Assembly (NCBI RefSeq): GCF_029433255.1
Contig: NZ_JAQTHU010000001.1
Span: 1 to 64,000, forward strand
DNA length: 64,000 nt
Direction of reading: 5' to 3'
From: Lactobacillus sp. ESL0791
GTDB lineage: Bacteria > Bacillota > Bacilli > Lactobacillales > Lactobacillaceae
This document shows, in pieces, positions 1-64,000 of the stretch; position 1 is the stretch's first letter, and every line of letters begins with the position of its first letter. Below the pieces are notes generated by a model. That model ran no database searches. It saw nothing but the letters and a program-made list of their open reading frames with translations, and had not been told where the DNA came from. The position numbers and the translations under genes were made by a program.

Positions 1-4
1 AAAT

Positions 5-1369
5 TTGTTTGCTTTGGATAAATTTTGGCAACACTTCAATAACGAAATGCGTGAACATTTTAATGAAGTTGCCTATAATGCCTGGTTCAAAAACACCAAA
101 CCACTTTCTTACGACGAAAAAACGCACGAATTAAAAATTGCGGTACAAAATCCCGTGGCTAAAGGTTACTGGGAAAAAAATTTGGCCTCACAATTAATTC
201 AATCCGCATACGGTTATGCCAATATCGAAATCATGCCGACTTTTCAAGTCATGGGTGAACAAAGTACAGAACGCATCGTCACGCCAAAAGCACAAAATAC
301 AATTACTCCCAACAAAGTTTCTCCCAGCCATGAAGATTTTATGCGAAATTTAAAACTGAACGATAAATACACCTTTGATAATTTTGTTCAAGGTGAGGGA
401 AACAAGCTCGCAGCGGGTGCAGCCCTTGCTGTCGCAGACAGTCCTGGCAGTTTTTATAACCCCCTGTTTATCTTTGGTGGCGTCGGTCTCGGAAAAACGC
501 ACCTGATGCAAGCAATCGGCCACCAAATGTTGGCCGAACGTCCGAATGCCAAAATTGTTTACATCCAAAGCGAAACGTTTGTCAACGATTTTATTAATTC
601 AATTAAAAATAAAACACAAGACCAATTTCGGGAAAAGTACCGGACCTGCGACTTATTACTAGTTGATGATATTCAATTTTTTGCTAAAAAAGAGGGCATC
701 CAAGAAGAATTCTTCCATACCTTTGAAACCCTTTATAACGACCAAAAACAGATTGTTATGACCAGTGACCGGCTGCCAACCGAAATCCCGGATCTGTCCG
801 AACGCCTGGTTTCACGGTTTACCTGGGGACTGCAAGTTGAGATCACCCCGCCGGATCTAGAAACACGGATTGCCATTTTACGTAAAAAAGCCGAGGCCGA
901 AAATTTAACGATTGATGACAACACGTTAGACTATATTGCCTCGCAAGTAGATACCAATATCCGAGAACTTGAAGGGGCGCTGGTCAAAGTTCAGGCCCAC
1001 GCTACGATCGAGCGTGAAGACATCAGCGTCAATCTAGCCAAGGAAGCTCTAGCAGATTTAAAGCTAGTTCAAAAAAATCGTGGTCTGCAGATTTCCAAAA
1101 TTCAGGAAGTGGTCGCCAACTATTTTCAAACCTCAACTTCAGAATTAAAGGGCAAAAAGCGTGTGCGCCAAATCGTTGTGCCGCGGCAAATTGCCATGTA
1201 TCTCTCACGTGAGTTAACTGATTCGAGTCTGCCAAAAATCGGCCAAGAATTTGGCGGCAAGGACCACACGACAGTCATGCACGCATACGATAAAATCAGT
1301 CAGCAGCTCAAAACCGATTCTGATATCAAAACTGCCGTCTTTGATTTGAAACAGATGCTCGATCACTAA
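5..1369 (+). CDS. dnaA: Chromosomal replication initiator protein DnaA
   Basis: DnaA binds DnaA boxes at oriC, forms an ATP-dependent filament and opens the duplex. The 454-residue protein has the N-terminal DnaB-contact domain (about 1-85), a variable linker, the AAA+ domain with Walker [10 protein letters not shown] near residues 158-166 and Walker [11 protein letters not shown] near 217-226, and the C-terminal DNA-binding domain with the signature [12 protein letters not shown]. The start is taken as TTG at 5, because MFALDKFW matches the usual lactobacillus N-terminus. The ribosome-binding site lies left of the window, so the start cannot be checked. It is the first gene of the origin cluster. 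Length is normal for the family. Confidence 0.98.
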
Positions 1370-1520
1370 GAAAATTATCCACTGTGGAAAACCTGCGTTC
1401 TTATCCACTTTTTTTCAACCGCAACAATTCCGCTATCTTAAGCATCCAGTCACTTTTCAACACAAAACACAGGACCTACTAATACTACTAATAAAAGATA
1501 TAATTAATATAAATAAAACG
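1370..1520. other. oriC: oriC, dnaA-dnaN intergenic part (DnaA boxes, DnaA-trios, AT-rich unwinding region)
   Basis: Two near-consensus DnaA boxes TTATCCACT lie at 1375-1383 and 1401-1409, an inverted TTTTCCACA at 1383-1391, and a weaker TTTTCAACA at 1454-1462. A short GC-containing tract (about 1471-1476) follows, then CTA triplets at 1476-1481 and 1485-1490 with ATA between and after them. The rest, to about 1518, is almost pure A/T. This order of box, GC tract, trios and AT-rich DNA is that described for the Bacillus dnaA-dnaN unwinding site. The part of oriC upstream of dnaA is outside the window. Confidence 0.85.
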
Positions 1521-1544
1521 TACCCGAATTCAGGAGGTTTACAA

Positions 1545-2675
1545 ATGAAATTTACAATTAACCGCAACCTATTTATCGAAAATCTGAATAATGTCATGCG
1601 CGCCATTTCTTCTAGGGCAACTATTCCCATTTTAGGTGGGATCAAACTCACGCTAACCGAAACAGAATTACTGCTGACAGGTAGTGACACAGATATTTCA
1701 ATTGAATTACGCATACCCGTAACTGAAGACTTAACTGTTGAATCAACCGGTACAATTGTCCTGCCCGCACGTTTTTTCAGTGAAATTATCAAAAAATTGC
1801 CGGGAAAAAGTTTTTCTCTTGAAGTCAAAGACAGTTTTCAAACACAAATTATTTCGGAAAACAGTGAATTTACGATTAACGGTCTTGACGCGAACAATTA
1901 TCCGCGCTTACCGGAAATACCGGACGAAACTTCCTTTACAATTTCCGGCAAAACTTTTCGGGAAATCATTAATGAAACGCAGTTTGCTGTTGCCACTCAG
2001 GAAAGCCGTTTGGTTTTGACCGGGGTTCATTTCACTTTTAGTCCAGAAAAGATTCATGCTGTTGCCACCGACTCTCACCGTCTGTCAGGGCGTGCAATCA
2101 GCCTAGACAAAGGACCGCAGACTAAAACCGATTTGATTATTCCCGGCAAGAATTTGCAGGAGCTTTCCTACATAATTGGTGAAGGCGATCCGGAAATTAA
2201 AGTTAGTCCCGGGGACAGTCAAGTTTTGTTTGAAATCGGCAATATCTTGTTTTATTCCCGGTTGCTTGAGGGCAGTTATCCCGACACTGAACGCCTGATT
2301 CCAACCGAAAGCACGACAAGCGTGGAATTTGATTTGGCAGAATTGTCCAGTGCACTAGACCGGGCCAGTCTTCTTACTCATGCCGGTCGCAATAACGTGG
2401 TTGACTTAACCATGGATACAGAAAAACAGACGGTTAAGTTATCGGGTGAGTCTGCAGAAATTGGGAATGTTGAAGAAGATGTTGGCTTTAAGAAGCTTGA
2501 AGGTAAAAATTTAAAAATTTCGTTCAATCCTGATTATTTACGGGATGCACTCCGCGCTTCGGTCACGGATTCGGTAATCATGCAGTTTACACAACCGCTG
2601 CGGCCATTTACGGTGAATCCGACTAAAAAAGAGATTGATTTTGTTCAGCTGATCACGCCAGTCAGAACTTTTTAA
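1545..2675 (+). CDS. dnaN: DNA polymerase III beta subunit (sliding clamp)
   Basis: DnaN is the ring-shaped processivity clamp that tethers DNA polymerase III and also binds ligase, mismatch repair and RecF partners. The 376-residue product is of normal family length and starts MKFTINRNLFIENL, with the three-fold clamp repeat running through the chain and the conserved C-terminal segment ending LITPVRTF. The ATG is preceded by the strong ribosome-binding site AGGAGG at about 1532. A TATAAT at 1499-1504 inside the origin AT-rich region may serve as -10, without a good -35. A hairpin terminator follows, so dnaN is separated from yaaA. Confidence 0.97.
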   Translation: MKFTINRNLFIENLNNVMRAISSRATIPILGGIKLTLTETELLLTGSDTDISIELRIPVTEDLTVESTGTIVLPARFFSEIIKKLPGKSFSLEVKDSFQTQIISENSEFTINGLDANNYPRLPEIPDETSFTISGKTFREIINETQFAVATQESRLVLTGVHFTFSPEKIHAVATDSHRLSGRAISLDKGPQTKTDLIIPGKNLQELSYIIGEGDPEIKVSPGDSQVLFEIGNILFYSRLLEGSYPDTERLIPTESTTSVEFDLAELSSALDRASLLTHAGRNNVVDLTMDTEKQTVKLSGESAEIGNVEEDVGFKKLEGKNLKISFNPDYLRDALRASVTDSVIMQFTQPLRPFTVNPTKKEIDFVQLITPVRTF

Positions 2676-2694
2676 TGCTTAATTAAATTTAGGC

Positions 2695-2722
2695 AAAAGT
2701 CATCAAGTTGATGGCTTTTTTG
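2695..2722 (+). terminator. Rho-independent terminator after dnaN
   Basis: AAAAGTCATCAA pairs with TTGATGGCTTTT (one G-U pair) and runs into a T-tract. It lies 20 bases after the dnaN stop. Confidence 0.75.
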
Positions 2723-2840
2723 TTTGTCCTTTTTGGTTTAAGCAAGAATAAAAGGCCTAATTTTGCTTTTTTAGGTATTTACGATGAATTGGTTATCCTA
2801 ACTAAAAGTCGCTTATACGGCTTAATATTAGCGCTTTAGT

Positions 2841-2869
2841 TTGTCTTTTTGCCCTTAAACGAATATAAT
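2841..2869 (+). promoter_or_regulatory. Promoter for yaaA-recF-gyrB-gyrA
   Basis: TTGTCT at 2841-2846 and a perfect TATAAT at 2864-2869 are 17 bases apart, 20 bases before the yaaA start. The four genes downstream are tightly packed, so this is the likely operon promoter. Confidence 0.75.
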
Positions 2870-2889
2870 ACATATAGTAAATAAGAGAC

Positions 2890-3111
2890 GTGAAGGTGAG
2901 TATTATCGCAGAATTTATCATCAAGGGTGAATATATTACCTTGAGTCAATTTTTAAAAGAAGAAAATATTATTTCTTCCGGTGGACAGGCAAAGTGGTAT
3001 CTGCAGGAACATCAAGTTTTATTAAACGGTGAACCGGAAGTGCGGCGCGGAAAAAAACTTCATTCGGGTGACAAAGTAGAGGTTGCTGCTGAAACCTATG
3101 AATTTCATTAG
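2890..3111 (+). CDS. yaaA: S4-domain RNA-binding protein YaaA (RlbA-like)
   Basis: Small S4-domain protein of 73 residues, always found between dnaN and recF in Firmicutes. The S4 fold is visible from [12 protein letters not shown] through [18 protein letters not shown] to [15 protein letters not shown]4 domains bind structured RNA and the family is thought to act around ribosome biogenesis, but its role is not settled. The GTG at 2890 gives the longest frame. The A/G-rich AAGGTGAG just after it looks like a ribosome-binding site, so the true start might be a non-ATG codon a few residues further in. The stop is 2 bases before the recF ATG, so translation is probably coupled. Confidence 0.85.
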
Positions 3112-3113
3112 CA

Positions 3114-4250
3114 ATGTATTTAAAACAATTTACAGTTCAAAATTACCGTAATTTACAGGAACTTAAGATTGATTTTGCTCCCAATGTCAATATTTTTATT
3201 GGTAAAAATGCCCAAGGTAAGACCAATTTGCTGGAGGCAATTTATTTTTTAGCCTTGACGCGATCCCACCGCACAAGCAGTGATAAGGAATTAATTGCTT
3301 TTGGCAAGGATTTTGCTAATTTAACGGGCCAGGTACAAAAGAGCCAAGTTGAATTGGACTTGCGGATTTTGCTTACCAAAAAAGGGAAAAAAGTCTGGTT
3401 AAACCGCATTGAGCAGGCGAAGCTATCAAAGTATGTTGGGCAACTGAATGCGATTTTATTTTCACCTGAAGATCTTGATTTGATCAAGGGAGCACCGGCA
3501 CTCCGGCGCAAGTTTATGGATCAGGAGTTCGGTCAGATAAACGCGGAATACTTGTATTTTGCCAGCAAGTACCATCAGGTCTTGGCACAAAAAAATAATT
3601 ATCTGCGTCAAATTGTTCGGGGGGAGGCACATGATCTTGTCTTTTTGGATGTGTTATCTGACCAACTGGCAGGAATTGCCGCGGAAATAATTGTACGCCG
3701 CTTTAAGTACCTTAATTATTTGAGCAGATATGCTGGTAAGGCCTATGCGCAAATTAGTTCGGAAAGTGAAAAATTAACACTTGAATATCAGCCATCGATA
3801 GCTGATATTCAGTTGACCGACAACACTGAACAAATTTACCAAAAGGTGCTAGCCAATTTTAAACAAAATCGACCAGTTGAAATAAAGAAAGGCACCACGT
3901 TATCGGGACCGCACCGCGATGATCTTGCCTTCATGCTTGATGGCAAAAATGCCCATTTATATGGTTCACAGGGACAGCAGCGGACGATTGCTTTGAGTGT
4001 AAAGCTGGCAGAAATTCAATTGGTCCATCAATTAACGGATGAATATCCACTGCTTTTGCTTGATGATGTAATGAGCGAACTGGATCATAGCCGGCAGAGT
4101 GCCTTGCTTAATTACATTCACGGTAAGACGCAGACATTTATCACGACAACCGATCTTGCCGGTATTTCCTGGGAAATAATTAAAGCGCCACGAGTATACC
4201 GTATTCAATCTGGAAATATTAGTTTAGAAAAAGGAGAAGCGAATGGCTGA
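3114..4250 (+). CDS. recF: DNA replication and repair protein RecF
   Basis: RecF is an SMC-like ATPase that loads RecA with RecO and RecR at single-strand gaps. The 378-residue protein shows Walker A GKNAQGKT at residues 30-37, the signature-like LSGPHRDDL, and a Walker [13 protein letters not shown] near the C-terminus. The ATG begins 2 bases after the yaaA stop, and the last 8 bases overlap gyrB. No good separate ribosome-binding site is seen, in line with translational coupling to yaaA. Confidence 0.97.
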
Positions 4251-6207
4251 TAATAACGAAAAAGATCTTGCAAGAATCAAGAAATATGAAAAAGAAGCAG
4301 ATAAGTATAATGCCAGTCAAATTCAAGTTTTGGGTGGTTTGGAAGCCGTTCGTAAAAGACCGGGAATGTATATTGGGACAACTAGTTCCCAGGGATTGCA
4401 TCATCTGGTCTGGGAAATTATTGACAACAGCATTGATGAAAGTCTTGCTGGTTTTGCAACCAAGATTGAAATTACCGTTAATGAAGATGGCAGCGTCACG
4501 GTTCAAGATGATGGCCGGGGCATTCCGGTTGATATCCAAAAGAAAACCGGCAGACCGGCTCTAGAAACGGTTTTTACAGTTTTACATGCCGGCGGCAAAT
4601 TTGGCGGTGGCGGCTACAAGGTTTCCGGCGGTCTGCACGGTGTTGGCGCGTCCGTAGTTAATGCCCTATCGACCAAGCTTGACGTTACTACGATGCGTGA
4701 TGGCAAAAAGTACTTTATCGATTTTACACGCGGCCGGGTAAAGGATGAGATGAAAGAAATCGGCAGTGTGCCTTTATCTGAACACGGAACAATCGTGCAT
4801 TTTTATCCGGATCCAGATATTTTTACCGAGACAACTTCTTTTGACGATAAGGTATTGAAGAACCGTATCCGTGAACTTGCCTTTTTAAATAAGGGCTTGA
4901 AATTAACCTTTACCGATAAGCGGAAAGAATCAGCTGAAACTGACGTCTATCACTATGAGGGTGGCATTAAGGAATATGTTTCTTTCCTAAATAGAGATGT
5001 TGCTGTCTTGTTTGACGAGCCGATTTATGTTGAAGGCAAATATAACGAAATTGACGTTGAGGTTTCCCTCCAGTATACAAATGGCTACAAAACAACTTTG
5101 ATGACCTTTGCCAACAATATTCACACCTATGAAGGCGGAATGCATGAGGCTGGCTTTAAGACATCGTTAACTCGGGTTGTTAATGATTATGCGCACAAGG
5201 CTAAGATCCTTAAAGATAACGATGATAACCTTTCTGGTGAAGATATTCGTGAGGGAATGACTGCGGTTGTTTCGGTTAAACACCCAAATCCGCAATTTGA
5301 AGGTCAGACGAAAACCAAGTTGGGCAACTCCGATGCTCGAACTGCCGTTGATAAGGCCTTTTCTGAGACTTTTACCCGCTTTTTGATGGAAAATCCGGCA
5401 GTTGGCCGTAAAATTGTTGAAAAAGCACAATTGGCGGAACGGGCACGAACCGCTGCTAAGCGGGCGCGTGAAGTTACGCGGAAAAAGTCTGGACTAGAAA
5501 TTGCCAACTTGCCAGGTAAATTGGCCGATAACACCAGCAATGATCCGAGTATTTCCGAGTTATTTATCGTTGAGGGTAATTCTGCTGGCGGTTCCGCCAA
5601 GCAGGGACGGTCACGGCTAACGCAGGCGATTTTGCCGATCAGGGGAAAAATTCTTAACGTTGAAAAAGCCTCAATGGATCGAATTTTAGCCAATGAGGAA
5701 ATTCGCTCATTGTTTACGGCCTTAGGCACGGGTTTTGGTGCCGATTTTGATGTTTCCAAAGCGCGCTACCATAAATTGATCATTATGACGGATGCCGATG
5801 TCGATGGTGCCCACATTAGGACCCTACTGTTGACCCTATTTTATAACTACATGCGGCCAATGATTGATAAAGGCTATGTCTATATTGCTAAGCCGCCGCT
5901 ATACCAGGTACGGCAAGGCAAAGTGATTCGCTATCTGGATACCGATGAGGAACTGCATGACTACCTCGGCGAATTGCAGCCGAGTCCAAAACCACTGGTT
6001 CAGCGGTATAAGGGATTAGGTGAAATGGATCCTGAGCAGTTGTGGGAAACAACTATGGATCCGGAAAAACGCCGGCTCGACCGGGTTAGTCCAGAATATG
6101 CCAAGAATGCTGATGCGGTGTTTGAACTGCTGATGGGCAATGAGGTTGCCCCGCGGCGCGACTTTATTGAAAAGAATGCAAAATACGTTGAAAATTTGGA
6201 TGCTTAG
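4243..6207 (+). CDS. gyrB: DNA gyrase subunit B
   Basis: ATPase subunit of DNA gyrase, which introduces negative supercoils together with GyrA. The 654-residue protein carries the GHKL ATPase domain ([33 protein letters not shown]), the transducer domain and the Toprim domain ([33 protein letters not shown]), and ends in the usual C-terminal Toprim extension. The ATG overlaps the end of recF by 8 bases and has the ribosome-binding site AAAGGAG. GyrA follows 10 bases later in the same operon. Confidence 0.98.
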
Positions 6208-6217
6208 GAGGTTTTAA

Positions 6218-8695
6218 ATGGATAATGACAATCAGGGTCAGGATCACAGAATAAAAAATGTTGATCTGACCAGTGTGATGAATAGTTCATTTTTGGACTA
6301 TGCGATGTCGGTTATTGTTGCCCGTGCTCTGCCAGATGTTCGTGACGGTTTAAAACCCGTTCAGCGGCGTATTTTGTACGGAATGAGCGAATTAGGGGTT
6401 ACCCCGGACAAACCGTATAAAAAGTCAGCTAGAATTGTCGGTGAAGTTATGGGTAAATTCCACCCCCATGGTGATTCCTCAATTTATCTGGCGATGGCCC
6501 ACATGGCGCAAGATTTTAGTTACCGCTACATGCTGGTCGACGGTCACGGTAACTTTGGTTCGGTTGATGGTGACGAGCCGGCCGCAATGCGGTATACCGA
6601 GGCGCGAATGAGTAAAATTGCCGTTGAGATGCTGCGTGACATCAATAAAAATACGATTGACTGGCAGCGTAACTATGACGATGAGGAAAATGAGCCGGTT
6701 GTTTTGCCTGCCCGCATTCCGAATCTGTTAGTCAACGGTTCCAGCGGGATTGCGGTTGGGATGACGACCAATATTCCGCCGCATAATCTTAATGAGGTAA
6801 TCAGCGGCCTGCATCTCTTGATGGACAACCCTGATGCAACTACTAAGGACTTGATGAAGGTTATTCCGGGACCTGATTTTCCAACTGGTGGCATTATTAT
6901 GGGCCGCGGCGGAATATATCGGGCTTATGAAACAGGCCGCGGTAACATTGTTGTCCGGGCTAAAACCAGTATTGAAACCGAAAAAAGCGGGCGTGAACGG
7001 ATTGTTATAACCGAGCTGCCATACCTAGTTAATAAGGCGGAATTGGTTAAGAAAATTGCCGATCTTGCTCGTGCCAAAACTGTTGACGGCATTACCGGAG
7101 TTCGCGATGAGTCCGACCAAACGGGAATGCGGATGACCATTGATATTCGCCGGGATGCCAGTGCCAGCGTTGTTTTAAATAATCTTTTTAAACTGACGCA
7201 GATGCAGGCTAATTTTGGCATGAACATGGTGGCAATCGTTGACGATGCACCGCACTTTTTGACCTTAAAACAGATGCTGCAATATTACTTGGAACACCAA
7301 GAAGATGTTGTTACCCGCAGGACCAAATTTGAGCTTGCCAAGGCTGAAGCAAGAGCCCATATTCTTGAAGGCTTAAAAGTTGCCTTAGATCATATTGACG
7401 AAATAGTTAAAATCATTCGGCAAAGTGAGTCGAGCGATATTGCTAAAGCAGCATTAATCAGCCGCTTTGACCTTGATGACAAGCAGTCGCAAGCCATCCT
7501 GGACATGCGCTTAGTCCGCTTGACTGGCTTGGAGCGCGATAAAGTCGAGGCAGAATACCAAGAATTGCAAGCGAAGATTGCTGATTATAAAGATATTCTC
7601 GCCAAACCGGAACGTATTAACCAGATTATCTATGATGAATTATTGGATATTCAGAAGCGTTTTGGTGATAAGCGCCGAACAGAAATCGGTGCCAGCGAAG
7701 TGGTTTCAATTGAGGATGAAGACTTAATTGAAAAACAGGATATTTTGTTAACGTTAACGCATTCTGGTTACATTAAGCGAATGCCAATCGGTGAATTTAA
7801 GACGCAAAATCGTGGTGGTAAAGGCATTAAGGGTATGGGTGTCAAAGACGGTGACTTTATCGAAAACCTGATGTATTCAAGCACCCATGATCTATTGCTG
7901 TTCTTTACCAATAAGGGTAAAGTTTATTCCAAAAAAGCCTACGAAATTCCTGAATATGGGCGGACTGCACAAGGGTTGCCGGTAGTGAACCTCTTGCAGT
8001 TTGATAAGGGAGAAAAGATTCAAACCATTATCAATATCCCAGAAGATGCGGATGATAATTATCTCTTCTTTATTACCAAGCTGGGAACAGTAAAACGGAC
8101 CCATGTCAGTGAATTTGCCAATATCAGAAACAGCGGCTTAATTGCTTTAACCCTGCGTGATGGGGATGAACTGAGCAATGTTTTAACAACCGATGGCAAA
8201 CAAAACATTTTGATTGGAACCCACTTGGGTTACGCGGTAACGTTTAATGAAAATGATGTTCGAGCAATGGGCCGAACTGCTGCCGGTGTTCGCGGAATCA
8301 AGCTTCGCGACCATGATTATGTAGTTGGCTCGGAAATTATCAAGCCGGATGATGAAGTTTTAGTAATCTCCGAAAAGGGCTATGGTAAGCGTACGCCTGC
8401 TAAAGAATATCCGATTAAGGGCCGCGGCGGTAAAGGAATCAAAACAGCCAATATTAGTGAAAAGAATGGCCCACTTGCCGGTGTGACAGTGATTGACGGA
8501 ACTAAAGACATCATGGTAATCACCACTGACGGAATTATGATTCGCTTTAAGATCGCTGATGTTTCACAAACCGGTCGGAGCACAATGGGTGTCCGGCTGA
8601 TTAAAGTCAGCGGTGATAATAAGGTTGCCAGTCTAACAGTTGTCCCAACTGAAGACGAACAAGAAGCAGTTACCGATGAAGAAGCAGAAGAATAA
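6218..8695 (+). CDS. gyrA: DNA gyrase subunit A
   Basis: Breakage-reunion subunit of gyrase, 825 residues. The catalytic tyrosine is Tyr126 in AAMRYTEAR. The winged-helix domain, coiled-coil tower and six-bladed C-terminal DNA-wrapping domain with the GyrA-box-like QNRGGKG are present, followed by an acidic tail. In the quinolone-determining region the sequence is [10 protein letters not shown]: the position that is Glu88 in Staphylococcus aureus is Leu91 here, while the preceding Ser (Ser87) is kept. AGGAGG precedes the ATG. Last gene of the yaaA-gyrA operon, with no clear terminator after it. Confidence 0.98.
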
Positions 8696-8787
8696 TTAAA
8701 ATCGTTTTATTTAAAAAATTATCAAGCTTTTTACGTAATTATAACTAGAGAAGAATACAAATTCTCTCAGGATCACGTGAATGTTGG

Positions 8788-8816
8788 TTGGTAATTTTTT
8801 GTTTGTGTGCTAGAAT
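8788..8816 (+). promoter_or_regulatory. Promoter of rpsF-ssb-rpsR
   Basis: TTGGTA at 8788-8793 and TAGAAT at 8811-8816, 17 bases apart, lie in the 204-base gap between gyrA and rpsF. They give a leader of about 75 bases containing two hairpins. Confidence 0.65.
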
Positions 8817-8827
8817 TAAGCATTGTG

Positions 8828-8870
8828 AGTAATATCCTATTACTCCTTGTTCTTGAGTTTTAGCAAGAAC
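8828..8870 (+). promoter_or_regulatory. rpsF leader with two hairpins (possible S6:S18 autoregulatory site)
   Basis: Hairpin 1 is AGTAAT-ATCCT-ATTACT (8828-8844). Hairpin 2 is GTTCTTG-AGTTTTAG-CAAGAAC (8849-8870), ending about 15 bases before the ribosome-binding site. An S6:S18 complex binds the rpsF leader in many bacteria. I do not see the full conserved bulged motif of that RNA, so the assignment rests on position. Confidence 0.4.
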
Positions 8871-8899
8871 CATTTAGTCCAGAAGGAGGTGCAATAGTC

Positions 8900-9196
8900 A
8901 TGGCAACTACTAAGTACGAAATAACTTATATTATTAGACCTGATGTTGATGAGGAATCAAAGAAGGCAGTCGTTGAAAACTACGATAAAGTGATCGCAGA
9001 TAACGGCGGTACGATGGTTGAATCCAAAGACTGGGGCAAGCGTCATTTTGCATATGAAATCAATAAATATCGTGAAGGTGTTTATCATATTATGACTTTC
9101 ACTGCAGAAAACGCTGACGCAGTTGACGAATTTGGTCGTTTATCTAAAATTGACAATGCTATTTTACGTTCAATGACCGTTAAGATAGACAAGTAA
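8900..9196 (+). CDS. rpsF: 30S ribosomal protein S6
   Basis: S6 binds the platform of the 30S subunit as a heterodimer with S18. The 98-residue protein has the typical start [17 protein letters not shown] and the conserved [19 protein letters not shown] core. The ribosome-binding site AAGGAGGTG is near perfect. It is first in the rpsF-ssb-rpsR operon, an arrangement kept in nearly all Firmicutes. Confidence 0.98.
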
Positions 9197-9237
9197 TTAC
9201 ATTATCGTTTTCGTGATTTAGGAAAGGGGACCTGAGT

Positions 9238-9747
9238 ATGATAAATCGAGTTGTACTTGTTGGCCGTTTAACACGTGATCCTGAATTGCGTACTACTGGG
9301 AGTGGAATCTCGGTTGCTACGTTTACTCTTGCTGTTGACCGGCAGTATGCTAACGCTCAAGGTGAGCGCGGTGCTGATTTTATTAGCTGTGTGATTTGGC
9401 GCAAAGCAGCAGAAAATTTCTGCAACTTTACTTCCAAAGGTTCATTAGTTGGTATTGATGGCCGAATTCAAACCAGAACTTACGATAATAAAGATGGGCA
9501 GCGAGTTTATGTAACAGAAGTTATCGTTGATAACTTTGCGTTGCTTGAATCACGCAGGGAGCGTGAGGCTCGCGGCCAAAATGGTGGTTACACACCGAAT
9601 AATAATGGGAATTTTGGTGCGCCAAGCACTAATAATCCTCAGGATATGGGAGCATCATCAGCTGGCAGCGCTCAGAATGAACCCAAGGATCCGTTTGCGG
9701 GTTCTGGGGACACGATAGATATTTCGGATGATGATCTACCATTTTAA
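9238..9747 (+). CDS. ssb: Single-stranded DNA-binding protein
   Basis: Binds and protects single-stranded DNA and recruits replication and repair partners. The 169-residue protein has the OB fold in residues 1-110 (MINRVVLVGRLTRDPELR; FISCVIWRKAAENF), a glycine/asparagine-rich linker, and the acidic tail ending DISDDDLPF that docks partner proteins. It lies between the S6 and S18 genes, with AAAGGGG as ribosome-binding site. Confidence 0.97.
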   Translation: MINRVVLVGRLTRDPELRTTGSGISVATFTLAVDRQYANAQGERGADFISCVIWRKAAENFCNFTSKGSLVGIDGRIQTRTYDNKDGQRVYVTEVIVDNFALLESRREREARGQNGGYTPNNNGNFGAPSTNNPQDMGASSAGSAQNEPKDPFAGSGDTIDISDDDLPF

Positions 9748-9771
9748 ACTTTAAAGAAAGGACCTAGAGAT

Positions 9772-10011
9772 ATGGCTCAACAAAGAAGAAATAGCGGCCA
9801 TCGTCGTCGTAAGGTTGACTACATTGCTGCCAACCATATTGATTACGTTGACTACAAGGACGTTGATCTGTTGAAACGTTTTATCTCCGAAAGAGGTAAA
9901 ATTTTACCGCGTCGTGTCACTGGCACCAGTGCTAAAAATCAGCGTAAGGTAGCTAAGGCAATTGAACGCGCACGGATTATGGGCTTATTGCCATTTGTTA
10001 CTGAAGACTAA
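9772..10011 (+). CDS. rpsR: 30S ribosomal protein S18
   Basis: Small basic protein of 79 residues that pairs with S6 on the 30S platform. The family core is clear: [25 protein letters not shown] followed by the conserved ARIMGLLPF near the end. The ribosome-binding site is AAAGGA. It is the last gene of its operon and is followed by a strong terminator. Confidence 0.97.
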
Positions 10012-10024
10012 TTAGTCTAAGAAT

Positions 10025-10056
10025 AAAAAATACAGGAGAATATCCTGTATTTTTTT
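10025..10056 (+). terminator. Rho-independent terminator after rpsR
   Basis: AAAAAATACAGGA, loop GAATA, TCCTGTATTTTTT. The stem is perfect and followed by T residues. Confidence 0.9.
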
Positions 10057-10162
10057 ATATGATAATTTGTAATCAAAATGTCAGATTTTATTTAGTTTCT
10101 TACTTGCCTTACAAGGTATAATGGTATTAATATATTTGACCTTGTGGTAGAAAGGATCTTTC

Positions 10163-12184
10163 ATGAAAGATTTTTTACGTAAGCTTGAATTACCCGCGTT
10201 TATTAAGGATCCGCGCCTAACTGCTTCCGTAATAATCATTTTGGCCCTGTCCTTATTGGGCAGTATCGTTGGAATGATTATGAATCCGCTGTTTGGCTTG
10301 GCAATGGTGTTGATTTTTATTTTAACCCTTGCCTTTACCGTTTATGGTGCCTATGTTTTGGCTGGCAATGCGAATAATTTTGCCGTTAACCTGTCTTACC
10401 GCATCAAGCGCAGTGAGCAGGAAGCGATGATCAAAATGCCCTTGGGCATTTTGCTTTATGATGCTGACAGGCAGATCCAGTGGGTAAATCCTTATTTGCA
10501 GCTTTATTTGAAAGACGGCGATTTAATTGGACGGACAATTGAGTCGGTTGATCCAGATTTGAACAAGCTGATTGATGAAACGATTAAAGCCAAAACGTCG
10601 GAAAATCATATCGTCAGTTGGGATAACCACCAGTTCGAAATGGTGGTCCAGGATAATTTAGGGGTTATTTATTTACTAGACATTACCCGTTATGCCAAAA
10701 TTGAAGATAAGTATCGGAATGAGCTGCTGGCAATCGGACAGATTTTCATTGACAATTATGACGAGCTGAGTGAGGCAATGCAAGATCAGCAACTGACCAG
10801 CATGAGTTCTTACATACAGAATAAGTTAAGCAATTATGCTCAGAAGTTTAATGCTTACCTTAAAAGAATTGATGAGGACCATTTCTTGTTACTGGTGCAC
10901 ATGCAGGACCTTAAGCAGATGGAAAAAGATAAATTTTCTATTTTGGATCGGATCCGGCAGGAAACCAGCCGCAATAATATGCCTCTGACCCTGTCAATTG
11001 GGATTGCCTTTGGCAGCGATTCGATTACGGAAATTGCCGATCAGGCCCAGTCTAACCTCGATTTGGCTTTGGGCCGTGGCGGCGACCAGGTAGTATTGCG
11101 GCAGCCGGGGCAAGATGCTCGTTTTTATGGCGGTAAATCTAATCCAATGGAAAAACGCACTAGGGTGCGTGCACGGATGGTTTCCCAAGCGATCAGTGAG
11201 CTGTTTAAGGATGCCGACCGGGTTTTTGTTGTTGGCCATGCCAGTCCTGATATGGATTCAGTCGGCAGCGGCATTGGGGTTGTGAAGATTGCCCGTCTGC
11301 ACGGCGTGAAAGCCAACTTTGTTTTGGATGTGACGAAGACTAATTATGATGTTGGTCGGTTAATAGCCAAAATGCAGCAGGAACATGAAGATGAGAATAT
11401 TTTTGTTACTCCGACAGCAGCCCTTGACGAAGTTACTGATAACTCAATGCTGGTCATGGTGGATCACTCAAAGTATTCGATTACCTATTCAAAGGCTTTA
11501 TACGATCGGCTGAAAAACCGAATTATTGTGATTGACCACCACCGCCGCGGTGAAGAATTTCCGGAAAATCCGATGCTGACATATGTTGAACCGTACGCGT
11601 CTTCGGCCTGTGAACTGGTAACCGAGATGGTTGAATATCAGCAGCAGGGAACCGGCAAGCGGGTTTTGACCGATCTTGAGGCGACGGCAATGCTTGCCGG
11701 AATCACGGTTGATTCCAAAGAATTTTCGCTTAGAACAGGAACTAGAACCTTTGATGCGGCTAGTTATTTACGGTCAATTGGTGCCAGTTCACTAGGGGTC
11801 AGTGAACTGCTGAAAGAGGATATCGGCAGCTTCCTGGAACGCACGCATTTGGTGGCAACGCTGAAAATGGTTCGCCCCCAGATGGCTGTTTTATGTGGAC
11901 CCGAAAATAAGATTATCAATCCGATTATTACGGCTCAAGCCGCGGATACGGCTTTGGATTTGGAAAATGTTGAAGCCAGTTTTGCTATTACGCGGCGCAG
12001 CAAGGATAAAATTGGTATTTCTGCTCGGTCCATGGGTGAAATCAATGTCCAGCTGATTATGGAAAAGCTGGGCGGCGGCGGTCACTTATCGAACGCTGCT
12101 ACCCAAATTGCTGGTGTGACTGTTGAAGAGGCGAGAGAGCGCCTTTTGCAGGCAATTGATGATTATGAAAAAGAAGAAGAGTAA
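10163..12184 (+). CDS. gdpP: Cyclic-di-AMP phosphodiesterase GdpP
   Basis: Membrane-bound enzyme that hydrolyses c-di-AMP to pApA and so sets potassium, osmotic and cell-wall stress responses. The 673-residue protein has two N-terminal membrane segments (about 17-67), a PAS-like domain, a degenerate GGDEF domain (GRGGDQ instead of GGDEF), a DHH domain with GHASPDMDSVGSG and IDHHRRGEEF, and a DHHA1 domain with GGGGHLSNAATQ. All metal-binding DHH motifs are present, so the enzyme should be active. A TATAAT sits at 10117-10122 with a weak -35. It is 12 bases before rplI and part of the gdpP-rplI-dnaC operon. Confidence 0.95.
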   Translation: MKDFLRKLELPAFIKDPRLTASVIIILALSLLGSIVGMIMNPLFGLAMVLIFILTLAFTVYGAYVLAGNANNFAVNLSYRIKRSEQEAMIKMPLGILLYDADRQIQWVNPYLQLYLKDGDLIGRTIESVDPDLNKLIDETIKAKTSENHIVSWDNHQFEMVVQDNLGVIYLLDITRYAKIEDKYRNELLAIGQIFIDNYDELSEAMQDQQLTSMSSYIQNKLSNYAQKFNAYLKRIDEDHFLLLVHMQDLKQMEKDKFSILDRIRQETSRNNMPLTLSIGIAFGSDSITEIADQAQSNLDLALGRGGDQVVLRQPGQDARFYGGKSNPMEKRTRVRARMVSQAISELFKDADRVFVVGHASPDMDSVGSGIGVVKIARLHGVKANFVLDVTKTNYDVGRLIAKMQQEHEDENIFVTPTAALDEVTDNSMLVMVDHSKYSITYSKALYDRLKNRIIVIDHHRRGEEFPENPMLTYVEPYASSACELVTEMVEYQQQGTGKRVLTDLEATAMLAGITVDSKEFSLRTGTRTFDAASYLRSIGASSLGVSELLKEDIGSFLERTHLVATLKMVRPQMAVLCGPENKIINPIITAQAADTALDLENVEASFAITRRSKDKIGISARSMGEINVQLIMEKLGGGGHLSNAATQIAGVTVEEARERLLQAIDDYEKEEE

Positions 12185-12196
12185 GGAGAGTTATAC

Positions 12197-12652
12197 ATGA
12201 AAGTTATTTTTACTGCAGATGTTAGAGGCCGCGGCAAGCGTGGTGAAGTTAAAAATGTCCCTGATGGTTACGCCCAAAATTATCTGATTAAGCGGGGACT
12301 AGCTAAGGCGGCAACTAAGGCTAATATGCACACCTTGGAGCGTGTTGCTGCCAACGAACAGGCTGCTTATGAGACTGAAAAGGCTGAGGCCGAAAAGGTT
12401 AAGGCCGAACTGGAAAAAGACGGGACCGTTGTTAATTTTAAGTCAAAGGCAGGAACCGATGCGCGCCTGTTTGGTTCAATTTCTAGTAAAAAAGTTGTTG
12501 ATGGCCTAGAACAGCAGTATGGAATTAAAGTCGACAAGCGCAAATTAAACCTGCCAGAGCCGATAAAATCTTTGGGCTATGTCAATGTCCCGGTTAAATT
12601 ATTTAAGGGTGTAGAGGCTACGATTCGCGTTCACATTACGGAACAAGATTAG
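12197..12652 (+). CDS. rplI: 50S ribosomal protein L9
   Basis: L9 binds 23S rRNA near the L1 stalk and helps keep the reading frame. The 151-residue protein begins [19 protein letters not shown] and has the family signature [16 protein letters not shown], then the long central helix ([15 protein letters not shown]) and the C-terminal lobe ([15 protein letters not shown]-type end EATIRVHI). AAGGAG precedes the ATG, 12 bases after gdpP. Confidence 0.97.
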
Positions 12653-12684
12653 TAACAGTTTTTTGGTAAAAGTGGTTGTAATTG

Positions 12685-14067
12685 ATGGATAATATTGTTT
12701 CGCAGCAGATACCGCATGATGATGAGGCCGAAAAGGCCGTCTTAGGGGCTATTTTTATTGATCCTGAAGCGATTGCTGACGCTAGCGGTATAGTTCAGCC
12801 CGAAGATTTTTATAAACGTGCCAACCAGCTTGTGTTTCAGGCCATGCTCAATTTAGCTGATCGCGAAGACGCAATTGATCCGTTAACCCTGCAGGATGAG
12901 CTGACTAAAAAGGACCAGCTGGAAGATATTGGCGGGATTGCTTACGTGTCGGAGCTGGCAATGGCAACGCCGACCGCTGCGCATGTTACGTATTATGCTA
13001 AAATCGTGCACCGTAAAGCTTTGCTACGGCGGCTGATTTCTGCTAGTCAAAAAATCATTACTAACGCCGTTCAGGATTCTGATGATGTGACGGACATTCT
13101 TGATGATGCCGAAAGCGAGATCATGAATGTTTCGTCTGAAAATAATACCGGCAGTTTTAGGACAATTAAGGAAATTATTAATTCGGCGCTGGAAGAAATC
13201 AATAATATTCCTGAGGGCGGCAACATGGTTACCGGCTTGCCCACCGGTTTTTATGAACTTGACAAGATGACGACCGGTTTTCATAACGATGAGCTGATTA
13301 TTGTGGCTGCTCGGCCCGGTGTGGGTAAAACCTCTTTTGCATTAAATATCGCCCAACATGTTGGCCTGGATAAGGATAAAAAAACCGTGGCGCTTTTTTC
13401 TTTGGAAATGAGCGGTGAGCAGCTGGTGCAAAGAATGCTGGCTTCCGAAGGCTTGATTGATTCCCAGCACCTCCGGACTGGCAGTCTGGACGAGGAAGAA
13501 TGGCAGAAACTGATTGTGGCCTCCGATGCGCTGGCCAAGGCAAATATCTATATTGATGATACGCCAGGTATCAAGATGAGCGAGATTAGGGCTAAGGCCC
13601 GGCGACTGGCAAAGGAGCAGGGGAACCTGGGACTGATTATCATTGACTATCTGCAGTTAATTGAGGGACCGCGTAGTGAATCCCGCCAGCAAGAAGTTTC
13701 CGCAATTTCCCGGCAGTTAAAAAAGCTGGCTAAAGAATTGCATGTACCCGTTATTGCCCTGTCGCAGTTGTCACGTTCGGTTGAGCAGCGCCAAGATAAA
13801 AGGCCGATTTTGTCAGATATCCGTGAATCCGGTTCAATTGAGCAGGATGCTGATATCGTTTCCTTTTTGTACCGGGATGATTATTACCGTGATGAAGGTG
13901 ACGAAGAAGAGGGCAGCAGTGAGGTGGCGTCAGAAGATGATAACGGCGAAGTTGAGGTCATCATTGAAAAGAACAGGTCGGGAAGCCGGGGCACGGTCAA
14001 GCTGATGTTTTCTAAACCTTATAATCGCTTTTCAAATCTTGACTACCATCATGATCCAGGTGAATAA
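12685..14067 (+). CDS. dnaC: Replicative DNA helicase (DnaB family, Firmicutes name DnaC)
   Basis: Hexameric helicase that unwinds the fork. The 460-residue protein has the N-terminal DnaG-contact domain (PHDDEAEKAVLGAIFID) and the RecA-like C-terminal domain with Walker A RPGVGKTS near residue 210, Walker B LIIIDYLQLI and the arginine-finger region EKNRSGSRG. An acidic insert (DEGDEEEGSSEVASEDD) near the C-terminus is typical of lactobacilli. The frame also has a TTG one codon upstream (12682); ATG is preferred. The ribosome-binding site is weak. Third gene of the gdpP operon. Confidence 0.96.
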   Translation: MDNIVSQQIPHDDEAEKAVLGAIFIDPEAIADASGIVQPEDFYKRANQLVFQAMLNLADREDAIDPLTLQDELTKKDQLEDIGGIAYVSELAMATPTAAHVTYYAKIVHRKALLRRLISASQKIITNAVQDSDDVTDILDDAESEIMNVSSENNTGSFRTIKEIINSALEEINNIPEGGNMVTGLPTGFYELDKMTTGFHNDELIIVAARPGVGKTSFALNIAQHVGLDKDKKTVALFSLEMSGEQLVQRMLASEGLIDSQHLRTGSLDEEEWQKLIVASDALAKANIYIDDTPGIKMSEIRAKARRLAKEQGNLGLIIIDYLQLIEGPRSESRQQEVSAISRQLKKLAKELHVPVIALSQLSRSVEQRQDKRPILSDIRESGSIEQDADIVSFLYRDDYYRDEGDEEEGSSEVASEDDNGEVEVIIEKNRSGSRGTVKLMFSKPYNRFSNLDYHHDPGE

Positions 14068-14085
14068 AAAAATTCAACTTTGATA

Positions 14086-14126
14086 TAAATAACGATGAAA
14101 AGATCTTTTTTATCGTTATTTTATTT
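14086..14126 (+). terminator. Rho-independent terminator after dnaC
   Basis: AAATAACGATGAAAAGA pairs with TCTTTTTTATCGTTATTT with one small mismatch, followed by T-rich sequence. This ends the origin block. Confidence 0.8.
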
Positions 14127-14225
14127 TTCACTATTTTTTTGTTTGCTCCTGATTCTTTTTTAGTGACTTATTCAAAATTTTTATATAAAATAATAAGAAA
14201 TTAATTATATTAGAAGAAGGGAAGA

Positions 14226-14399
14226 ATGCAAATGTCAGAAAAGATGAAAAATCTAAAAGACAAGGTAGTCGGCAAGGTTAAAGATGCTGAAGGCAAAGTA
14301 ACCGGCGATAAGATGCGTGAAGTTGAAGGTAAGGCCCAAAAGGCAGCCGGTGATGTTAAAGATAAATTTAACAAAGTTAAAGATAATTTAAAGAAATAA
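14226..14399 (+). CDS. CsbD-like small stress protein
   Basis: A 57-residue (or 55, from the second in-frame ATG at 14232) highly charged protein with [19 protein letters not shown], then [19 protein letters not shown]. The repeated KxxGxxKxxEGK pattern is the CsbD family hallmark. CsbD is a SigB-dependent general stress protein in Bacillus; its function is unknown. The ribosome-binding site GAAGGGAAG is 5-10 bases upstream. It is monocistronic, closed by a strong terminator. Confidence 0.85.
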
Positions 14400-14412
14400 G
14401 TTCTTTTGACTG

Positions 14413-14453
14413 AAAAAGCATTTTACGGGATAAAACCTGTAAAATGCTTTTTG
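14413..14453 (+). terminator. Terminator after the csbD-like gene
   Basis: AAAAAGCATTTTACGGG pairs with CCTGTAAAATGCTTTTT, one G-U pair. The T-tract follows directly. The convergent gene at 14468 may use it in reverse. Confidence 0.85.
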
Positions 14454-14467
14454 TTACACATGAAACA
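14452..14467. other. Candidate parS (ParB-binding) site 1
   Basis: TGTTACACATGAAACA differs from the Bacillus parS consensus TGTTNCACGTGAAACA at one base. It lies between the convergent csbD-like and lipase-like genes and is not needed for the terminator stem. Confidence 0.6.
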
Positions 14468-15691
14468 TTAATCGCTGCTTTTATTCTTATTTTTATACAA
14501 GTTGTCCCAAACTTCTTGTGGCAGTTTCAAATTAGGGGTGTCAGAATCATAAAATTCGAAAAAGATCGGCGCCTTACTTGAATCGTTACTCTTGGGATAG
14601 AGATCATAATCATTATCCCTGAAAAATAAGTTGGTATTGTTTTTAAAAGATTTCCAGACATCACTAAAAATATTGGCGAGTAGTTTACGCTGTTCGGAAT
14701 CAAGCGAAAGAAAAATACGACCGAGCCGATAAGTTCCCAGCAGCTTGTTGGCAATAATTTGGTTGATGTCATCAATGTTGAAGTTTTCAAAGGCTTCAAA
14801 GAGGGCCGAGAATGTTTCTTCACGCTTATCCTTAGGAATCGAATTGTTGAAGTGAATCAGAGCGTGCCGGATGATCCTGGCACTTGATGACAAACCCGGA
14901 GCCAATGTGAAGCTATCCCGGCCAACGGACCAACGGCGGGGATCATGCTGATTGCGCATTGCAACATCACTTTTGACGACCAAGGTACGCTCTGGGTGGT
15001 CAAGCATTGCTCCAAAAATCGAACTTTCGGGAATATAAGTTTTCATCTTTGGCAGCACACGCATGAAATTAGGATTGGTGTAAACCTGATGATAGAATCC
15101 TAGCCCATCGAAACTAAGCGCCTGAATAACACGGTCTTGAACTTCGGCTTCCGCTGTCCCCAAGGCGTACTGAGCAAAGTTGCCGCCCTTAGAATGCCCA
15201 ACCAAGTAAAAATGGTCATTAGGGAATTGTTTAACTATCTGATTAAGGTATTCCGTTGCTACCGTTTGTCCATAAATTTCGGGCATGTAATTCATTCGCA
15301 TGTCCTCATTCCAGCCGATCATGGTGCTGTCAGTACCGCGGTAGGCAATAACAATCGTGTCTGCATTGATTCTGAAAGCGGCGGCTGTAAATTGCAGAGG
15401 ATGCGGTTCTTTTTCGCTGCGGTCAATCCAATCAAGGATTTTGATGTTTGCTAACCTGGGACTTTTGGGTAAAAGTAAAATTTCGGCACCAGTCTCGTCA
15501 TGCATTTGCGGCTGAAAAGAAGGCAAATCGTGTAGTTTTTCGGCGACGGATCCCAATGTATGGTTGATTGCGGATTTGTCGGCGGGGAGATAAACCAGTG
15601 AAGAAAGAAGCGAAGCATCAACGCTGTTAAACGGATTTACTTCAAAACTCAGGTCACCACGCCAACGTAAATAATCAAGTGTAGTAGACAT
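14468..15691 (-). CDS. DUF2974/Mbeg1-type alpha/beta-hydrolase (lipase class 3 fold)
   Basis: A 407-residue cytosolic protein with a lipase-type nucleophile elbow GHSKGGN near residue 165 and a preceding YRGTDST oxyanion-type loop, as in DUF2974 (Mbeg1-like) proteins related to class 3 lipases. No signal peptide is seen. The frame opens 6 codons earlier at a TTG, but the ATG at 15691 has a good ribosome-binding site GGAAAGG on the minus strand and is chosen. The substrate is unknown; members are predicted lipases or esterases. It converges with the csbD-like gene. Confidence 0.8.
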   Translation of the reverse strand: MSTTLDYLRWRGDLSFEVNPFNSVDASLLSSLVYLPADKSAINHTLGSVAEKLHDLPSFQPQMHDETGAEILLLPKSPRLANIKILDWIDRSEKEPHPLQFTAAAFRINADTIVIAYRGTDSTMIGWNEDMRMNYMPEIYGQTVATEYLNQIVKQFPNDHFYLVGHSKGGNFAQYALGTAEAEVQDRVIQALSFDGLGFYHQVYTNPNFMRVLPKMKTYIPESSIFGAMLDHPERTLVVKSDVAMRNQHDPRRWSVGRDSFTLAPGLSSSARIIRHALIHFNNSIPKDKREETFSALFEAFENFNIDDINQIIANKLLGTYRLGRIFLSLDSEQRKLLANIFSDVWKSFKNNTNLFFRDNDYDLYPKSNDSSKAPIFFEFYDSDTPNLKLPQEVWDNLYKNKNKSSD

Positions 15692-15763
15692 TTTTATCTT
15701 CCTTTCCAAAACGTATTGATATTATTGTAGTAAACTTATTCTGACGATAGCAAACGAAAGGCA

Positions 15764-15803
15764 TAAAAAAACAATAGAATTAAGTCGAACTCTATTGTTT
15801 TTT
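15764..15803 (-). terminator. Terminator downstream of the mgtC-like gene
   Basis: AAAAAAACAATAGA and TCTATTGTTTTTT form a perfect stem with T-tracts on both strands. It serves the minus-strand gene at 15805. Confidence 0.85.
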
Positions 15804-15804
15804 A

Positions 15805-16506
15805 CTATTTGCCGCCACGTGAATAGCGGATGCGTTTAATATCTGGATATTTTCTCAGCGCCATGATAATGTCGTTTTCATCAATGTTGTTGTTGATGAC
15901 ACCGTCAACGAAAAAGATGATTTTATCATCGCTGACATATAAAATCTTGGTCGAAACATTTTCAACATGGCTTGCTTCTAGTTCGCGTTCAATTGTGTTC
16001 AAAATGTTATGCTCGTTTACCGCCTCTATCTCAATATTAAAGCGAACATGCATGATGATTTTATTGATTAAAAAGTCATCATGAAAGAGTGTTTGAACCA
16101 CAAACAAGAATACCGTTGACAAAATACCGATAATATACATCCCTGCACCGATTGCCATGCCGATCGCCGCGGTTGCCCAGACACCAGCGGCTGTGGTTAA
16201 GCCGGATATTTGTTCTTGGCGGACCAAAATTGTCCCCGCACCGATAAAAGAAATACCCGTTACAATTTGGGCAGCGATCCGCGATGGATCCAAAGCAATG
16301 CCGTGCATGTTTAATAAATCAGTAAAGCCGTATTTGGAAACAATCATGAAAAGTGCAGAGGCAATCGCCACAACAATATGTGTTCTGACACCCGCGCTTT
16401 TTCGCTGAATTGCCCGTTCGTAGCCGATCGTTGCCCCGCAAAAAGCGGCTACGATAATTCTTAACAGCCAATCCAACTGCATTGGGATTGGCGTTAAATT
16501 AGTCAT
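15805..16506 (-). CDS. MgtC/SapB family membrane protein
   Basis: A 233-residue protein with about five N-terminal membrane segments (residues 10-140) carrying the MgtC/SapB signature GATIGYERAIQRKSAGVRTHI and SFIGAGTILVRQ, then a soluble ACT-like C-terminal domain. MgtC proteins inhibit the F-type ATPase and support growth at low magnesium in pathogens. In lactobacilli the role is not known. GGGGTGA precedes the ATG. It is monocistronic on the minus strand. Confidence 0.88.
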   Translation of the reverse strand: MTNLTPIPMQLDWLLRIIVAAFCGATIGYERAIQRKSAGVRTHIVVAIASALFMIVSKYGFTDLLNMHGIALDPSRIAAQIVTGISFIGAGTILVRQEQISGLTTAAGVWATAAIGMAIGAGMYIIGILSTVFLFVVQTLFHDDFLINKIIMHVRFNIEIEAVNEHNILNTIERELEASHVENVSTKILYVSDDKIIFFVDGVINNNIDENDIIMALRKYPDIKRIRYSRGGK

Positions 16507-16657
16507 TAGATCACCCCATTCAAAAATTTTTATTAACGTAGTCTATTTTAGTATATTTGCGATTAACTTTCAGCATAATAAAAATAAAAAATTAAAAAAG
16601 CACTTGCATGGTGGGCTATAATATGGTTTAATTAATATCGTTGTCGAGTATGACAAT

Positions 16658-16730
16658 GCTGACTTAGCTCAGTTGGCAGAGCACGTCATTAGTAATGATG
16701 AGGTCGGAGGTTCGAATCCTCTAGTCAGCA
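16658..16730 (+). tRNA. tRNA-Thr (anticodon AGT)
   Basis: A complete cloverleaf of 73 bases without encoded CCA. Acceptor GCTGACT pairs with AGTCAGC, the D stem is GCTC/GAGC, the anticodon stem is CGTCA/TGATG with loop TTAGTAA, and the T arm is GGAGG-TTCGAAT-CCTCT. Positions 34-36 (16691-16693) read AGT, threonine. A34 implies inosine if a TadA-type enzyme acts on it. A TATAAT lies at 16617-16622 without a clear -35. The terminator at 16752 closes the unit. Mobile DNA starts about 230 bases downstream. Confidence 0.95.
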
Positions 16731-16751
16731 TAGAGTTAGTAGACTCAAATA

Positions 16752-16790
16752 AAGCAATCTTAACTAATTGAATAGTTGAGGTTGTTTTTT
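16752..16790 (+). terminator. Terminator after tRNA-Thr
   Basis: AAGCAATCTTAACT and AGTTGAGGTTGTTT form a 14-pair stem with three G-U pairs and an 8-base loop, then a T-tract. The rest of the gap to 16961 holds only another small GC hairpin (16882-16898) with T residues and no convincing gene. Confidence 0.75.
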
Positions 16791-16961
16791 GTTAGTAAAA
16801 GTTATTTTGACACAAAAAATGGTACATAATTTTGAACTATGTGTCAGAAAAATATTTTGGAGTAGAATGAAAGTTGATATGGCGGGTTTTATGCCTGCTT
16901 TTTTATGTGTCAGGATAATTCCATTCTTAATAGGACAAGTTTTAAGCTCAAATAATATAAT

Positions 16962-17903
16962 AGACTTCTTCGATAATTAGTAAATTTATCCTAGCTAATC
17001 TATCTTATTTTGCGATAAAATACTTTCATGGAGTGTGAAGCCTAATGTTATCCTATCAAGAAGACTTTAAAAATTTATCCGCTAAGGATTTTAAACAGTT
17101 AGTTGGTGTCAAACCTGCTACTTTTTCCGTTATGTGTGACCTGGTTAAGGCAGATTATGACCGCAGTCATGCGCATTATGGCCGTAAAAGCAAGGTTTCA
17201 ATTGAAGATAAAGTCTTAATCATGCTTAAATACTATCGTGAATATATCACAATGAAGTCTTTAGCTGTCAACTTTCACTTAGCAGAATCAACTGTTCATG
17301 ACATTATTACTCATACTGAAGAAGTTTTAATTAAAAGCGGCAAGTTCAACTTACCTGGTCGTAAACAACTGGTTGGCAGCGATATGGAGATTGATTATCT
17401 AATCGTTGATGGGACCGACTCCCCAATTCAAAGGCCTAAAAAAAGCAAAAAGAATACTACACCGGTAAACATAAAAAGCATGCACTCAAAACGCAAATAG
17501 TAATTGCTGCCAAGACAATGCAAATTATTGCTATTGCTTTTGCCAAAGGAGCAGTTCATGATTTTAAGTTATATCAAACTTCATTAGGTAAGAGAGTAAC
17601 AGGCAACCACTGTATAATTGCTGACAGTGGATATCAAGGAATTAAGAAATTACACTTTAACAGCACAACCCCGATTAAGAAATCAAAGAAACGGCCATTA
17701 TCCAAGACAGATAAAGAGTTCAACCATGAATTATCAAAAGTCAGGATTAAAGTAGAACAAATTAATGCTAAGTTCAAGACGTTTAAAATAATGGCAGAAA
17801 AATATCGCAATCGGCGAAGAAGGTTTAAATTAAGAGCAAGCTTAATTTGTGGGCTTTGTAATTATGAATTACCAAAACTTTAAAACAATTTCCGAAGAAG
17901 TTT
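16962..17903 (+). mobile_element. IS5-family element, copy 1 (942 bp)
   Basis: The ends are AGACTTCTTCGATAAT (left) and the inverted ATTTCCGAAGAAGTTT (right, slightly degenerate compared with copy 2). Both flanks carry AAT (16959-16961 and 17904-17906), read as a 3-bp target duplication. Length equals copy 2 at 27815. It carries one transposase in two frames. Confidence 0.85.
17045..17883 (+). CDS. IS5-family transposase, split in two frames (copy 1)
   Basis: Frame 1 (17045-17500) has the N-terminal helix-turn-helix domain and the start of the DDE catalytic domain (YLIVDGTDSPIQRP). The second frame (to 17883) carries the rest, with VIAAKTMQIIAIAFAKG, the second catalytic Asp region IADSGYQG and the C-terminal helix region. 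The switch occurs at the A7 run 17438-17444: one extra A, or a -1 slip, would give RPKKKQKEYYTGK, the sequence expected for this family. The in-frame stop is at 17498-17500. It is either programmed or transcriptional slippage, or a shared deletion; see findings. Confidence 0.85.
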
Positions 17904-17927
17904 AATGATTCATTGCAGAATACACAG

Positions 17928-19655
17928 CTATTCGTAGCTTTTTATTAAATTAAGAGCAATAAAAAGTGTCTGGGAAAAAACTAGCTTCTTGGACAAAAAA
18001 ATATAGATTAAGAATTTCTTTTGGGAAAAACTTGATCTGTTTTTTTGCTGTTTTTGCTTTAAAAAGAGTCCTTTCACACCTCTTCTATTCCAATATTTGC
18101 TTAGATTCATCATCAATAACATCAAGCCAATATCGGTTTCTACTTTTTTCTTTCCGCGTAGATGTGTTCTGCGCATGCCAAATACACTCTTCATATGCCC
18201 AAAGACTGGCTCTACATCTGTCTTTCTACAACCATAGATGCGTCTGCCTGCTTCACTTTGAAGAGTAGCTCTTGCTTTTGCCTTAAAATACTGCCAGCTG
18301 GGATTGTATTGAACCTGTCTTTGACGCCCACTCTTAGTCTTAGCTAGTTTGATTAGTTCATCTGTTAATTGAAACTCATCTGCTTCATATATTTTAAGAT
18401 CAGATACTAACCCCATACTCTTATTCTTACGTTTGCCATATCTCTTAAAGTTAAATCGTACACCTTGCCAGTCAATGTAATAATCATCTTTTTCATTATA
18501 GGTCCAATTAGGCAGCTTAGTGGGATCTTTGCGATACTTTCTAGTTTGTTCCTTGTCGTAAAGACCGTAAGGGATATAATACTGCTTGTTCTCATACTTA
18601 TTTTCAAGCATAGAATAATTGTACTCGCTGCCATAACCAGCATCGGCGACAATATTTTTGAATTTGTCTAAAACAGTCATCTGATCCAAGAAGGGTTCTA
18701 AAGTCTTAAAGTCTGTTGGGTTAGGATAAAGTGCAAAATGTACTACGTACTGATCTGTGGTTGCGACTTGAAGATTATATCCAGGCTTGAGTTGGCCATT
18801 CCTCATATGATCTTCTTTCATATGCATAAAAGTCGCATCATGGTCAGTTTTGGAATAACTGTTACGCTCACCAAATATTTCTTCTGCCTGTTCATACTTT
18901 TCTGCTCTGGGAATAAAGTCCTTACGCAATTTATGCAGTATTTTTTTAAGACCACGCCTTTTACGTTTCTTAGTTGAACCTCTAGGTATTACTTTAGGTT
19001 CGGTCGCGATTTCCTGCTCTAACTGCTTGATTTCAGCTTCTGTTTGTTCAGCGATCATCGTCAGGCCTTGACTGGTTTGCGCCTCTTCTTCAGTAATCGC
19101 TTGGATTACTTTCTTTTGGATCAGTTCATCATAAAGCTCAGCTGCATTAACCTTTAGTTTAGCATGAAACTTTTCAACTGCTCTTTTCCAAACGAAGGTA
19201 TACTTGTTGGCATCAGCTTCAATTTTGGTTCTATCAATAAAGATGGCATCTTCTCTAATCAGCCTTTCTTCTTGCAAGAGGTTAGTAAAATGGACAAAAG
19301 ACTGCTTGATCAGCTGATTAGCATGTTCGCCAGATCTAAAGTTATTAATCGTATGATATGAAATATGTCTACCACCAGCAATAACCATCATCGGCAGATT
19401 TTCTTCCAGCATTCTTTCAATCTTTCTACCGGAGAAAACACGTCTAGAATAGGTAAAGAGTAGAATTTTAAGCATCATTGCTGGATGATAAGCCGGTCTA
19501 CCAGTATTAGTTTTGTCAGGTTTATCTTCTAGCATAACGTCATCAGGAATAGAATTCACAAAGTTACTGATAAAATAAGCAAGATGATTTTTAGGAATAG
19601 AAAAGTCTAAGTTGAGTGTCAAAGAAGTTTGACCTGTGATATAATTTTGATACAT
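17928..19655 (-). CDS. IS1182-family transposase
   Basis: A 575-residue DDE transposase. The N-terminus MYQNYITGQTSLTLNLDF and the segment NTGRPAYHPAMMLKILLFTY are family hallmarks. The DDE core follows: FIDRTKIEADANKYTFVW, VADAGYGSEYNY and the C-terminal VEPVFGHMKSVFGMRR. All catalytic motifs look intact, so the element may be active. The frame runs through the left inverted repeat and stops at 17928, outside the element, so about the last 11 residues (after SQTL) are encoded by flanking DNA. The ATG is 138 bases inside the right end. Confidence 0.93.
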   Translation of the reverse strand: MYQNYITGQTSLTLNLDFSIPKNHLAYFISNFVNSIPDDVMLEDKPDKTNTGRPAYHPAMMLKILLFTYSRRVFSGRKIERMLEENLPMMVIAGGRHISYHTINNFRSGEHANQLIKQSFVHFTNLLQEERLIREDAIFIDRTKIEADANKYTFVWKRAVEKFHAKLKVNAAELYDELIQKKVIQAITEEEAQTSQGLTMIAEQTEAEIKQLEQEIATEPKVIPRGSTKKRKRRGLKKILHKLRKDFIPRAEKYEQAEEIFGERNSYSKTDHDATFMHMKEDHMRNGQLKPGYNLQVATTDQYVVHFALYPNPTDFKTLEPFLDQMTVLDKFKNIVADAGYGSEYNYSMLENKYENKQYYIPYGLYDKEQTRKYRKDPTKLPNWTYNEKDDYYIDWQGVRFNFKRYGKRKNKSMGLVSDLKIYEADEFQLTDELIKLAKTKSGRQRQVQYNPSWQYFKAKARATLQSEAGRRIYGCRKTDVEPVFGHMKSVFGMRRTHLRGKKKVETDIGLMLLMMNLSKYWNRRGVKGLFLKQKQQKNRSSFSQKKFLIYIFLSKKLVFSQTLFIALNLIKSYE

Positions 19656-19793
19656 GAAAAGCCCACCTTTTTTATTTTTTGTGATGATTTAATAGTAACA
19701 AGGCTTGGCTAGAATGTATATAAAAAATTCGCTAGAACTTGAAGGTTCTAACGAATTTTTTGCTTTTTAGCGTCTAGCTTTTTCCCAGACACT
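17965..19793 (-). mobile_element. IS1182-family insertion sequence, complete
   Basis: The terminal inverted repeats start AGTGTCTGGGAAAAA at 17965 and end with the complement at 19793, and match over about 20 bases (one A/G difference). Just inside the right end is a hairpin with AAAAAATTCG and CGAATTTTTT arms. No clear target duplication is seen. The same terminal motif caps two MITE copies at 25038 and 61931. Confidence 0.85.
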
Positions 19794-19804
19794 TTGTTTG
19801 CCTA

Positions 19805-19879
19805 TTAATTTTTTTGCACTGCATTAATCGAAATAAACGGAATCTTGAATTGTTCATTCGAACTAAACCTGATCTGCAT
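19805..19879 (-). CDS. Possible 24-residue peptide or gene remnant beside IS1182
   Basis: A GAGAGGG ribosome-binding-like site precedes ATG at 19879 on the minus strand, and the frame MQIRFSSNEQFKIPFISIN runs to TAA at 19805. The IS1182 end is 12 bases further on. It could be the truncated start of an old gene. I do not recognise it. The rest of 19794-19999 shows nothing else. Confidence 0.25.
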   Translation of the reverse strand: MQIRFSSNEQFKIPFISINAVQKN

Positions 19880-19999
19880 TTTGCCCTCTCTTCGTGCTTA
19901 TCTTAAATATAGATTCTTTGCGCACAAATTGCTATATTTTTCGGATAAACGGTTATTTAGCAGTGATGAAGGGATGATTGTTAAGTACTTATAAAAAGT

Positions 20000-20812
20000 T
20001 TATTTGCTGTAATGGTATTTTAAAAACTGGGTTGGGGTCATTCCTTTAATGTGTTTAAAGACTTTTAGAAAATAAAAATAATCTTCATATCCAACTTTTT
20101 CGCTTGTATCGATAAGTTTGTTACCTTCTAGTAGTAATTGTGAAGCATAAGTTATTTTTTGTGTAATAAAATCTTGCTTTATTGTTTTTCCATAAATTTT
20201 TTTAAAAGTGTTATTTAATTTTTTATATGATAAATTAAAGTGATGCTCAAAATCTTCAGCAGTAATATTATTACATTTATTTTCGAGAATAAAATTATTA
20301 AGTGATTCTGCTAAAGACAAGTCTTGATTAGATTGATTTAGTAATGATTGCATATACTCACTAATATAACTAAGAATAGATTGAAAATGTAATTCAATTA
20401 AAGACTTACTAATTTTTTTAGATGCATAATCTTTATTTAAGTATTGAAAGAACTCATCAAGATGCATTTTTTTAGGAACTTTTCCTGTAATTGGTAAGAT
20501 AATTTCTTTTGCCATAATTTTTGCTTTCTTTTTAAGCAATGTGTATTTACATCTGAAATGTATAAAGTAAATATCATGTCTATCTAATTTGATCCCAGAA
20601 TGTGGGACGCTAGGCGGTAGTAAGAAGTAGTCTCCGGTTTTTAAAAAAAGCTTAATGTTGCCGACTTGAATAGTTCTGCTTCCAGAAATGACCATTCCAA
20701 ATATAAAAAAGTTTATATTTCTTTTGGGGTGATAATTAGTAGTCACAATATGCCCCATTTCGATAATATTTATGTGCTCACATAAATTGTACCAGTATTC
20801 CCATTTATCCAT
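20000..20812 (-). CDS. AraC-family transcriptional regulator
   Basis: A 270-residue regulator with an N-terminal cupin-like sugar-sensing domain (about 20-110, with FLLPPSVPHSGIKL) and a C-terminal pair of helix-turn-helix motifs (about 175-265), ending with the AraC signature YEDYFYFLKVFKHIKGMTPTQF. It is divergent from the oxidoreductase-PTS operon at 21026 with a 213-base gap and is very likely its activator. The gene is AT-rich compared with the origin block. No strong ribosome-binding site is seen. Confidence 0.9.
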   Translation of the reverse strand: MDKWEYWYNLCEHINIIEMGHIVTTNYHPKRNINFFIFGMVISGSRTIQVGNIKLFLKTGDYFLLPPSVPHSGIKLDRHDIYFIHFRCKYTLLKKKAKIMAKEIILPITGKVPKKMHLDEFFQYLNKDYASKKISKSLIELHFQSILSYISEYMQSLLNQSNQDLSLAESLNNFILENKCNNITAEDFEHHFNLSYKKLNNTFKKIYGKTIKQDFITQKITYASQLLLEGNKLIDTSEKVGYEDYFYFLKVFKHIKGMTPTQFLKYHYSK

Positions 20813-20895
20813 TTTCTTTTACCTTGCATAGCTCACTTTTAAATAATTCCAAGAAAATTATATTCCTTTTTTTGCATATTTAAAACTTTTTTTCA

Positions 20896-20923
20896 TTGAA
20901 TTAAATTAGCCTTATTTTATACT
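20896..20923 (+). promoter_or_regulatory. Promoter of the oxidoreductase-PTS operon
   Basis: TTGAAT at 20896-20901 and TATACT at 20918-20923, 16 bases apart, are followed by the repeated ribosome-binding-site region. The weak -35 fits a promoter that needs the AraC-type activator. Confidence 0.55.
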
Positions 20924-20935
20924 GAAACTATAAAA

Positions 20936-21058
20936 TTTTAGGAGATGATTTTAGGAGATGATTGCAAATATGTCAAAAAAATGGACGTTACAGTAGTTGG
21001 AAGATTTTAGGAGATGATTGCAAATATGTCAAAAAAAATAAACGTTGCAGTAGTTGGA
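20936..21058 (+). repeat. Nested tandem duplication of the operon's translation start
   Basis: The 13-mer TTTTAGGAGATGA occurs at 20936, 20949 and 21005. A 56-57 bp unit is tandemly repeated (about 20947-21002 and 21003-21058) and includes the ribosome-binding site, the ATG and the first codons of the oxidoreductase. The first copy encodes a 13-residue peptide starting MSKKMDVTVVG, ATG at 20970 and stop at 21009-21011, overlapping the second ribosome-binding site. Confidence 0.85.
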
Positions 21059-22222
21059 TTAAGTTTTGGACTTGAATTTGTTCCTATTTACTTGGATCAC
21101 CCTGATGTTGAATCAGTTGTAATTTGTGATACGAATGAGAAATTGTTAGATGTGGCAAAACAACGATATAATTTTACAGATGAGCAGTGTTATACAAACA
21201 TAGATGATATTCTAGAAAACGATAAAATTGATACCGTTAATATCTTCACTCCTCCTGCGACACATGCTCCACTTTCTATAAAAGTACTGGAAAGTGGTAA
21301 AAATTGTGGTTGTACCATTCCGATGGGTATGAGCATCGATGAATTAAAAGGTGTTATTGCCGCAAAAAAGAAATCTGGCAAAAAATATATGTTTTTGGAA
21401 ACTAGTGTTTTCTCCAGAGAATATTTTTATGTTAAGGAATTAATTGATCGAGGTGACTTTGGCAGAATTCAATATATGAGCTGTGCACATTATCAAGATA
21501 TGGAAGGTTGGCCTGAATATTGGGAAGGCTTTCCACCATTAATGCATCCAACACATGCGATTGCTCCTTGTATAATGCTTACAGGTAAATTACCTTCAAA
21601 AGTATATGCGAAAGGCTCTGGCAGGATTCGTTCAAATCTTGCAAAAAAATATAACAGTCCTTTTTCATTTGAGACTGCTCTCGTCTCTTTAGAAGACTCT
21701 GATATCTCAATTGAATTGGAAAGGTTTTTGTATGGTGTCGCACGTAGTTACGATGAATGCTTTAGAGTTTATGGTGAAAAAAGAAGCTTTGAGTGGCAGC
21801 AATTGAGGGATGAGAATCCGGTTTTGTATACTAAAACAGGTAAGCTTAAAGCTTCACAAACCTATGATTTTGGCGACAAAAGTAACAAGAAAAAACGTAA
21901 CAGTGAAATAATAGAAAAAAGAATTGAGATCCCTGATTATGCAGATCGGCTTCCAAAGTCTATTGAAAAATATACTCAAAAAACTGTTTATAATAACAAA
22001 AATACGCACTTATCTTTTACACAGGGCGGAGGACATGGTGGCTCACATCCACATATGATTCATGAATTTGTTCGTTCGATTATTGAAGATAGAGAGCCTA
22101 TTATAAATGATGTTAAGGGTGCATATTTAACTGGAGTTGGAATTTGTGGACACAAATCAGCGATGGAGGGTGGTCGAGAAATCGCTCTACCTGATTTCCG
22201 TGACTATGCGAAGAATTGCTAA
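21026..22222 (+). CDS. Gfo/Idh/MocA-family oxidoreductase, first gene of PTS operon
   Basis: A 398-residue protein with an N-terminal Rossmann fold (INVAVVGLSFGLEF; VVICDTNEKLL) and a C-terminal alpha/beta domain typical of Gfo/Idh/MocA sugar dehydrogenases. The usual EKP motif with its catalytic Lys reads T-I-P here (GCTIPMGMSIDEL), so either the chemistry or the role differs. The start is ATG at 21026, with AGGAG 12 bases upstream; ATG at 21014 is in frame but directly abuts AGGAG. It probably works on the sugar, or sugar phosphate, imported by the PTS genes that follow. The substrate is unknown. The 140-base gap to the IIA gene shows no gene. Confidence 0.82.
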   Translation: MSKKINVAVVGLSFGLEFVPIYLDHPDVESVVICDTNEKLLDVAKQRYNFTDEQCYTNIDDILENDKIDTVNIFTPPATHAPLSIKVLESGKNCGCTIPMGMSIDELKGVIAAKKKSGKKYMFLETSVFSREYFYVKELIDRGDFGRIQYMSCAHYQDMEGWPEYWEGFPPLMHPTHAIAPCIMLTGKLPSKVYAKGSGRIRSNLAKKYNSPFSFETALVSLEDSDISIELERFLYGVARSYDECFRVYGEKRSFEWQQLRDENPVLYTKTGKLKASQTYDFGDKSNKKKRNSEIIEKRIEIPDYADRLPKSIEKYTQKTVYNNKNTHLSFTQGGGHGGSHPHMIHEFVRSIIEDREPIINDVKGAYLTGVGICGHKSAMEGGREIALPDFRDYAKNC

Positions 22223-22363
22223 GTGTACTGAAGTAGTAATTAGTTTAAAGACTTCTTATGAGGGAAAATGGAACATTAAAAATTTGATTATAACAAAGTT
22301 TGCTCTACTTCACAGTTCAGCTACACTTTTGAATCATAAATATTTATTTTATAAGGAGGACTA

Positions 22364-22780
22364 ATGAATAAAATATTAATTGCGACTCATAGTACAATGG
22401 CTGAAGGCCTATATAATAGTTGCAATTTATTGGTTGGAAACTTAAAAAATGTATCTTTTATAAATGCATATGAGGATGAAAAAGACTGGACAAAGCAACT
22501 TGACATTTTCTTTTCTGAATATGATTCCTCCAAAAGTTATATTGTTTTTACTGATATATATGGAGGTAGTGTAAACCAAAGGGTAACACAGTATAAGCAC
22601 AAGTATAATTTTTTATTGATCACAGGTGTAAATTTACCTATTTTGTTACAGTGTCTGCTTTTTACTGGAAGAATTTCAAGAGAAGATATTCTAAAAATAA
22701 TAGAAGAGTCAAGAAAAGATATTTCTCTTGTAGAATTGCAGGAAGTAGACGAAGAAAATGAAAACGATTTTTTTAATTAA
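22364..22780 (+). CDS. PTS mannose/fructose/sorbose-family component IIA
   Basis: A 138-residue EIIA of the mannose family. It begins MNKILIATHSTMAEGLYNS, where His9 is the expected phosphorylation site, and carries VFTDIYGGSVNQR, the conserved D-x-x-GGS loop. It accepts phosphate from HPr and passes it to the IIB encoded 17 bases downstream. A good AAGGAGG precedes the ATG. It is acidic at the C-terminus. The sugar cannot be told from the sequence. Confidence 0.9.
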   Translation: MNKILIATHSTMAEGLYNSCNLLVGNLKNVSFINAYEDEKDWTKQLDIFFSEYDSSKSYIVFTDIYGGSVNQRVTQYKHKYNFLLITGVNLPILLQCLLFTGRISREDILKIIEESRKDISLVELQEVDEENENDFFN

Positions 22781-22797
22781 AAAAGGAGAGGGTTAAT

Positions 22798-23295
22798 TTG
22801 ATTAAAGAAGTTCGCGTAGATGATCGCCTTATTCATGGTCAAACTGCACTGACTTGGCCAAAAGCATTAAACGTTACGCATATAGTTGTTGTAAACGATC
22901 AGGTTAGTCATGACAAATCACGACAAATGACTTTAAAAATGGCCGTTCCTCCAGGAATAAAAGTATTAGTACGATCGGTGGATAGCGCTATTGAATTCTT
23001 TAAGAAAGAAAAAGCACAACAAGTTGACATAATGGTTATTACTTCTTCAGTTAAAGATGCAGATACCTTAGTTAGAAATCTAAAAAACTTAATTTCAAGA
23101 GTAAATATAGCTAATGTAGGTAGATTTGATGGGGTGGATAATTCTAAAAAAACAAAACTTATGCCTAGTATACTCGTAACGGAGAAAGAATTAGATGCGG
23201 TTAAAGATATTATTGATTCTGGAATTAATACAGTCCATCAGATAATTCCAGATGACAAAGTACGAGATTTTAAAAAAATTTTTAAAAATATTTAA
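22798..23295 (+). CDS. PTS mannose/fructose/sorbose-family component IIB
   Basis: A 165-residue EIIB with the signature VRVDDRLIHGQTALTW; His13 is the phosphorylated residue. NDQVSHDKSRQMTLKMAVP and the VGRFDG region are typical of the mannose family. The start is TTG at 22798, directed by the strong site AAAGGAGAGGG 6 bases upstream. It hands phosphate to the sugar in the IIC-IID channel. Confidence 0.92.
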   Translation: MIKEVRVDDRLIHGQTALTWPKALNVTHIVVVNDQVSHDKSRQMTLKMAVPPGIKVLVRSVDSAIEFFKKEKAQQVDIMVITSSVKDADTLVRNLKNLISRVNIANVGRFDGVDNSKKTKLMPSILVTEKELDAVKDIIDSGINTVHQIIPDDKVRDFKKIFKNI

Positions 23296-23317
23296 TTATC
23301 GAAAGGAGTGAAAATTT

Positions 23318-24142
23318 ATGTCTATCGTTAAAATTGCATTGATAGCGGCAGTAGCTGAATTTATATGTTTTGGCGGTAACTGGGTAACTGGGCAAAGTAT
23401 GTTAGATCAGCCTATTGTAATTGGACCGTTAGTAGGGCTTCTTTTAGGGGATTTGCACACAGGCATAATTTTGGGTACTTCGCTAGAGGCAGTGTTCCTT
23501 GGCGCAGCAAATGTTGGTGGTGCTGTAGCGTTGAATCCATCAATAGCTACAACACTTGCAGTGACATTTGCAATTGTTAGTGGCTCTAATTCTGAATCTG
23601 TTGCAATAGCAATAGCTGTGCCACTAGGTTTGTTGGGCGGAGTATTTGAAGTCGGAGTAAATGCATTATTTTCATTTTTTGTTCCAATTTGGAATAAAGC
23701 TGCAGCTGAGGGAAATGATAAAAAAATCGTTCGAGTTCATTATATAGCATGGTTTCTTAAATATCTTATTTTTTCAGTAGTTGTATTTGTAACAATAGTT
23801 GTAGGCATTAAGCCAGTTTCTATTTTTGTTAAAAGTTTACCCATATTTGTTGAAAAAGGGCTAAGTTTAACTGGTGGACTTTTACCTGCTGTTGGATTTG
23901 CTATGCTATTAAAAATGGTTTGGTCGAATAAACTATCTATATTTTTCCTCTTTGGCTTTGTAATGGCAGAATATATGAAGTTGCCATTGATTGCATTGGC
24001 AGTGATAGGTCTGGTCATTACATTGGCTATTGCTTATGTTGATATTGATATTTTAAAAGTAAAGCAATCAAAAGAAGTCATACATAAAGATATATCAATC
24101 GATCATTCTGATGTAGATGAAGAGGAGGACTTTTTATCATGA
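23318..24142 (+). CDS. PTS mannose/fructose/sorbose-family component IIC
   Basis: A 274-residue integral membrane protein with about seven or eight hydrophobic segments. It holds the IIC signature region (GPLVGLLLGDLHTGIILGTSLEAVFLG) and the proline/asparagine motif VALNPSIATTLAV. It forms the sugar-translocating channel together with IID. The C-terminus ends in an acidic tail (DHSDVDEEEDFL). It overlaps the IID start by 4 bases (ATGA), a sign of translational coupling. Confidence 0.92.
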   Translation: MSIVKIALIAAVAEFICFGGNWVTGQSMLDQPIVIGPLVGLLLGDLHTGIILGTSLEAVFLGAANVGGAVALNPSIATTLAVTFAIVSGSNSESVAIAIAVPLGLLGGVFEVGVNALFSFFVPIWNKAAAEGNDKKIVRVHYIAWFLKYLIFSVVVFVTIVVGIKPVSIFVKSLPIFVEKGLSLTGGLLPAVGFAMLLKMVWSNKLSIFFLFGFVMAEYMKLPLIALAVIGLVITLAIAYVDIDILKVKQSKEVIHKDISIDHSDVDEEEDFLS

Positions 24143-24963
24143 CTGAAAAAGATATTTCAAAAACAGATTATAAATTATTAAAATCCTTGTTTTGGCGCTC
24201 CTTTACAGTTTTTGCTAACTTTAATTATGCAATCCATGGTGGTTGTGGGTTCTGTTATTCTCTACTACCTTTTATCAATCATTACTATAAAGATCAGCCC
24301 GAAAAGAAAAAAGAAGCACTAAAAAGAAATATTGTCTTTTATAATGCTACGCAAAATGTGGGAACCTTTATTATGAGCTTAGTTGCCTCAATGGAAAAAC
24401 AGGCCAGTAGGAATTCAGATTTTGACGTTGAATCAATTAATGCAACCAAAGCTAGCTTAATGGGACCGTTCTCTGGGGTGGGAGATACTCTATTCTGGGG
24501 GATTTTAAGAGTTGTTTCTGCTGGTATTGCAATGGCTCTCGGTGCACAAGGAAATTTCTTGGCTCCTATCATTTTTTTAATTGTTTACAACATCCCTTCA
24601 ATTTGGTGTAGATGGGAATTAACTAAATTAGGTTTCTCAGTTGGATCTAAATATGTAATGGAAATGTTTGAATCAGGAATGATGGGTGTCTTAACAAAAG
24701 CGGCCAGTACCTTGGGTCTAATCATGTTGGGTGGTATGACAAGTAACTTAGTAAAAATTAATACTAAACTAGTTTTTAATTTAGGTGGTGGTCAAGTTCT
24801 AAAATTACAAGAAATTTTAGACCAGATATTTAAAGGTATTTTGCCTTTAGTATTAACATTAGGCTGTTTTTATCTCTTGTCTAAGAAAAAGGTCAATTTT
24901 ACTTTATTGATAGTATTAATTATTATTTTAAGTATATTGCTAGCTTTTTTAGGATTTGTTTAA
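24139..24963 (+). CDS. PTS mannose/fructose/sorbose-family component IID
   Basis: A 274-residue membrane component unique to the mannose PTS family. The conserved N-terminal segment DYKLLKSLFWRSFTVFANFN and the block KASLMGPFSGVGDTLFWG are clear, and two or more membrane helices lie in the C-terminal half. IID-IIC pairs are also the docking site of class IIa bacteriocins and some phages in the mannose system, but this is a different, accessory member. No terminator is seen right after; the MITE at 25038 brings one. Confidence 0.92.
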   Translation: MTEKDISKTDYKLLKSLFWRSFTVFANFNYAIHGGCGFCYSLLPFINHYYKDQPEKKKEALKRNIVFYNATQNVGTFIMSLVASMEKQASRNSDFDVESINATKASLMGPFSGVGDTLFWGILRVVSAGIAMALGAQGNFLAPIIFLIVYNIPSIWCRWELTKLGFSVGSKYVMEMFESGMMGVLTKAASTLGLIMLGGMTSNLVKINTKLVFNLGGGQVLKLQEILDQIFKGILPLVLTLGCFYLLSKKKVNFTLLIVLIIILSILLAFLGFV

Positions 24964-25037
24964 AAATCCTGTTAATAAAATACCATATGGTGCCCGTCAA
25001 CAAGATTTATTGTACAGCCCATAAAAATATTAAAAAA

Positions 25038-25227
25038 CGTGTCTGGGGAAAAACTATGCTTTTGAAAATATTATTTAAGAGCAATTATTAAAGTCGAATA
25101 TTATTGTTAGTATCTTTAAATTTTGTAACTTTTTGTAGTGTAATTCATACAAAAGATTGTATAAGAAAAGAAATGTTAGCTTTTTATTCTAACATTTCTT
25201 TTTGATTTAAGTTTTTTCCCAGATGCG
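25038..25227. mobile_element. MITE copy A (190 bp) with IS1182-like ends
   Basis: Left end CGTGTCTGGGGAAAAACT and right end AGTTTTTTCCCAGATGCG form inverted repeats like those of the IS1182-family element at 17965. There is no coding capacity. Internally, AGAAATGTTAG and CTAACATTTCT make a hairpin with T-runs, a likely terminator for the PTS operon. Copy B at 61931 is the same sequence in reverse orientation with about 85-90 % identity by eye. The remainder of the gap 24964-25379 shows nothing else. Confidence 0.85.
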
Positions 25228-25379
25228 TTTTTTTGTTGCGAATTACAATATTAATTAGCCATTTTTAAGCAGTTAGTACAGCTTTTTTGACTTGAATGTT
25301 CTTGATAAGTTGGAGTTTGCTGGCTAATACTAATTGTAAAATGCGTCTTTTCTTTTATATTAAGACTATTTTTTTAAGA

Positions 25380-25805
25380 CTATTTTTTGTGGTTTAGTCG
25401 TTTTAAATAATTACTGAAACTCTCAGAATTTGCAATTTTACCGGTTGTCTTTCCTTCATACCAAGCAATTTTATCTGTCAAGATTTGGACATGATGTTGA
25501 TCTTCGGCGATCCTCTTTAAAAACTTTTGCTGTGTGACTTTGAGCAATTGTAAACGTTGCGGAATGGTTGCATCGCCTTGTGCACGCTAAGCAACATATT
25601 TTTTAAGATCAGCGATACTCATACCGATATTTTTAAAATGAAGTAGAAATTGTAACCAATTTGCATCGTCCTCATCGTAATAACGTTGCTTGTTAATTGA
25701 GCGGTGTGGCTTGATCAAACCTTGTTCCTCGTAATAACGCAGGGTTGAAGGAGTCAAAGAAAATTTATTGCTGAATTCTTTAATACTATATTTTTTAGCT
25801 GACAC
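25380..25805 (-). pseudogene. MerR-family regulator, broken by an in-frame stop
   Basis: The frame begins MSAKKYSIKEFSNKFSLTP with the MerR winged helix (STLRYYEEQGLIKPHR) and is cut after 72 residues at ...ADLKKYVA by TAG. After the stop the same frame continues to 25380 with RAQGDATIPQRLQLLK and NYLKRLNHKK, matching the intact paralogue at 34469 through to its end. The intact copy has Trp (TGG) at the stop, so a single G-to-A change explains the break. It is divergent from a MerR-type promoter at 25846. Confidence 0.9.
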
Positions 25806-25845
25806 TGCTTTATTACCTTTCTGTTTAATTTATTCTAACATGTGC

Positions 25846-25876
25846 TTGACTTAAAGTTAACTTTAAGGAATACAAT
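25846..25876 (+). promoter_or_regulatory. MerR-type promoter/operator with 19-bp spacer (orphaned)
   Basis: TTGACT (25846) and TACAAT (25871) are 19 bases apart, the over-long spacing used by MerR activators, and the spacer carries the palindrome CTTAAAGTTAACTTTAAG (overlapping the -35). The same palindrome is present at the intact locus (34910). Its natural gene is gone; see the next entry. Confidence 0.8.
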
Positions 25877-25910
25877 CTTAATTAAATTTAGAAAGAAAGG
25901 TAGTGATTAA

Positions 25911-25949
25911 ATGATAAATAGAAAATCATTATTAGTAACTGAAACTTGA
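25911..25949 (+). pseudogene. Remnant of the gene once driven by the MerR promoter
   Basis: ATG at 25911 follows a ribosome-binding-like AGAAAGG and reads MINRKSLLVT before entering the IS4-type end at 25939 and stopping. Only about nine native codons remain. The identity of the lost gene is unknown. Confidence 0.5.
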
Positions 25950-26618
25950 AAGCAATAAAACTAGTCAGATTCCTTGTGGGCTCTGACTTTTTTAATGCCC
26001 ACTTGTGTTTTATTTGGTTCACGCCAAATATTTTTGAATGAAGCCAGGTAATAGTTTAATAAATTTGCTTATTATTTGGTCTACCTCTTCTGTAATTTGC
26101 TCCTTGACTTCTTCCAATGCCGATAACAGGTAGACCAATGCTTTTTCGAAAGCTAAATCTGGCAACGCGTCATTCATTAAGTAGAACAAATCTCCAATTG
26201 TTCGCTCATCAACTGCTTGCCTTTCCTGCCAAGCTAGCAGCTCATAAGTTAAAGCAGTGATGGTAAAATAGCCACTTTGTCCGTCATAGTTTTGGATCTG
26301 TGATTTATCTAAAGCCAGATACTGCTTGGTTGCTTTAAAGAAAGTTTCTATCTGCCATCTACGGCCATAAAGCTGAATAATCTCTTTTGGCTACAACTGG
26401 TATCTTGTAGTAGCCAAAACCAAGTATTTTCTCTTGTTACCGCGCTTAGTAACGTATACTAATCTGAGCGGAAAGCTATGTCCTTGATATTCGGCTTCTA
26501 CCACGCAGCTATAAAGGTAATCGTCTTTCAACTTTATCTTTGATGCTGTCAATCTTTCGTACAGACTTTTTACATCATAGAGCCGGCCACGATATCGATA
26601 ATATACTTTTTTGCTTAA
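25939..26618 (-). mobile_element. IS4-type element remnant A (right half, inverted)
   Basis: It begins at the end sequence CTGAAACTTGAAAGC (25939-25953) and carries the C-terminal part of a transposase on the minus strand. It stops where remnant B begins with the same end sequence at 26619. Confidence 0.7.
26019..26614 (-). pseudogene. IS4-type transposase, C-terminal half
   Basis: Read on the minus strand from 26614, the frame gives KKVYYRYRGRLYDVKSLYERL, then ATTRYQL, a TAG stop at 26391-26393, then PKEIIQLYGRRWQIETFFK with the Y-R-E part of the IS4 YREK signature, and ends at TGA 26019. The N-terminal domain and the first two catalytic Asp residues are absent. Confidence 0.8.
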
Positions 26619-27422
26619 CTGAAACTTGAAAGCTAGAAATTACGCAAAAAGGGCGTGATTTCTAGCTTTTTTAGTACAAAAATAAAAAAGCAAGACCTCC
26701 CTGCGTTATACTTTAAGTGTCAAAATCAAAGTTAAAGGAGATCTCACGCTATGAAAAGTATATCGCAAATCAATCAAGAAAAGGATACTTGTTCTTTAAT
26801 TTCTGCTTTTGCTAAACTAATTGGTCTAGCTGATCTGAGCAAGAAAGTTAACTTTAAACGTCATTCCTTAGTTAGCCTGCTCATGGTGATTAATTGGATG
26901 ATCCAATCACGCTTTGCCAGAAAGTCTCTGTATCGTTTCGATCAACCTGCAGAATTTACTTCTAAAACTGGCAGAAGGTCACATCAACTGGCAAAAACTG
27001 CTTTGCTTAGCTGCTGTCAATTTGATTACTGCGCTCAAACCCGCAATTGATAAGCGTAGAAGATTAGCCTTGATCGTTGATGATACTTTGATGTCACGTT
27101 CCTATTCTAAGAAAACGGAATTGCTTGCTAGAGTTTATGATCATAATGAGCATGAATATGTTAATGGTTACCGTGGCCTAACTGTTGGCTGGAGCGATGG
27201 CAATACTTTTTTGCCAGCAAATTTTGCTTTAATGTCAACTAAGAACAGACAAAACATGATTGGCAGTAAAGCCATTACTACTGATAAACGTTCCATTGCA
27301 GGCAGAAGAAGAAATCAAGCTCAAAGACAGATGAATGATGTTACAGTTGAATTAATCAAACAAGCTTTAAACGAAGGCATTCCAGCGGACTATGTGCTGT
27401 TTGATAGTTACTATTCACAGCC
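26619..27422 (+). mobile_element. IS4-type element remnant B (left half)
   Basis: It begins with CTGAAACTTGAAAGC at 26619 and a strong hairpin (arms GCTAGAAATTACGC and GCGTGATTTCTAGC, 26630-26665) that acts as a terminator-like end structure. It carries the transposase promoter and N-terminal half and is cut at about 27422 by IS66-type DNA. Confidence 0.7.
26751..27422 (+). pseudogene. IS4-type transposase, N-terminal half, frameshifted
   Basis: It starts MKSISQINQEKDTCSL after the ribosome-binding site AAAGGAG. The frame shifts near 26960-26975, after FTSKT, and resumes with GHINWQKLLCLAAVNLI, LALIVDDTLMSRSYSK (first catalytic Asp) and YVLFDSYYSQ (second catalytic Asp). Homology stops there; the few residues after are from other DNA. 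Confidence 0.8.
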
Positions 27423-27814
27423 AAGCCTAAAAAGCCCTCCATCTTTAGACAGTTGGGGGCTTTCTTTTGACTAAATATGCTTATTTCTCGATTAAATGGC
27501 TTTAGGTCCTTAGCAGCCTGCTTTTGCAGTTTTGCTAGGTAGCCTTGGCTGGGGCGTAAGTTATCATAAGTCAAGCCCATAATCATGCGCTGCGTTTTAT
27601 CTAAACTGACATTGGCTTCGTTCATTAAGGACAAAGCATAAGCTTTCAGAATAGGGCCGTATTGGTTAGCTTCTTTCAAATTATTAGGAATTGCTTCATG
27701 ACTCTTCTTACCACAATCATCACAGATATAAGTAGGAAATTCATGCCGGCGTTTAATAATTACTATCTGAAAGTCTAATTCATCCTTAGTCTTAACCTTA
27801 GTTGTTTTTCTAAT

Positions 27815-28756
27815 AGACTTCTTCGATAATTAGTAAATTTATTCTAGCTAATCTATCTTATTTTGTGATAAAATACTTTCATGGAGTGTGAAGCCTAATG
27901 TTGTCCTATCAAGAAGACTTTAAAAATTTATCCGCTAAGGATTTTAAACAGTTAGTTGGTGTCAAACCTGCTACTTTTTCCGTTATGTGTGACCTGGTTA
28001 AGGCAGATTATGACCGCAGTCATGCGCATTATGGCCGTAAAAGCAAGGTCTCAATTGAAGATAAAGTCCTAATCATGCTTAAATACTATCGTGAATATAT
28101 CACAATGAAGTCTTTAGCTGTCAACTTTCACTTAGCAGAATCAACTGTTCATGACATTATTACTCATACTGAAGAAGTTTTAATTAAAAGCGGTAAATTC
28201 AACTTACCTGGTCGTAAACAACTGGTTGGCAGCGATATGGAGATTGATTATCTAATCGTTGATGGGACCAACTCCCCAATTCAAAGGCCTAAAAAAAGCA
28301 AAAAGAATACTACACCGGTAAACATAAAAAGCATGCACTCAAAACGCAAATAGTAATTGCTGCCAAGACAATGCAAATTATTGCTATTGCTTTTGCCAAA
28401 GGAGCAGTTCATGATTTCAAGTTATATCAAACTTCATTAGGTAAGAGAGTAACAGGCAACCACTGTATAATTGCCGACAGTGGATATCAAGGAATTAAGA
28501 AATTACACTTTAACAGCACAACCCCGATTAAGAAATCAAAGAAACGGCCATTATCCAAGACAGATAAAGAGTTCAACCATGAATTATCAAAAGTCAGGAT
28601 TAAAGTAGAACAAATTAATGCTAAGTTCAAGACGTTTAAAATAATGGCAGAAAAATATCGCAATCGGCGAAGAAGGTTTAAATTAAGAGCAAGCTTAATT
28701 TGTGGGCTTTGTAATTATGAATTACCACAATTCTAAAACAATTTTCGAAGAAGTCT
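27815..28756 (+). mobile_element. IS5-family element, copy 2 (942 bp)
   Basis: Ends AGACTTCTTCGATAAT and inverted ATTTTCGAAGAAGTCT. The target duplication AAT lies at 27812-27814 and 28757-28759. It differs from copy 1 by only a handful of bases and has the same length and orientation. Confidence 0.9.
27898..28736 (+). CDS. IS5-family transposase, split in two frames (copy 2)
   Basis: Same layout as copy 1: a first frame of 151 residues (27898-28353) and a second starting around 28371 and ending ELPQF at 28736. The A7 run lies at 28291-28297, in the same place. Only one residue of the first frame differs (D to N at GTNSPIQ). The C-terminus differs from copy 1 (PQF versus PKL). A -1 shift or one added base at the A-run would join the two halves into a full DDE transposase of about 278 residues. 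Confidence 0.85.
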
Positions 28757-29242
28757 AATGTGTTTACCATGACAATTAGGACAAGTTGTCAATTCATGGG
28801 TAACATGTTCAGTTACTTCAGCGGCAGTAAAAGGGGCTAAACTGGATTTGGTATGTCCCTTTTGGCCACCTTTAGTTTTATTAGACTTGACCCGAGAGTT
28901 AGGGATCCGCTTTTTCTGATTAATCTTGGTCTGACTAGTTGGCAGGCCACTGTTGTTGCCATCAGTTTTAGCTAAAGTTTGATAATGATCATTATCTTTA
29001 ACTAAACTAGCCAATTGAGCTTTAAGATGTGCAACTTCTTTAGTTAAGCGTTGAATTTTAGTAGTAGATGCTTTATTCTGCCGCACAAGTTCGGCTTTTT
29101 CCTGTAGCAGTCGGTCAATTCTAAGTTCGTCAGCCTGAAAGTCGGCGAATAATTTAGCTTGATAATTTGTAGAGCGCATCGCAACTCCTCCTCAAAACAG
29201 CAACTATTATAACGGAAAAGAAGAAAAAAGCCCACCCATAAA

Positions 29243-31048
29243 ATGAGTGAACTAAATTTAGCTGTGAATATTAACGCTGGCGCAACTGCTGCCAGATTTG
29301 CCGCTGATAAGGGAGCCAAAGTATTGTTGGTTGATAGTGCACCTGAAGGTCATGAAGGCGGCAACACCCGTTATTCGGGGCAAATGGTTGGTACTGGAAC
29401 AGATTATGCTGCCTTGAAGAATTATCATGAGCACCTGGCTGCTCCGCTTAAGCCTGACAAAGGTCAGTTTGAAGCCTTAATTAAGGGCATGGCAAACATG
29501 GGTGATTACTTCAAACAATATTTGGATGTTGAACCCGTCAGCATGAAGGAATTGCTGAAGGGCACACCTTCAACTGCCTATGTGACCGAATATCCCGAAT
29601 TGCCGGATGCTGATTCTTATGATGATTACTTGGTTCATTCTGATACCAGTGATGCGGCTCTATGGAAAATTTTACGGCAAAAGGTATTAGACCGCGCGGA
29701 TAAAATCGACGTTTGGTATAACGCTCCAGCTAAACATTTATTGCAGGATGGTCAATCTAAAATCGTGATTGGTGCTCAGATTGAAAGAGATCACAAGTTA
29801 CGTAATATTAAGGCAAATAATGGGGTAGTTTTAGCCGTTGGTGGTTTTGAAAACAATAAGGAAATGATCCAATGCTTCTTGCAGGCTTCGTACTTATCAC
29901 CAATTGGTACTCTGTACAACAAGGGTGACGGCATTAAAATGTTAGAGGAAGTAAACGCGCAGTTATGGAATATGCGGTCATACGAATCATTGGGCCAATT
30001 CCACGGCTTGTCGCCACGTCAAAGTGAAGGCAAGCGGTCAACCAATGCTTTGAACGTCTTTTGGAAAGAGAGCTCTCGCGGCAGTGTCATTGTTGTTGGT
30101 GAAGATGGCACTCGATACTTTAATGAAGACGAAATGAATCGTCACGGTCACATTTACAATCATGGTGATTGGGCTGTACCACTAAATCAAAATCATCCGT
30201 ACATGATTTTTGACCAAGCTAAGTATGATGAATTGAAGAATGAGCCAGACGATGGTTTGAAGGTACCAGGTTATCTGGAGCAAGCAATTAAGGCCGATTC
30301 AATTACCGAATTAGCTGATAAAATCGCTAAAGATTCAGCAGTATTGACCAATACGATTGCTGAATTTAACTTTATGGCTCAGCAAGGTAAGGACTATGCT
30401 TTTCATCGTGATCCAGCAACCTTGCGGAAATTCAGTGCAGATGGCCCAAACTATGCAGTTGCTTTGCGGCAAAATATGCTGAACACGCAGGGCGGCGGCC
30501 GACGTGATGAGCATTGTCAAGTGCTGGATCCAGATGGTCAACCAATTCCGCATCTGTACGAAGCAGGTGAATTGGGCAGCCCGTTTGTCAACAAGTATAC
30601 GACTGGTGGCAATGTAGCTGACTGTTTGATTTCTGGTAAACTTGCTGGTGAAAGTGCGGCTGTAGTTAAAAATGACGCTCCAGCTGCAGGTACAGATTTT
30701 AGTCATGCTGGTGTTAACCCTAACTTTAACTCTGCTAGTGATGAGGATAGAAGTCAATATGCCACAGACGCTAACCAGTATTTAGGTTATAGTAATTCCG
30801 GCATGGGTGACGGTGTAGTTGTCCGCACGACCTTGAATACTGCAGGTAAGATTCAGAACGTAGAAATTTTGAAGCAGACTGAAAGTGATGATTATGGACT
30901 GAAGGCCGTGCAGGAATTACCGCAGAAGATGGTTAAGCAGAATACTTATGATGTTGATGCTGTTTCCGGTGCGTCACAGACGAGCAAGGCCATCAAGGAT
31001 GCTGTTAAAGATTCATTAGACAAAGCTCATGGTAAATATCAAGCTTAA
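29243..31048 (+). CDS. Fumarate-reductase-like flavoprotein with FMN-binding domain, 5' end damaged
   Basis: A 601-residue protein with the FAD-dependent fumarate/urocanate reductase fold (KGAKVLLVDSAPEGHEGGNTRYSG; late motif GELGSPFVNKYTTGGNVADCL) followed by an FMN-binding domain with the attachment motif DAVSGASQTS. The normal N-terminus with the GxGxxG dinucleotide motif is missing or scrambled: the frame starts MSELNLAVNINAGATAARF right next to the IS66-type remnant, with no ribosome-binding site. Such enzymes reduce fumarate or related enoates using NADH-linked flavin in lactobacilli. The gene is probably a 5'-truncated pseudogene with an otherwise intact body. Confidence 0.75.
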   Translation: MSELNLAVNINAGATAARFAADKGAKVLLVDSAPEGHEGGNTRYSGQMVGTGTDYAALKNYHEHLAAPLKPDKGQFEALIKGMANMGDYFKQYLDVEPVSMKELLKGTPSTAYVTEYPELPDADSYDDYLVHSDTSDAALWKILRQKVLDRADKIDVWYNAPAKHLLQDGQSKIVIGAQIERDHKLRNIKANNGVVLAVGGFENNKEMIQCFLQASYLSPIGTLYNKGDGIKMLEEVNAQLWNMRSYESLGQFHGLSPRQSEGKRSTNALNVFWKESSRGSVIVVGEDGTRYFNEDEMNRHGHIYNHGDWAVPLNQNHPYMIFDQAKYDELKNEPDDGLKVPGYLEQAIKADSITELADKIAKDSAVLTNTIAEFNFMAQQGKDYAFHRDPATLRKFSADGPNYAVALRQNMLNTQGGGRRDEHCQVLDPDGQPIPHLYEAGELGSPFVNKYTTGGNVADCLISGKLAGESAAVVKNDAPAAGTDFSHAGVNPNFNSASDEDRSQYATDANQYLGYSNSGMGDGVVVRTTLNTAGKIQNVEILKQTESDDYGLKAVQELPQKMVKQNTYDVDAVSGASQTSKAIKDAVKDSLDKAHGKYQA

Positions 31049-31085
31049 TTGTTGTTAATCTTAAAATAAGAACTACAGTAAATAG

Positions 31086-31135
31086 AGTGCTTCATAGTTG
31101 TTAGCTGTACAGCTAACAATTAGGAGCATTTTTAT
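31086..31135 (+). terminator. Long hairpin terminator after the flavoprotein gene
   Basis: The core TTGTTAGCTGTACAGCTAACAA (31098-31119) is a perfect palindrome. It is extended by AGTGCTTC pairing with GGAGCATT and ends in TTTTT. Confidence 0.8.
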
Positions 31136-31195
31136 TATGACTAAATATATGGTGTAACAGCTATTAGGTTTAGGATTTAAAATAAATTTGAAGCA

Positions 31196-31236
31196 GATAA
31201 AAACCGCCTTGTTTTTTTAAGACATAGCGGTTTTGC
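31196..31236 (-). terminator. Terminator of the MFS gene (minus strand)
   Basis: Minus-strand arms AAAACCGC and GCGGTTTT close a loop of about 19 bases, followed by T residues. Confidence 0.6.
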
Positions 31237-31252
31237 TTAAAATCATTAATAA

Positions 31253-31270
31253 TTATTTCCCGGGAAATAA
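31253..31270. other. Candidate Noc-binding site 1
   Basis: TTATTTCCCGGGAAATAA is a perfect 18-base palindrome and contains the exact Bacillus Noc-binding sequence ATTTCCCGGGAAAT. It lies just after the MFS stop, in intergenic DNA. Confidence 0.65.
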
Positions 31271-31271
31271 A

Positions 31272-32549
31272 TTATTCTGCAGGTTGAACTTGTTTATCTT
31301 GTGCAGTTTTGACAGTAGCTTGTTTGGTTTTTATCATGACGTACAGAGTAATAGCAAAAACAATGATACTGAGGATAATCAGGCCGTATAAAGCATAGTT
31401 AAGTCCAGCGGTACCAGCAATACTTGAAAAGATTGCATTTGTTAACGGGCCAGCAATGGCAAGAATAGTACTTAGTGCTCCCATGGTAGAAGCTAAAATT
31501 TTCCGATCAACTGATTGTACTCCCCACTGAAATAGTTTGGGTCCAGCAGTACCAGCAAAGAAGCCGAGAATTGCGCCGAAGATTAAACAAGCAATAGTGT
31601 TTTTACCCAGCATTGCTCCCAGCATAAGTACACTGGCAAGCGTGTCAAGCAAGACAATGACAAATAAGGAAGTGCTTTTTAGTAGTTTGGTGCCGACTGC
31701 ACTTCCAAGAGCTGTGCCGATGGAAACGACAGCGCCAAAGATAGCGATGGTAAAACTATAAGTGCCGATTAACATATTCTTATTGGCCGCAAAAGATATG
31801 GAAATTAGTGGCTCTAGTGCATATAAAATACCGTTCAGTAATGCAACCACTAGCGTAACTGTTAGCAAGCCATGAGCTTGTCTGGCCTGTTTAAATGAAG
31901 ATTTAAAGGTGGCAAAAAAGCCTTGGTCATTAACGGTTTGTAATTCTTTATTAATCGCCGCTTTTTTAATATTTTTAGCAATATTGGCAAAGATTAAACC
32001 TGCTATAAGGAAGGTTAACGCATTAACAATGGCTAAAGATGAATATGACATGAATAATAATAAGGCTGAACCAACGAATTGGGCACCCATTGTAATTAAT
32101 TGTGAAATCCCATTGGTAAAACCTTCGGCTTCACCAACATCATTTTCACCTACTAAACCGACAATTAACGGTGACTGTAAGCCGCCAGAATACATGCCAG
32201 CAACATCCGAAATAAAATTAATACAGATTACCAGCAATACAAGGTTCCACCCTGCGATGTTGGTTACAAAAAGCACGCCAACGAGCATGTACATTACAAA
32301 CCTGATGATTGCTAATAAAACGATGGTTTTGAATTTGTTTTTAGTACGGTCGGCAAAGTAACCACTCACGCTTTGTAACAGATCAGGAATTGCCTCGGTA
32401 ATTGAAATTAGTGAAAGTGCCAAGGCATAATTTTTCAGTTTGCTGGCATAGGTCATTAATGCTAGATAAAATAAAATGTTTCCTGCACTGGATAGCCAGC
32501 TAGCAATTGTAAACTTGCGATAATTTTTATTCTTTAAAAAGATGTTCAT
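31272..32549 (-). CDS. MFS transporter
   Basis: A 425-residue major facilitator with 12 predicted membrane segments, a start NKNYRKFTIASWLSSAGNILFYLAL typical of MFS drug or peptide exporters, and a conserved loop YFADRTKNKF (the D-R-x-x-R/K motif A) after helix 2. No substrate can be assigned. AAAGGAG precedes the ATG. It is divergent from an Rgg-type regulator at 32665, which probably controls it. Such Rgg-MFS pairs often export or respond to peptides, but that is an inference. Confidence 0.88.
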   Translation of the reverse strand: MNIFLKNKNYRKFTIASWLSSAGNILFYLALMTYASKLKNYALALSLISITEAIPDLLQSVSGYFADRTKNKFKTIVLLAIIRFVMYMLVGVLFVTNIAGWNLVLLVICINFISDVAGMYSGGLQSPLIVGLVGENDVGEAEGFTNGISQLITMGAQFVGSALLLFMSYSSLAIVNALTFLIAGLIFANIAKNIKKAAINKELQTVNDQGFFATFKSSFKQARQAHGLLTVTLVVALLNGILYALEPLISISFAANKNMLIGTYSFTIAIFGAVVSIGTALGSAVGTKLLKSTSLFVIVLLDTLASVLMLGAMLGKNTIACLIFGAILGFFAGTAGPKLFQWGVQSVDRKILASTMGALSTILAIAGPLTNAIFSSIAGTAGLNYALYGLIILSIIVFAITLYVMIKTKQATVKTAQDKQVQPAE

Positions 32550-32616
32550 GATTTTTCTCCTTTATTTGCTGATGTTTTTAGTATATTTTGGTTATAATAA
32601 AATTTAGAGAAAATGG

Positions 32617-32650
32617 CATATTTGACAATTAACTGCCATATTTGACAATT
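32617..32650. promoter_or_regulatory. Direct repeat between MFS and Rgg genes
   Basis: CATATTTGACAATT occurs at 32617-32630 and again at 32637-32650, exactly 20 bases apart (about two helix turns). Read on the minus strand, each unit gives AATTGTCAAATATG, so TTGTCA could act as -35 for the MFS gene. It is a good candidate operator for the Rgg protein. Confidence 0.6.
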
Positions 32651-32664
32651 TGAGGAGAATAATA

Positions 32665-33507
32665 ATGACGATTGGTGAATTGCTAAAGAATTATCGTATC
32701 GGGCAAAAGAAAACGCAGAAAGAATGGGCTGGTGATGTGATAAGTTCATCATTTTATGCCAAGGTTGAAAAAAATTTGAGTAGAATTTCTGCGGATGATC
32801 TAGTCAATCTGTTATATGCTAATAAAATTCCATTAATAGCATTTTTTGGCAAATTAAATCAGCAGGAGCAATCAATTCATAATCAAGAACAAGAAATAAT
32901 TAGGTTGGCTAATGAAGCCTACTACCAAAATTCTCTAAAAGATTTGCAACAAATTCGTAATGTAATTAAGAAAAGTGATTTTCCAGATAAAGACGATAAA
33001 TTGTTATTTGTTGATATATATATAGCGCTGGTAAGTGGGAATAAATTAGATACTGAAACAGTTAAAAAAGTAAAGGATAGAATTTTTAGTGTCCCTGACT
33101 TTAATGTTGATACTCTAACCCTATATTGTGATTTTATGGAGTTTTACGATTTAGACAGTAATTTAGTAATTTCTAAGCGAGTAATTAAGCAGTTTCTCGG
33201 TTCTAGTAGTAAAGAAGTTCAAGAATTACTTTTAACGATAATTACCAATATGATGATTTTATGTATTCAGAACAACAAGTTCGAAGAAGCAGACTTTTTT
33301 ATTAATAGTGAACAGCAGATCAGGACCAATCCAGACTTGTTTTTTCGCAAAATGATTGCTCCAGCTTTCGCAGATATAATTAAGTATCATTATGACCATA
33401 ATCAAAAACATCTTGATGAAGTAGAAACAATAGTTAAAGGTGTGCAAATAGCAGGAATGCCAAGTTATGCTAAAGATATAGAAGAATTGATGAACGCAAA
33501 TAAATAA
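32665..33507 (+). CDS. Rgg/GadR/MutR-family transcriptional regulator
   Basis: A 280-residue regulator with an N-terminal XRE helix-turn-helix (TIGELLKNYRIGQKKTQKEWAG...SSFYAKVEKNLSRISADDL) and a long alpha-helical, TPR-like C-terminal domain of the Rgg type. Many Rgg proteins sense secreted short peptides. I searched near the gene by eye and did not see a convincing small SHP-type peptide frame. The start is ATG at 32665 with AGGAG; a TTG-started longer frame begins 5 codons upstream. Divergent from the MFS gene. Confidence 0.85.
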   Translation: MTIGELLKNYRIGQKKTQKEWAGDVISSSFYAKVEKNLSRISADDLVNLLYANKIPLIAFFGKLNQQEQSIHNQEQEIIRLANEAYYQNSLKDLQQIRNVIKKSDFPDKDDKLLFVDIYIALVSGNKLDTETVKKVKDRIFSVPDFNVDTLTLYCDFMEFYDLDSNLVISKRVIKQFLGSSSKEVQELLLTIITNMMILCIQNNKFEEADFFINSEQQIRTNPDLFFRKMIAPAFADIIKYHYDHNQKHLDEVETIVKGVQIAGMPSYAKDIEELMNANK

Positions 33508-33637
33508 GCAAGTAAGGCAGCTTTATTATTTCTTAATTTTAGAAACTTATTTTTATGTTCTGCATAGCTTACCTGCTATACTTTAAAAAGCAATTTTACG
33601 TTTTGCTACATCAAAATTAATAAAAAAGGAGAACTTA

Positions 33638-34429
33638 ATGCAGCTTACTAAAAAACTACGTGGTTTTTCAACTTTTGACTTAAAAATTATTGGAATTGTG
33701 CTAATGGTAGTTGACCATGTTCACCAAATGTTTCAGCCAATGGGTGCACCATCTTGGCTGGATTGGTTTGGCCGACCTGTTGCCACGATTTTCTTTTTCA
33801 CAAGTGTAGTGGGCTTTAGCCACACGCATGATAAAAAGAAATATATGGAACGTTTATACATTTCCATGGTGCTGATGTCACTTTTGACTTGGATTCTGGA
33901 AAAAACGGTCCATTTTGAGCAAGTGGTTTTAATCAATAATATCTTCCGCGATTTGTTTGTCGGAACAATGTTTATGGCAGGAGTTGATCAGTTTGCTGCT
34001 GCCAAAAATGGTGATAAGGCCAAGCATATTTCTTGGGGAATTTTATGGTTTGCATTACCGTTTATTTTTTCAGCTATTTCCATGATTTTTGTTACTGTGC
34101 TGCCACTGCCACAAATTATTAAACAAATTACGGTTGGCATCCTGCCCGCGATTTTATTAGCCGAAAATAGTTTGATGGTATTACTGATACCGCTATTGTA
34201 CGTGTTTAGAGATAATAAAAAAATTCAATGTTTACTGATTGCGCTAGTGGCAATGCTTTATGGCCTAAAGGGCTCAACTCAGTGGATGATGATTTTTGCG
34301 ATTATTCCCATTTGGTTTTATAACGGTGAAAAGGGTCCAGGCATGAAATATTTCTTTTATATTTTTTACCCGGCGCATATTGCCCTTTTATATTGCTTAG
34401 CTGACTTTCTGTATAAGACGATGCATTAG
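33638..34429 (+). CDS. TraX-family membrane protein
   Basis: A 263-residue polytopic membrane protein (about seven or eight segments) with the TraX start STFDLKIIGIVLMVVDHVHQMF and the GRPVATIFFF motif. TraX in the F plasmid N-acetylates pilin, and chromosomal members are thought to be membrane acyltransferases. The role here is unknown. AAAAGGAG precedes the ATG. It ends before a shared bidirectional terminator. Confidence 0.85.
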   Translation: MQLTKKLRGFSTFDLKIIGIVLMVVDHVHQMFQPMGAPSWLDWFGRPVATIFFFTSVVGFSHTHDKKKYMERLYISMVLMSLLTWILEKTVHFEQVVLINNIFRDLFVGTMFMAGVDQFAAAKNGDKAKHISWGILWFALPFIFSAISMIFVTVLPLPQIIKQITVGILPAILLAENSLMVLLIPLLYVFRDNKKIQCLLIALVAMLYGLKGSTQWMMIFAIIPIWFYNGEKGPGMKYFFYIFYPAHIALLYCLADFLYKTMH

Positions 34430-34446
34430 AATTAATAAAATAGACT

Positions 34447-34475
34447 AAAATAGCGGACTTTATGTCCGCTATTTT
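34447..34475. terminator. Bidirectional terminator between traX-like and merR genes
   Basis: AAAATAGCGGAC, loop TTTAT, GTCCGCTATTTTT. The merR stop (34469-34471) lies inside the right arm. Confidence 0.85.
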
Positions 34476-34891
34476 TGATGCTTGATCCGTTTTAGATAAT
34501 TGCTGAAACTCTCGGAATCAGCAATTTTTCCATTTTCTTTGCCTTCATACCAAGCAATTTTATCGTTTAAGATTTGTAAATGATATTGCTGGTCAGAAAT
34601 TTGCTTTAAAAACTTTTGCTGTGTCTTTTTGAGCAGTTGCAAGCGTTGCGGAATGGTTGTATCGCCTTGGGCACGCCAAGCAACATATTTTTTCAGATCA
34701 GCAATACTCATTCCCGTATTTTTTAGATGCAGTAAAAATCTCATCCAGTTGGCATCATCTTCATCATAATAGCGCTGCCGGTTAGCCAAACGATGAGGTT
34801 TGATTAAGCCCTCCTCTTCATAATAGCGCAGAGTTGATGGCGCTAAATTAAATTTCTCGCTGAATTGCTGAATACTGTATTTTTCTTTCAT
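34469..34891 (-). CDS. MerR-family regulator (intact paralogue)
   Basis: A 140-residue MerR-type regulator with the winged-helix signature YSIQQFSEKFNLAPSTLRYYEEEGLIKP, then a coiled coil (RLQLLKKTQQKFLKQISDQ) and a short C-terminus. There are no cysteine sites as in metal sensors. It resembles the MerR proteins that control cupin/oxidoreductase stress operons. It is divergent from the cupin gene at 34971, with a 19-bp-spacer promoter carrying a palindrome between them. A broken copy lies at 25380. Confidence 0.92.
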   Translation of the reverse strand: MKEKYSIQQFSEKFNLAPSTLRYYEEEGLIKPHRLANRQRYYDEDDANWMRFLLHLKNTGMSIADLKKYVAWRAQGDTTIPQRLQLLKKTQQKFLKQISDQQYHLQILNDKIAWYEGKENGKIADSESFSNYLKRIKHQK

Positions 34892-34909
34892 GATTTTATC
34901 CTTTTTGTC

Positions 34910-34940
34910 TTGACTTAAAGTTAACTTTAAGGAATAGACT
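34910..34940 (+). promoter_or_regulatory. MerR-activated promoter of the cupin-SDR operon
   Basis: TTGACT (34910-34915) and TAGACT (34935-34940) are 19 bases apart, and the palindrome CTTAAAGTTAACTTTAAG overlaps the -35 and spacer. It is identical in layout to the orphan site at 25846. Confidence 0.85.
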
Positions 34941-34970
34941 ACCATTAAATTGAGAAAGAAGGAATCTAAA

Positions 34971-35699
34971 ATGGTAAAAAAACAAACAGCAGGTAGAAAA
35001 AACTTGGGCAATTTTGCTCCACAATTTGCTGCATTAAACGATGATGTCTTATTTGGGCAGGTCTGGGCAAAAGAAAATGAATTGTCAGCACATGACCGGT
35101 CTCTAATCACCATTGCTGCCTTGATGGCAATGGGTAATACCGAACAGATTGACGCGCACTTAAACATTGGTAAAACTAATGGTATCACCAAAGAAGAAAT
35201 AGTTGCAGAAATTACTCACCTAGCATTTTATGTTGGCTGGCCTAAAGCGTGGTCAACCTTTAACCGTGCTAAAGAAATTTGGCAAGATAAAGATGAAGAA
35301 GTGGAGCAGCCGGGAATTTTTGCTACTGGAGCTAAAAACACAGCGTATGATCAATATTTTGTCGGTCAAAGCTACAATAATTCGTTGGTTAAACCAGAGA
35401 AAAACGGCAGCAGTGTTCCGGTTAATAATGTGACCTTTGAACCGGGATGCTATAACCATTGGCACATTCATCATGGTGGCAGCCAAGTTTTGCTGGCAAT
35501 TGGCGGTCGGGGCTGGTATCAGGAGTGGGGAAAAGACCCGCAAGAGTTGACCCCAGGCTCAGTGGTTGTAGTTCACGATGGGATTAAACACTGGCATGGT
35601 GCCGCTAAAGACAGCTGGTTCAGTCACCTGGCTATTACAACAGGCAAAACAGAGTGGCTGGAGCCGGTGAATCCAGAGGAATATGAGCAGCTGCCATAA
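34971..35699 (+). CDS. Carboxymuconolactone-decarboxylase-type protein fused to a cupin
   Basis: A 242-residue two-domain protein. The N-terminal part (about 1-100) is a CMD/AhpD-like helical domain (FGQVWAKENELSAHDRSLITIAALMAMG; EIVAEITHLAFYVGWPKAW). The C-terminal part (about 130-235) is a cupin with HWHIHHGGSQVLLAIGGRGWYQ and VHDGIKHWHGA, giving His residues for a metal site. Members are linked to stress and redox responses; the substrate is not known. The start is ATG at 34971 with AAGGA. Likely an operon with the SDR gene 24 bases later. Confidence 0.87.
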   Translation: MVKKQTAGRKNLGNFAPQFAALNDDVLFGQVWAKENELSAHDRSLITIAALMAMGNTEQIDAHLNIGKTNGITKEEIVAEITHLAFYVGWPKAWSTFNRAKEIWQDKDEEVEQPGIFATGAKNTAYDQYFVGQSYNNSLVKPEKNGSSVPVNNVTFEPGCYNHWHIHHGGSQVLLAIGGRGWYQEWGKDPQELTPGSVVVVHDGIKHWHGAAKDSWFSHLAITTGKTEWLEPVNPEEYEQLP

Positions 35700-35723
35700 G
35701 CGAGCTGGAAGGAGAGATACAAG

Positions 35724-36470
35724 ATGGCAATAAAAGATAAGGTAATTATTATTACGGGTGCATCATCTGGTATTGGTGCGGCAACTGCAAAATTATTAGC
35801 ACAAAAAGGAGCTAAAGTGGTTTTGGCGGCCAGGCGCGAAGATAAGTTGCAGGTGCTGACAAAAGAAATCACCAGCAAGGGTGGACAAGCAAGCTATCAG
35901 GTAACAGATGTTACAAGTAAGACAGCTAATGAAGTGTTGGTTCAATCTGCATTGAAAAAATATGGACGTGTTGATACCATTTTTCTAAACGCAGGTTTAA
36001 TGCCCAGCTCACGGTTGTCGACCTTGAAAACTGATGAATGGGATAAGATGGTTGATGTTAATTTCAAGGGTGTCTTAAACGGAATTGCTGCAATTTTGCC
36101 CATTTTTTTAAAACAAAATTCTGGACAAATTGTTGTTACATCATCTGTGGCCGGATTAAAGCCATACTTAAATTCCGGCGTTTACGGAGCGACAAAGCAT
36201 GCAATTCGCGACTTAATGGAAGTGCTGCGCATGGAAGCGGCAACTGATGGCAATAACATTCGAACAACGACAATTTATCCTGCTGCCATTCAAACGGAAT
36301 TGTTGGACACGGTTTCTGATAAACAGGCAGCTAAAGCCCTGCATAAAACCTATAATAATTACCAGATTAGTCCTGAAAGAATTGCTAATGCTGTGGCTTT
36401 TGCGATTGACCAGCCAGAAGATACCGACATTAGTGAACTTACAATTGGGCCAACGAAACAGCCTTGGTAG
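35724..36470 (+). CDS. Short-chain dehydrogenase/reductase
   Basis: A 248-residue SDR oxidoreductase of the Rossmann fold. It has the TGASSGIG cofactor motif at about residues 12-19, the NAG motif (FLNAGLMP) and the catalytic S-Y-K (VVTSSVAG; YGATKHA). An Arg at the end of the second strand (AARRE) suggests NADP(H). AAGGAGAG precedes the ATG. Co-transcribed with the cupin gene under MerR control. Confidence 0.92.
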   Translation: MAIKDKVIIITGASSGIGAATAKLLAQKGAKVVLAARREDKLQVLTKEITSKGGQASYQVTDVTSKTANEVLVQSALKKYGRVDTIFLNAGLMPSSRLSTLKTDEWDKMVDVNFKGVLNGIAAILPIFLKQNSGQIVVTSSVAGLKPYLNSGVYGATKHAIRDLMEVLRMEAATDGNNIRTTTIYPAAIQTELLDTVSDKQAAKALHKTYNNYQISPERIANAVAFAIDQPEDTDISELTIGPTKQPW

Positions 36471-36492
36471 AAAAGTGAATTAATTTTGCTTA

Positions 36493-36508
36493 TGTTTCAT
36501 GTGGAACA
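36493..36508. other. Candidate parS (ParB-binding) site 2
   Basis: TGTTTCATGTGGAACA differs from TGTTNCACGTGAAACA at two positions and lies between the SDR stop and its terminator. Confidence 0.55.
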
Positions 36509-36530
36509 TGACTTTTTAAATTGAAAGTAC

Positions 36531-36570
36531 GGCCTTAATTTATCACCGCAGATAAGTTAAGGCATTTTTT
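36531..36570 (+). terminator. Terminator after the SDR gene
   Basis: GCCTTAATTTATC and GATAAGTTAAGGC form a stem with a short loop, followed by seven T residues. Confidence 0.75.
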
Positions 36571-36689
36571 TGTTTAGACTGATTCAAGCTGAACTTGATG
36601 TTATTTTTAGCAATTCAAGTAAAACTTGATATTCTTTCTTTGCAAAATATCGTATATTAATAGTGATAATAGTTATTGAGGAAATAAGT

Positions 36690-37544
36690 ATGAAACTGCA
36701 TGAATTTGGTGAGAAGTTAATCGCCGCAAGAAAAGCCCTAAATATGACACAAACAGAGGTTGCTGATAAATTGTTTGTCAGTTGCCAAGCCGTCAGCAAC
36801 TGGGAACGCGGATTATCGCTGCCGGATCTTGAAAAGCTACCGCAATTGTGTAAGATTTTAAAATTAAATGTTAATGACTTGTTAATCGACAGTGACAATG
36901 AGGATGTTAAGCGGCAAAACATTGCTCTTGAAGCAAAGCTGGATTTTGATGAGATTATCAATCTGGCACCGTTTTTAGAAACGGAAGATGTTGTTCGCTT
37001 AGCTGCTAATTCGCGTACTAAGCATGAGTTAAGTTCGGAGCAGCTGTATCAGTTGGGCCCGTTTATGAGTGGGGATGCATTTGACCATTTGGTCAATGAA
37101 TACTTAGATGATGGTGGACATGTAGCGGCTTATTCAAGGCTGGCGCCATTTGTTCATCGTTCAACTTTGCGGAGGGTGATTAGGCTGGCTAACAATGATT
37201 ACGAAAATTATCGGCTTGATGTTGGAATGGGTACAGAGCATCAATATAAATCTTTTGCTGGCAAAAAGCTATTCTCTGATACGCAGCTAAGTGCCGATCA
37301 TACCTTAATTAGATATCGCAAGGTTTTTCTCACAGATAAGGGCGAGTGGTTATATTATGAGAAGCAGATTGAAAATTATAACTTGTGGGATGAAAGCCCT
37401 GATAATGCCCATGTTCCAGGTAGTGATTCTAACTTGGTTAGAAAGAATTTTAAAAGCTTATCTTCGATTGAAGAATTAATTCCATACATAGGTAAAAACA
37501 ACACAGAAAACTTGAAAGCTGAAAAGAGTAAAGATGAAGTATAA
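36690..37544 (+). CDS. XRE-family transcriptional regulator with C-terminal extension
   Basis: A 284-residue protein with an N-terminal Cro/cI helix-turn-helix (FGEKLIAARKALNMTQTEVADKLFVSCQAVSNWERG) and a long C-terminal region of unknown fold, as in lactobacillus helix-turn-helix proteins that precede membrane-protein genes. GAGGAAATAA precedes the ATG at 36690; the longer frame from 36663 is not needed. The CPBP-type protease-like gene lies 36 bases downstream, so the pair is probably an operon. Confidence 0.8.
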   Translation: MKLHEFGEKLIAARKALNMTQTEVADKLFVSCQAVSNWERGLSLPDLEKLPQLCKILKLNVNDLLIDSDNEDVKRQNIALEAKLDFDEIINLAPFLETEDVVRLAANSRTKHELSSEQLYQLGPFMSGDAFDHLVNEYLDDGGHVAAYSRLAPFVHRSTLRRVIRLANNDYENYRLDVGMGTEHQYKSFAGKKLFSDTQLSADHTLIRYRKVFLTDKGEWLYYEKQIENYNLWDESPDNAHVPGSDSNLVRKNFKSLSSIEELIPYIGKNNTENLKAEKSKDEV

Positions 37545-37580
37545 TAGTGATTAAATAAAAATCGGCTTAAAGGACGAATT

Positions 37581-38402
37581 ATGAAAAATATTAAAACCAA
37601 ATCGGGAAGCGCAAATAATATTTGGGTAGTAGTTGTTACGATCATAATTTATTTGGCTGCCCTAATGACCAGTAAACTGCTTTCTTTTTTTAGCAATAGC
37701 AATGTTTTTATTACGGAAACGGTGTTGTATCTTGTTTTGCTTGTTGTCATGTTAGTATTCAATAAAAAGGTTGTAAAATTGACTTTGTTTGTTGCAAATT
37801 GGCATTTTCCGTTTAGTGTTTGGTTGATTTGGCTGTTAGATATTTTGAAGACCTTGCTTATGCCGGGAATATTATTAGGAATTGCCTTGGGTTTAGGGGG
37901 AAGGTTTGGCTCCGGAATTGATAAGGGGAAAATAGTATTAGTGTTAGTAATGCTTCTCAGCATTGTGTTATTTGAGGAAATAACTGTGCACGGCATTCTA
38001 TTACCTAGTTTGGTTAAAGTTTTGCAACAGCATAAGCATTGCCTTCTCGTAGCGCTTCTTATTAATGTGCTGGTTTTTGGCTTTGCCCATTTGTTTGACC
38101 CTATTCTTGTTCCCATGCTTATACCAAGTAAATCAATTGTGGTAGCAATATTTCATGCAATTGAAACTGCAGCCAGCGGCTTGATCTTGGGTGCAATTTA
38201 TTTGCGGTCCAAAAATCTTGTTTTGCCGGTGCTGCTGCAATTCATCTTGTATCCGATAGAGTATTTTTTGCTCGGAACAACTCACAGTGCGGAGCTAAAA
38301 ATTTTGCCGCTAATTTTATACGTTCTCTTATGTATTTGTGCTGCGGTATATTTAATTAGGAGAATTAAGCCGCAGGAATGGCTGAATTCTGCTGGTGCTT
38401 GA
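37581..38402 (+). CDS. CPBP-family (Abi/CAAX-type) intramembrane protein
   Basis: A 273-residue protein with about seven or eight membrane segments. The CPBP metalloprotease motif 1 is FEEITVHG near residue 133, where the family norm is EExxxR: the Arg is His here. Motif 2 is FGFAHLFDP, keeping F-x-x-x-H. Some CPBP proteins protect against bacteriocins or process peptides; others are thought to be inactive. The His variant makes catalysis uncertain. Confidence 0.78.
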   Translation: MKNIKTKSGSANNIWVVVVTIIIYLAALMTSKLLSFFSNSNVFITETVLYLVLLVVMLVFNKKVVKLTLFVANWHFPFSVWLIWLLDILKTLLMPGILLGIALGLGGRFGSGIDKGKIVLVLVMLLSIVLFEEITVHGILLPSLVKVLQQHKHCLLVALLINVLVFGFAHLFDPILVPMLIPSKSIVVAIFHAIETAASGLILGAIYLRSKNLVLPVLLQFILYPIEYFLLGTTHSAELKILPLILYVLLCICAAVYLIRRIKPQEWLNSAGA

Positions 38403-38459
38403 TGCGTTATAATTATTTGCGTGAAGCCGAAACTAAAAATTTATTTTGAGGAAAGTTAA

Positions 38460-39236
38460 ATGGAACAGAAATATCAAGAAACTACGATTGGTAAGATTGA
38501 ATATACTATGCGGAAAGGGACTCCCTTGGTGGTCTTTCTTAATAGTTTTGGCAGTTTTGATACTGCTCAGAGTTTTAGCACGGTAATTAGGAAATTACCA
38601 GCTGATTATGGTGTTTTTGCACCAGATTATCTGAATACTGGTTTTAGCGGTAAGTCGCTTAAGCCGTATACTTTGACGGATGAAGCAATCGAAATTGCTA
38701 AAATAATAAACAGTTTTAATGCTGAGAGAGTCATTATTGTGGCACATAGCCTTGGCGGTGTTTATGCATTCCAAATGCGGAATAAAGTTAAAAATTTATC
38801 GGCTTTGGTAGAAATTGAGCCCACGACAAGGGAAATTATTTTGAATCCGCCACAAGAAAAGTCATATCTTGAAAAGAAAAATGCTGCTGTCAGTGAAGAG
38901 TTTATTCATAATAAAATAAATACATTATTTCCTGAGACAGAAGCCACGGAATTTTGGCAAACGACCGATGAAAACAGTGCTAAGTTTGATGAAGCTGCTA
39001 GCCAAAATGCAATGGCAGCCATGGAAAATGATGAATTTTGGCAGGGAAATGACAAATCTAATGCTGATCTTCCTGTGATTATTTTTACGGAAACCTATCG
39101 GAAGGACGAATATAGGCGCTCGGAATATTTTAATGACAATCCTCAATCTAAAATTATTCCGCTGGGTTCCTTTCATTATCTGCATTGGGAATACCCTAAG
39201 GAAGTTGCTAATGCGATTATTGATTTGTCTAAATAA
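38460..39236 (+). CDS. Alpha/beta hydrolase
   Basis: A 258-residue serine hydrolase with the nucleophile elbow VAHSLGGVYA (Ser about residue 97), an acid region (VEIEPT or FTET) and a late catalytic-His candidate in GSFHYLHWEYP. It has no signal peptide, so it is cytosolic. GAGGAAAG precedes the ATG. Its substrate is unknown. Confidence 0.85.
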   Translation: MEQKYQETTIGKIEYTMRKGTPLVVFLNSFGSFDTAQSFSTVIRKLPADYGVFAPDYLNTGFSGKSLKPYTLTDEAIEIAKIINSFNAERVIIVAHSLGGVYAFQMRNKVKNLSALVEIEPTTREIILNPPQEKSYLEKKNAAVSEEFIHNKINTLFPETEATEFWQTTDENSAKFDEAASQNAMAAMENDEFWQGNDKSNADLPVIIFTETYRKDEYRRSEYFNDNPQSKIIPLGSFHYLHWEYPKEVANAIIDLSK

Positions 39237-39339
39237 TTAGTTGTTTATTTTGATGTGAGAACGCAAAAAGCGCTTATAAATATGCTAATATTGGTTGTGA
39301 ATAATATATATTTAATTAATTTGAGACGGAGGAGCTATT

Positions 39340-40203
39340 ATGAAGATTGGTTTCATTGGTACCGGCGTTATGGGCAATGCCGTATGTTTAAATTTGTTAA
39401 AGGCTGATCACCAATTGTGGGTTTATAACCGCACTAAGGCCAAAACCGATAACTTGGTTGCTAAAGGTGCCGTTTGGTGTGCCAATCCCAAGGAAGTGGT
39501 TGGACATGCTGACTTGATTTTTACCATGGTGGGTTTTCCCAGCGATGTCGAGCAGGTTTATTTTAAAGAGAATGGTATTTTAACGACTGGTGTCAAAGGC
39601 AAATATCTGGTGGATCTGACGACGTCTAAACCGACTTTGGCACAAAAGATTTATGATGAAGGTCAAAAGTTAGGTGCGAAAGTTTTGGATGCGCCTGTTT
39701 CTGGTGGTGATTTGGGTGCCAAAAACGGCACACTGACAATTATGGTTGGTGGGGATGAAGCTACTTTTAATGAGTTAAAACCAGTCTTTGCGGATTTTGG
39801 CAAGTTAGCCCAGTATTTTGGTCCTGCTGGCAGCGGGCAGAATACCAAGATGGCCAACCAAATTATGATTGCTGGTACCATGACAGGGATGACCGAGATG
39901 CTTGTTTATGCGCAAAAAGCGGATTTGAATCTAGAGGCAGTTTTAAAAACAGTTGGCGGCGGCAGTGCGGCTAACTGGAGCTTAAGCAATTACGGCCCGC
40001 GGATTTTAAAGGGTGACTATACCCCAGGCTTTTTTAGTAAGCACTTTTTGAAGGATTTGCGAATTGCTCTTGATACGGCTAAAGAGATGAAGGTTGAACT
40101 GCCGGCAACCACGGAAGCGAAGAAGCTGTATGAAATTTTGGTTGATGAGAAGAAACTGGGCGATTTGGGTACACAGGGCTTGATTAAACTGTGGTGGAAC
40201 TAA
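39340..40203 (+). CDS. NAD(P)-dependent beta-hydroxyacid dehydrogenase family protein
   Basis: A 287-residue enzyme of the 3-hydroxyisobutyrate dehydrogenase / tartronate-semialdehyde reductase family. It has the dinucleotide motif GFIGTGVMGNAV, the substrate loop DAPVSGGDLGAKNGTL and the catalytic Lys in GSGQNTKMANQ. The NRTKAK segment after the second strand favours NADP(H). GGAGGAG precedes the ATG. It stands alone and ends at a terminator. The natural substrate cannot be told. Confidence 0.9.
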   Translation: MKIGFIGTGVMGNAVCLNLLKADHQLWVYNRTKAKTDNLVAKGAVWCANPKEVVGHADLIFTMVGFPSDVEQVYFKENGILTTGVKGKYLVDLTTSKPTLAQKIYDEGQKLGAKVLDAPVSGGDLGAKNGTLTIMVGGDEATFNELKPVFADFGKLAQYFGPAGSGQNTKMANQIMIAGTMTGMTEMLVYAQKADLNLEAVLKTVGGGSAANWSLSNYGPRILKGDYTPGFFSKHFLKDLRIALDTAKEMKVELPATTEAKKLYEILVDEKKLGDLGTQGLIKLWWN

Positions 40204-40219
40204 ATTAATTGTCAATTTC

Positions 40220-40249
40220 ATCGGTATCCGTTAAAGGGTGCCGATTTTT
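40220..40249 (+). terminator. Terminator after the beta-hydroxyacid dehydrogenase gene
   Basis: ATCGGTA and TGCCGAT pair with one G-U, and T residues follow. Confidence 0.6.
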
Positions 40250-40362
40250 GTTTGACAAAAAAGCACTACAAACTTATTATTGTTAATAATATTATTAAAT
40301 ATTTATTGATAATTTTAATTATTATTTATGATTAATGTTTGCTTTAGGAAAGGAACACATTC

Positions 40363-41070
40363 ATGGGAAATGAACTAACGAGAAAAGCGGCTTTTGTTGA
40401 AGCCTTGCCGACAGTTTTTGGTTATATCGGGATTGGTGCAGCTTTCGGCATTGTGGGTCATTCCGCTGGTTTATCAATTTGGCAGATTTTACTAATCTCA
40501 ATGCTGGTTTATGCTGGTTCCGCCCAGTTTGTTATGGTTACCATGTTGTTAGCACATAGTTCACTTCTAGCAATTGTGTTTTCAGTTTTTTTGGTGAATG
40601 CGCGAATGATCTTGATGAGTACCTCGCTGACACCATATTTAAAAAAAGAATCCTTACCTAAGAATATTTGGCTGGGCACGCTTTTAACGGATGAAAGTTA
40701 TGCTTTGGCAATGAATAAGTTAAATTATACAAATAGGACTTTGAATTTCACTTGGTTTAATACGGTTAATCTGGTTTCCTATCTAACTTGGATTGGCAGC
40801 AGTGCACTGGGAGCTGGCTTAGGTTCGCTGATTGCCGATCCTGCTAAGTTTGGCATTAATTTTGCGATTACGGCAATGTTTATCGGCCTGCTTTACCTGC
40901 AGATAATTTCTGATAAAAGTATCAGGCTGAAACTGCAGTTGTTAATCGTGGTGTTTGCCTTAGTTTGTACATATTTTGGTTTGATATTTATACCGGCTAA
41001 CCTTTTGGTATTGGTAGTAACAGTTTTAGCGTGTGGTTTGGGGGTGCTTTTACAACATGCCGACAAGTAA
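40363..41070 (+). CDS. azlC: AzlC-family branched-chain amino acid exporter, large subunit
   Basis: A 235-residue membrane protein with about six segments and the AzlC signature GIGAAFGIVGHSAGLSIWQ and YAGSAQFVMV, VNARMILMS and the LLTDESYAL loop. With AzlD it exports branched-chain amino acids (AzlCD in Bacillus, BrnFE in Corynebacterium). AAAGGA precedes the ATG. It overlaps azlD by 14 bases. Confidence 0.93.
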   Translation: MGNELTRKAAFVEALPTVFGYIGIGAAFGIVGHSAGLSIWQILLISMLVYAGSAQFVMVTMLLAHSSLLAIVFSVFLVNARMILMSTSLTPYLKKESLPKNIWLGTLLTDESYALAMNKLNYTNRTLNFTWFNTVNLVSYLTWIGSSALGAGLGSLIADPAKFGINFAITAMFIGLLYLQIISDKSIRLKLQLLIVVFALVCTYFGLIFIPANLLVLVVTVLACGLGVLLQHADK

Positions 41071-41383
41071 TTTTATTTTATTAACGACACTCGTTACCGG
41101 CCTCGTTACCTGGCTTTCTAGAGTTTCACCGTTTATTTTGTTGAAGAAAATGTCTTTACCGCATGTAGTGATCGAATTTTTAAGTTTCGTTCCCATCGCA
41201 ATTATGTCTGTTTTGTGGTTTGAGCAGATTTTTGTTCCCCATCTGGGGCACTTACCGGGGATTAATTACCTTAATCTGCTGTCGTCGTTGCCGACAGTTT
41301 TGGCTGCTGTTCTTTCCAAAAACTTGCTGGTAATTGTTGTAGTTGGTGTAGTGTCTGCCGCAATTTTCAATTTAGTATTATAA
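41057..41383 (+). CDS. azlD: AzlD-family branched-chain amino acid exporter, small subunit
   Basis: A 108-residue protein with about four membrane segments (ILLTTLVTGLVTWLSRVSPF; FLSFVPIAIMSVLWF). The ATG at 41057 overlaps the end of azlC. The longer open frame from 41033 lies inside azlC and is not used. AzlD is the partner of the AzlC transporter. Confidence 0.9.
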   Translation: MPTSNFILLTTLVTGLVTWLSRVSPFILLKKMSLPHVVIEFLSFVPIAIMSVLWFEQIFVPHLGHLPGINYLNLLSSLPTVLAAVLSKNLLVIVVVGVVSAAIFNLVL

Positions 41384-41426
41384 TGTGTATTGATATGTAT
41401 TATTTAGAATGAAGATGGAGGATCAG

Positions 41427-42278
41427 ATGAAACAAGTAAGAATTAATGGCCGCGAGGTGCCAGCAATTGGGATTGGTACATGGCATATGGGCAGTGATGC
41501 GGCAAAAAAGCAGCCAGAAACTGCAGCAATTCAAGCCGGGATTGAGGCCGGAGCTAAATTAATTGATACCGCTGAGATTTACGGTAATGGCGCTTCAGAA
41601 ATTTTAGTCGGTAATGCCATTAAACCTTACAAGCGTGAAGATTTATTTTTGGTATCAAAAGTTGCGGCGGCTAATGCCACTAAAAAAGAGATGGAAAAAC
41701 ATCTGGATGCAAGTCTTGAGCGGCTGCAGACAGATTATCTGGATATGTATCTTTACCACTGGCGCGGAGCGGTTCCGCTAGAAGAGACAATTGCCGAGCT
41801 GGACCGGTTGCGTGAAGGCGGAAAAATTAAATCCTGGGGTGTCTCCAATTTTGATGTGGCCGATTTAGAAGAAGTTGAAGCATTCCCGGCAGGTCATAAT
41901 GTGGCAGCCAATGAGGATCTGTATAACTTGAATGCGCGTGGCTTAGACTTTGATTTAATTCCGTGGCAGAAAGAGCATGATGTGCCGCTGCTGGCTTACA
42001 GCCCGGTTGGTGGCCTGCACAACAATTTACATGCTGACATGTTGGAAAATCCGGTAATTAAGCAGCTTGCTGCAAAATATGCTGTGTCAGTTTATCAAGT
42101 TTTGTTAGCCTGGACGATTCGTGATGGTATTACGATTGCAATTCCGCAGACTTCTAATGCTGAACACATGCGGGACAATATTGCAGCTGGCAATTTGGAA
42201 TTGACGACTGAAGATTTGGCACTTATTGACAGGGAATATCCGCGGCCAACGCATAAAATTCCGCTAGATTTGGATTAA
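41427..42278 (+). CDS. Aldo/keto reductase
   Basis: A 283-residue TIM-barrel NADPH oxidoreductase with the catalytic tetrad Asp (LIDTAEIYG), Tyr, Lys (FLVSKVA) and His (LYHWRG). The start is ATG at 41427 with GGAGG 6 bases upstream; the frame is open 6 codons earlier. The substrate is unknown, but such enzymes reduce aldehydes and ketoaldehydes. It is followed by a strong terminator. Confidence 0.92.
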   Translation: MKQVRINGREVPAIGIGTWHMGSDAAKKQPETAAIQAGIEAGAKLIDTAEIYGNGASEILVGNAIKPYKREDLFLVSKVAAANATKKEMEKHLDASLERLQTDYLDMYLYHWRGAVPLEETIAELDRLREGGKIKSWGVSNFDVADLEEVEAFPAGHNVAANEDLYNLNARGLDFDLIPWQKEHDVPLLAYSPVGGLHNNLHADMLENPVIKQLAAKYAVSVYQVLLAWTIRDGITIAIPQTSNAEHMRDNIAAGNLELTTEDLALIDREYPRPTHKIPLDLD

Positions 42279-42281
42279 ACT

Positions 42282-42308
42282 AAAAAACAGGCTGCTGCCT
42301 GTTTTTTA
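42282..42308 (+). terminator. Terminator after the first aldo/keto reductase gene
   Basis: AAAAAACAGGC, loop TGCT, GCCTGTTTTTT, a perfect stem. Confidence 0.9.
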
Positions 42309-42370
42309 ATATCAAGATGGTGTAAATAATGTAAATAAGCTTTTCAAGAAAAAAACAATGGGGTGAAATT

Positions 42371-43942
42371 ATGACTAAAACGTATTTATCGAACATTATC
42401 AAAAAAATTGGCTCACTTAAGATCCTGCTCTTTGTCCTGCTTTTATTCGTCGGGTACTTAGTCTATTTCACGCAGCCATATTTAATTACCCAATTATTTG
42501 CAGCAAATAATGCACAAGGAATAAAACTTTGGTTGTTGCTGGGGCTGGCGGTTTCGCTGATGATTCTACCGCTGATTACTTTGCTTAATAACAACTTTGT
42601 TCAAGCTGTCCGCAAATATTCTAAGGAAGAATTGTGGCAAAACGTTACTAACAAACCTTTTTACTATTTTACCGAGCATCCGGTTGGAAAAGTACAGAGC
42701 TATATTAAGGATGTTTCTTTTGCTTGCCGGCAGTTGGAACAAAATAGTTTACAGGTTATTGTTCAAATGAGTGCTATGCTGCTGCTGTACACAATCTTTT
42801 TGAGCATGAATAACTTGCTGCTGGGGCTGCTCTACCTATTTTTGTTTGTTGGTTACATGTTGATTTCGGTTAAAATGGCAAGACGCAACCGCAATAATGT
42901 CGCCAAGTCGTTAAAAAGCACAGCTTCGGTTAGTGAATACATGATTGACTACTACCAGAACATTGAAACCGTCATGTCGTTTCATTCTGAAAAATATGAG
43001 AACAAGCAGATGGATCAAATTTTGACCAGTGAACAAGAAACATACCAGCAGGTTCAGCATATTACAGATAAAACGGCGCTATTGCAGCAATTTTTAATTG
43101 TAATTGTCGCAAGTTTGATTGCACTCTTAGGCCAGCAATTTTTTGGTAGCAATTCAGGTAAAACCTTGGCAACTTTATTGATCTTGCTATATTCCGTATT
43201 AAATTTGTCAGGTTTTGGAACACAATATTTGGCAATTGAGGAGATGCTGAACCGAATTCGTTCGGGTTTAACGGAATTGGAATACGATCAGGCGAATGCG
43301 CAAGCAACAACTCATTATCAATTTGTGCTTGCTGCTAGAGGAATTGTCATTGAAAACCTGGCATATTCTTATCGCTCAGGCCAGCAGATTTTTGCCAACC
43401 TTAACCTTAGTTTCCCCAAAAAGCAAATGACCGCGCTAGTTGGTCCTAACGGTTCTGGTAAAAGTACTTTGCTGAAATTAATCAGCGGCTTTTATGCACC
43501 GGCTGGCGGCAGTATTATTTTTCCTTTTGAAAGTCGCCCCAGTATCATGTATACACCGCAAAGTGTGCCGTTATTTAATCGCTCGGTTATGGCTAATATT
43601 TGTTATCCCGATCAAGAAGTTGCCGCTGCGCAAGTTTTTTCTTTAGTAAAAGAAATTGGCTTGGATTCGTTAATTCATTCAGTTAGTGATTTGACTGAGA
43701 GAACACCGGGAGATTTTAAAAGTAAAATTTCTGGCGGTGAAAAGCAAAAAATTCTTTTTCTACGAGCAATTGTAACTGAACCGCAAATATTGCTTTTAGA
43801 TGAGGTAACCAGTGCTTTAGATGAAAAGTCGATTTCTCGTGTTTACATCATGCTGAAGAAATATTTACCGCAAACAACGATTATCAGCATTGTTCACAGA
43901 ACGGAAGAATTGGCTCATTATCAAAATGTCGTTTCGCTATAA
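42371..43942 (+). CDS. ABC transporter, fused membrane and ATP-binding domains
   Basis: A 523-residue ABC exporter half-molecule. Five or six membrane segments fill residues 15-310. The ATPase domain has Walker A GPNGSGKST (about residue 360), signature SGGEKQKILF, Walker B ILLLDEVTSALD and the H-loop IVHR. It probably works as a homodimer; the substrate is unknown. No second half-transporter gene lies next to it. GGGGTGAAA precedes the ATG. Confidence 0.9.
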   Translation: MTKTYLSNIIKKIGSLKILLFVLLLFVGYLVYFTQPYLITQLFAANNAQGIKLWLLLGLAVSLMILPLITLLNNNFVQAVRKYSKEELWQNVTNKPFYYFTEHPVGKVQSYIKDVSFACRQLEQNSLQVIVQMSAMLLLYTIFLSMNNLLLGLLYLFLFVGYMLISVKMARRNRNNVAKSLKSTASVSEYMIDYYQNIETVMSFHSEKYENKQMDQILTSEQETYQQVQHITDKTALLQQFLIVIVASLIALLGQQFFGSNSGKTLATLLILLYSVLNLSGFGTQYLAIEEMLNRIRSGLTELEYDQANAQATTHYQFVLAARGIVIENLAYSYRSGQQIFANLNLSFPKKQMTALVGPNGSGKSTLLKLISGFYAPAGGSIIFPFESRPSIMYTPQSVPLFNRSVMANICYPDQEVAAAQVFSLVKEIGLDSLIHSVSDLTERTPGDFKSKISGGEKQKILFLRAIVTEPQILLLDEVTSALDEKSISRVYIMLKKYLPQTTIISIVHRTEELAHYQNVVSL

Positions 43943-44035
43943 AAGCAAGTTTTGTATATAAAAAATGTTTTGTCAGTGCATATTTTTGGTAAAATAGACA
44001 AGTTAAATAAATTCTAAAACTAAGGAAGTAATTAA

Positions 44036-45721
44036 ATGGATTTATCACTTGTTATTGTTGCCGTCGCTGCCTTTTTGACGCCAACATTGCTGGCTCGGTT
44101 GAAAGTGTCGCTAATCCCATCAACCGTTGCAGAAATTATTGTGGGCGTAATTTTGGGAAAAAGTTGTTTTAATATTATTCATATTAACTCAGTTTTGAAC
44201 ACTTTAAGTACGTTAGGAACAATTATGTTATTGTTTTTGAGTGGAATGGAAATCGATTTTTCACTATTTAAGAAGAATAAGCCGACGACGGCTTTAGCTG
44301 CTAAAAAGGCGGAAAAAATGACAAAACAATCGCCGCTGAAAATTGCAATTATTGCTTATTCATTAACAATTGCTACTTCTGTTGTTCTGGGTATTCTTTT
44401 TAAGATCTGCAGTTTGTTTTCAGATATTTTCTTATCAGTAATTTTGTTTGCAACGGTTTCGCTCGTCTTTTTGGCTGCAGCATTTTTGCTGGCCCGTTTC
44501 CGTAACTTTTTTAATGTATTTGGTAAGTTAACCAAGTCAACAACTCAGCTGGACATGCGGTTTGCATTTTTGGTAATCGTAATTTTGGTTGTGTTAGCAA
44601 TGTCGGTGGGGGCTGAAAATATTCTCGGTGCCTTTCTTGCCGGAATTGTGATCAAATTATTGGAACCTGAAGAAGTGACTCAGGAAAAGCTGAACGCGAT
44701 TGGCTATGGCTTTTTAATTCCCTTTTTCTTCATTTTAACGGGGGTTAAGCTTGATTTAGGTGCATTGCTTGGTTCGCGGGCAACGTTAATGCTGATCCCG
44801 CTTTTATTACTTGCTTTTTTATTAGCAAAATTACCGGCATATTTTAGCTTTAAAAAATTATTTTCAAAGCGGAATTCTTTGGCCGGGACTTTTCTGGTTG
44901 AAACGACCATGACGCTAGTTATTTCTGGTGTTGCGGTTGCCCAAAATATCCATGCCTTGAGCAGCCAGCAGGGCGGGGCTCTGACTTTGGCAGCGGTTTT
45001 GACCTGTTTATTTGGGCCGATGCTGTTTAAGCAGTTATACCAACCGCAGGATGAGCAGGTCCCGAAAACGATTGTTCACATTATCGGGACAACGGTGGCA
45101 TCGGTTGAAACTTATCATCAATTGCCACGAGATTGGTATGATACGAAGCTCTACACCCGGCATGAACAAAATTATCGTACTTACAAAAATTCTGCTCCTG
45201 TAACCTTTTTGGAGACAATGGAACCGCTAAAACTAATTGAATGGGGTATTTTTGACACAGATATTTTAGTAATTACTGATTTACGTTCGAAGATAAACTA
45301 CAGTTTAGCAATTGCTGCGAAAAAATATGGTGTTGAACGTGTTTTGGTCAGAATGGATAACCCAGACCCTGATGAGGTCGGGGTAATGGAAGAGGAGCTG
45401 AAAAATTTAGGAATTGAATACTTCAATACCTTTGATACAAGTATTGGCGTTTTTCGGACCGCAATTGAGGCACCACAGGTTTTACGATTTATCACTTCTT
45501 CTAAGTCAAGTTTGTTTGAGGTGACGATGACCAATGACCGCTTTAACGGCAGCCTGCTGTCTGATTTGCCTGAGATAGATCAAGTAGTAATTAGTAAAAT
45601 TGTGCGCGACGGCAAGTTTGTTGATCCGCATGATGATACGCGTTTGGCAACTAATGATCATTTAATTATGGCTGGTTCCCGAGAAGTTGTTTCTCGTTTA
45701 CGATTATTATTAGATAACTAG
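44036..45721 (+). CDS. Monovalent cation:proton antiporter (CPA2 family) with TrkA domain
   Basis: A 561-residue antiporter with about 12 membrane segments (residues 1-375) and the CPA2 features LLFLSGMEID and LGAFLAGIVIKL, followed by a cytosolic regulatory part with a degenerate RCK/TrkA-N domain (VVAS-type, about 350-460) and a TrkA-C domain (about 480-560). It exchanges K+ or Na+ for H+ and is likely gated by a ligand on the C-terminal domain. It is followed by a shared terminator. Confidence 0.88.
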   Translation: MDLSLVIVAVAAFLTPTLLARLKVSLIPSTVAEIIVGVILGKSCFNIIHINSVLNTLSTLGTIMLLFLSGMEIDFSLFKKNKPTTALAAKKAEKMTKQSPLKIAIIAYSLTIATSVVLGILFKICSLFSDIFLSVILFATVSLVFLAAAFLLARFRNFFNVFGKLTKSTTQLDMRFAFLVIVILVVLAMSVGAENILGAFLAGIVIKLLEPEEVTQEKLNAIGYGFLIPFFFILTGVKLDLGALLGSRATLMLIPLLLLAFLLAKLPAYFSFKKLFSKRNSLAGTFLVETTMTLVISGVAVAQNIHALSSQQGGALTLAAVLTCLFGPMLFKQLYQPQDEQVPKTIVHIIGTTVASVETYHQLPRDWYDTKLYTRHEQNYRTYKNSAPVTFLETMEPLKLIEWGIFDTDILVITDLRSKINYSLAIAAKKYGVERVLVRMDNPDPDEVGVMEEELKNLGIEYFNTFDTSIGVFRTAIEAPQVLRFITSSKSSLFEVTMTNDRFNGSLLSDLPEIDQVVISKIVRDGKFVDPHDDTRLATNDHLIMAGSREVVSRLRLLLDN

Positions 45722-45744
45722 TTTTTGATTTTTAATAAGAATAG

Positions 45745-45778
45745 AAGGGGCAACTATGAAAAGCTGCTCCTTTTTTTC
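45745..45778. terminator. Bidirectional terminator after the antiporter gene
   Basis: AAGGGGCA and TGCTCCTT pair with one G-U, with A and T runs on either side. Confidence 0.7.
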
Positions 45779-45787
45779 TGAATTAAT

Positions 45788-45985
45788 CTAGCCACCAATG
45801 AATGCAATTAACAGACAAATAATGATTGCCAAAACAAGAAGCGGTAATAGTAGGTGAATAAAAAAGACGAAGCCAATAACAACTAGGAATAGATAAACAA
45901 AAATCTTGATAAGTCCAAAGCCTAGTTTGATAAAAAGCCATAATAAGAAGAATACTAATAAGAACGTGAGAAAAAGCGTCAACAT
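45788..45985 (-). CDS. Small hydrophobic membrane protein
   Basis: A 65-residue protein that is almost wholly hydrophobic, with two or three helices (LTLFLTFLLVFFLLWLF; FVYLFLVVIGFVFFIHLLL). GGAGGTG lies 8 bases before the ATG at 45985, which makes it a convincing gene. No family is recognised. It could be a membrane-stress or transporter accessory peptide. It ends at the shared terminator. Confidence 0.7.
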   Translation of the reverse strand: MLTLFLTFLLVFFLLWLFIKLGFGLIKIFVYLFLVVIGFVFFIHLLLPLLVLAIIICLLIAFIGG

Positions 45986-46138
45986 AAATAGTTCACCTCC
46001 ATGATAGTAAATATTATAACTTAATTAAGGACAAGGCAGGTAAAAGTAGGGCGATTTTTGAAAAACTAAATAAAATTGGTTAATTTTGCCAAGCATAACT
46101 GCTATAATTTATTTCCATGTCAATGTACGAAAGAAAAA

Positions 46139-46154
46139 TATTTCCTAGGAAATA
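46139..46154. other. Noc-site-like palindrome (variant)
   Basis: TATTTCCTAGGAAATA is a perfect palindrome and differs from the Noc site ATTTCCCGGGAAAT by its two central bases (CG to TA). It lies 17 bases before the yjjG-like start, so it could instead be an operator. Confidence 0.4.
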
Positions 46155-46170
46155 ATGGAGGGGTCATTTA

Positions 46171-46875
46171 ATGCGTTATCGCCAAATAATTTTTGATGTT
46201 GATGATACTTTGATTGATTTTTATGCTACGGAAAGCTTTGCTTTGCGCGGCTTATTTGCAGCACACCAATGGAAGCTGACTACTGCTTTACAGCGCAAAT
46301 ATCATTCTTATAACCAGGGATTATGGCGAAGACTCGAACAGGGTGAAATTAATTATGAACAGTTGAGTGAGATGACATTTCATAATTTTATTAAAGATAA
46401 TTTGGGGCTAGAGGTTGATGGCTTAAAAATGATGGATGAGTATCGCTCATATTTTGGTCAGGCACATAAATTGCTCCCGGGTGTAAAAGACACCCTGCAG
46501 TTTGCCAAGAAAAATAATTACCAATTAGCCGTTTTGAGCAATGGTGAAAAGCATATGCAAAGGCAACGTCTTGAATTGGCTGGAATTAAGGATTATTTTT
46601 CGCTAATTATTACTTCCGAGGAAGCTGGGCATTCAAAACCAGATTCACAGATTTTTGATTATTTTTTTAGTCAAACCGATATTGGTCCGTTTCAAACGAT
46701 CTTTTTTGGCGATGGTTTAAAGTCAGATATTTTGGGGGCAACACGCTATGGCTTCGATAGTATTTGGTATAATCACCGTCACCGTGTAAATGATTTGCAC
46801 TTACATCCGTTATTTGAGGTTGATAATTACTCGCAGCTTGTTGCAATTATGAAAAATAATTTTAATAAATTTTAA
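46171..46875 (+). CDS. HAD-superfamily nucleotidase, YjjG family
   Basis: A 234-residue HAD phosphatase with motif I FDVDDTLIDF, motif II LSNG, motif III HSKPD and motif IV FFGDGLKSDILGA, in the YjjG arrangement with a helical cap. YjjG dephosphorylates non-canonical pyrimidine nucleotides. GGAGGGG precedes the ATG. Monocistronic. Confidence 0.9.
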   Translation: MRYRQIIFDVDDTLIDFYATESFALRGLFAAHQWKLTTALQRKYHSYNQGLWRRLEQGEINYEQLSEMTFHNFIKDNLGLEVDGLKMMDEYRSYFGQAHKLLPGVKDTLQFAKKNNYQLAVLSNGEKHMQRQRLELAGIKDYFSLIITSEEAGHSKPDSQIFDYFFSQTDIGPFQTIFFGDGLKSDILGATRYGFDSIWYNHRHRVNDLHLHPLFEVDNYSQLVAIMKNNFNKF

Positions 46876-46952
46876 TTTATAAACGCATAGCAGTAGAATG
46901 AAGTAGGGCCAATTATTTATAATAAAAGATAATTATATAAGGAGGAAATATA

Positions 46953-47810
46953 ATGACACTGAATTCTTTAAATGATACTTACCGGCTTAACAATGGAGTT
47001 GATATCCCGGTTATTGGTTTTGGAACATGGCAGACACCTGATGGTGAAGTTGCGCGCGATTCGGTTTTAACGGCGATTAAAGCAGGTTACCGTTTGATTG
47101 ACACTGCTGCTGCTTACGGTAATGAACAAAGTGTAGGGGAGGGGATTAAGAAAAGCGGTATTAACCGGCATGATTTATTTGTAACGACTAAGTTATGGAA
47201 TACAGATCACGGATATCAAAACACCAAAAAGGCAATTGATACAAGCCTTAGTAACCTTGGTCTTGATTATCTTGACTTGTACTTAATCCATTGGCCTAGT
47301 CCGACTGCGACACGTGCTCATTGGGCAGAACTAAACGCTGAGAGCTGGCAGGCAATGGAAGAAGCTGTTAAAGCTGGTAAAATTCGGGCAATTGGTGTTT
47401 CCAATTTTAGAAAAAAACATCTTGATGAATTATTAAAAACGGCTGAAATTAAACCGGCAGTCAATCAAAACTACTTGAATCCAAGTGATATGCAAACCGC
47501 TTTAACTTCCTACAATGATAAGCTGAGCATTCTTAATGAGGCGTACAGTCCATTGGGAACTGGCGGTTTGCTGCAGGATCATACTGTAGAAAAAATAGCA
47601 CAAGCATACGGTAAAAGCTCGGCGCAGCTTTTAATTCGCTGGTCTTTGCAACATGGTTTTCTGCCATTACCTAAGTCAGTTCATCCGGATTATATCAAGG
47701 CTAATGCTGAAGTTTTTGACTTTGAAATTTCGCCTGCAGATATGAAACTGCTTGATGGCTTGCATGGTGTAGGCAAACTAGCCAAGGATCCTGATGAGGC
47801 TAATTTCTAA
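46953..47810 (+). CDS. Aldo/keto reductase (2,5-diketo-gluconate reductase type)
   Basis: A 285-residue AKR with signature GFGTWQTPDGEVARDSV, catalytic Asp and Tyr in LIDTAAAYGNE, Lys in VTTKLW and His in LIHWP. It is closer to the YvgN/DkgA type than the other AKR at 41427. AAGGAGG precedes the ATG. Its end comes 29 bases before the proC start. Confidence 0.92.
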   Translation: MTLNSLNDTYRLNNGVDIPVIGFGTWQTPDGEVARDSVLTAIKAGYRLIDTAAAYGNEQSVGEGIKKSGINRHDLFVTTKLWNTDHGYQNTKKAIDTSLSNLGLDYLDLYLIHWPSPTATRAHWAELNAESWQAMEEAVKAGKIRAIGVSNFRKKHLDELLKTAEIKPAVNQNYLNPSDMQTALTSYNDKLSILNEAYSPLGTGGLLQDHTVEKIAQAYGKSSAQLLIRWSLQHGFLPLPKSVHPDYIKANAEVFDFEISPADMKLLDGLHGVGKLAKDPDEANF

Positions 47811-47838
47811 TTTTTATACTATAATGAGGAGAGCAAAA

Positions 47839-48603
47839 ATGAAAATTGGTTTTATTGGGACGGGCAAAATTGGGACGTCCATAATTAAAGGTCTTTTACA
47901 GGCTCAAATTGCCAGTAAAGATATTTATGTATTGAATAGTGGCCATGAATCTGCAAAAATGACTGCACAAAAATATAATTTAACGTTTGTAAACAATTAT
48001 GCTGATTTTAATGGTTGTGCCGTTGTAATTGTTGCTGTTGGTGGTCCCGCTACAACTAAAATCTTGCTAGCGTTAGGACAAAAGTATCAGGGAATCATGC
48101 TGTCAACTGGCGGCGGTGACCTTACGGAAATTAATCAAAAGACATCTGCGAGTGTGCATTTTGCACAAATTGTTCCGAATACACCGGTGCAAGTGGGTGA
48201 AGGAATTACCGCGATTAGTTTTATTCCAAATGAAAAACCGGAAGTAATTAAACAAGTTAAGACGATTTTTTCTAAAATGGGTGATGTTTACGTTGTTCCT
48301 GAGGAAATGCTCGGAATCTATGGAACGATAGCTGGCTGTACACCAGCTTATGTTGATTTAATGATTGAAGCACTCAGCGATGCAGCGGTTCAGAATGGTG
48401 TTAAGCGTGCGGAATCGTACCAGATAATTGAACAGATGCTATTAGGAACAGCTGAATTGGCATTAACTAATAAAAAGTTGCCTGAAGAATTAAAAGATGA
48501 GGTGACTACTCCTGGTGGATCAACAATCAGGGGTGTTACTAAGCTTGAAGAAGCGGGTTTTAGAAATGCTTTGATTCAAGCTGTTAATGCATCAGCTAAT
48601 TAA
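47839..48603 (+). CDS. proC: Pyrroline-5-carboxylate reductase
   Basis: A 254-residue enzyme for the last step of proline synthesis. The Rossmann motif GFIGTGKIGTSIIKGLL opens the protein and the family signature TPGGSTIRG lies near the end. The ATG at 47839 follows GAGGAG; the longer frame from 47794 overlaps the AKR gene and is not needed. The gene sits without other proline genes and ends at a very strong hairpin. Confidence 0.9.
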   Translation: MKIGFIGTGKIGTSIIKGLLQAQIASKDIYVLNSGHESAKMTAQKYNLTFVNNYADFNGCAVVIVAVGGPATTKILLALGQKYQGIMLSTGGGDLTEINQKTSASVHFAQIVPNTPVQVGEGITAISFIPNEKPEVIKQVKTIFSKMGDVYVVPEEMLGIYGTIAGCTPAYVDLMIEALSDAAVQNGVKRAESYQIIEQMLLGTAELALTNKKLPEELKDEVTTPGGSTIRGVTKLEEAGFRNALIQAVNASAN

Positions 48604-48608
48604 GAGAC

Positions 48609-48644
48609 AAAAAAAGAATGTTTCATATGAAACATTCTTTTTTT
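48609..48644. terminator. Terminator after proC containing parS-like core (candidate site 3)
   Basis: AAAAAAAGAATGTTTCAT and ATGAAACATTCTTTTTTT form a perfect stem, and the centre reads TGTTTCATATGAAACA (48619-48634), two bases off the parS consensus. It ends both proC and, in reverse, the PTS gene. The parS likeness may be chance. Confidence 0.8.
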
Positions 48645-48658
48645 GCTTTGAACCACTA

Positions 48659-50596
48659 TTAAATCGTTCCTGGGCGCTTTGCTTTTTCTACTTTATTGCC
48701 CATCGTCATTTTATCATCATAACCCCAGAACCAGGTAATAACAAAGGCAACAACAATTGCAACTGCACTAGCAAGTAGGAATGCATAGAAGCTACTAAGA
48801 TCACTAGGATTCTTAGGATTGAAGAAACTTGAAAAGCCGATCAAACCACCTGTGAAGCCAAACATGGTTCCGTGCATTAATCCAGTAATTAGGCCGCCAA
48901 AAGCAGCACCGATTGAACCAGATATGAAGACCTTCTTATATCTTAGATTAACACCATAAATAGCGGGCTCGGTTACCCCACAGAAGGCACTGATCATTGC
49001 GGCAAAACCTAATTCTTTAATATCTGCCTTTTTTGATTTGATTGCAACAGCCAAAACGGCCGCACCTTGAGAAATCATTGTTGAACAGATAATTGCGTTA
49101 ATTGCACTTTGCCCCGTACTTGCAATTTGCTGGGCAACCAACGGAACCACACCCCAGTGAAAGCCAAAGATAACCAAAACTTGGTAAAGGCCGCCGATGA
49201 TGAAACCGCCAAGCCAACCTGAGACAGAAACCAGCCAGTTAATGAAGACAGCAATTCCGTTGGCAATTCCTTGAATAATTGGTCCTGTGATGACTAATGT
49301 GATCGTTGAAACTACCAAGACGGTGATTAACGGAACAAAAATCATTTGTAGATAGGTTGGTAAAACTTTCTTTAACCATTTTTCCAACTTAAAGGCCAAC
49401 CAAGCTGCCAAAATCATTGGAAAGATTGAATAGGTATAGTTCAAAAACTGAAAATTTAGTCCAGCCAAGTTGAACATTACCTTGCCAGCTTTACCCCAGG
49501 CAATTAGCTGGGGCATAGTAATGACACCGCCGATGACAGCGGCAATAATTGGGTCACTGCCGAGACGTTTAGCGGCACTGAAGCCAACCCAGATAGGCAG
49601 GAAGTAAAATGCTGAATCTGCCATCGCACTAACTGTAATATATGGAACACTGTTAACATTAAGCAAGGAACCAAGCTGCGGCAGAGTGAGCAAAGCAAGG
49701 ATGCCCTTGATAATTCCCGATGCCGCAATGACACCGATGACTGGACTCATTGAACCGGTTATAAAACCGATCAGGTTATTTAGTGCTCTTGTAAAAGGAT
49801 TTTTACCAGTATTTTGATTGCCTTCTTGGCTTGCGGCCGTCTCATCTAATTCAGGAAGTTGCTTAATCAGTTCGTCATATAAATTAGCTACCCCATCGCC
49901 AATAACAACTTGATATTGACCGGAAGCATGCATTACGTCAAGGATACCACGCTGATTTTTCAATACGTCATCATCAGCTTTAGCTTCGTCTTTTAAGTAA
50001 AAACGCAGCCGCGTTATACAGTGAATCACATTTTTAATATTTTCTTTGCCGCCCACATTTTTGATGATAAAAGCAGCTAAATCAGGATTAGATAATTTTT
50101 TAGCTGAAGTCTTTTCCGAATTAGCAGCCTTAAGATAAGCAGTGGCGACAGAGTTTCCCGCCTTAGTCTCACCTTCAGTCACATCTACTCCGGCAATTTT
50201 GTCATTTGAATTGGTAATAACGGTAATAATCGTTGGATCCAGCTTGGATTGCTTAACCATATCAAGATCCATCACTGCAATTCGTTGACCTGCTGTGACG
50301 GTATCACCATTTTTTATGTTAATTGCAAATGGCTTACCTTTAAGTTCAACGGTATCAATTCCCATATGAACTAATACCTCAAGCCCTTCGTTAGTTTTAA
50401 GTCCAATTGCATGCTTTGTTGCAGCAATAGTCACGATTTTACCGGTAACTGGTGCTACAATTTCACCACTTGAAGGTATTAAACCGAACCCCTGGCCCAT
50501 TGTTCCTTTGCTGAAAACGGGATCATTAATGCTGCTTAGGGCAACAACTTGACCGTTAGCAGGAGCCAAAAGAGAAGCCTTATTATTGTTTGCCAT
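48659..50596 (-). CDS. treB: PTS trehalose-type transporter, fused IIA-IIB-IIC
   Basis: A 645-residue PTS permease with an unusual-order fusion: glucose-type IIA first (about 1-165; catalytic His in LEVLVHMGIDTV), then IIB (about 175-255; Cys in NVIHCITRLRF), then the ten-segment IIC (about 270-640). Its neighbours TreR and phosphotrehalase point to trehalose, giving trehalose-6-phosphate. AAGGAGGAC precedes the ATG on the minus strand. It is divergent from treR with a tre operator between them. Confidence 0.9.
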   Translation of the reverse strand: MANNNKASLLAPANGQVVALSSINDPVFSKGTMGQGFGLIPSSGEIVAPVTGKIVTIAATKHAIGLKTNEGLEVLVHMGIDTVELKGKPFAINIKNGDTVTAGQRIAVMDLDMVKQSKLDPTIITVITNSNDKIAGVDVTEGETKAGNSVATAYLKAANSEKTSAKKLSNPDLAAFIIKNVGGKENIKNVIHCITRLRFYLKDEAKADDDVLKNQRGILDVMHASGQYQVVIGDGVANLYDELIKQLPELDETAASQEGNQNTGKNPFTRALNNLIGFITGSMSPVIGVIAASGIIKGILALLTLPQLGSLLNVNSVPYITVSAMADSAFYFLPIWVGFSAAKRLGSDPIIAAVIGGVITMPQLIAWGKAGKVMFNLAGLNFQFLNYTYSIFPMILAAWLAFKLEKWLKKVLPTYLQMIFVPLITVLVVSTITLVITGPIIQGIANGIAVFINWLVSVSGWLGGFIIGGLYQVLVIFGFHWGVVPLVAQQIASTGQSAINAIICSTMISQGAAVLAVAIKSKKADIKELGFAAMISAFCGVTEPAIYGVNLRYKKVFISGSIGAAFGGLITGLMHGTMFGFTGGLIGFSSFFNPKNPSDLSSFYAFLLASAVAIVVAFVITWFWGYDDKMTMGNKVEKAKRPGTI

Positions 50597-50658
50597 ATTG
50601 TCCTCCTTTTCTACAATGCATTTGCATTTTTACTAAGTAATACAATAATATTATCATA

Positions 50659-50672
50659 CTTGTCTATACAAG
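50659..50672. promoter_or_regulatory. TreR operator
   Basis: CTTGTCTATACAAG matches the TreR site type TTGTATATACAA apart from one base and lies between the divergent treB and treR genes. A second partial copy CTTGTATGTACC lies near 50726, overlapping the treR promoter. Confidence 0.65.
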
Positions 50673-50721
50673 CTGTCAATAATTTGTTTACTGATATTTT
50701 TAGCAATTTAAATAAAAGTAG

Positions 50722-50751
50722 TTTACTTGTATGTACCGAAGTAGGTATAAT
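50722..50751 (+). promoter_or_regulatory. Promoter of treR-treC
   Basis: TTTACT (50722) and TATAAT (50746), 18 bases apart, sit 27 bases before the treR ATG, with an operator-like sequence in the spacer. Confidence 0.55.
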
Positions 50752-50777
50752 AAAGAAAATTGATGAAAGGAATTTCA

Positions 50778-51500
50778 ATGGAATCTAAATCTGATCTGAT
50801 TGCACAAGATATTACTGCTAAAATTAGACATCAACAGTTTAAGATTAATTCATTTTTGCCAAGCGAAAGTGAGCTGACTATTTTGTATGGGACTTCACGT
50901 GAAACGGTTAGAAAAGCATTAGACCAGCTCAATTCTTTAGGCGTAATTCAAAAAATTCGCGGCAAAGGTTCAATGGTGTTAAATCTGGAAAAATATTCTT
51001 TTCCCGTTTCAGGAATTTCAAGCTTTGCTGAGCTAAGTCAAGCAATGGGAATGAGAACCGAAACTATTGTTTTAACTTTGAAAAAAATGAAGTCCTTACC
51101 AGCACTTTTTCAAGAGAAATTTCCTGAAGAAAAAGAGCAAAAGGGAATTTATATTGAACGTTTACGAATAATTAATGGGAAAGCAGAAATTCTTGATTGT
51201 GATTTCTTATTTACACCACCGATTACTGAATTACCGCTTGAAGCCGCGCAGACTTCAATTTATAGTTATCTCGAAAATAAAAAGGGCTTAGAAGTTTCAT
51301 ATGCTACAAAAGCAATTACGGTTGAGAAGATTGGCAAGCAATTGCAAAATAAACTCGGCATAGAAGGTAATTCAGCAGTTTTGGTAGCTAGCCATAATTT
51401 TTTGAGCGATGCAACTTTGTTTCAGCTTACTTTGTCCTATCATGATCCGCAAAAATTTAAATTTGTGGATTTTGCTCGTAGACAGAGAATCAAACCCTAA
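50778..51500 (+). CDS. treR: Trehalose operon repressor TreR (GntR/UTRA family)
   Basis: A 240-residue regulator with an N-terminal GntR winged helix (LPSESELTILYGTSRETVRKALDQL) and a C-terminal UTRA ligand domain (about 75-235) that binds trehalose-6-phosphate. The ATG at 50778 has AAAGGA upstream; a frame from TTG 50760 is open but lacks a site. It likely represses both treB and its own operon with treC, which begins 11 bases after it. Confidence 0.88.
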   Translation: MESKSDLIAQDITAKIRHQQFKINSFLPSESELTILYGTSRETVRKALDQLNSLGVIQKIRGKGSMVLNLEKYSFPVSGISSFAELSQAMGMRTETIVLTLKKMKSLPALFQEKFPEEKEQKGIYIERLRIINGKAEILDCDFLFTPPITELPLEAAQTSIYSYLENKKGLEVSYATKAITVEKIGKQLQNKLGIEGNSAVLVASHNFLSDATLFQLTLSYHDPQKFKFVDFARRQRIKP

Positions 51501-51511
51501 GGGAGCAGCTA

Positions 51512-53179
51512 ATGGTTAATTTAGGCAAAAAAGTAATTTATCAAATTTATCCTAAATCTTTTTATGATTCTAACAATGACGGTATTGGAGATATTCAGGG
51601 AATTATTCAAAAAATTGATTATATAAAAAAACTCAATGTTGATATGATTTGGTTTAATCCTTTTTTTGTTTCACCACAGAATGATAATGGCTACGATATT
51701 GCTAATTATTATCAAATTGATCCGCTTTTTGGTACAATGGCAGATTTTGATGAGCTAGTTTCCAAATTGAAGGAAATTAATGTTGGTGTGATGCTTGATA
51801 TGGTTTTCAATCATTGTTCAACTAGCAATGAATGGTTTCAAAGGGCTTTAGCTGGCGATGAAAAATACCGTAAATTTTTTTATTTACGTAAAGCAAAGCC
51901 TGATGGCAGCTTGCCGACTAATTGGCAAAGTAAGTTTGGGGGCCCAGCTTGGGCAAAATTTGGTGATACTGATTATTATTACCTGCATCTTTACGATCCC
52001 AGTCAAGCAGATCTTAATTGGCATAATCCAGAAGTCAGACAAGAAGTTTATAAAGTAGTTAATTTTTGGCGAGCTAAAGGAGTTCGGGGCTTTAGGTTTG
52101 ACGTGATTAACGTTATTGGCAAAGCTGACAAGTTAGTTGATTCAACCGATCCAGTGCAAGAAAAGAGTTTGTATACTGATACGCCAATCGTTCATCAGTA
52201 TTTAAAAGAATTAAATGCGGCAAGTTTTGGAAAGGATTTTGATAGTATAACTGTTGGCGAGATGTCATCTACCACGATTAAAAATTCAATTAAATACTCC
52301 AAACCTAGTGAACATGAATTATCAATGGTTTTTAATTTTCATCATTTAAAAGTTGATTATAAAAATGGTGAAAAATGGTCTAAGATGCCGTTTGATTTTA
52401 TGAAATTAAAAAATTTGTTTGCTGATTGGCAAGAAAAAATGGATCAAGGTGGCGGCTGGAATGCACTCTTTTGGAATAATCATGATCAGCCTATGGCTCT
52501 CAACCGCTTTGGTGATCCTGGTAAGTACCGTATAAAATCTGCTGAAATGCTTGCTACTGCAATTCATTTAATGCGTGGTACACCATATATTTATATGGGT
52601 GAAGAAATTGGAATGATTGATCCTGATTATTCTTCAATTAATAATTATGTTGATGTAGAAAGCTTAAATGCTTTTAATAAACTGAAAAAACAAGGAATGT
52701 CGGATGAAGGGGCTTTGGCAATTGTTAAAGCCAAGTCGCGTGATAATTCGCGAACGCCAATGCATTGGGACTCTGACCAATATGCGGGTTTTAGCAAAGT
52801 AAAGCCGTGGCTGATGCCGAGAAAGCAGATGCAAATCAATGTCTGTAAAGAGCTAACCCAAGGAGAAATTTTTAATTACTATCAAAAATTGATTAGGATC
52901 CGAAAACATGAGGATTTGATTTCTGATGGGCATATCAAAATGTTTTTAAAAAATGATCCACAAATTTTGGCTTATGAGCGATTTAATCTTGATAGTACTA
53001 GTAAAATATTAGTTTTTACTAATTTTTATGGTCAAGAACATAAGATCCAAATACCAACTGCTTATGTGGATCAGCCGTATTCCATCTTGATTAGCAATTA
53101 CCAAAGAGTAGCAGGTAATTTGCAACCTTCATTAATTTTTAAGCCATATGAAGCTCTTGCTATAAAGCTAAAGCCATAA
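51512..53179 (+). CDS. treC: Alpha,alpha-phosphotrehalase (GH13)
   Basis: Hydrolyses trehalose-6-phosphate to glucose and glucose-6-phosphate in the cytosol. The 555-residue GH13 enzyme shows the four conserved regions: DMVFNHCS, GFRFDVINV (nucleophile Asp), the acid EMSS and NNHDQP. The typical opening is VIYQIYPKSFYDSNNDGIGDIQG. GGGAG precedes the ATG. It is co-transcribed with treR. Trehalose use links to osmotic and freezing tolerance. Confidence 0.9.
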   Translation: MVNLGKKVIYQIYPKSFYDSNNDGIGDIQGIIQKIDYIKKLNVDMIWFNPFFVSPQNDNGYDIANYYQIDPLFGTMADFDELVSKLKEINVGVMLDMVFNHCSTSNEWFQRALAGDEKYRKFFYLRKAKPDGSLPTNWQSKFGGPAWAKFGDTDYYYLHLYDPSQADLNWHNPEVRQEVYKVVNFWRAKGVRGFRFDVINVIGKADKLVDSTDPVQEKSLYTDTPIVHQYLKELNAASFGKDFDSITVGEMSSTTIKNSIKYSKPSEHELSMVFNFHHLKVDYKNGEKWSKMPFDFMKLKNLFADWQEKMDQGGGWNALFWNNHDQPMALNRFGDPGKYRIKSAEMLATAIHLMRGTPYIYMGEEIGMIDPDYSSINNYVDVESLNAFNKLKKQGMSDEGALAIVKAKSRDNSRTPMHWDSDQYAGFSKVKPWLMPRKQMQINVCKELTQGEIFNYYQKLIRIRKHEDLISDGHIKMFLKNDPQILAYERFNLDSTSKILVFTNFYGQEHKIQIPTAYVDQPYSILISNYQRVAGNLQPSLIFKPYEALAIKLKP

Positions 53180-53197
53180 TATAGGATTTTAATTGAA

Positions 53198-53213
53198 TAT
53201 TTCCCGGGAAATA
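53198..53213. other. Candidate Noc-binding site 2
   Basis: TATTTCCCGGGAAATA is a perfect palindrome containing the exact Noc sequence ATTTCCCGGGAAAT. It lies between treC and the terminator shared with ldhD. Confidence 0.65.
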
Positions 53214-53247
53214 AAAAAGAAGTTGAGGAAAACTCAACTTCTTTTTT
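53213..53247. terminator. Bidirectional terminator between treC and ldhD
   Basis: AAAAAAGAAGTTGAG, a GAAAA loop, CTCAACTTCTTTTTT. The stem is perfect, with T-runs on both strands. Confidence 0.9.
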
Positions 53248-53260
53248 ATATTAGATTCAT

Positions 53261-54310
<1,050 letters not shown>

Positions 54311-54422
54311 CTATTATACACTTGTGTAAGTGAGACATAAATATAAAAATAATTTAAAACGTTTTCTTTTTTAAAACGCTTTAAAATTGGGTTAAATTAG
54401 GTTTCCATATAGGTGAAAATAA

Positions 54423-55262
54423 ATGCAAATGAAAAATTTCATTCAAAGATTACCGATAAAAAATGTTACTGATTGTAAAATAATTCACGGAGGTGACACG
54501 AATAAAACTTATAAAATTATCGCTGCTAAGCAAAAATATTTTTTGAAGGTTCAACCATATGCAGATGCTGGTTACTTTGATCATGAGAAAAAAGGTTTGG
54601 TAGAAATTTCCCGGGCCGGTGCGAATACACTAAAGCCACTTGCAAGCGGACAGATTGATAATATGGCTTATTTGCTACTGAATTGGCTGGAAAAAAGTGT
54701 GGGCAGTCAAGCTGATTTAGGCAGAATGGTTGCTAAACTTCATCAAAGACACAATAATAGTTTCGGGTTTGGCGATTATTATCGAACTAGAATCTTGCTT
54801 AAAGATAATCGCTGGCGAACAAGTTGGATTAATTTTTATGTTGAACAACGGCTTCTTCCGGAGGTTAATTATGCTAAGAAAGTTGGTCGTTGGAATGATT
54901 GGCGTGAACATCATTTTGAACAGATGGTGACGGCTTTTACAACTTATTATGCAGATAAAGTGATCGTACCAAGTCTGTGTCATGGTGATCTTTGGTTTGG
55001 CAATGTAATGTTTGCAGCCGGTAAGCCTTACTTAATTGATCCCGATGCAGTTTATGGTGATCGGGAATTCGATCTGGCAATGACCACCGTTTTTGGCGGC
55101 TTCAATGATGATTTTTATGCGGCTTATAACGAGGTTTACCCACTTGTACCAGGTGTGGAAGAGCGATTAAACTGGTATCGTTTTTATTATTTGTGCATGC
55201 ACCTGAATTTGTTTGGCGAAATATATGGTAATGCAGTAGATGATATTTTGCGGCAGTATTAA
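54423..55262 (+). CDS. Fructosamine-kinase-like protein (aminoglycoside phosphotransferase fold)
   Basis: A 279-residue kinase-fold protein with the catalytic loop CHGDLWFGNVMF and the metal-binding segment LIDPDAVYGDREFDLAM, typical of fructosamine kinase/APH-type enzymes. They phosphorylate glycated amines or small amines and so aid repair or uptake. No ribosome-binding site of note is seen. It precedes exonuclease III by 42 bases. Confidence 0.85.
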   Translation: MQMKNFIQRLPIKNVTDCKIIHGGDTNKTYKIIAAKQKYFLKVQPYADAGYFDHEKKGLVEISRAGANTLKPLASGQIDNMAYLLLNWLEKSVGSQADLGRMVAKLHQRHNNSFGFGDYYRTRILLKDNRWRTSWINFYVEQRLLPEVNYAKKVGRWNDWREHHFEQMVTAFTTYYADKVIVPSLCHGDLWFGNVMFAAGKPYLIDPDAVYGDREFDLAMTTVFGGFNDDFYAAYNEVYPLVPGVEERLNWYRFYYLCMHLNLFGEIYGNAVDDILRQY

Positions 55263-55304
55263 AAAGCTTTATAATGTATGGATATAAGTAAAAAGGGAGA
55301 AAAG

Positions 55305-56132
55305 ATGATCTTAATTTCATGGAATATTGATTCGTTAAACGCGGCATTAACGGGCACTTCTGCGCGAGCAGAGGAAACGCGAAAAGTATTAGAAAAAATA
55401 CACACTGAGCGTCCAGACATTATTGCAATTCAAGAAACTAAACTGCGTGCCACAGGACCAACTAAAAAGCACCAAGAAGTCTTGGCGGAAGAATTTCCTG
55501 AGTATCATTATGTTTGGCGCTCATCGGAAGAGCCGGCACGCAAGGGGTACGCCGGGACAATGTACCTGTATAAAAAAGAATTGGCACCGCAGGTGACATA
55601 CCCCCAAATTGGCGCACCAGGCACAATGGATGAAGAGGGCAGAATTATTACTCTAGAGTTTCCTAAATGTTTTGTTACTCAAGTTTATACGCCAAATTCT
55701 GGTAACGGGTTGAAGCGTCTTTCTGAACGTCAGGTATGGGACCAAAAATATTTGGAATACCTAAAACAGCTGGATCAACAAAAACCGGTTTTAGCCAGTG
55801 GAGACTATAACTGTGCCCATACACCGATCGATCTTAAGCATCCCGATAATAACCATCATTCTGCCGGCTTTACTGATGAAGAACGGGCCGGGTTTACTAA
55901 CTTGTTAAATGCCGGTTTTACAGATACTTTTAGGGAAATTAACGGTAACGTTGAGGGCGTGTATTCTTGGTGGGCCCAGCGTGTGCGCACGGCAAAAGCA
56001 AATAATTCTGGCTGGAGAATTGATTATTGGCTCACCAGCAACCGGATTGCCGATAAGGTGAAACGCTCGGAGATGCTGGATACTGGTGCCCGTGCTGATC
56101 ACTGTCCGATTTTATTAGAAATTGCTTTATAG
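55305..56132 (+). CDS. Exodeoxyribonuclease III / AP endonuclease
   Basis: A 275-residue base-excision repair nuclease of the ExoIII/APE type (exoA or xth). It has the motifs ISWNIDSL, IQETKLRA (catalytic Glu), SGDYNCAHTPID and the terminal RADHCPI with catalytic Asp-His. It cuts abasic sites and degrades 3' ends. The ATG at 55305 follows AAAGGGAG; the frame from 55278 is a spurious extension. Confidence 0.93.
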   Translation: MILISWNIDSLNAALTGTSARAEETRKVLEKIHTERPDIIAIQETKLRATGPTKKHQEVLAEEFPEYHYVWRSSEEPARKGYAGTMYLYKKELAPQVTYPQIGAPGTMDEEGRIITLEFPKCFVTQVYTPNSGNGLKRLSERQVWDQKYLEYLKQLDQQKPVLASGDYNCAHTPIDLKHPDNNHHSAGFTDEERAGFTNLLNAGFTDTFREINGNVEGVYSWWAQRVRTAKANNSGWRIDYWLTSNRIADKVKRSEMLDTGARADHCPILLEIAL

Positions 56133-56141
56133 GTAATTTTG

Positions 56142-56168
56142 GGACATCTTTGTTAGATGTCTTTTTTA
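56142..56168 (+). terminator. Terminator after exonuclease III
   Basis: GACATCT and AGATGTC with a 5-base loop, then TTTTTT. Confidence 0.75.
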
Positions 56169-56199
56169 TTTTTTTAAAATAAAGTTTGAGGAGAAATAG

Positions 56200-59037
56200 A
56201 TGAACAAGCCATTACAAGATGCAATTCTCAACGGATTGTATGATCAAAGTTATCCTGGACATGAATTATTAAGCCCCAAACTTTTGCAAAATAAGCATGA
56301 TGACAAGATTTGGTTGACGTTGCGTCAGGAGCTTACAACGTGTTCAGGTTTTACTTGGGCGGTTGCCTTTGTTACTCAGGATATGCTGGTGCCGCTTAAG
56401 GTGGTGCTGGCTGATTTGGCTGCCAAAAATGTTCAGGGTACTTTGATTACGGGAGACTATCTCGGCTTCAATAACCCCCAGGTTTTCCGCGAGTTACAGA
56501 AAATTCCTAATTTAACCGTAAAAATTGCTGGCAAGAGCGGCTTTCATGCTAAGGGCTATCTGTTTGAGCATGAAGGTTATCAAACTATCGTCATTGGCAG
56601 TGCGAATTTTACGCGTGCGGCTTTGCTGAGTAATTATGAATGGGCATTGAAAATCAGTTCTGCAAACGAAGCCGGACTGACAAAACAAATTGGCAGTCAG
56701 ATATTGCGGCTAAAAGAAAATAGCATGGATCTAACGCAGGATTGGCTGGCTAATTATGAGAAGAATTGGGTCAAGCCAGTAAGCACTACTTCAGTTCTGC
56801 AAAAAGGGGATGCGGTAATTGTTCCTAATAAGATGCAGCAGTCGGCACTAGCTGAATTGAATGGCTTGGTGGCTGAGGGGCAAAAACGTGGCCTGGTTGT
56901 ATCAGCAACTGGGACAGGCAAGACTTATTTAGGTGCTTTTGCGGTAAAAGCATTTCAACCTAAGAAATTTTTATATGTTGTTCACCGGGAGCAAATTGCT
57001 AAAAAAGCCCTAAAAAGTTTTTACAAAGTAATCGGCGGTGATCGTTCCGATTATGGCTTGTTGGCGGGTAATCGGCATGATTTAAGCAAAAAATACTTGT
57101 TTGCCACGGTCCAAACAATCAGTCAGCCTAAAACGTTAGAAACACTAAAGCGACACGAGTTTGATTATATTTTAATTGATGAGGCACATCGTGCTGCTGC
57201 TCCGAGTTATCAGCGGATATTAGACCACTTTGCGCCAAAATTCTGGTTGGGGATGACGGCAACTCCGGAACGAATGGATGATCAGGATGTCTACCAAATT
57301 TTTGATTACAATTTAGCTTATGAAATTAGGCTGCGTGATGCTTTAGAAGAAAAGATGCTGGCCCCGTTTCACTATGTTGGGGTTCAGGATTATGAAAATA
57401 ATGGTGAGATAATCGATGAAACAACTAATTTGCGCTACCTGGTTTCGGCCGAAAGGGTTAACTATGTTTTAAAAGAACTGGACTACTACGGTTATTGCGG
57501 CTCGCAGCCGTGCGGTCTAGTTTTTTGCAGCCGGCAGGAAGAAGCATATGAATTAGCCCAAATTTTTACAAGTAAAAATCATCCGGCAGCCGCTTTAACC
57601 AATCAGGATAGTGCCAAAAGGAGAAATGAAGTTATCGGCGAGCTTGAGCGAGGACAGCTTGAATACATTATTACGGTTGATCTTTTCAATGAGGGCGTTG
57701 ATATTCCGGCACTTAATCAGATTGTGATGCTGCGTAATACCCAATCAAGTATTGTCTTTATTCAGCAACTAGGGCGGGGTCTGCGTAAGTATCCGGGGAA
57801 AGATTATGTGACGGTAATCGATTTTATTGGTAATTATAAAAATAATTATTTAATTCCAATTGCCCTCAATCAGGATACAAGTCATGATCAGGATCGGGTG
57901 CGTGAAGAAATCACCCTGCCAAATTTTATCGGTGTATCAACGATCAATTTTAGTAAGATTGCGTCGACTAAAATTTTGGCTTCGCTTGAACAGATTAAAT
58001 TGGACAGTTTTAAAGAGTTGCGGCAGTCTTATCATGATTTGAAAGAAAAAATTGGCCGGGTACCGTTATTATTTGATTTTTATCGTTATGGCTCAACGTC
58101 ACCGGAAGTATTTGCAAATAATCACGGTCTGCAAAATTACGGGACGTTTCTGCTTAAAATGGGAGAGCATGTTAGTTTGACCAAATATGAAAATGAAGTG
58201 CTTGCGTTTGTTACCAAGGAATTATTGAATGGAAAAAGACCACACGAATTGGTTCTGCTTAAGCTGTTGTTGAAGAATAAACAGGCTAGCCGGGATGAAT
58301 TTGAACAAGAATTAAAAAATCACTGTGCCTACGTTGATAATGCCGTTCTCAGTTCGGTGGAAGATATTTTATCCCTGGATTTCTTTGCGGTTAAGCAGGG
58401 TAAAACTACAAAAAAAGAGCAGTACGGCAATCAAGCATTAATTGAGCGCGTCGGATTATTTGATTATCAGTTTACACCGCTGATGATCCAAGCATTAGCA
58501 AAGGATTCCGTATTTAGAAAGCTGTTTACTGATGCGGTTATGACGGGCTTAGCCCTTAATGAAAAATATGATAATCACCAGCAGTTTACCCTCTACCAGC
58601 AGTATGACCGCAAGGATGTTTGCCGGTTGCTAAATTGGCCTAAGGATGTTTCGGCCCCGATGTACGGCTACCGTGTTGATAAAAGCGAAACGCCAATCTT
58701 TATCACTTATAAAAAAGATGCGGAAGATAAGCGAAATGCACTATACCACAATACTTTGTCGGATGGCCGGAGCCTGCGCTGGTATACCAGAACACCGCGG
58801 CATATTGCATCGGATGAAGTACAGCGACTACTTAATACACCGCAAATGAAATTACATTTATTTGTGAAAAAAAGTGATGCGGTCGGCAAAAAATTCTTTT
58901 ATTTAGGTCAAGCACAAATTGAGCGCGAAACCGTTAAGGAGGAATTATTGGGCCCAAAGAAAAAAGCAGCAGTCGGGATGAACTTGCTGTTAAAGCATCC
59001 GTTAGAAACACGGATGTACGAGTTGCTTTTTAGTTAA
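56200..59037 (+). CDS. PLD-nuclease-like / DEAD-box helicase / DUF3427 protein
   Basis: A 945-residue protein in three parts. Residues about 20-190 form a PLD-type domain with HAKGYLF and GSANFTRA. Residues about 210-570 are a superfamily II helicase with ATGTGKTYL, IDEAHRAAAPSYQR, GMTATPER, NEGVDIPALNQ and QQLGRGLRKY. The remainder is the DUF3427 region. Single-gene proteins of this kind occur widely; a role in DNA repair or in defence against foreign DNA has been suggested for them but is not shown. It has its own terminator-separated promoter area and GAGGAG site. Its end overlaps the end of the minus-strand lacI-type gene by 8 bases. Confidence 0.88.
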   Translation: MNKPLQDAILNGLYDQSYPGHELLSPKLLQNKHDDKIWLTLRQELTTCSGFTWAVAFVTQDMLVPLKVVLADLAAKNVQGTLITGDYLGFNNPQVFRELQKIPNLTVKIAGKSGFHAKGYLFEHEGYQTIVIGSANFTRAALLSNYEWALKISSANEAGLTKQIGSQILRLKENSMDLTQDWLANYEKNWVKPVSTTSVLQKGDAVIVPNKMQQSALAELNGLVAEGQKRGLVVSATGTGKTYLGAFAVKAFQPKKFLYVVHREQIAKKALKSFYKVIGGDRSDYGLLAGNRHDLSKKYLFATVQTISQPKTLETLKRHEFDYILIDEAHRAAAPSYQRILDHFAPKFWLGMTATPERMDDQDVYQIFDYNLAYEIRLRDALEEKMLAPFHYVGVQDYENNGEIIDETTNLRYLVSAERVNYVLKELDYYGYCGSQPCGLVFCSRQEEAYELAQIFTSKNHPAAALTNQDSAKRRNEVIGELERGQLEYIITVDLFNEGVDIPALNQIVMLRNTQSSIVFIQQLGRGLRKYPGKDYVTVIDFIGNYKNNYLIPIALNQDTSHDQDRVREEITLPNFIGVSTINFSKIASTKILASLEQIKLDSFKELRQSYHDLKEKIGRVPLLFDFYRYGSTSPEVFANNHGLQNYGTFLLKMGEHVSLTKYENEVLAFVTKELLNGKRPHELVLLKLLLKNKQASRDEFEQELKNHCAYVDNAVLSSVEDILSLDFFAVKQGKTTKKEQYGNQALIERVGLFDYQFTPLMIQALAKDSVFRKLFTDAVMTGLALNEKYDNHQQFTLYQQYDRKDVCRLLNWPKDVSAPMYGYRVDKSETPIFITYKKDAEDKRNALYHNTLSDGRSLRWYTRTPRHIASDEVQRLLNTPQMKLHLFVKKSDAVGKKFFYLGQAQIERETVKEELLGPKKKAAVGMNLLLKHPLETRMYELLFS

Positions 59038-60016
59038 ATTTGGTTTTAATTATCGTTACTGGCGGTATCGCCTGATGATCACCGTTTAGTAGTTTAAGCA
59101 TCAACTGCCCCGCCTTTTTCCCTATTTGGTAAGGATTCTGCATAATCATTTTAGCGGTTGGCCAGATTGTCGGGATTAAATCGGTGTCGGCAAAACCTGA
59201 AATTTGCAGATTTTTATTTGAAATCAAACCATCGCTAAGCAAAGCAGATAAAAAGGTGAAGAACCACCGTTCCTCAAGAAAGAACAAAACGGTTTTAGAA
59301 TTAGTATTGGTTAAAGCTTTTCCTAACTTATGATAAATTGCATGATTATGCTTGCCGGAATTGTTTGCTTCCAGCTCTAATACTTTAACCTGCGGATAAA
59401 CTTCTTTGATTCCCTTCAGTCGCTCTTGCCTAGTTGAAGCAACCGAAATTGTTGATGATAAAACAATGGCTTCAGTACAGCCGTTATTCTGAAAATATTT
59501 GGCCGCGTTATAACTGGCGCTGTAATTATCACTTAACACCTGGGGCCAAGGAGAATAATCTAATTTGCGGTCAAGGATTACAATCGGCATTTCCCTTTTT
59601 ACTTCATTTTTAATTGTTACTGCATCACTGCCCAGCGGCTGTAAAATTAATCCGTCGTAGGTGTTTAGGCCTACTTCGTTAATTAAATGCTGTTCCTTTT
59701 GCTGCTGCGAATTTGTGTCAAGCATCACCGTTGTGTAGCCGCTAGATTCTAAGACGAAACTAGCGCCCTTAAATAATTCAGTCGAAAATGAATCCGCAAT
59801 GTTTACAACAATGATTGCAATTGTTTTGCTTTTATTGGTAATCAACTGTCTGGCGGCGGCGTTAGGAACATAATTTAATTTATCAATGGCATTTTTAACC
59901 TGTTGCGCGGTTTTGGTGGACATTCGATTTAATTTACCGTGAAGATATCGTGATACCGTGGCAATGGAGACACCTGCCAAATTGGCAACATCTTTGATAC
60001 TAGCTGATTTTTTCAT
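59030..60016 (-). CDS. LacI-family transcriptional regulator of the KDG operon
   Basis: A 328-residue LacI/GalR regulator with the N-terminal helix-turn-helix SIKDVANLAGVSIATVSRYLHG and a periplasmic-binding-type sensor domain. It is divergent from kdgA and kdgK with a palindrome at 60113 between them, so it is likely a KdgR-type repressor sensing KDG or KDPG. GAGGA precedes the ATG. The C-terminus is convergent with the helicase and overlaps it by 8 bases. Confidence 0.9.
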   Translation of the reverse strand: MKKSASIKDVANLAGVSIATVSRYLHGKLNRMSTKTAQQVKNAIDKLNYVPNAAARQLITNKSKTIAIIVVNIADSFSTELFKGASFVLESSGYTTVMLDTNSQQQKEQHLINEVGLNTYDGLILQPLGSDAVTIKNEVKREMPIVILDRKLDYSPWPQVLSDNYSASYNAAKYFQNNGCTEAIVLSSTISVASTRQERLKGIKEVYPQVKVLELEANNSGKHNHAIYHKLGKALTNTNSKTVLFFLEERWFFTFLSALLSDGLISNKNLQISGFADTDLIPTIWPTAKMIMQNPYQIGKKAGQLMLKLLNGDHQAIPPVTIIKTKFN

Positions 60017-60112
60017 AGAGTCCTCAAATTCAAGTTATTACAGCTATTATAGCAAACAAATTAATAGTCGGAGAAAACTATCTTTTTAACAATTCGTGAT
60101 TGAAATATTTTA

Positions 60113-60139
60113 GGTAAAGGTTTACCATAAAGCTATAAT
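60113..60139 (+). promoter_or_regulatory. Operator and -10 of the kdgA-kdgK operon
   Basis: GGTAAAGGTTTACC (60113-60126) has perfect 6-base arms and lies just upstream of TATAAT at 60134-60139. The position suits repression by the LacI-type protein. Confidence 0.55.
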
Positions 60140-60165
60140 TTAAAAAGAATAATGGAGGAATTTTT

Positions 60166-60813
60166 ATGCAGAAGAGCGAAACATTGTTGGCAGTAAAAAA
60201 AGCCGGAGTAGTGGCTGTTGTCAGAGGAAAAACAAAAGAAGAGGCCTGTCAAACGGCAATTGCGTGTATAAAGGGCGGCGTTACGGCAATTGAGTTAACC
60301 TTTACTGCCCCTCAGGCTGATGAGATTATCCGCCAATTAAGTGCAGATTATGGTGATGATCCAGAAGTGGTTATTGGTGCAGGAACGGTTCTGGATCCGA
60401 TTACCGCTAGAATTGCAATTATGGCAGGTGCCAAATTTATTGTTGCACCTTCGTTTTCTAAGGAAGTTGCGTTGCTATGCAATGAATATCAGATACCATA
60501 TATGCCAGGATGCATGACGGTTACTGAGATTCAAACAGCGATGCGGTATGGTTCAGAAATTGTTAAAGTATTTCCAGGCAGTGTTGTGGGTCAAGGCTTT
60601 ATCAAAGCTGTTAAGGCACCACTACCGCAAGCAAACCTGATGCCGACCGGTGGGGTAAACCTGGATAACATGCATGACTGGTTTGAAGCTGGAGTGGTTG
60701 TCGTTGGTGCCGGCAGTAATTTGACCGCTGCCGCTGCTAAGGGTGATTTTGCTGCGGTAACCAGACAAGCAGCAGCTTATCACAAAGAATTTTTACAGAT
60801 ACAAGGAAAATAG
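60166..60813 (+). CDS. kdgA: 2-dehydro-3-deoxy-phosphogluconate (KDPG) aldolase
   Basis: Cleaves KDPG to pyruvate and glyceraldehyde-3-phosphate, the last step of uronate or KDG breakdown. The 215-residue class I aldolase has the Glu motif IELTFTAP, VIGAGTVLD and the Schiff-base Lys in EIVKVFPGS, then MPTGGVNLDN. GGAGG precedes the ATG. It lies 7 bases before kdgK. No uronate isomerase or lyase genes are in the window. Confidence 0.92.
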   Translation: MQKSETLLAVKKAGVVAVVRGKTKEEACQTAIACIKGGVTAIELTFTAPQADEIIRQLSADYGDDPEVVIGAGTVLDPITARIAIMAGAKFIVAPSFSKEVALLCNEYQIPYMPGCMTVTEIQTAMRYGSEIVKVFPGSVVGQGFIKAVKAPLPQANLMPTGGVNLDNMHDWFEAGVVVVGAGSNLTAAAAKGDFAAVTRQAAAYHKEFLQIQGK

Positions 60814-60820
60814 GTGCAGT

Positions 60821-61846
60821 ATGCAAAAAGTAGTAACCTTTGGCGAAATTATGTTGCGGCTTAAACCCGACGAAAATCAAAGAATTGTGCAGACAAATAA
60901 TTTTTCGGGGCTCTATGGAGGAGCAGAAGCGAATGTAGCGACCTCACTGTCTCTTCTTGGCGACCATGCACAATTTGTTTCTAAAGTTCCGAGCCATGCG
61001 GTAGGGCAAGCGGCTTTAGGAACTTTACGCCGTTATGGCGTTGATGTATCGCAGATGCGTGCAGGCGGCCCTCGGCTAGGAATTTACTTTTTTGAAAAGG
61101 GTGCAAGTATTCGTAATACAAGTGTTGTTTACGATCGTGCTGGCAGTTCGTTTGCTGTTTCACTGGCTGAAGAATATGACTGGTCGAAAATTTTACAAGA
61201 TGCAAGTTACTTTTACTTTTCTGGGATTACACCGGCAGTTTCAACGCAAATGCGTAAGGCAGTGCTAACTGCCTGTCAGTATTGTTCTGAACATGGTATT
61301 AGTGTTGTTTGCGATCTTAATTATCGCGGCAAGATGTGGTCTCAGGAAGAAGCACAGAAAACGATGGCACAGCTGATGCCTTATGTTGACATTTGTATCG
61401 CAAATGATGAGGATTTTGAAGCAACCCTGGGAATTAAGGCCTTTGATGGCAATATGCGCCACGGAATTAACCAAAAAGCTGCATTTGTTGCCGGCATGAA
61501 GGAAATAACTGTTAAATATCCAAACTGCCGCACGGTTGCTAGCGTGCTCCGTAATATTTATTCTGTAGAAGATTCAGAATGGATGGCCCTGATGATCGAT
61601 AATGGCAAGGTTTATGAAACACCTGTTTATAAAATGCATGTTTGGGAAGGTGTCGCAGCGGGGGATGCTTTCGGTGCCGGACTGGTTCACGGATTGCTGC
61701 ATAATTTTAATGAACAGGAAAGAATTAATTATGCAATTGCCGCAAGCGTCCTAAAATTAACGATTAGCGGGGACCTTAATTTAGTTACCGATGCAGAGAT
61801 TCGTGCCGTAATGGCTAAGCAAGGCAGCATGCGTGTTCAGCGATGA
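60821..61846 (+). CDS. kdgK: 2-dehydro-3-deoxygluconokinase (KDG kinase)
   Basis: A 341-residue PfkB-family kinase that makes KDPG from KDG and ATP. It has the N-terminal GEIMLRLKPD and GGAEANVATSLSLLG, and the C-terminal PfkB signature VAAGDAFGAGLVHG with the catalytic Asp. It feeds KdgA encoded just upstream. It ends before a terminator and MITE copy B. Confidence 0.92.
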   Translation: MQKVVTFGEIMLRLKPDENQRIVQTNNFSGLYGGAEANVATSLSLLGDHAQFVSKVPSHAVGQAALGTLRRYGVDVSQMRAGGPRLGIYFFEKGASIRNTSVVYDRAGSSFAVSLAEEYDWSKILQDASYFYFSGITPAVSTQMRKAVLTACQYCSEHGISVVCDLNYRGKMWSQEEAQKTMAQLMPYVDICIANDEDFEATLGIKAFDGNMRHGINQKAAFVAGMKEITVKYPNCRTVASVLRNIYSVEDSEWMALMIDNGKVYETPVYKMHVWEGVAAGDAFGAGLVHGLLHNFNEQERINYAIAASVLKLTISGDLNLVTDAEIRAVMAKQGSMRVQR

Positions 61847-61872
61847 TTTAAAATAAAAATTACGATTGAAAA

Positions 61873-61909
61873 TTAACACATGAGGATTAAGTTCCCCGTG
61901 TGTTTTTTG
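61873..61909 (+). terminator. Terminator after kdgK
   Basis: AACACATGAGGA and TTCCCCGTGTGTT pair with small mismatches, and T residues follow. Confidence 0.7.
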
Positions 61910-61930
61910 GTGCTGCCTTTTTTGTCAAAA

Positions 61931-62121
61931 AGTGTCTGGAAAAAACTCAAATCAAAAAAGAATGTTAGAACAAAAAACTAACATTCCTTTTTTGATATAA
62001 TCTTTTGTTTAGATTACACAACAAAAAGTTACAAAATTTAAAGATATTTACAATAACATTCGACTTTAATAATTGCTCTTAAACAATATTTTTCAAAAGC
62101 ATAGTTTTTTCTCAGACGTGT
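61931..62121. mobile_element. MITE copy B (191 bp), reverse orientation
   Basis: The reverse complement aligns along its length with copy A at 25038, including TTTAAGAGCAATTATTAAAG and CTTTAAATTTTGTAACTTTT. The end at 61931, AGTGTCTGGAAAAAACT, is nearly the IS1182-family end. The internal hairpin AATGTTAG/CTAACATT is preserved. There is no gene inside. With the kdgK terminator it fills the 308-base gap 61847-62154. Confidence 0.85.
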
Positions 62122-62154
62122 GAACTATTTGTTTAATTAAAAAACAAATTTTTA

Positions 62155-63288
62155 TTATCGTGAAGTAAAAGTATCAGCTTTAATATGTTGTAAGATTTCA
62201 TAACCAACATCTTTTTCGTCGTTTTCATTATCGTCAGTTTGGTTCAGAAACATTACGATACCATTTTGGTTGTCGCTTGTTAATTGCACCCAAGTGCCAA
62301 AATGAGTTCCGTTTAAACTGCCATACGCAAGTTTAAGGTTATCATCATTCTTAAGGTATAAGCCACCAGAATAATTGGTTACCTTGCTGTTGAGATGAGT
62401 TAAATAGTTAAAATCAGATTTGTCAAGAATTGTCCCGTCTGTTAAACCAACTTGAATTTTGTAATATTCTTCTGGAGTAGTAAACAAGTTACCAGCTCCA
62501 GGAATTTGGGATGCAAGGGATTTTTTTACATAACTAGAATTTTGGTAATTCTTGCTACCATTTGAATAATACGATATTGGATCGGTTTGTGCCTTTGGAA
62601 TATCTTGGTAAAGACATGTGTTTTCGAGGTCCAATTTATCGATTACTCTGCTTTGGAGGTTTGCATCGTATGATTTTCCGGTTAATTGACGAATGATGCC
62701 GGTAAGTAAGATATAATTGGTATTGTTATAATGATAACTGCCCACTTTTCCACTGGCAGAGCGGTTAACATTGTTAACCACCCAGTTGATGGCATTAGCT
62801 TCGGAATAGTTATACCCACGATCAATTTCGGTACCTGTTGCTATAATACCTGAGGTATGAGTCAGCAAGTTTCCCACGGTGATATTACCGGCGTTCTTTA
62901 AAGTGGGATACCAGCGCGAAATTTTCGTGTATTGAGAAAATTCTTGGTCAGTATCTGATTTCTCGTTAATTAATTGGACAATCATTGCCCCAGTGATCAC
63001 TTTTTGTAAAGATGCTGAGGGATAAATGACCTGTGGGTCGCCATTGCCAATTTTTTTACCATACCAAGCATAGCCATAGCTAATTTCTTGTGGCACACCA
63101 TCTTCAATTATTTCGACGCTGCCGCGAACATGATGCTTTGCTAAGGTATTACGGACGAAAGTATACATGTCTGTTTGACTAGAATCAGTTGCCGCATGTG
63201 CTGGTTGCAAACAGGTATTAATTGCCATAATTGGGATAGATAATGCTAAAATTATGGTGATCATAAAAGTAATAAATTTGTTTTTCAA
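62155..63288 (-). CDS. Secreted serine hydrolase (beta-lactamase / penicillin-binding-protein-like)
   Basis: A 377-residue exported protein. The N-terminal signal peptide runs KNKFITFMITIILALSIPI to AHAA. The serine-hydrolase SxxK motif is SASLQKVI, then a Y-x-N-type HYNNTNYILL, and a late H-F-G (GTHFGTWVQ) in place of the KTG motif. Such class C-like proteins act on cell-wall peptides, D-amino acid links or esters. The start is TTG at 63288 with the strong site AGGGGAGAG; a longer frame begins 7 codons earlier. It ends close to MITE copy B. Confidence 0.87.
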   Translation of the reverse strand: MKNKFITFMITIILALSIPIMAINTCLQPAHAATDSSQTDMYTFVRNTLAKHHVRGSVEIIEDGVPQEISYGYAWYGKKIGNGDPQVIYPSASLQKVITGAMIVQLINEKSDTDQEFSQYTKISRWYPTLKNAGNITVGNLLTHTSGIIATGTEIDRGYNYSEANAINWVVNNVNRSASGKVGSYHYNNTNYILLTGIIRQLTGKSYDANLQSRVIDKLDLENTCLYQDIPKAQTDPISYYSNGSKNYQNSSYVKKSLASQIPGAGNLFTTPEEYYKIQVGLTDGTILDKSDFNYLTHLNSKVTNYSGGLYLKNDDNLKLAYGSLNGTHFGTWVQLTSDNQNGIVMFLNQTDDNENDEKDVGYEILQHIKADTFTSR

Positions 63289-63446
63289 AGTAAAGTTCTC
63301 TCCCCTCAAGGTTGTTAATTTGTATTATAAAACTTCTGCGCCAATAAAAATATGCAAAAGTATTAAATTTATTTTACGATAGGTAATTTCTTCTTAATAA
63401 TTATGGATAATGCTAGAAAAATCACTATGCATGTAAAGGCATTAAA

Positions 63447-63860
63447 ATGACAAAGAGAATAATTATTCACGATCTTTTGGTTTTAAAGCAGAAATCTACT
63501 CCGGCTGCAATCAGGGATTTGGACATAGCAATAGATTTAAAAGACACTTTAATCGCAAACCGCAAGTCTGCTGCTGGACTTGCAGCCAACATGATTGGTG
63601 AAACTAAGCAAATTATTGCTTTTTATGCAGGGCCATTAGTAATCGTAATGTTGAATCCAGTTATAGTAGAAAAGTCTGACCAATATCTTGCTGATGAAGG
63701 TTGTCTTTCCTTGCCTGGCACTAGAAAAGTCAAACGTTACAAGAATATTACTGTTAATTTCCAAGACATGAATATGAAAAAACAAACTCAAAAGTTCGTA
63801 GGCTATGTAGCAGAAGTTATTCAACATGAAGTCGATCATTGTCGAGGAATTATGGTGTGA
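63447..63860 (+). CDS. Peptide deformylase-like protein
   Basis: A 137-residue protein with deformylase motifs 2 (DEGCLSLPG, metal Cys) and 3 (QHEVDHCRGI, metal His and catalytic Glu). Motif 1 is AGLAANMIG where the family has GLAAxQ, so the Gln is replaced by Asn. It is shorter than the usual 180-residue housekeeping enzyme. It is likely a second, accessory deformylase (PDF-like). It starts ATG without a strong ribosome-binding site. Confidence 0.8.
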   Translation: MTKRIIIHDLLVLKQKSTPAAIRDLDIAIDLKDTLIANRKSAAGLAANMIGETKQIIAFYAGPLVIVMLNPVIVEKSDQYLADEGCLSLPGTRKVKRYKNITVNFQDMNMKKQTQKFVGYVAEVIQHEVDHCRGIMV

Positions 63861-63905
63861 TTTTGACTAGTTAGGATAATTTTTTAAAAAAGTAGAAAAA
63901 AAGAC

Positions 63906-63984
63906 TTGCCAAGGAGAGGATAAATTGCTAATATAAATAACTGTCGCCGGGAGGTAAGCAAAAAGAGCTTAAAAGAAAGCGACA
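63906..63984 (+). promoter_or_regulatory. Strong promoter and leader at window edge, possibly rRNA operon
   Basis: TTGCCA (63906-63911) and TAATAT (63929-63934) are 17 bases apart. The leader has an inverted repeat TGTCGC (63942) / GCGACA (63979) and no coding frame. Lactobacillus rRNA operons commonly start like this. Downstream DNA is outside the window, so the target is not seen. Confidence 0.45.
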
Positions 63985-64000
63985 AGCGAGCGAAAAAAGT

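Follow-up and report, generated by a model that had tools for sequence, protein, structure and literature searches.

The window analysed here is the first 64,000 nucleotides of the chromosome contig of Lactobacillus sp. ESL0791. Four putative Noc sites (NBS 1-4) and three parS-like sites were located in it, together with the genes that anchor them:

dnaA, 5..1369, + strand: marks the origin region
recF, 3114..4250, + strand: carries NBS 1; named by its sequence and its position after dnaA-dnaN
NBS 1, 4163..4178, no strand: TATTTCCTGGGAAATA, within recF, where it codes for GISWEI
NBS 2, 31254..31269, no strand: TATTTCCCGGGAAATA, between convergent ORFs
NBS 3, 46139..46154, no strand: TATTTCCTAGGAAATA, 16 bases upstream of the start (46171) of a HAD-hydrolase ORF
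NBS 4, 53198..53213, no strand: TATTTCCCGGGAAATA, between convergent ORFs
parS-like site, 14452..14467, no strand: two mismatches from TGTTTCACGTGAAACA
parS-like site, 36493..36508, no strand: two mismatches from TGTTTCACGTGAAACA
parS-like palindrome, 48619..48634, no strand: TGTTTCATATGAAACA, two mismatches from TGTTTCACGTGAAACA; core of a terminator-like stem

The original prediction for this DNA described two exact copies of the 14-mer ATTTCCCGGGAAAT, in excess of chance, and one variant with TA at its centre, all outside genes. The exact copies are present at 31255-31268 and 53199-53212 (the interval 31253-31270 reported earlier includes two bases of padding per side), against none expected from 100 dinucleotide shuffles of the window, and the TA-centred variant lies at 46140-46153. 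A fourth site had been overlooked, at 4164-4177 (ATTTCCTGGGAAAT, one mismatch to the 14-mer); the description of the sites as lying outside genes applies to NBS 2, 3 and 4 (three of the four) but not to NBS 1, which is inside recF. Across the genome the exact 14-mer occurs at two places only, and five further places, the recF site among them, differ from it by one mismatch. The longer 16-bp site TATTTCCYRGGAAATA is matched exactly four times in the window (at 4163, 31254, 46139 and 53198) and never in 100 shuffles, and these same four sites, all within 53 kb of dnaA, are the only exact matches in the whole genome of 2,433,355 bases. The 16-bp NBS consensus is TATTTCCC-GGGAAATA, its diagnostic bases being A at the first position and C at the sixth (PMC7383237). 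All four sites conform to it and carry both bases; two are perfect, and the other two are altered at the central CG pair only.

Noc is the protein that prevents division across the chromosome. A noc gene was found 286 kb from dnaA, in the order rsmG-noc-parA-parB; it thus adjoins parA and parB, as noc does in B. subtilis, and a homologue is present close to parB, where the original prediction had proposed looking for one. The encoded protein scores 329 bits against TIGR04285 (curated cut-off 315; ParB, its paralogue, reaches 244.5), and matches above this cut-off were obtained in 61/61 genomes of the genus. Among solved sequences the nearest to it is that of Noc 7nfu (E 7e-55), to which its GERR and ENLQRE stretches align; these stretches are presumably the CTP-binding motifs of the ParB/Noc fold. 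The residues Q/K/K/R select NBS over parS (PMC7383237). When positions were mapped through the conserved G170-K171-S172 and N178, using the specificity scheme of the same report, Q173, K179, K184 and R201 were all found in this Noc, and R, Y, T and G occupy those positions in ParB. Among 46 Nocs read from the 61 genus genomes, Q173, K179 and R201 are invariant (46/46), and position 184 is K in 43 and R in three. The N-terminal amphipathic membrane helix of Noc was not confidently seen: the N-terminus has a conserved hydrophobic start, the hydrophobic moment of nine Noc N-termini was no better than that of shuffles (in a run that lacked a known Noc as positive control), and in the structure model of a relative's Noc (14/20 loci used) helix 3-7 has a pLDDT below 50.

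The relationship between the gene and the motif was followed across 300 Lactobacillaceae genomes. Exact NBS are present in 106 of the 168 genomes with Noc versus one of the 132 without it (Fisher p 3e-35, a value that ignores relatedness), although the latter have a ParB-grade match. In genera g4, g19 and g31, where the presence of Noc is variable, sites are confined to the members that have it. The near-absence of sites from genomes lacking Noc supports, at the level of sequence, Noc as the main reader of the motif in the family. Within the genus, exact sites occur in 46/61 genomes versus 1/61 for a reversed-pattern control. Some Noc-bearing genomes have no exact site (62/168 in the family, 15/61 in the genus); three of these 15 were scanned at two mismatches, and near-sites gather at dnaA in G005 and G013 (the third, G041, is represented by part of its matches).

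The best explanation for these observations, to which we assign a probability of about 0.82, is that the palindromes are NBS for the Noc whose gene lies 286 kb left of dnaA, with the origin region as the likely protected zone. Its basis is comparative: the sites themselves, their clustering at dnaA, an NBS-reading Noc orthologue, the co-occurrence of site and Noc, and retention at orthologous places. Points that weigh against it are the Noc-bearing genomes lacking an exact site, the turnover of sites among relatives, the absence of clear extra conservation at the recF site, the N-terminal helix that was not confidently seen, and the wider arrays of two species, G040 and G001. The original interpretation as Noc sites is likewise favored by the Noc homologue with NBS-type residues and by the terminus (distal) half of the chromosome, which contains none of the four exact sites. 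By analogy with B. subtilis and S. aureus, Noc dimers would load at NBS, close as CTP-dependent clamps and spread across several kb; the spread Noc would anchor the origin region at the membrane and thereby keep a division ring from forming there.

Rightward of dnaA the strong sites extend only ~53 kb, and leftward the weaker ones extend ~61 kb; what is protected in this species is therefore probably the origin region and not the whole nucleoid. The earlier expectation of sites that are spread over the chromosome and avoid the terminus holds in its second part for the exact sites, but the strong sites are not chromosome-wide. Twenty places were found when up to two mismatches were allowed; eight are within 65 kb of dnaA, where 1.1 were expected, the 65-kb bound having been picked after the data were seen. 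In the ten Lactobacillus genomes that have exact sites and carry dnaA on a chromosome-scale contig, 44/52 exact sites are no more than 110 kb from dnaA, the remaining eight all coming from one species with a wider array. None of the 52 lies in the distal half (for G019 and G040, ~0.3 Mb falls outside the contig used). In G001, a further species with a wider array, four sites are spread over 368 kb of a contig without dnaA.

A possible but clearly less probable alternative is that the sites belong to a chromosome-wide array of ordinary NBS like that of B. subtilis, of which the strict consensus catches only the strongest, with weaker ones over much of both arms. Weaker sites may indeed reach further than exact ones. 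G005, which has no exact site, has 34 near-sites versus one for the control, reaching ~500 kb with two cases beyond; exact sites in G040 extend to 390 kb or more; and in the present genome 12 of the 20 places lie beyond 65 kb, and 85 places are found at up to three mismatches versus 31 for a control pattern. In addition, the ~70 B. subtilis sites were obtained by affinity precipitation rather than from a motif (PMC4726725). However, in nine of the ten genomes with sites and with dnaA on a chromosome-scale contig, 40/40 exact sites are within 101 kb of dnaA, and the 12 far places in this genome start only at 306 kb and 397 kb, with 6/20 in the distal half, as expected of scattered background.

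The reading as origin-centred Noc sites shares with B. subtilis the 16-bp consensus, the Q/K/K/R residues and a terminus free of strong sites. The differences are in layout: the ~70 sites of B. subtilis (PMC4726725) are enriched over the origin-proximal two-thirds of the chromosome (PMC5540599), whereas the exact sites here number four and stay within 53 kb of dnaA. Unlike in B. subtilis, noc-parAB is here 286 kb from dnaA, and no match to MinD in this genome reached the cut-off. To our knowledge, maps of Noc come mainly from B. subtilis and S. aureus, and among the titles listed by a literature search that covered few subscription papers, none concerned how Noc sites are laid out in a Lactobacillus. 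The NBS system is thus a known one, for which the genus Lactobacillus is probably new and the layout, judged from sequence, probably narrower than those published. A tentative extension, which we place somewhat below even odds, is that Lactobacillus Noc has contracted to, or never outgrew, the role of an origin marker: with few sites within ~100 kb of oriC and no MinD found, it would protect and time origin segregation instead of clearing the bulk nucleoid. If so, the width of the array could be adjusted by evolution; most species would have a narrow one and a few, G040 among them, a wide one. A genus whose strong sites centre on the origin would provide a natural experiment on whether occlusion of the nucleoid depends on wide coverage, and the same question could be approached by comparing related species, some with narrow arrays and others with wide ones.

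It is also conceivable, though unlikely, that Noc is bound here but acts mainly on DnaA and the initiation of replication, as in S. aureus, and not in septum protection. The sites hug dnaA, and an exact site 4.1-4.2 kb from the dnaA start, as NBS 1, is present in 31/40 site-bearing genus genomes (9/10 chromosome-scale, 22/30 fragmented). S. aureus Noc restrains initiation, S. aureus lacks Min, and its 41 Noc ChIP loci, with a single exception no more than 700 kb from the origin, occupy the origin-proximal half of the chromosome (PMC5540599). The core site is the same there, the origin bias is shared, and the lack of Min is paralleled by the missing MinD match here; S. aureus has no counterpart of ParA, whereas ParA is present in this genome. 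Against this alternative, B. subtilis Noc sits on nearly all S. aureus sites without replacing the function (PMC5540599), so that site binding alone is no explanation.

The retention of individual sites was compared among relatives. NBS 3 and NBS 4 each have an orthologous site (in G048 and G045, respectively) that differs at one central base, and a site at 2370102 with one mismatch in this genome is exact in two relatives; flanks have diverged in all three cases. NBS 2 had no orthologous site within the relatives' stretches compared. Of 25 sites compared from relatives, eight gave an alignment spanning the site with the stretches of this genome that were used, and three of the eight have no site here. 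These comparisons suggest that some sites are retained at orthologous places despite diverged surroundings and that others have turned over. Synonymous conservation was assessed in recF of 22 genomes. Agreement with the codon used in the window is 95% and 100% for two NBS 1 codons and 64% and 68% for two more, and it averages 50% for 210 comparable codons; by this measure the conservation of NBS 1 does not clearly exceed that of the remaining recF codons. Among 40 genomes of other Lactobacillaceae genera, 16 had recF within the stretch compared, and in these the NBS 1 position shows 7-10 mismatches in the eight with Noc and 6-11 in the eight without. As these unrelated codons occur with or without Noc, NBS 1 is seen only in the genus Lactobacillus.

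Because ParB is a paralogue of Noc and its sites are related 16-bp palindromes near oriC, the NBS could be divergent parS sites bound by ParB, a reading that is very improbable. The two systems differ at site positions 1 and 6 and at protein residues 173 and 201, and this genome encodes both proteins. NBS 1-4 do not match the TGTTTCAC-GTGAAACA bases at the two diagnostic positions (PMC7383237), ParB lacks the Q/K/K/R set, exact NBS are almost missing from family genomes that have a ParB-grade match and no Noc, and distinct parS-like sites are present near dnaA. Since allowing up to three mismatches finds the parS pattern no more often than its reversed control (20 versus 17), only the seven places at up to two mismatches were used; five of them gather at dnaA (distances by subtraction), as do the NBS, in agreement with the original suggestion that both types occur near the origin. 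The palindrome at 48619 is doubtful as parS, since it also forms the core of a terminator-like stem.

That the palindromes serve an ordinary transcription factor as operators, or arose by chance, is the least credible reading. It would suit NBS 3, just upstream of an ORF, but two sites lie between convergent ORFs and one lies within recF, none is expected in shuffles, and presence tracks Noc across the family. Terminators were also considered; in scans around NBS 2, 3 and 4, none of the three is listed as forming a terminator-like stem. A hairpin followed by T, absent from the scan's list, is visible by eye directly 3' of NBS 4.

The original prediction of two exact Noc-binding 14-mers and one variant with a central TA was confirmed, each lying where it had been placed. 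The full 16-bp consensus, TATTTCCYRGGAAATA, was matched at four sites in the window, starting at 4163 (inside recF), 31254, 46139 and 53198, where shuffling expects none, and these were the sole exact matches in the genome (2,433,355 bases in four contigs, the main one being C1, of 2,384,397 bases, whose first 64 kb form the window). The farthest is no more than 53.2 kb from the start of dnaA; the probability of four uniformly placed sites all landing within that distance on either side of dnaA is 4e-6, for a bound chosen post hoc. Allowing up to two mismatches gave 20 distinct places in the genome, eight of them no farther than 65 kb from dnaA against an expectation of 1.1, including weaker left-arm sites at -14, -40, -44 and -61 kb, and six in the distal half of the chromosome. 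Judged by sequence, the four palindromes are predicted Noc-binding sites (NBS) of the known system. Their predicted reader is encoded elsewhere on C1:

About 2.096-2.098 Mb, minus strand: two ParB-family genes, in the gene order rsmG-noc-parA-parB
About 2095543-2098787: loci L031 and L032, the rsmG-noc-parA-parB operon

Scored with TIGR04285 (nucleoid occlusion protein), whose cut-off is 315 bits, the upstream ParB-family gene reached 329 bits, and the closest solved sequences to its product were those of Noc (7nfu, 7ng0 and 7ol9); the downstream gene, encoding the paralogue ParB, scored 244.5 bits, below that cut-off. According to PMC7383237, four residues decide between binding to NBS and to parS, the ParB-binding site. 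These residues are Q, K, K and R in the Noc described here and R, Y, T and G in its ParB. Q173, K179 and R201 were present in all 46 Lactobacillus Nocs read (of 61), with lysine (43) or arginine (three) at position 184. When named genomes were searched with this Noc, 17 of 20 loci encoded a Lactobacillus Noc, at 73-82% identity; the species included L. kullabergensis and L. helsingborgensis, both bee-gut dwellers. The noc gene is 286 kb from dnaA, while the parS-like sites and the NBS remain next to dnaA; in nine site-bearing relatives with a chromosome-scale dnaA contig, the distance between noc and dnaA, by subtraction, is about 136-298 kb.

Co-occurrence of gene and site was examined in 300 Lactobacillaceae genomes, which were classed as Noc-positive if the best TIGR04285 match had E < 1e-80 (no best value fell between 3.3e-85 and 1.2e-78). 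By this threshold 168 were positive; the curated cut-off itself was reached by 153. Of the 168 positives, 106 carry exact NBS, versus one of the 132 Noc-negative genomes (p 3e-35, a value that overstates independence because the genomes are related). Contrasts within genera depend on independence less: the single Noc-positive genome sampled in genus g4 (G325) is its only member with sites, sites in g31 are confined to its two Noc-positive genomes, and the two Noc-negative genomes of g19 have none. The sole Noc-negative genome with an exact NBS was G213 (genus g25), at C1:456871 of that genome, which may reflect chance or a remnant.

Within Lactobacillus, 46 of 61 genomes carry exact sites, versus one of 61 for a reversed control pattern, and dnaA was located in all 61. 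The layout was determined from ten genomes in which dnaA sits on a chromosome-scale contig and every exact site was listed (G054-G060 were left out of the layout counts); distances spanning contig ends presuppose that the contig is a closed chromosome. Forty-four of their 52 exact sites, many common by descent and therefore not independent, are no more than 110 kb from dnaA, and the distal half has none. With G040 excluded, 40 of 40 lie within 101 kb. The 12 sites of G040 run from -390 to +270 kb, its left-arm distances being lower bounds because about 0.3 Mb is in other contigs, as it is in G019. A further 30 site-bearing genomes, all fragmented, hold 96 sites, of which 55 share a contig with dnaA and lie no farther than 90 kb from it, a maximum bounded by contig extent; the other 41 are on contigs lacking dnaA and so have no distance. 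Four of these 41 span 368 kb of one contig in G001, so its array is broad too. Fifteen genomes have Noc and no exact site. In the two of these covered for near-sites (G041 was left out), near-sites crowd at dnaA: 17 of 34 are within 100 kb in G005 (control, one genome-wide) and 18 of 28 in G013 (control, six genome-wide).

Single sites are partly retained. Of the 25 exact sites in fetched stretches of relatives, eight gave an alignment spanning the site with DNA fetched from this genome, and five of these coincide with a site here: recF (in G040), 53198 (G045), 46139 (G048) and 2370102 (G045 and G048), the last being exact in both relatives and one mismatch off here. The other three match DNA that has no site here, so sites do turn over. 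At three places outside recF the 16-mers are one or two bases apart between genomes and the flanking intergenic DNA aligns poorly; for 31254, no orthologous site was found among the fetched stretches.

In nine of the ten chromosome-scale and 22 of the 30 fragmented genomes, the recF site is present, 4.1-4.2 kb from the start of dnaA. It is encoded by a GISWEI stretch (window 4161-4178) found in all 22 Lactobacillus recF genes read (E to D once, W to R once) and in none of 16 from other genera of the family. In G045, CGG for TGG removes a tryptophan found in the other 21 and renders the palindrome perfect. From these sequences it looks as if the DNA site shaped this protein segment; its codons were not clearly more conserved than other recF codons.

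The point of interest is the narrow layout of the sites. No Noc site map for Lactobacillus was found in the literature searched, judged by titles, and the contrast with published maps is only suggestive, since strict-consensus sites are compared with binding experiments. The sites, their clustering, the reader gene, its co-occurrence with sites and their partial retention are observations; by analogy with the work in PMC8429893, PMC4331003, PMC5540599 and PMC4726725, Noc would load at NBS, spread along DNA with CTP, bind the membrane through a putative N-terminal helix and block the division ring. In B. subtilis cells blocked early in replication, according to PMC6852036, Spo0J and Noc jointly restrain the Z ring at midcell; this would suit an origin-based role for Noc. 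A MinD search of this genome gave no match over the curated cut-off (the top match was ParA), which resembles the situation in S. aureus.

Seven parS-like places were found at up to two mismatches, five of them within 50 kb of dnaA (by subtraction). The parS-like palindrome TGTTTCATATGAAACA may be a terminator instead of parS, because a terminator-like stem of 18 pairs, located between convergent ORFs (48607-48646), has it as its core. The window also holds two near-identical insertion-sequence copies in the same orientation, 10.85 kb apart (about 16958-17891 and 27811-28744), each with its transposase split over two ORFs; a domain scan of the first copy identified HTH_Tnp_4 and DDE_Tnp_4 in these ORFs.
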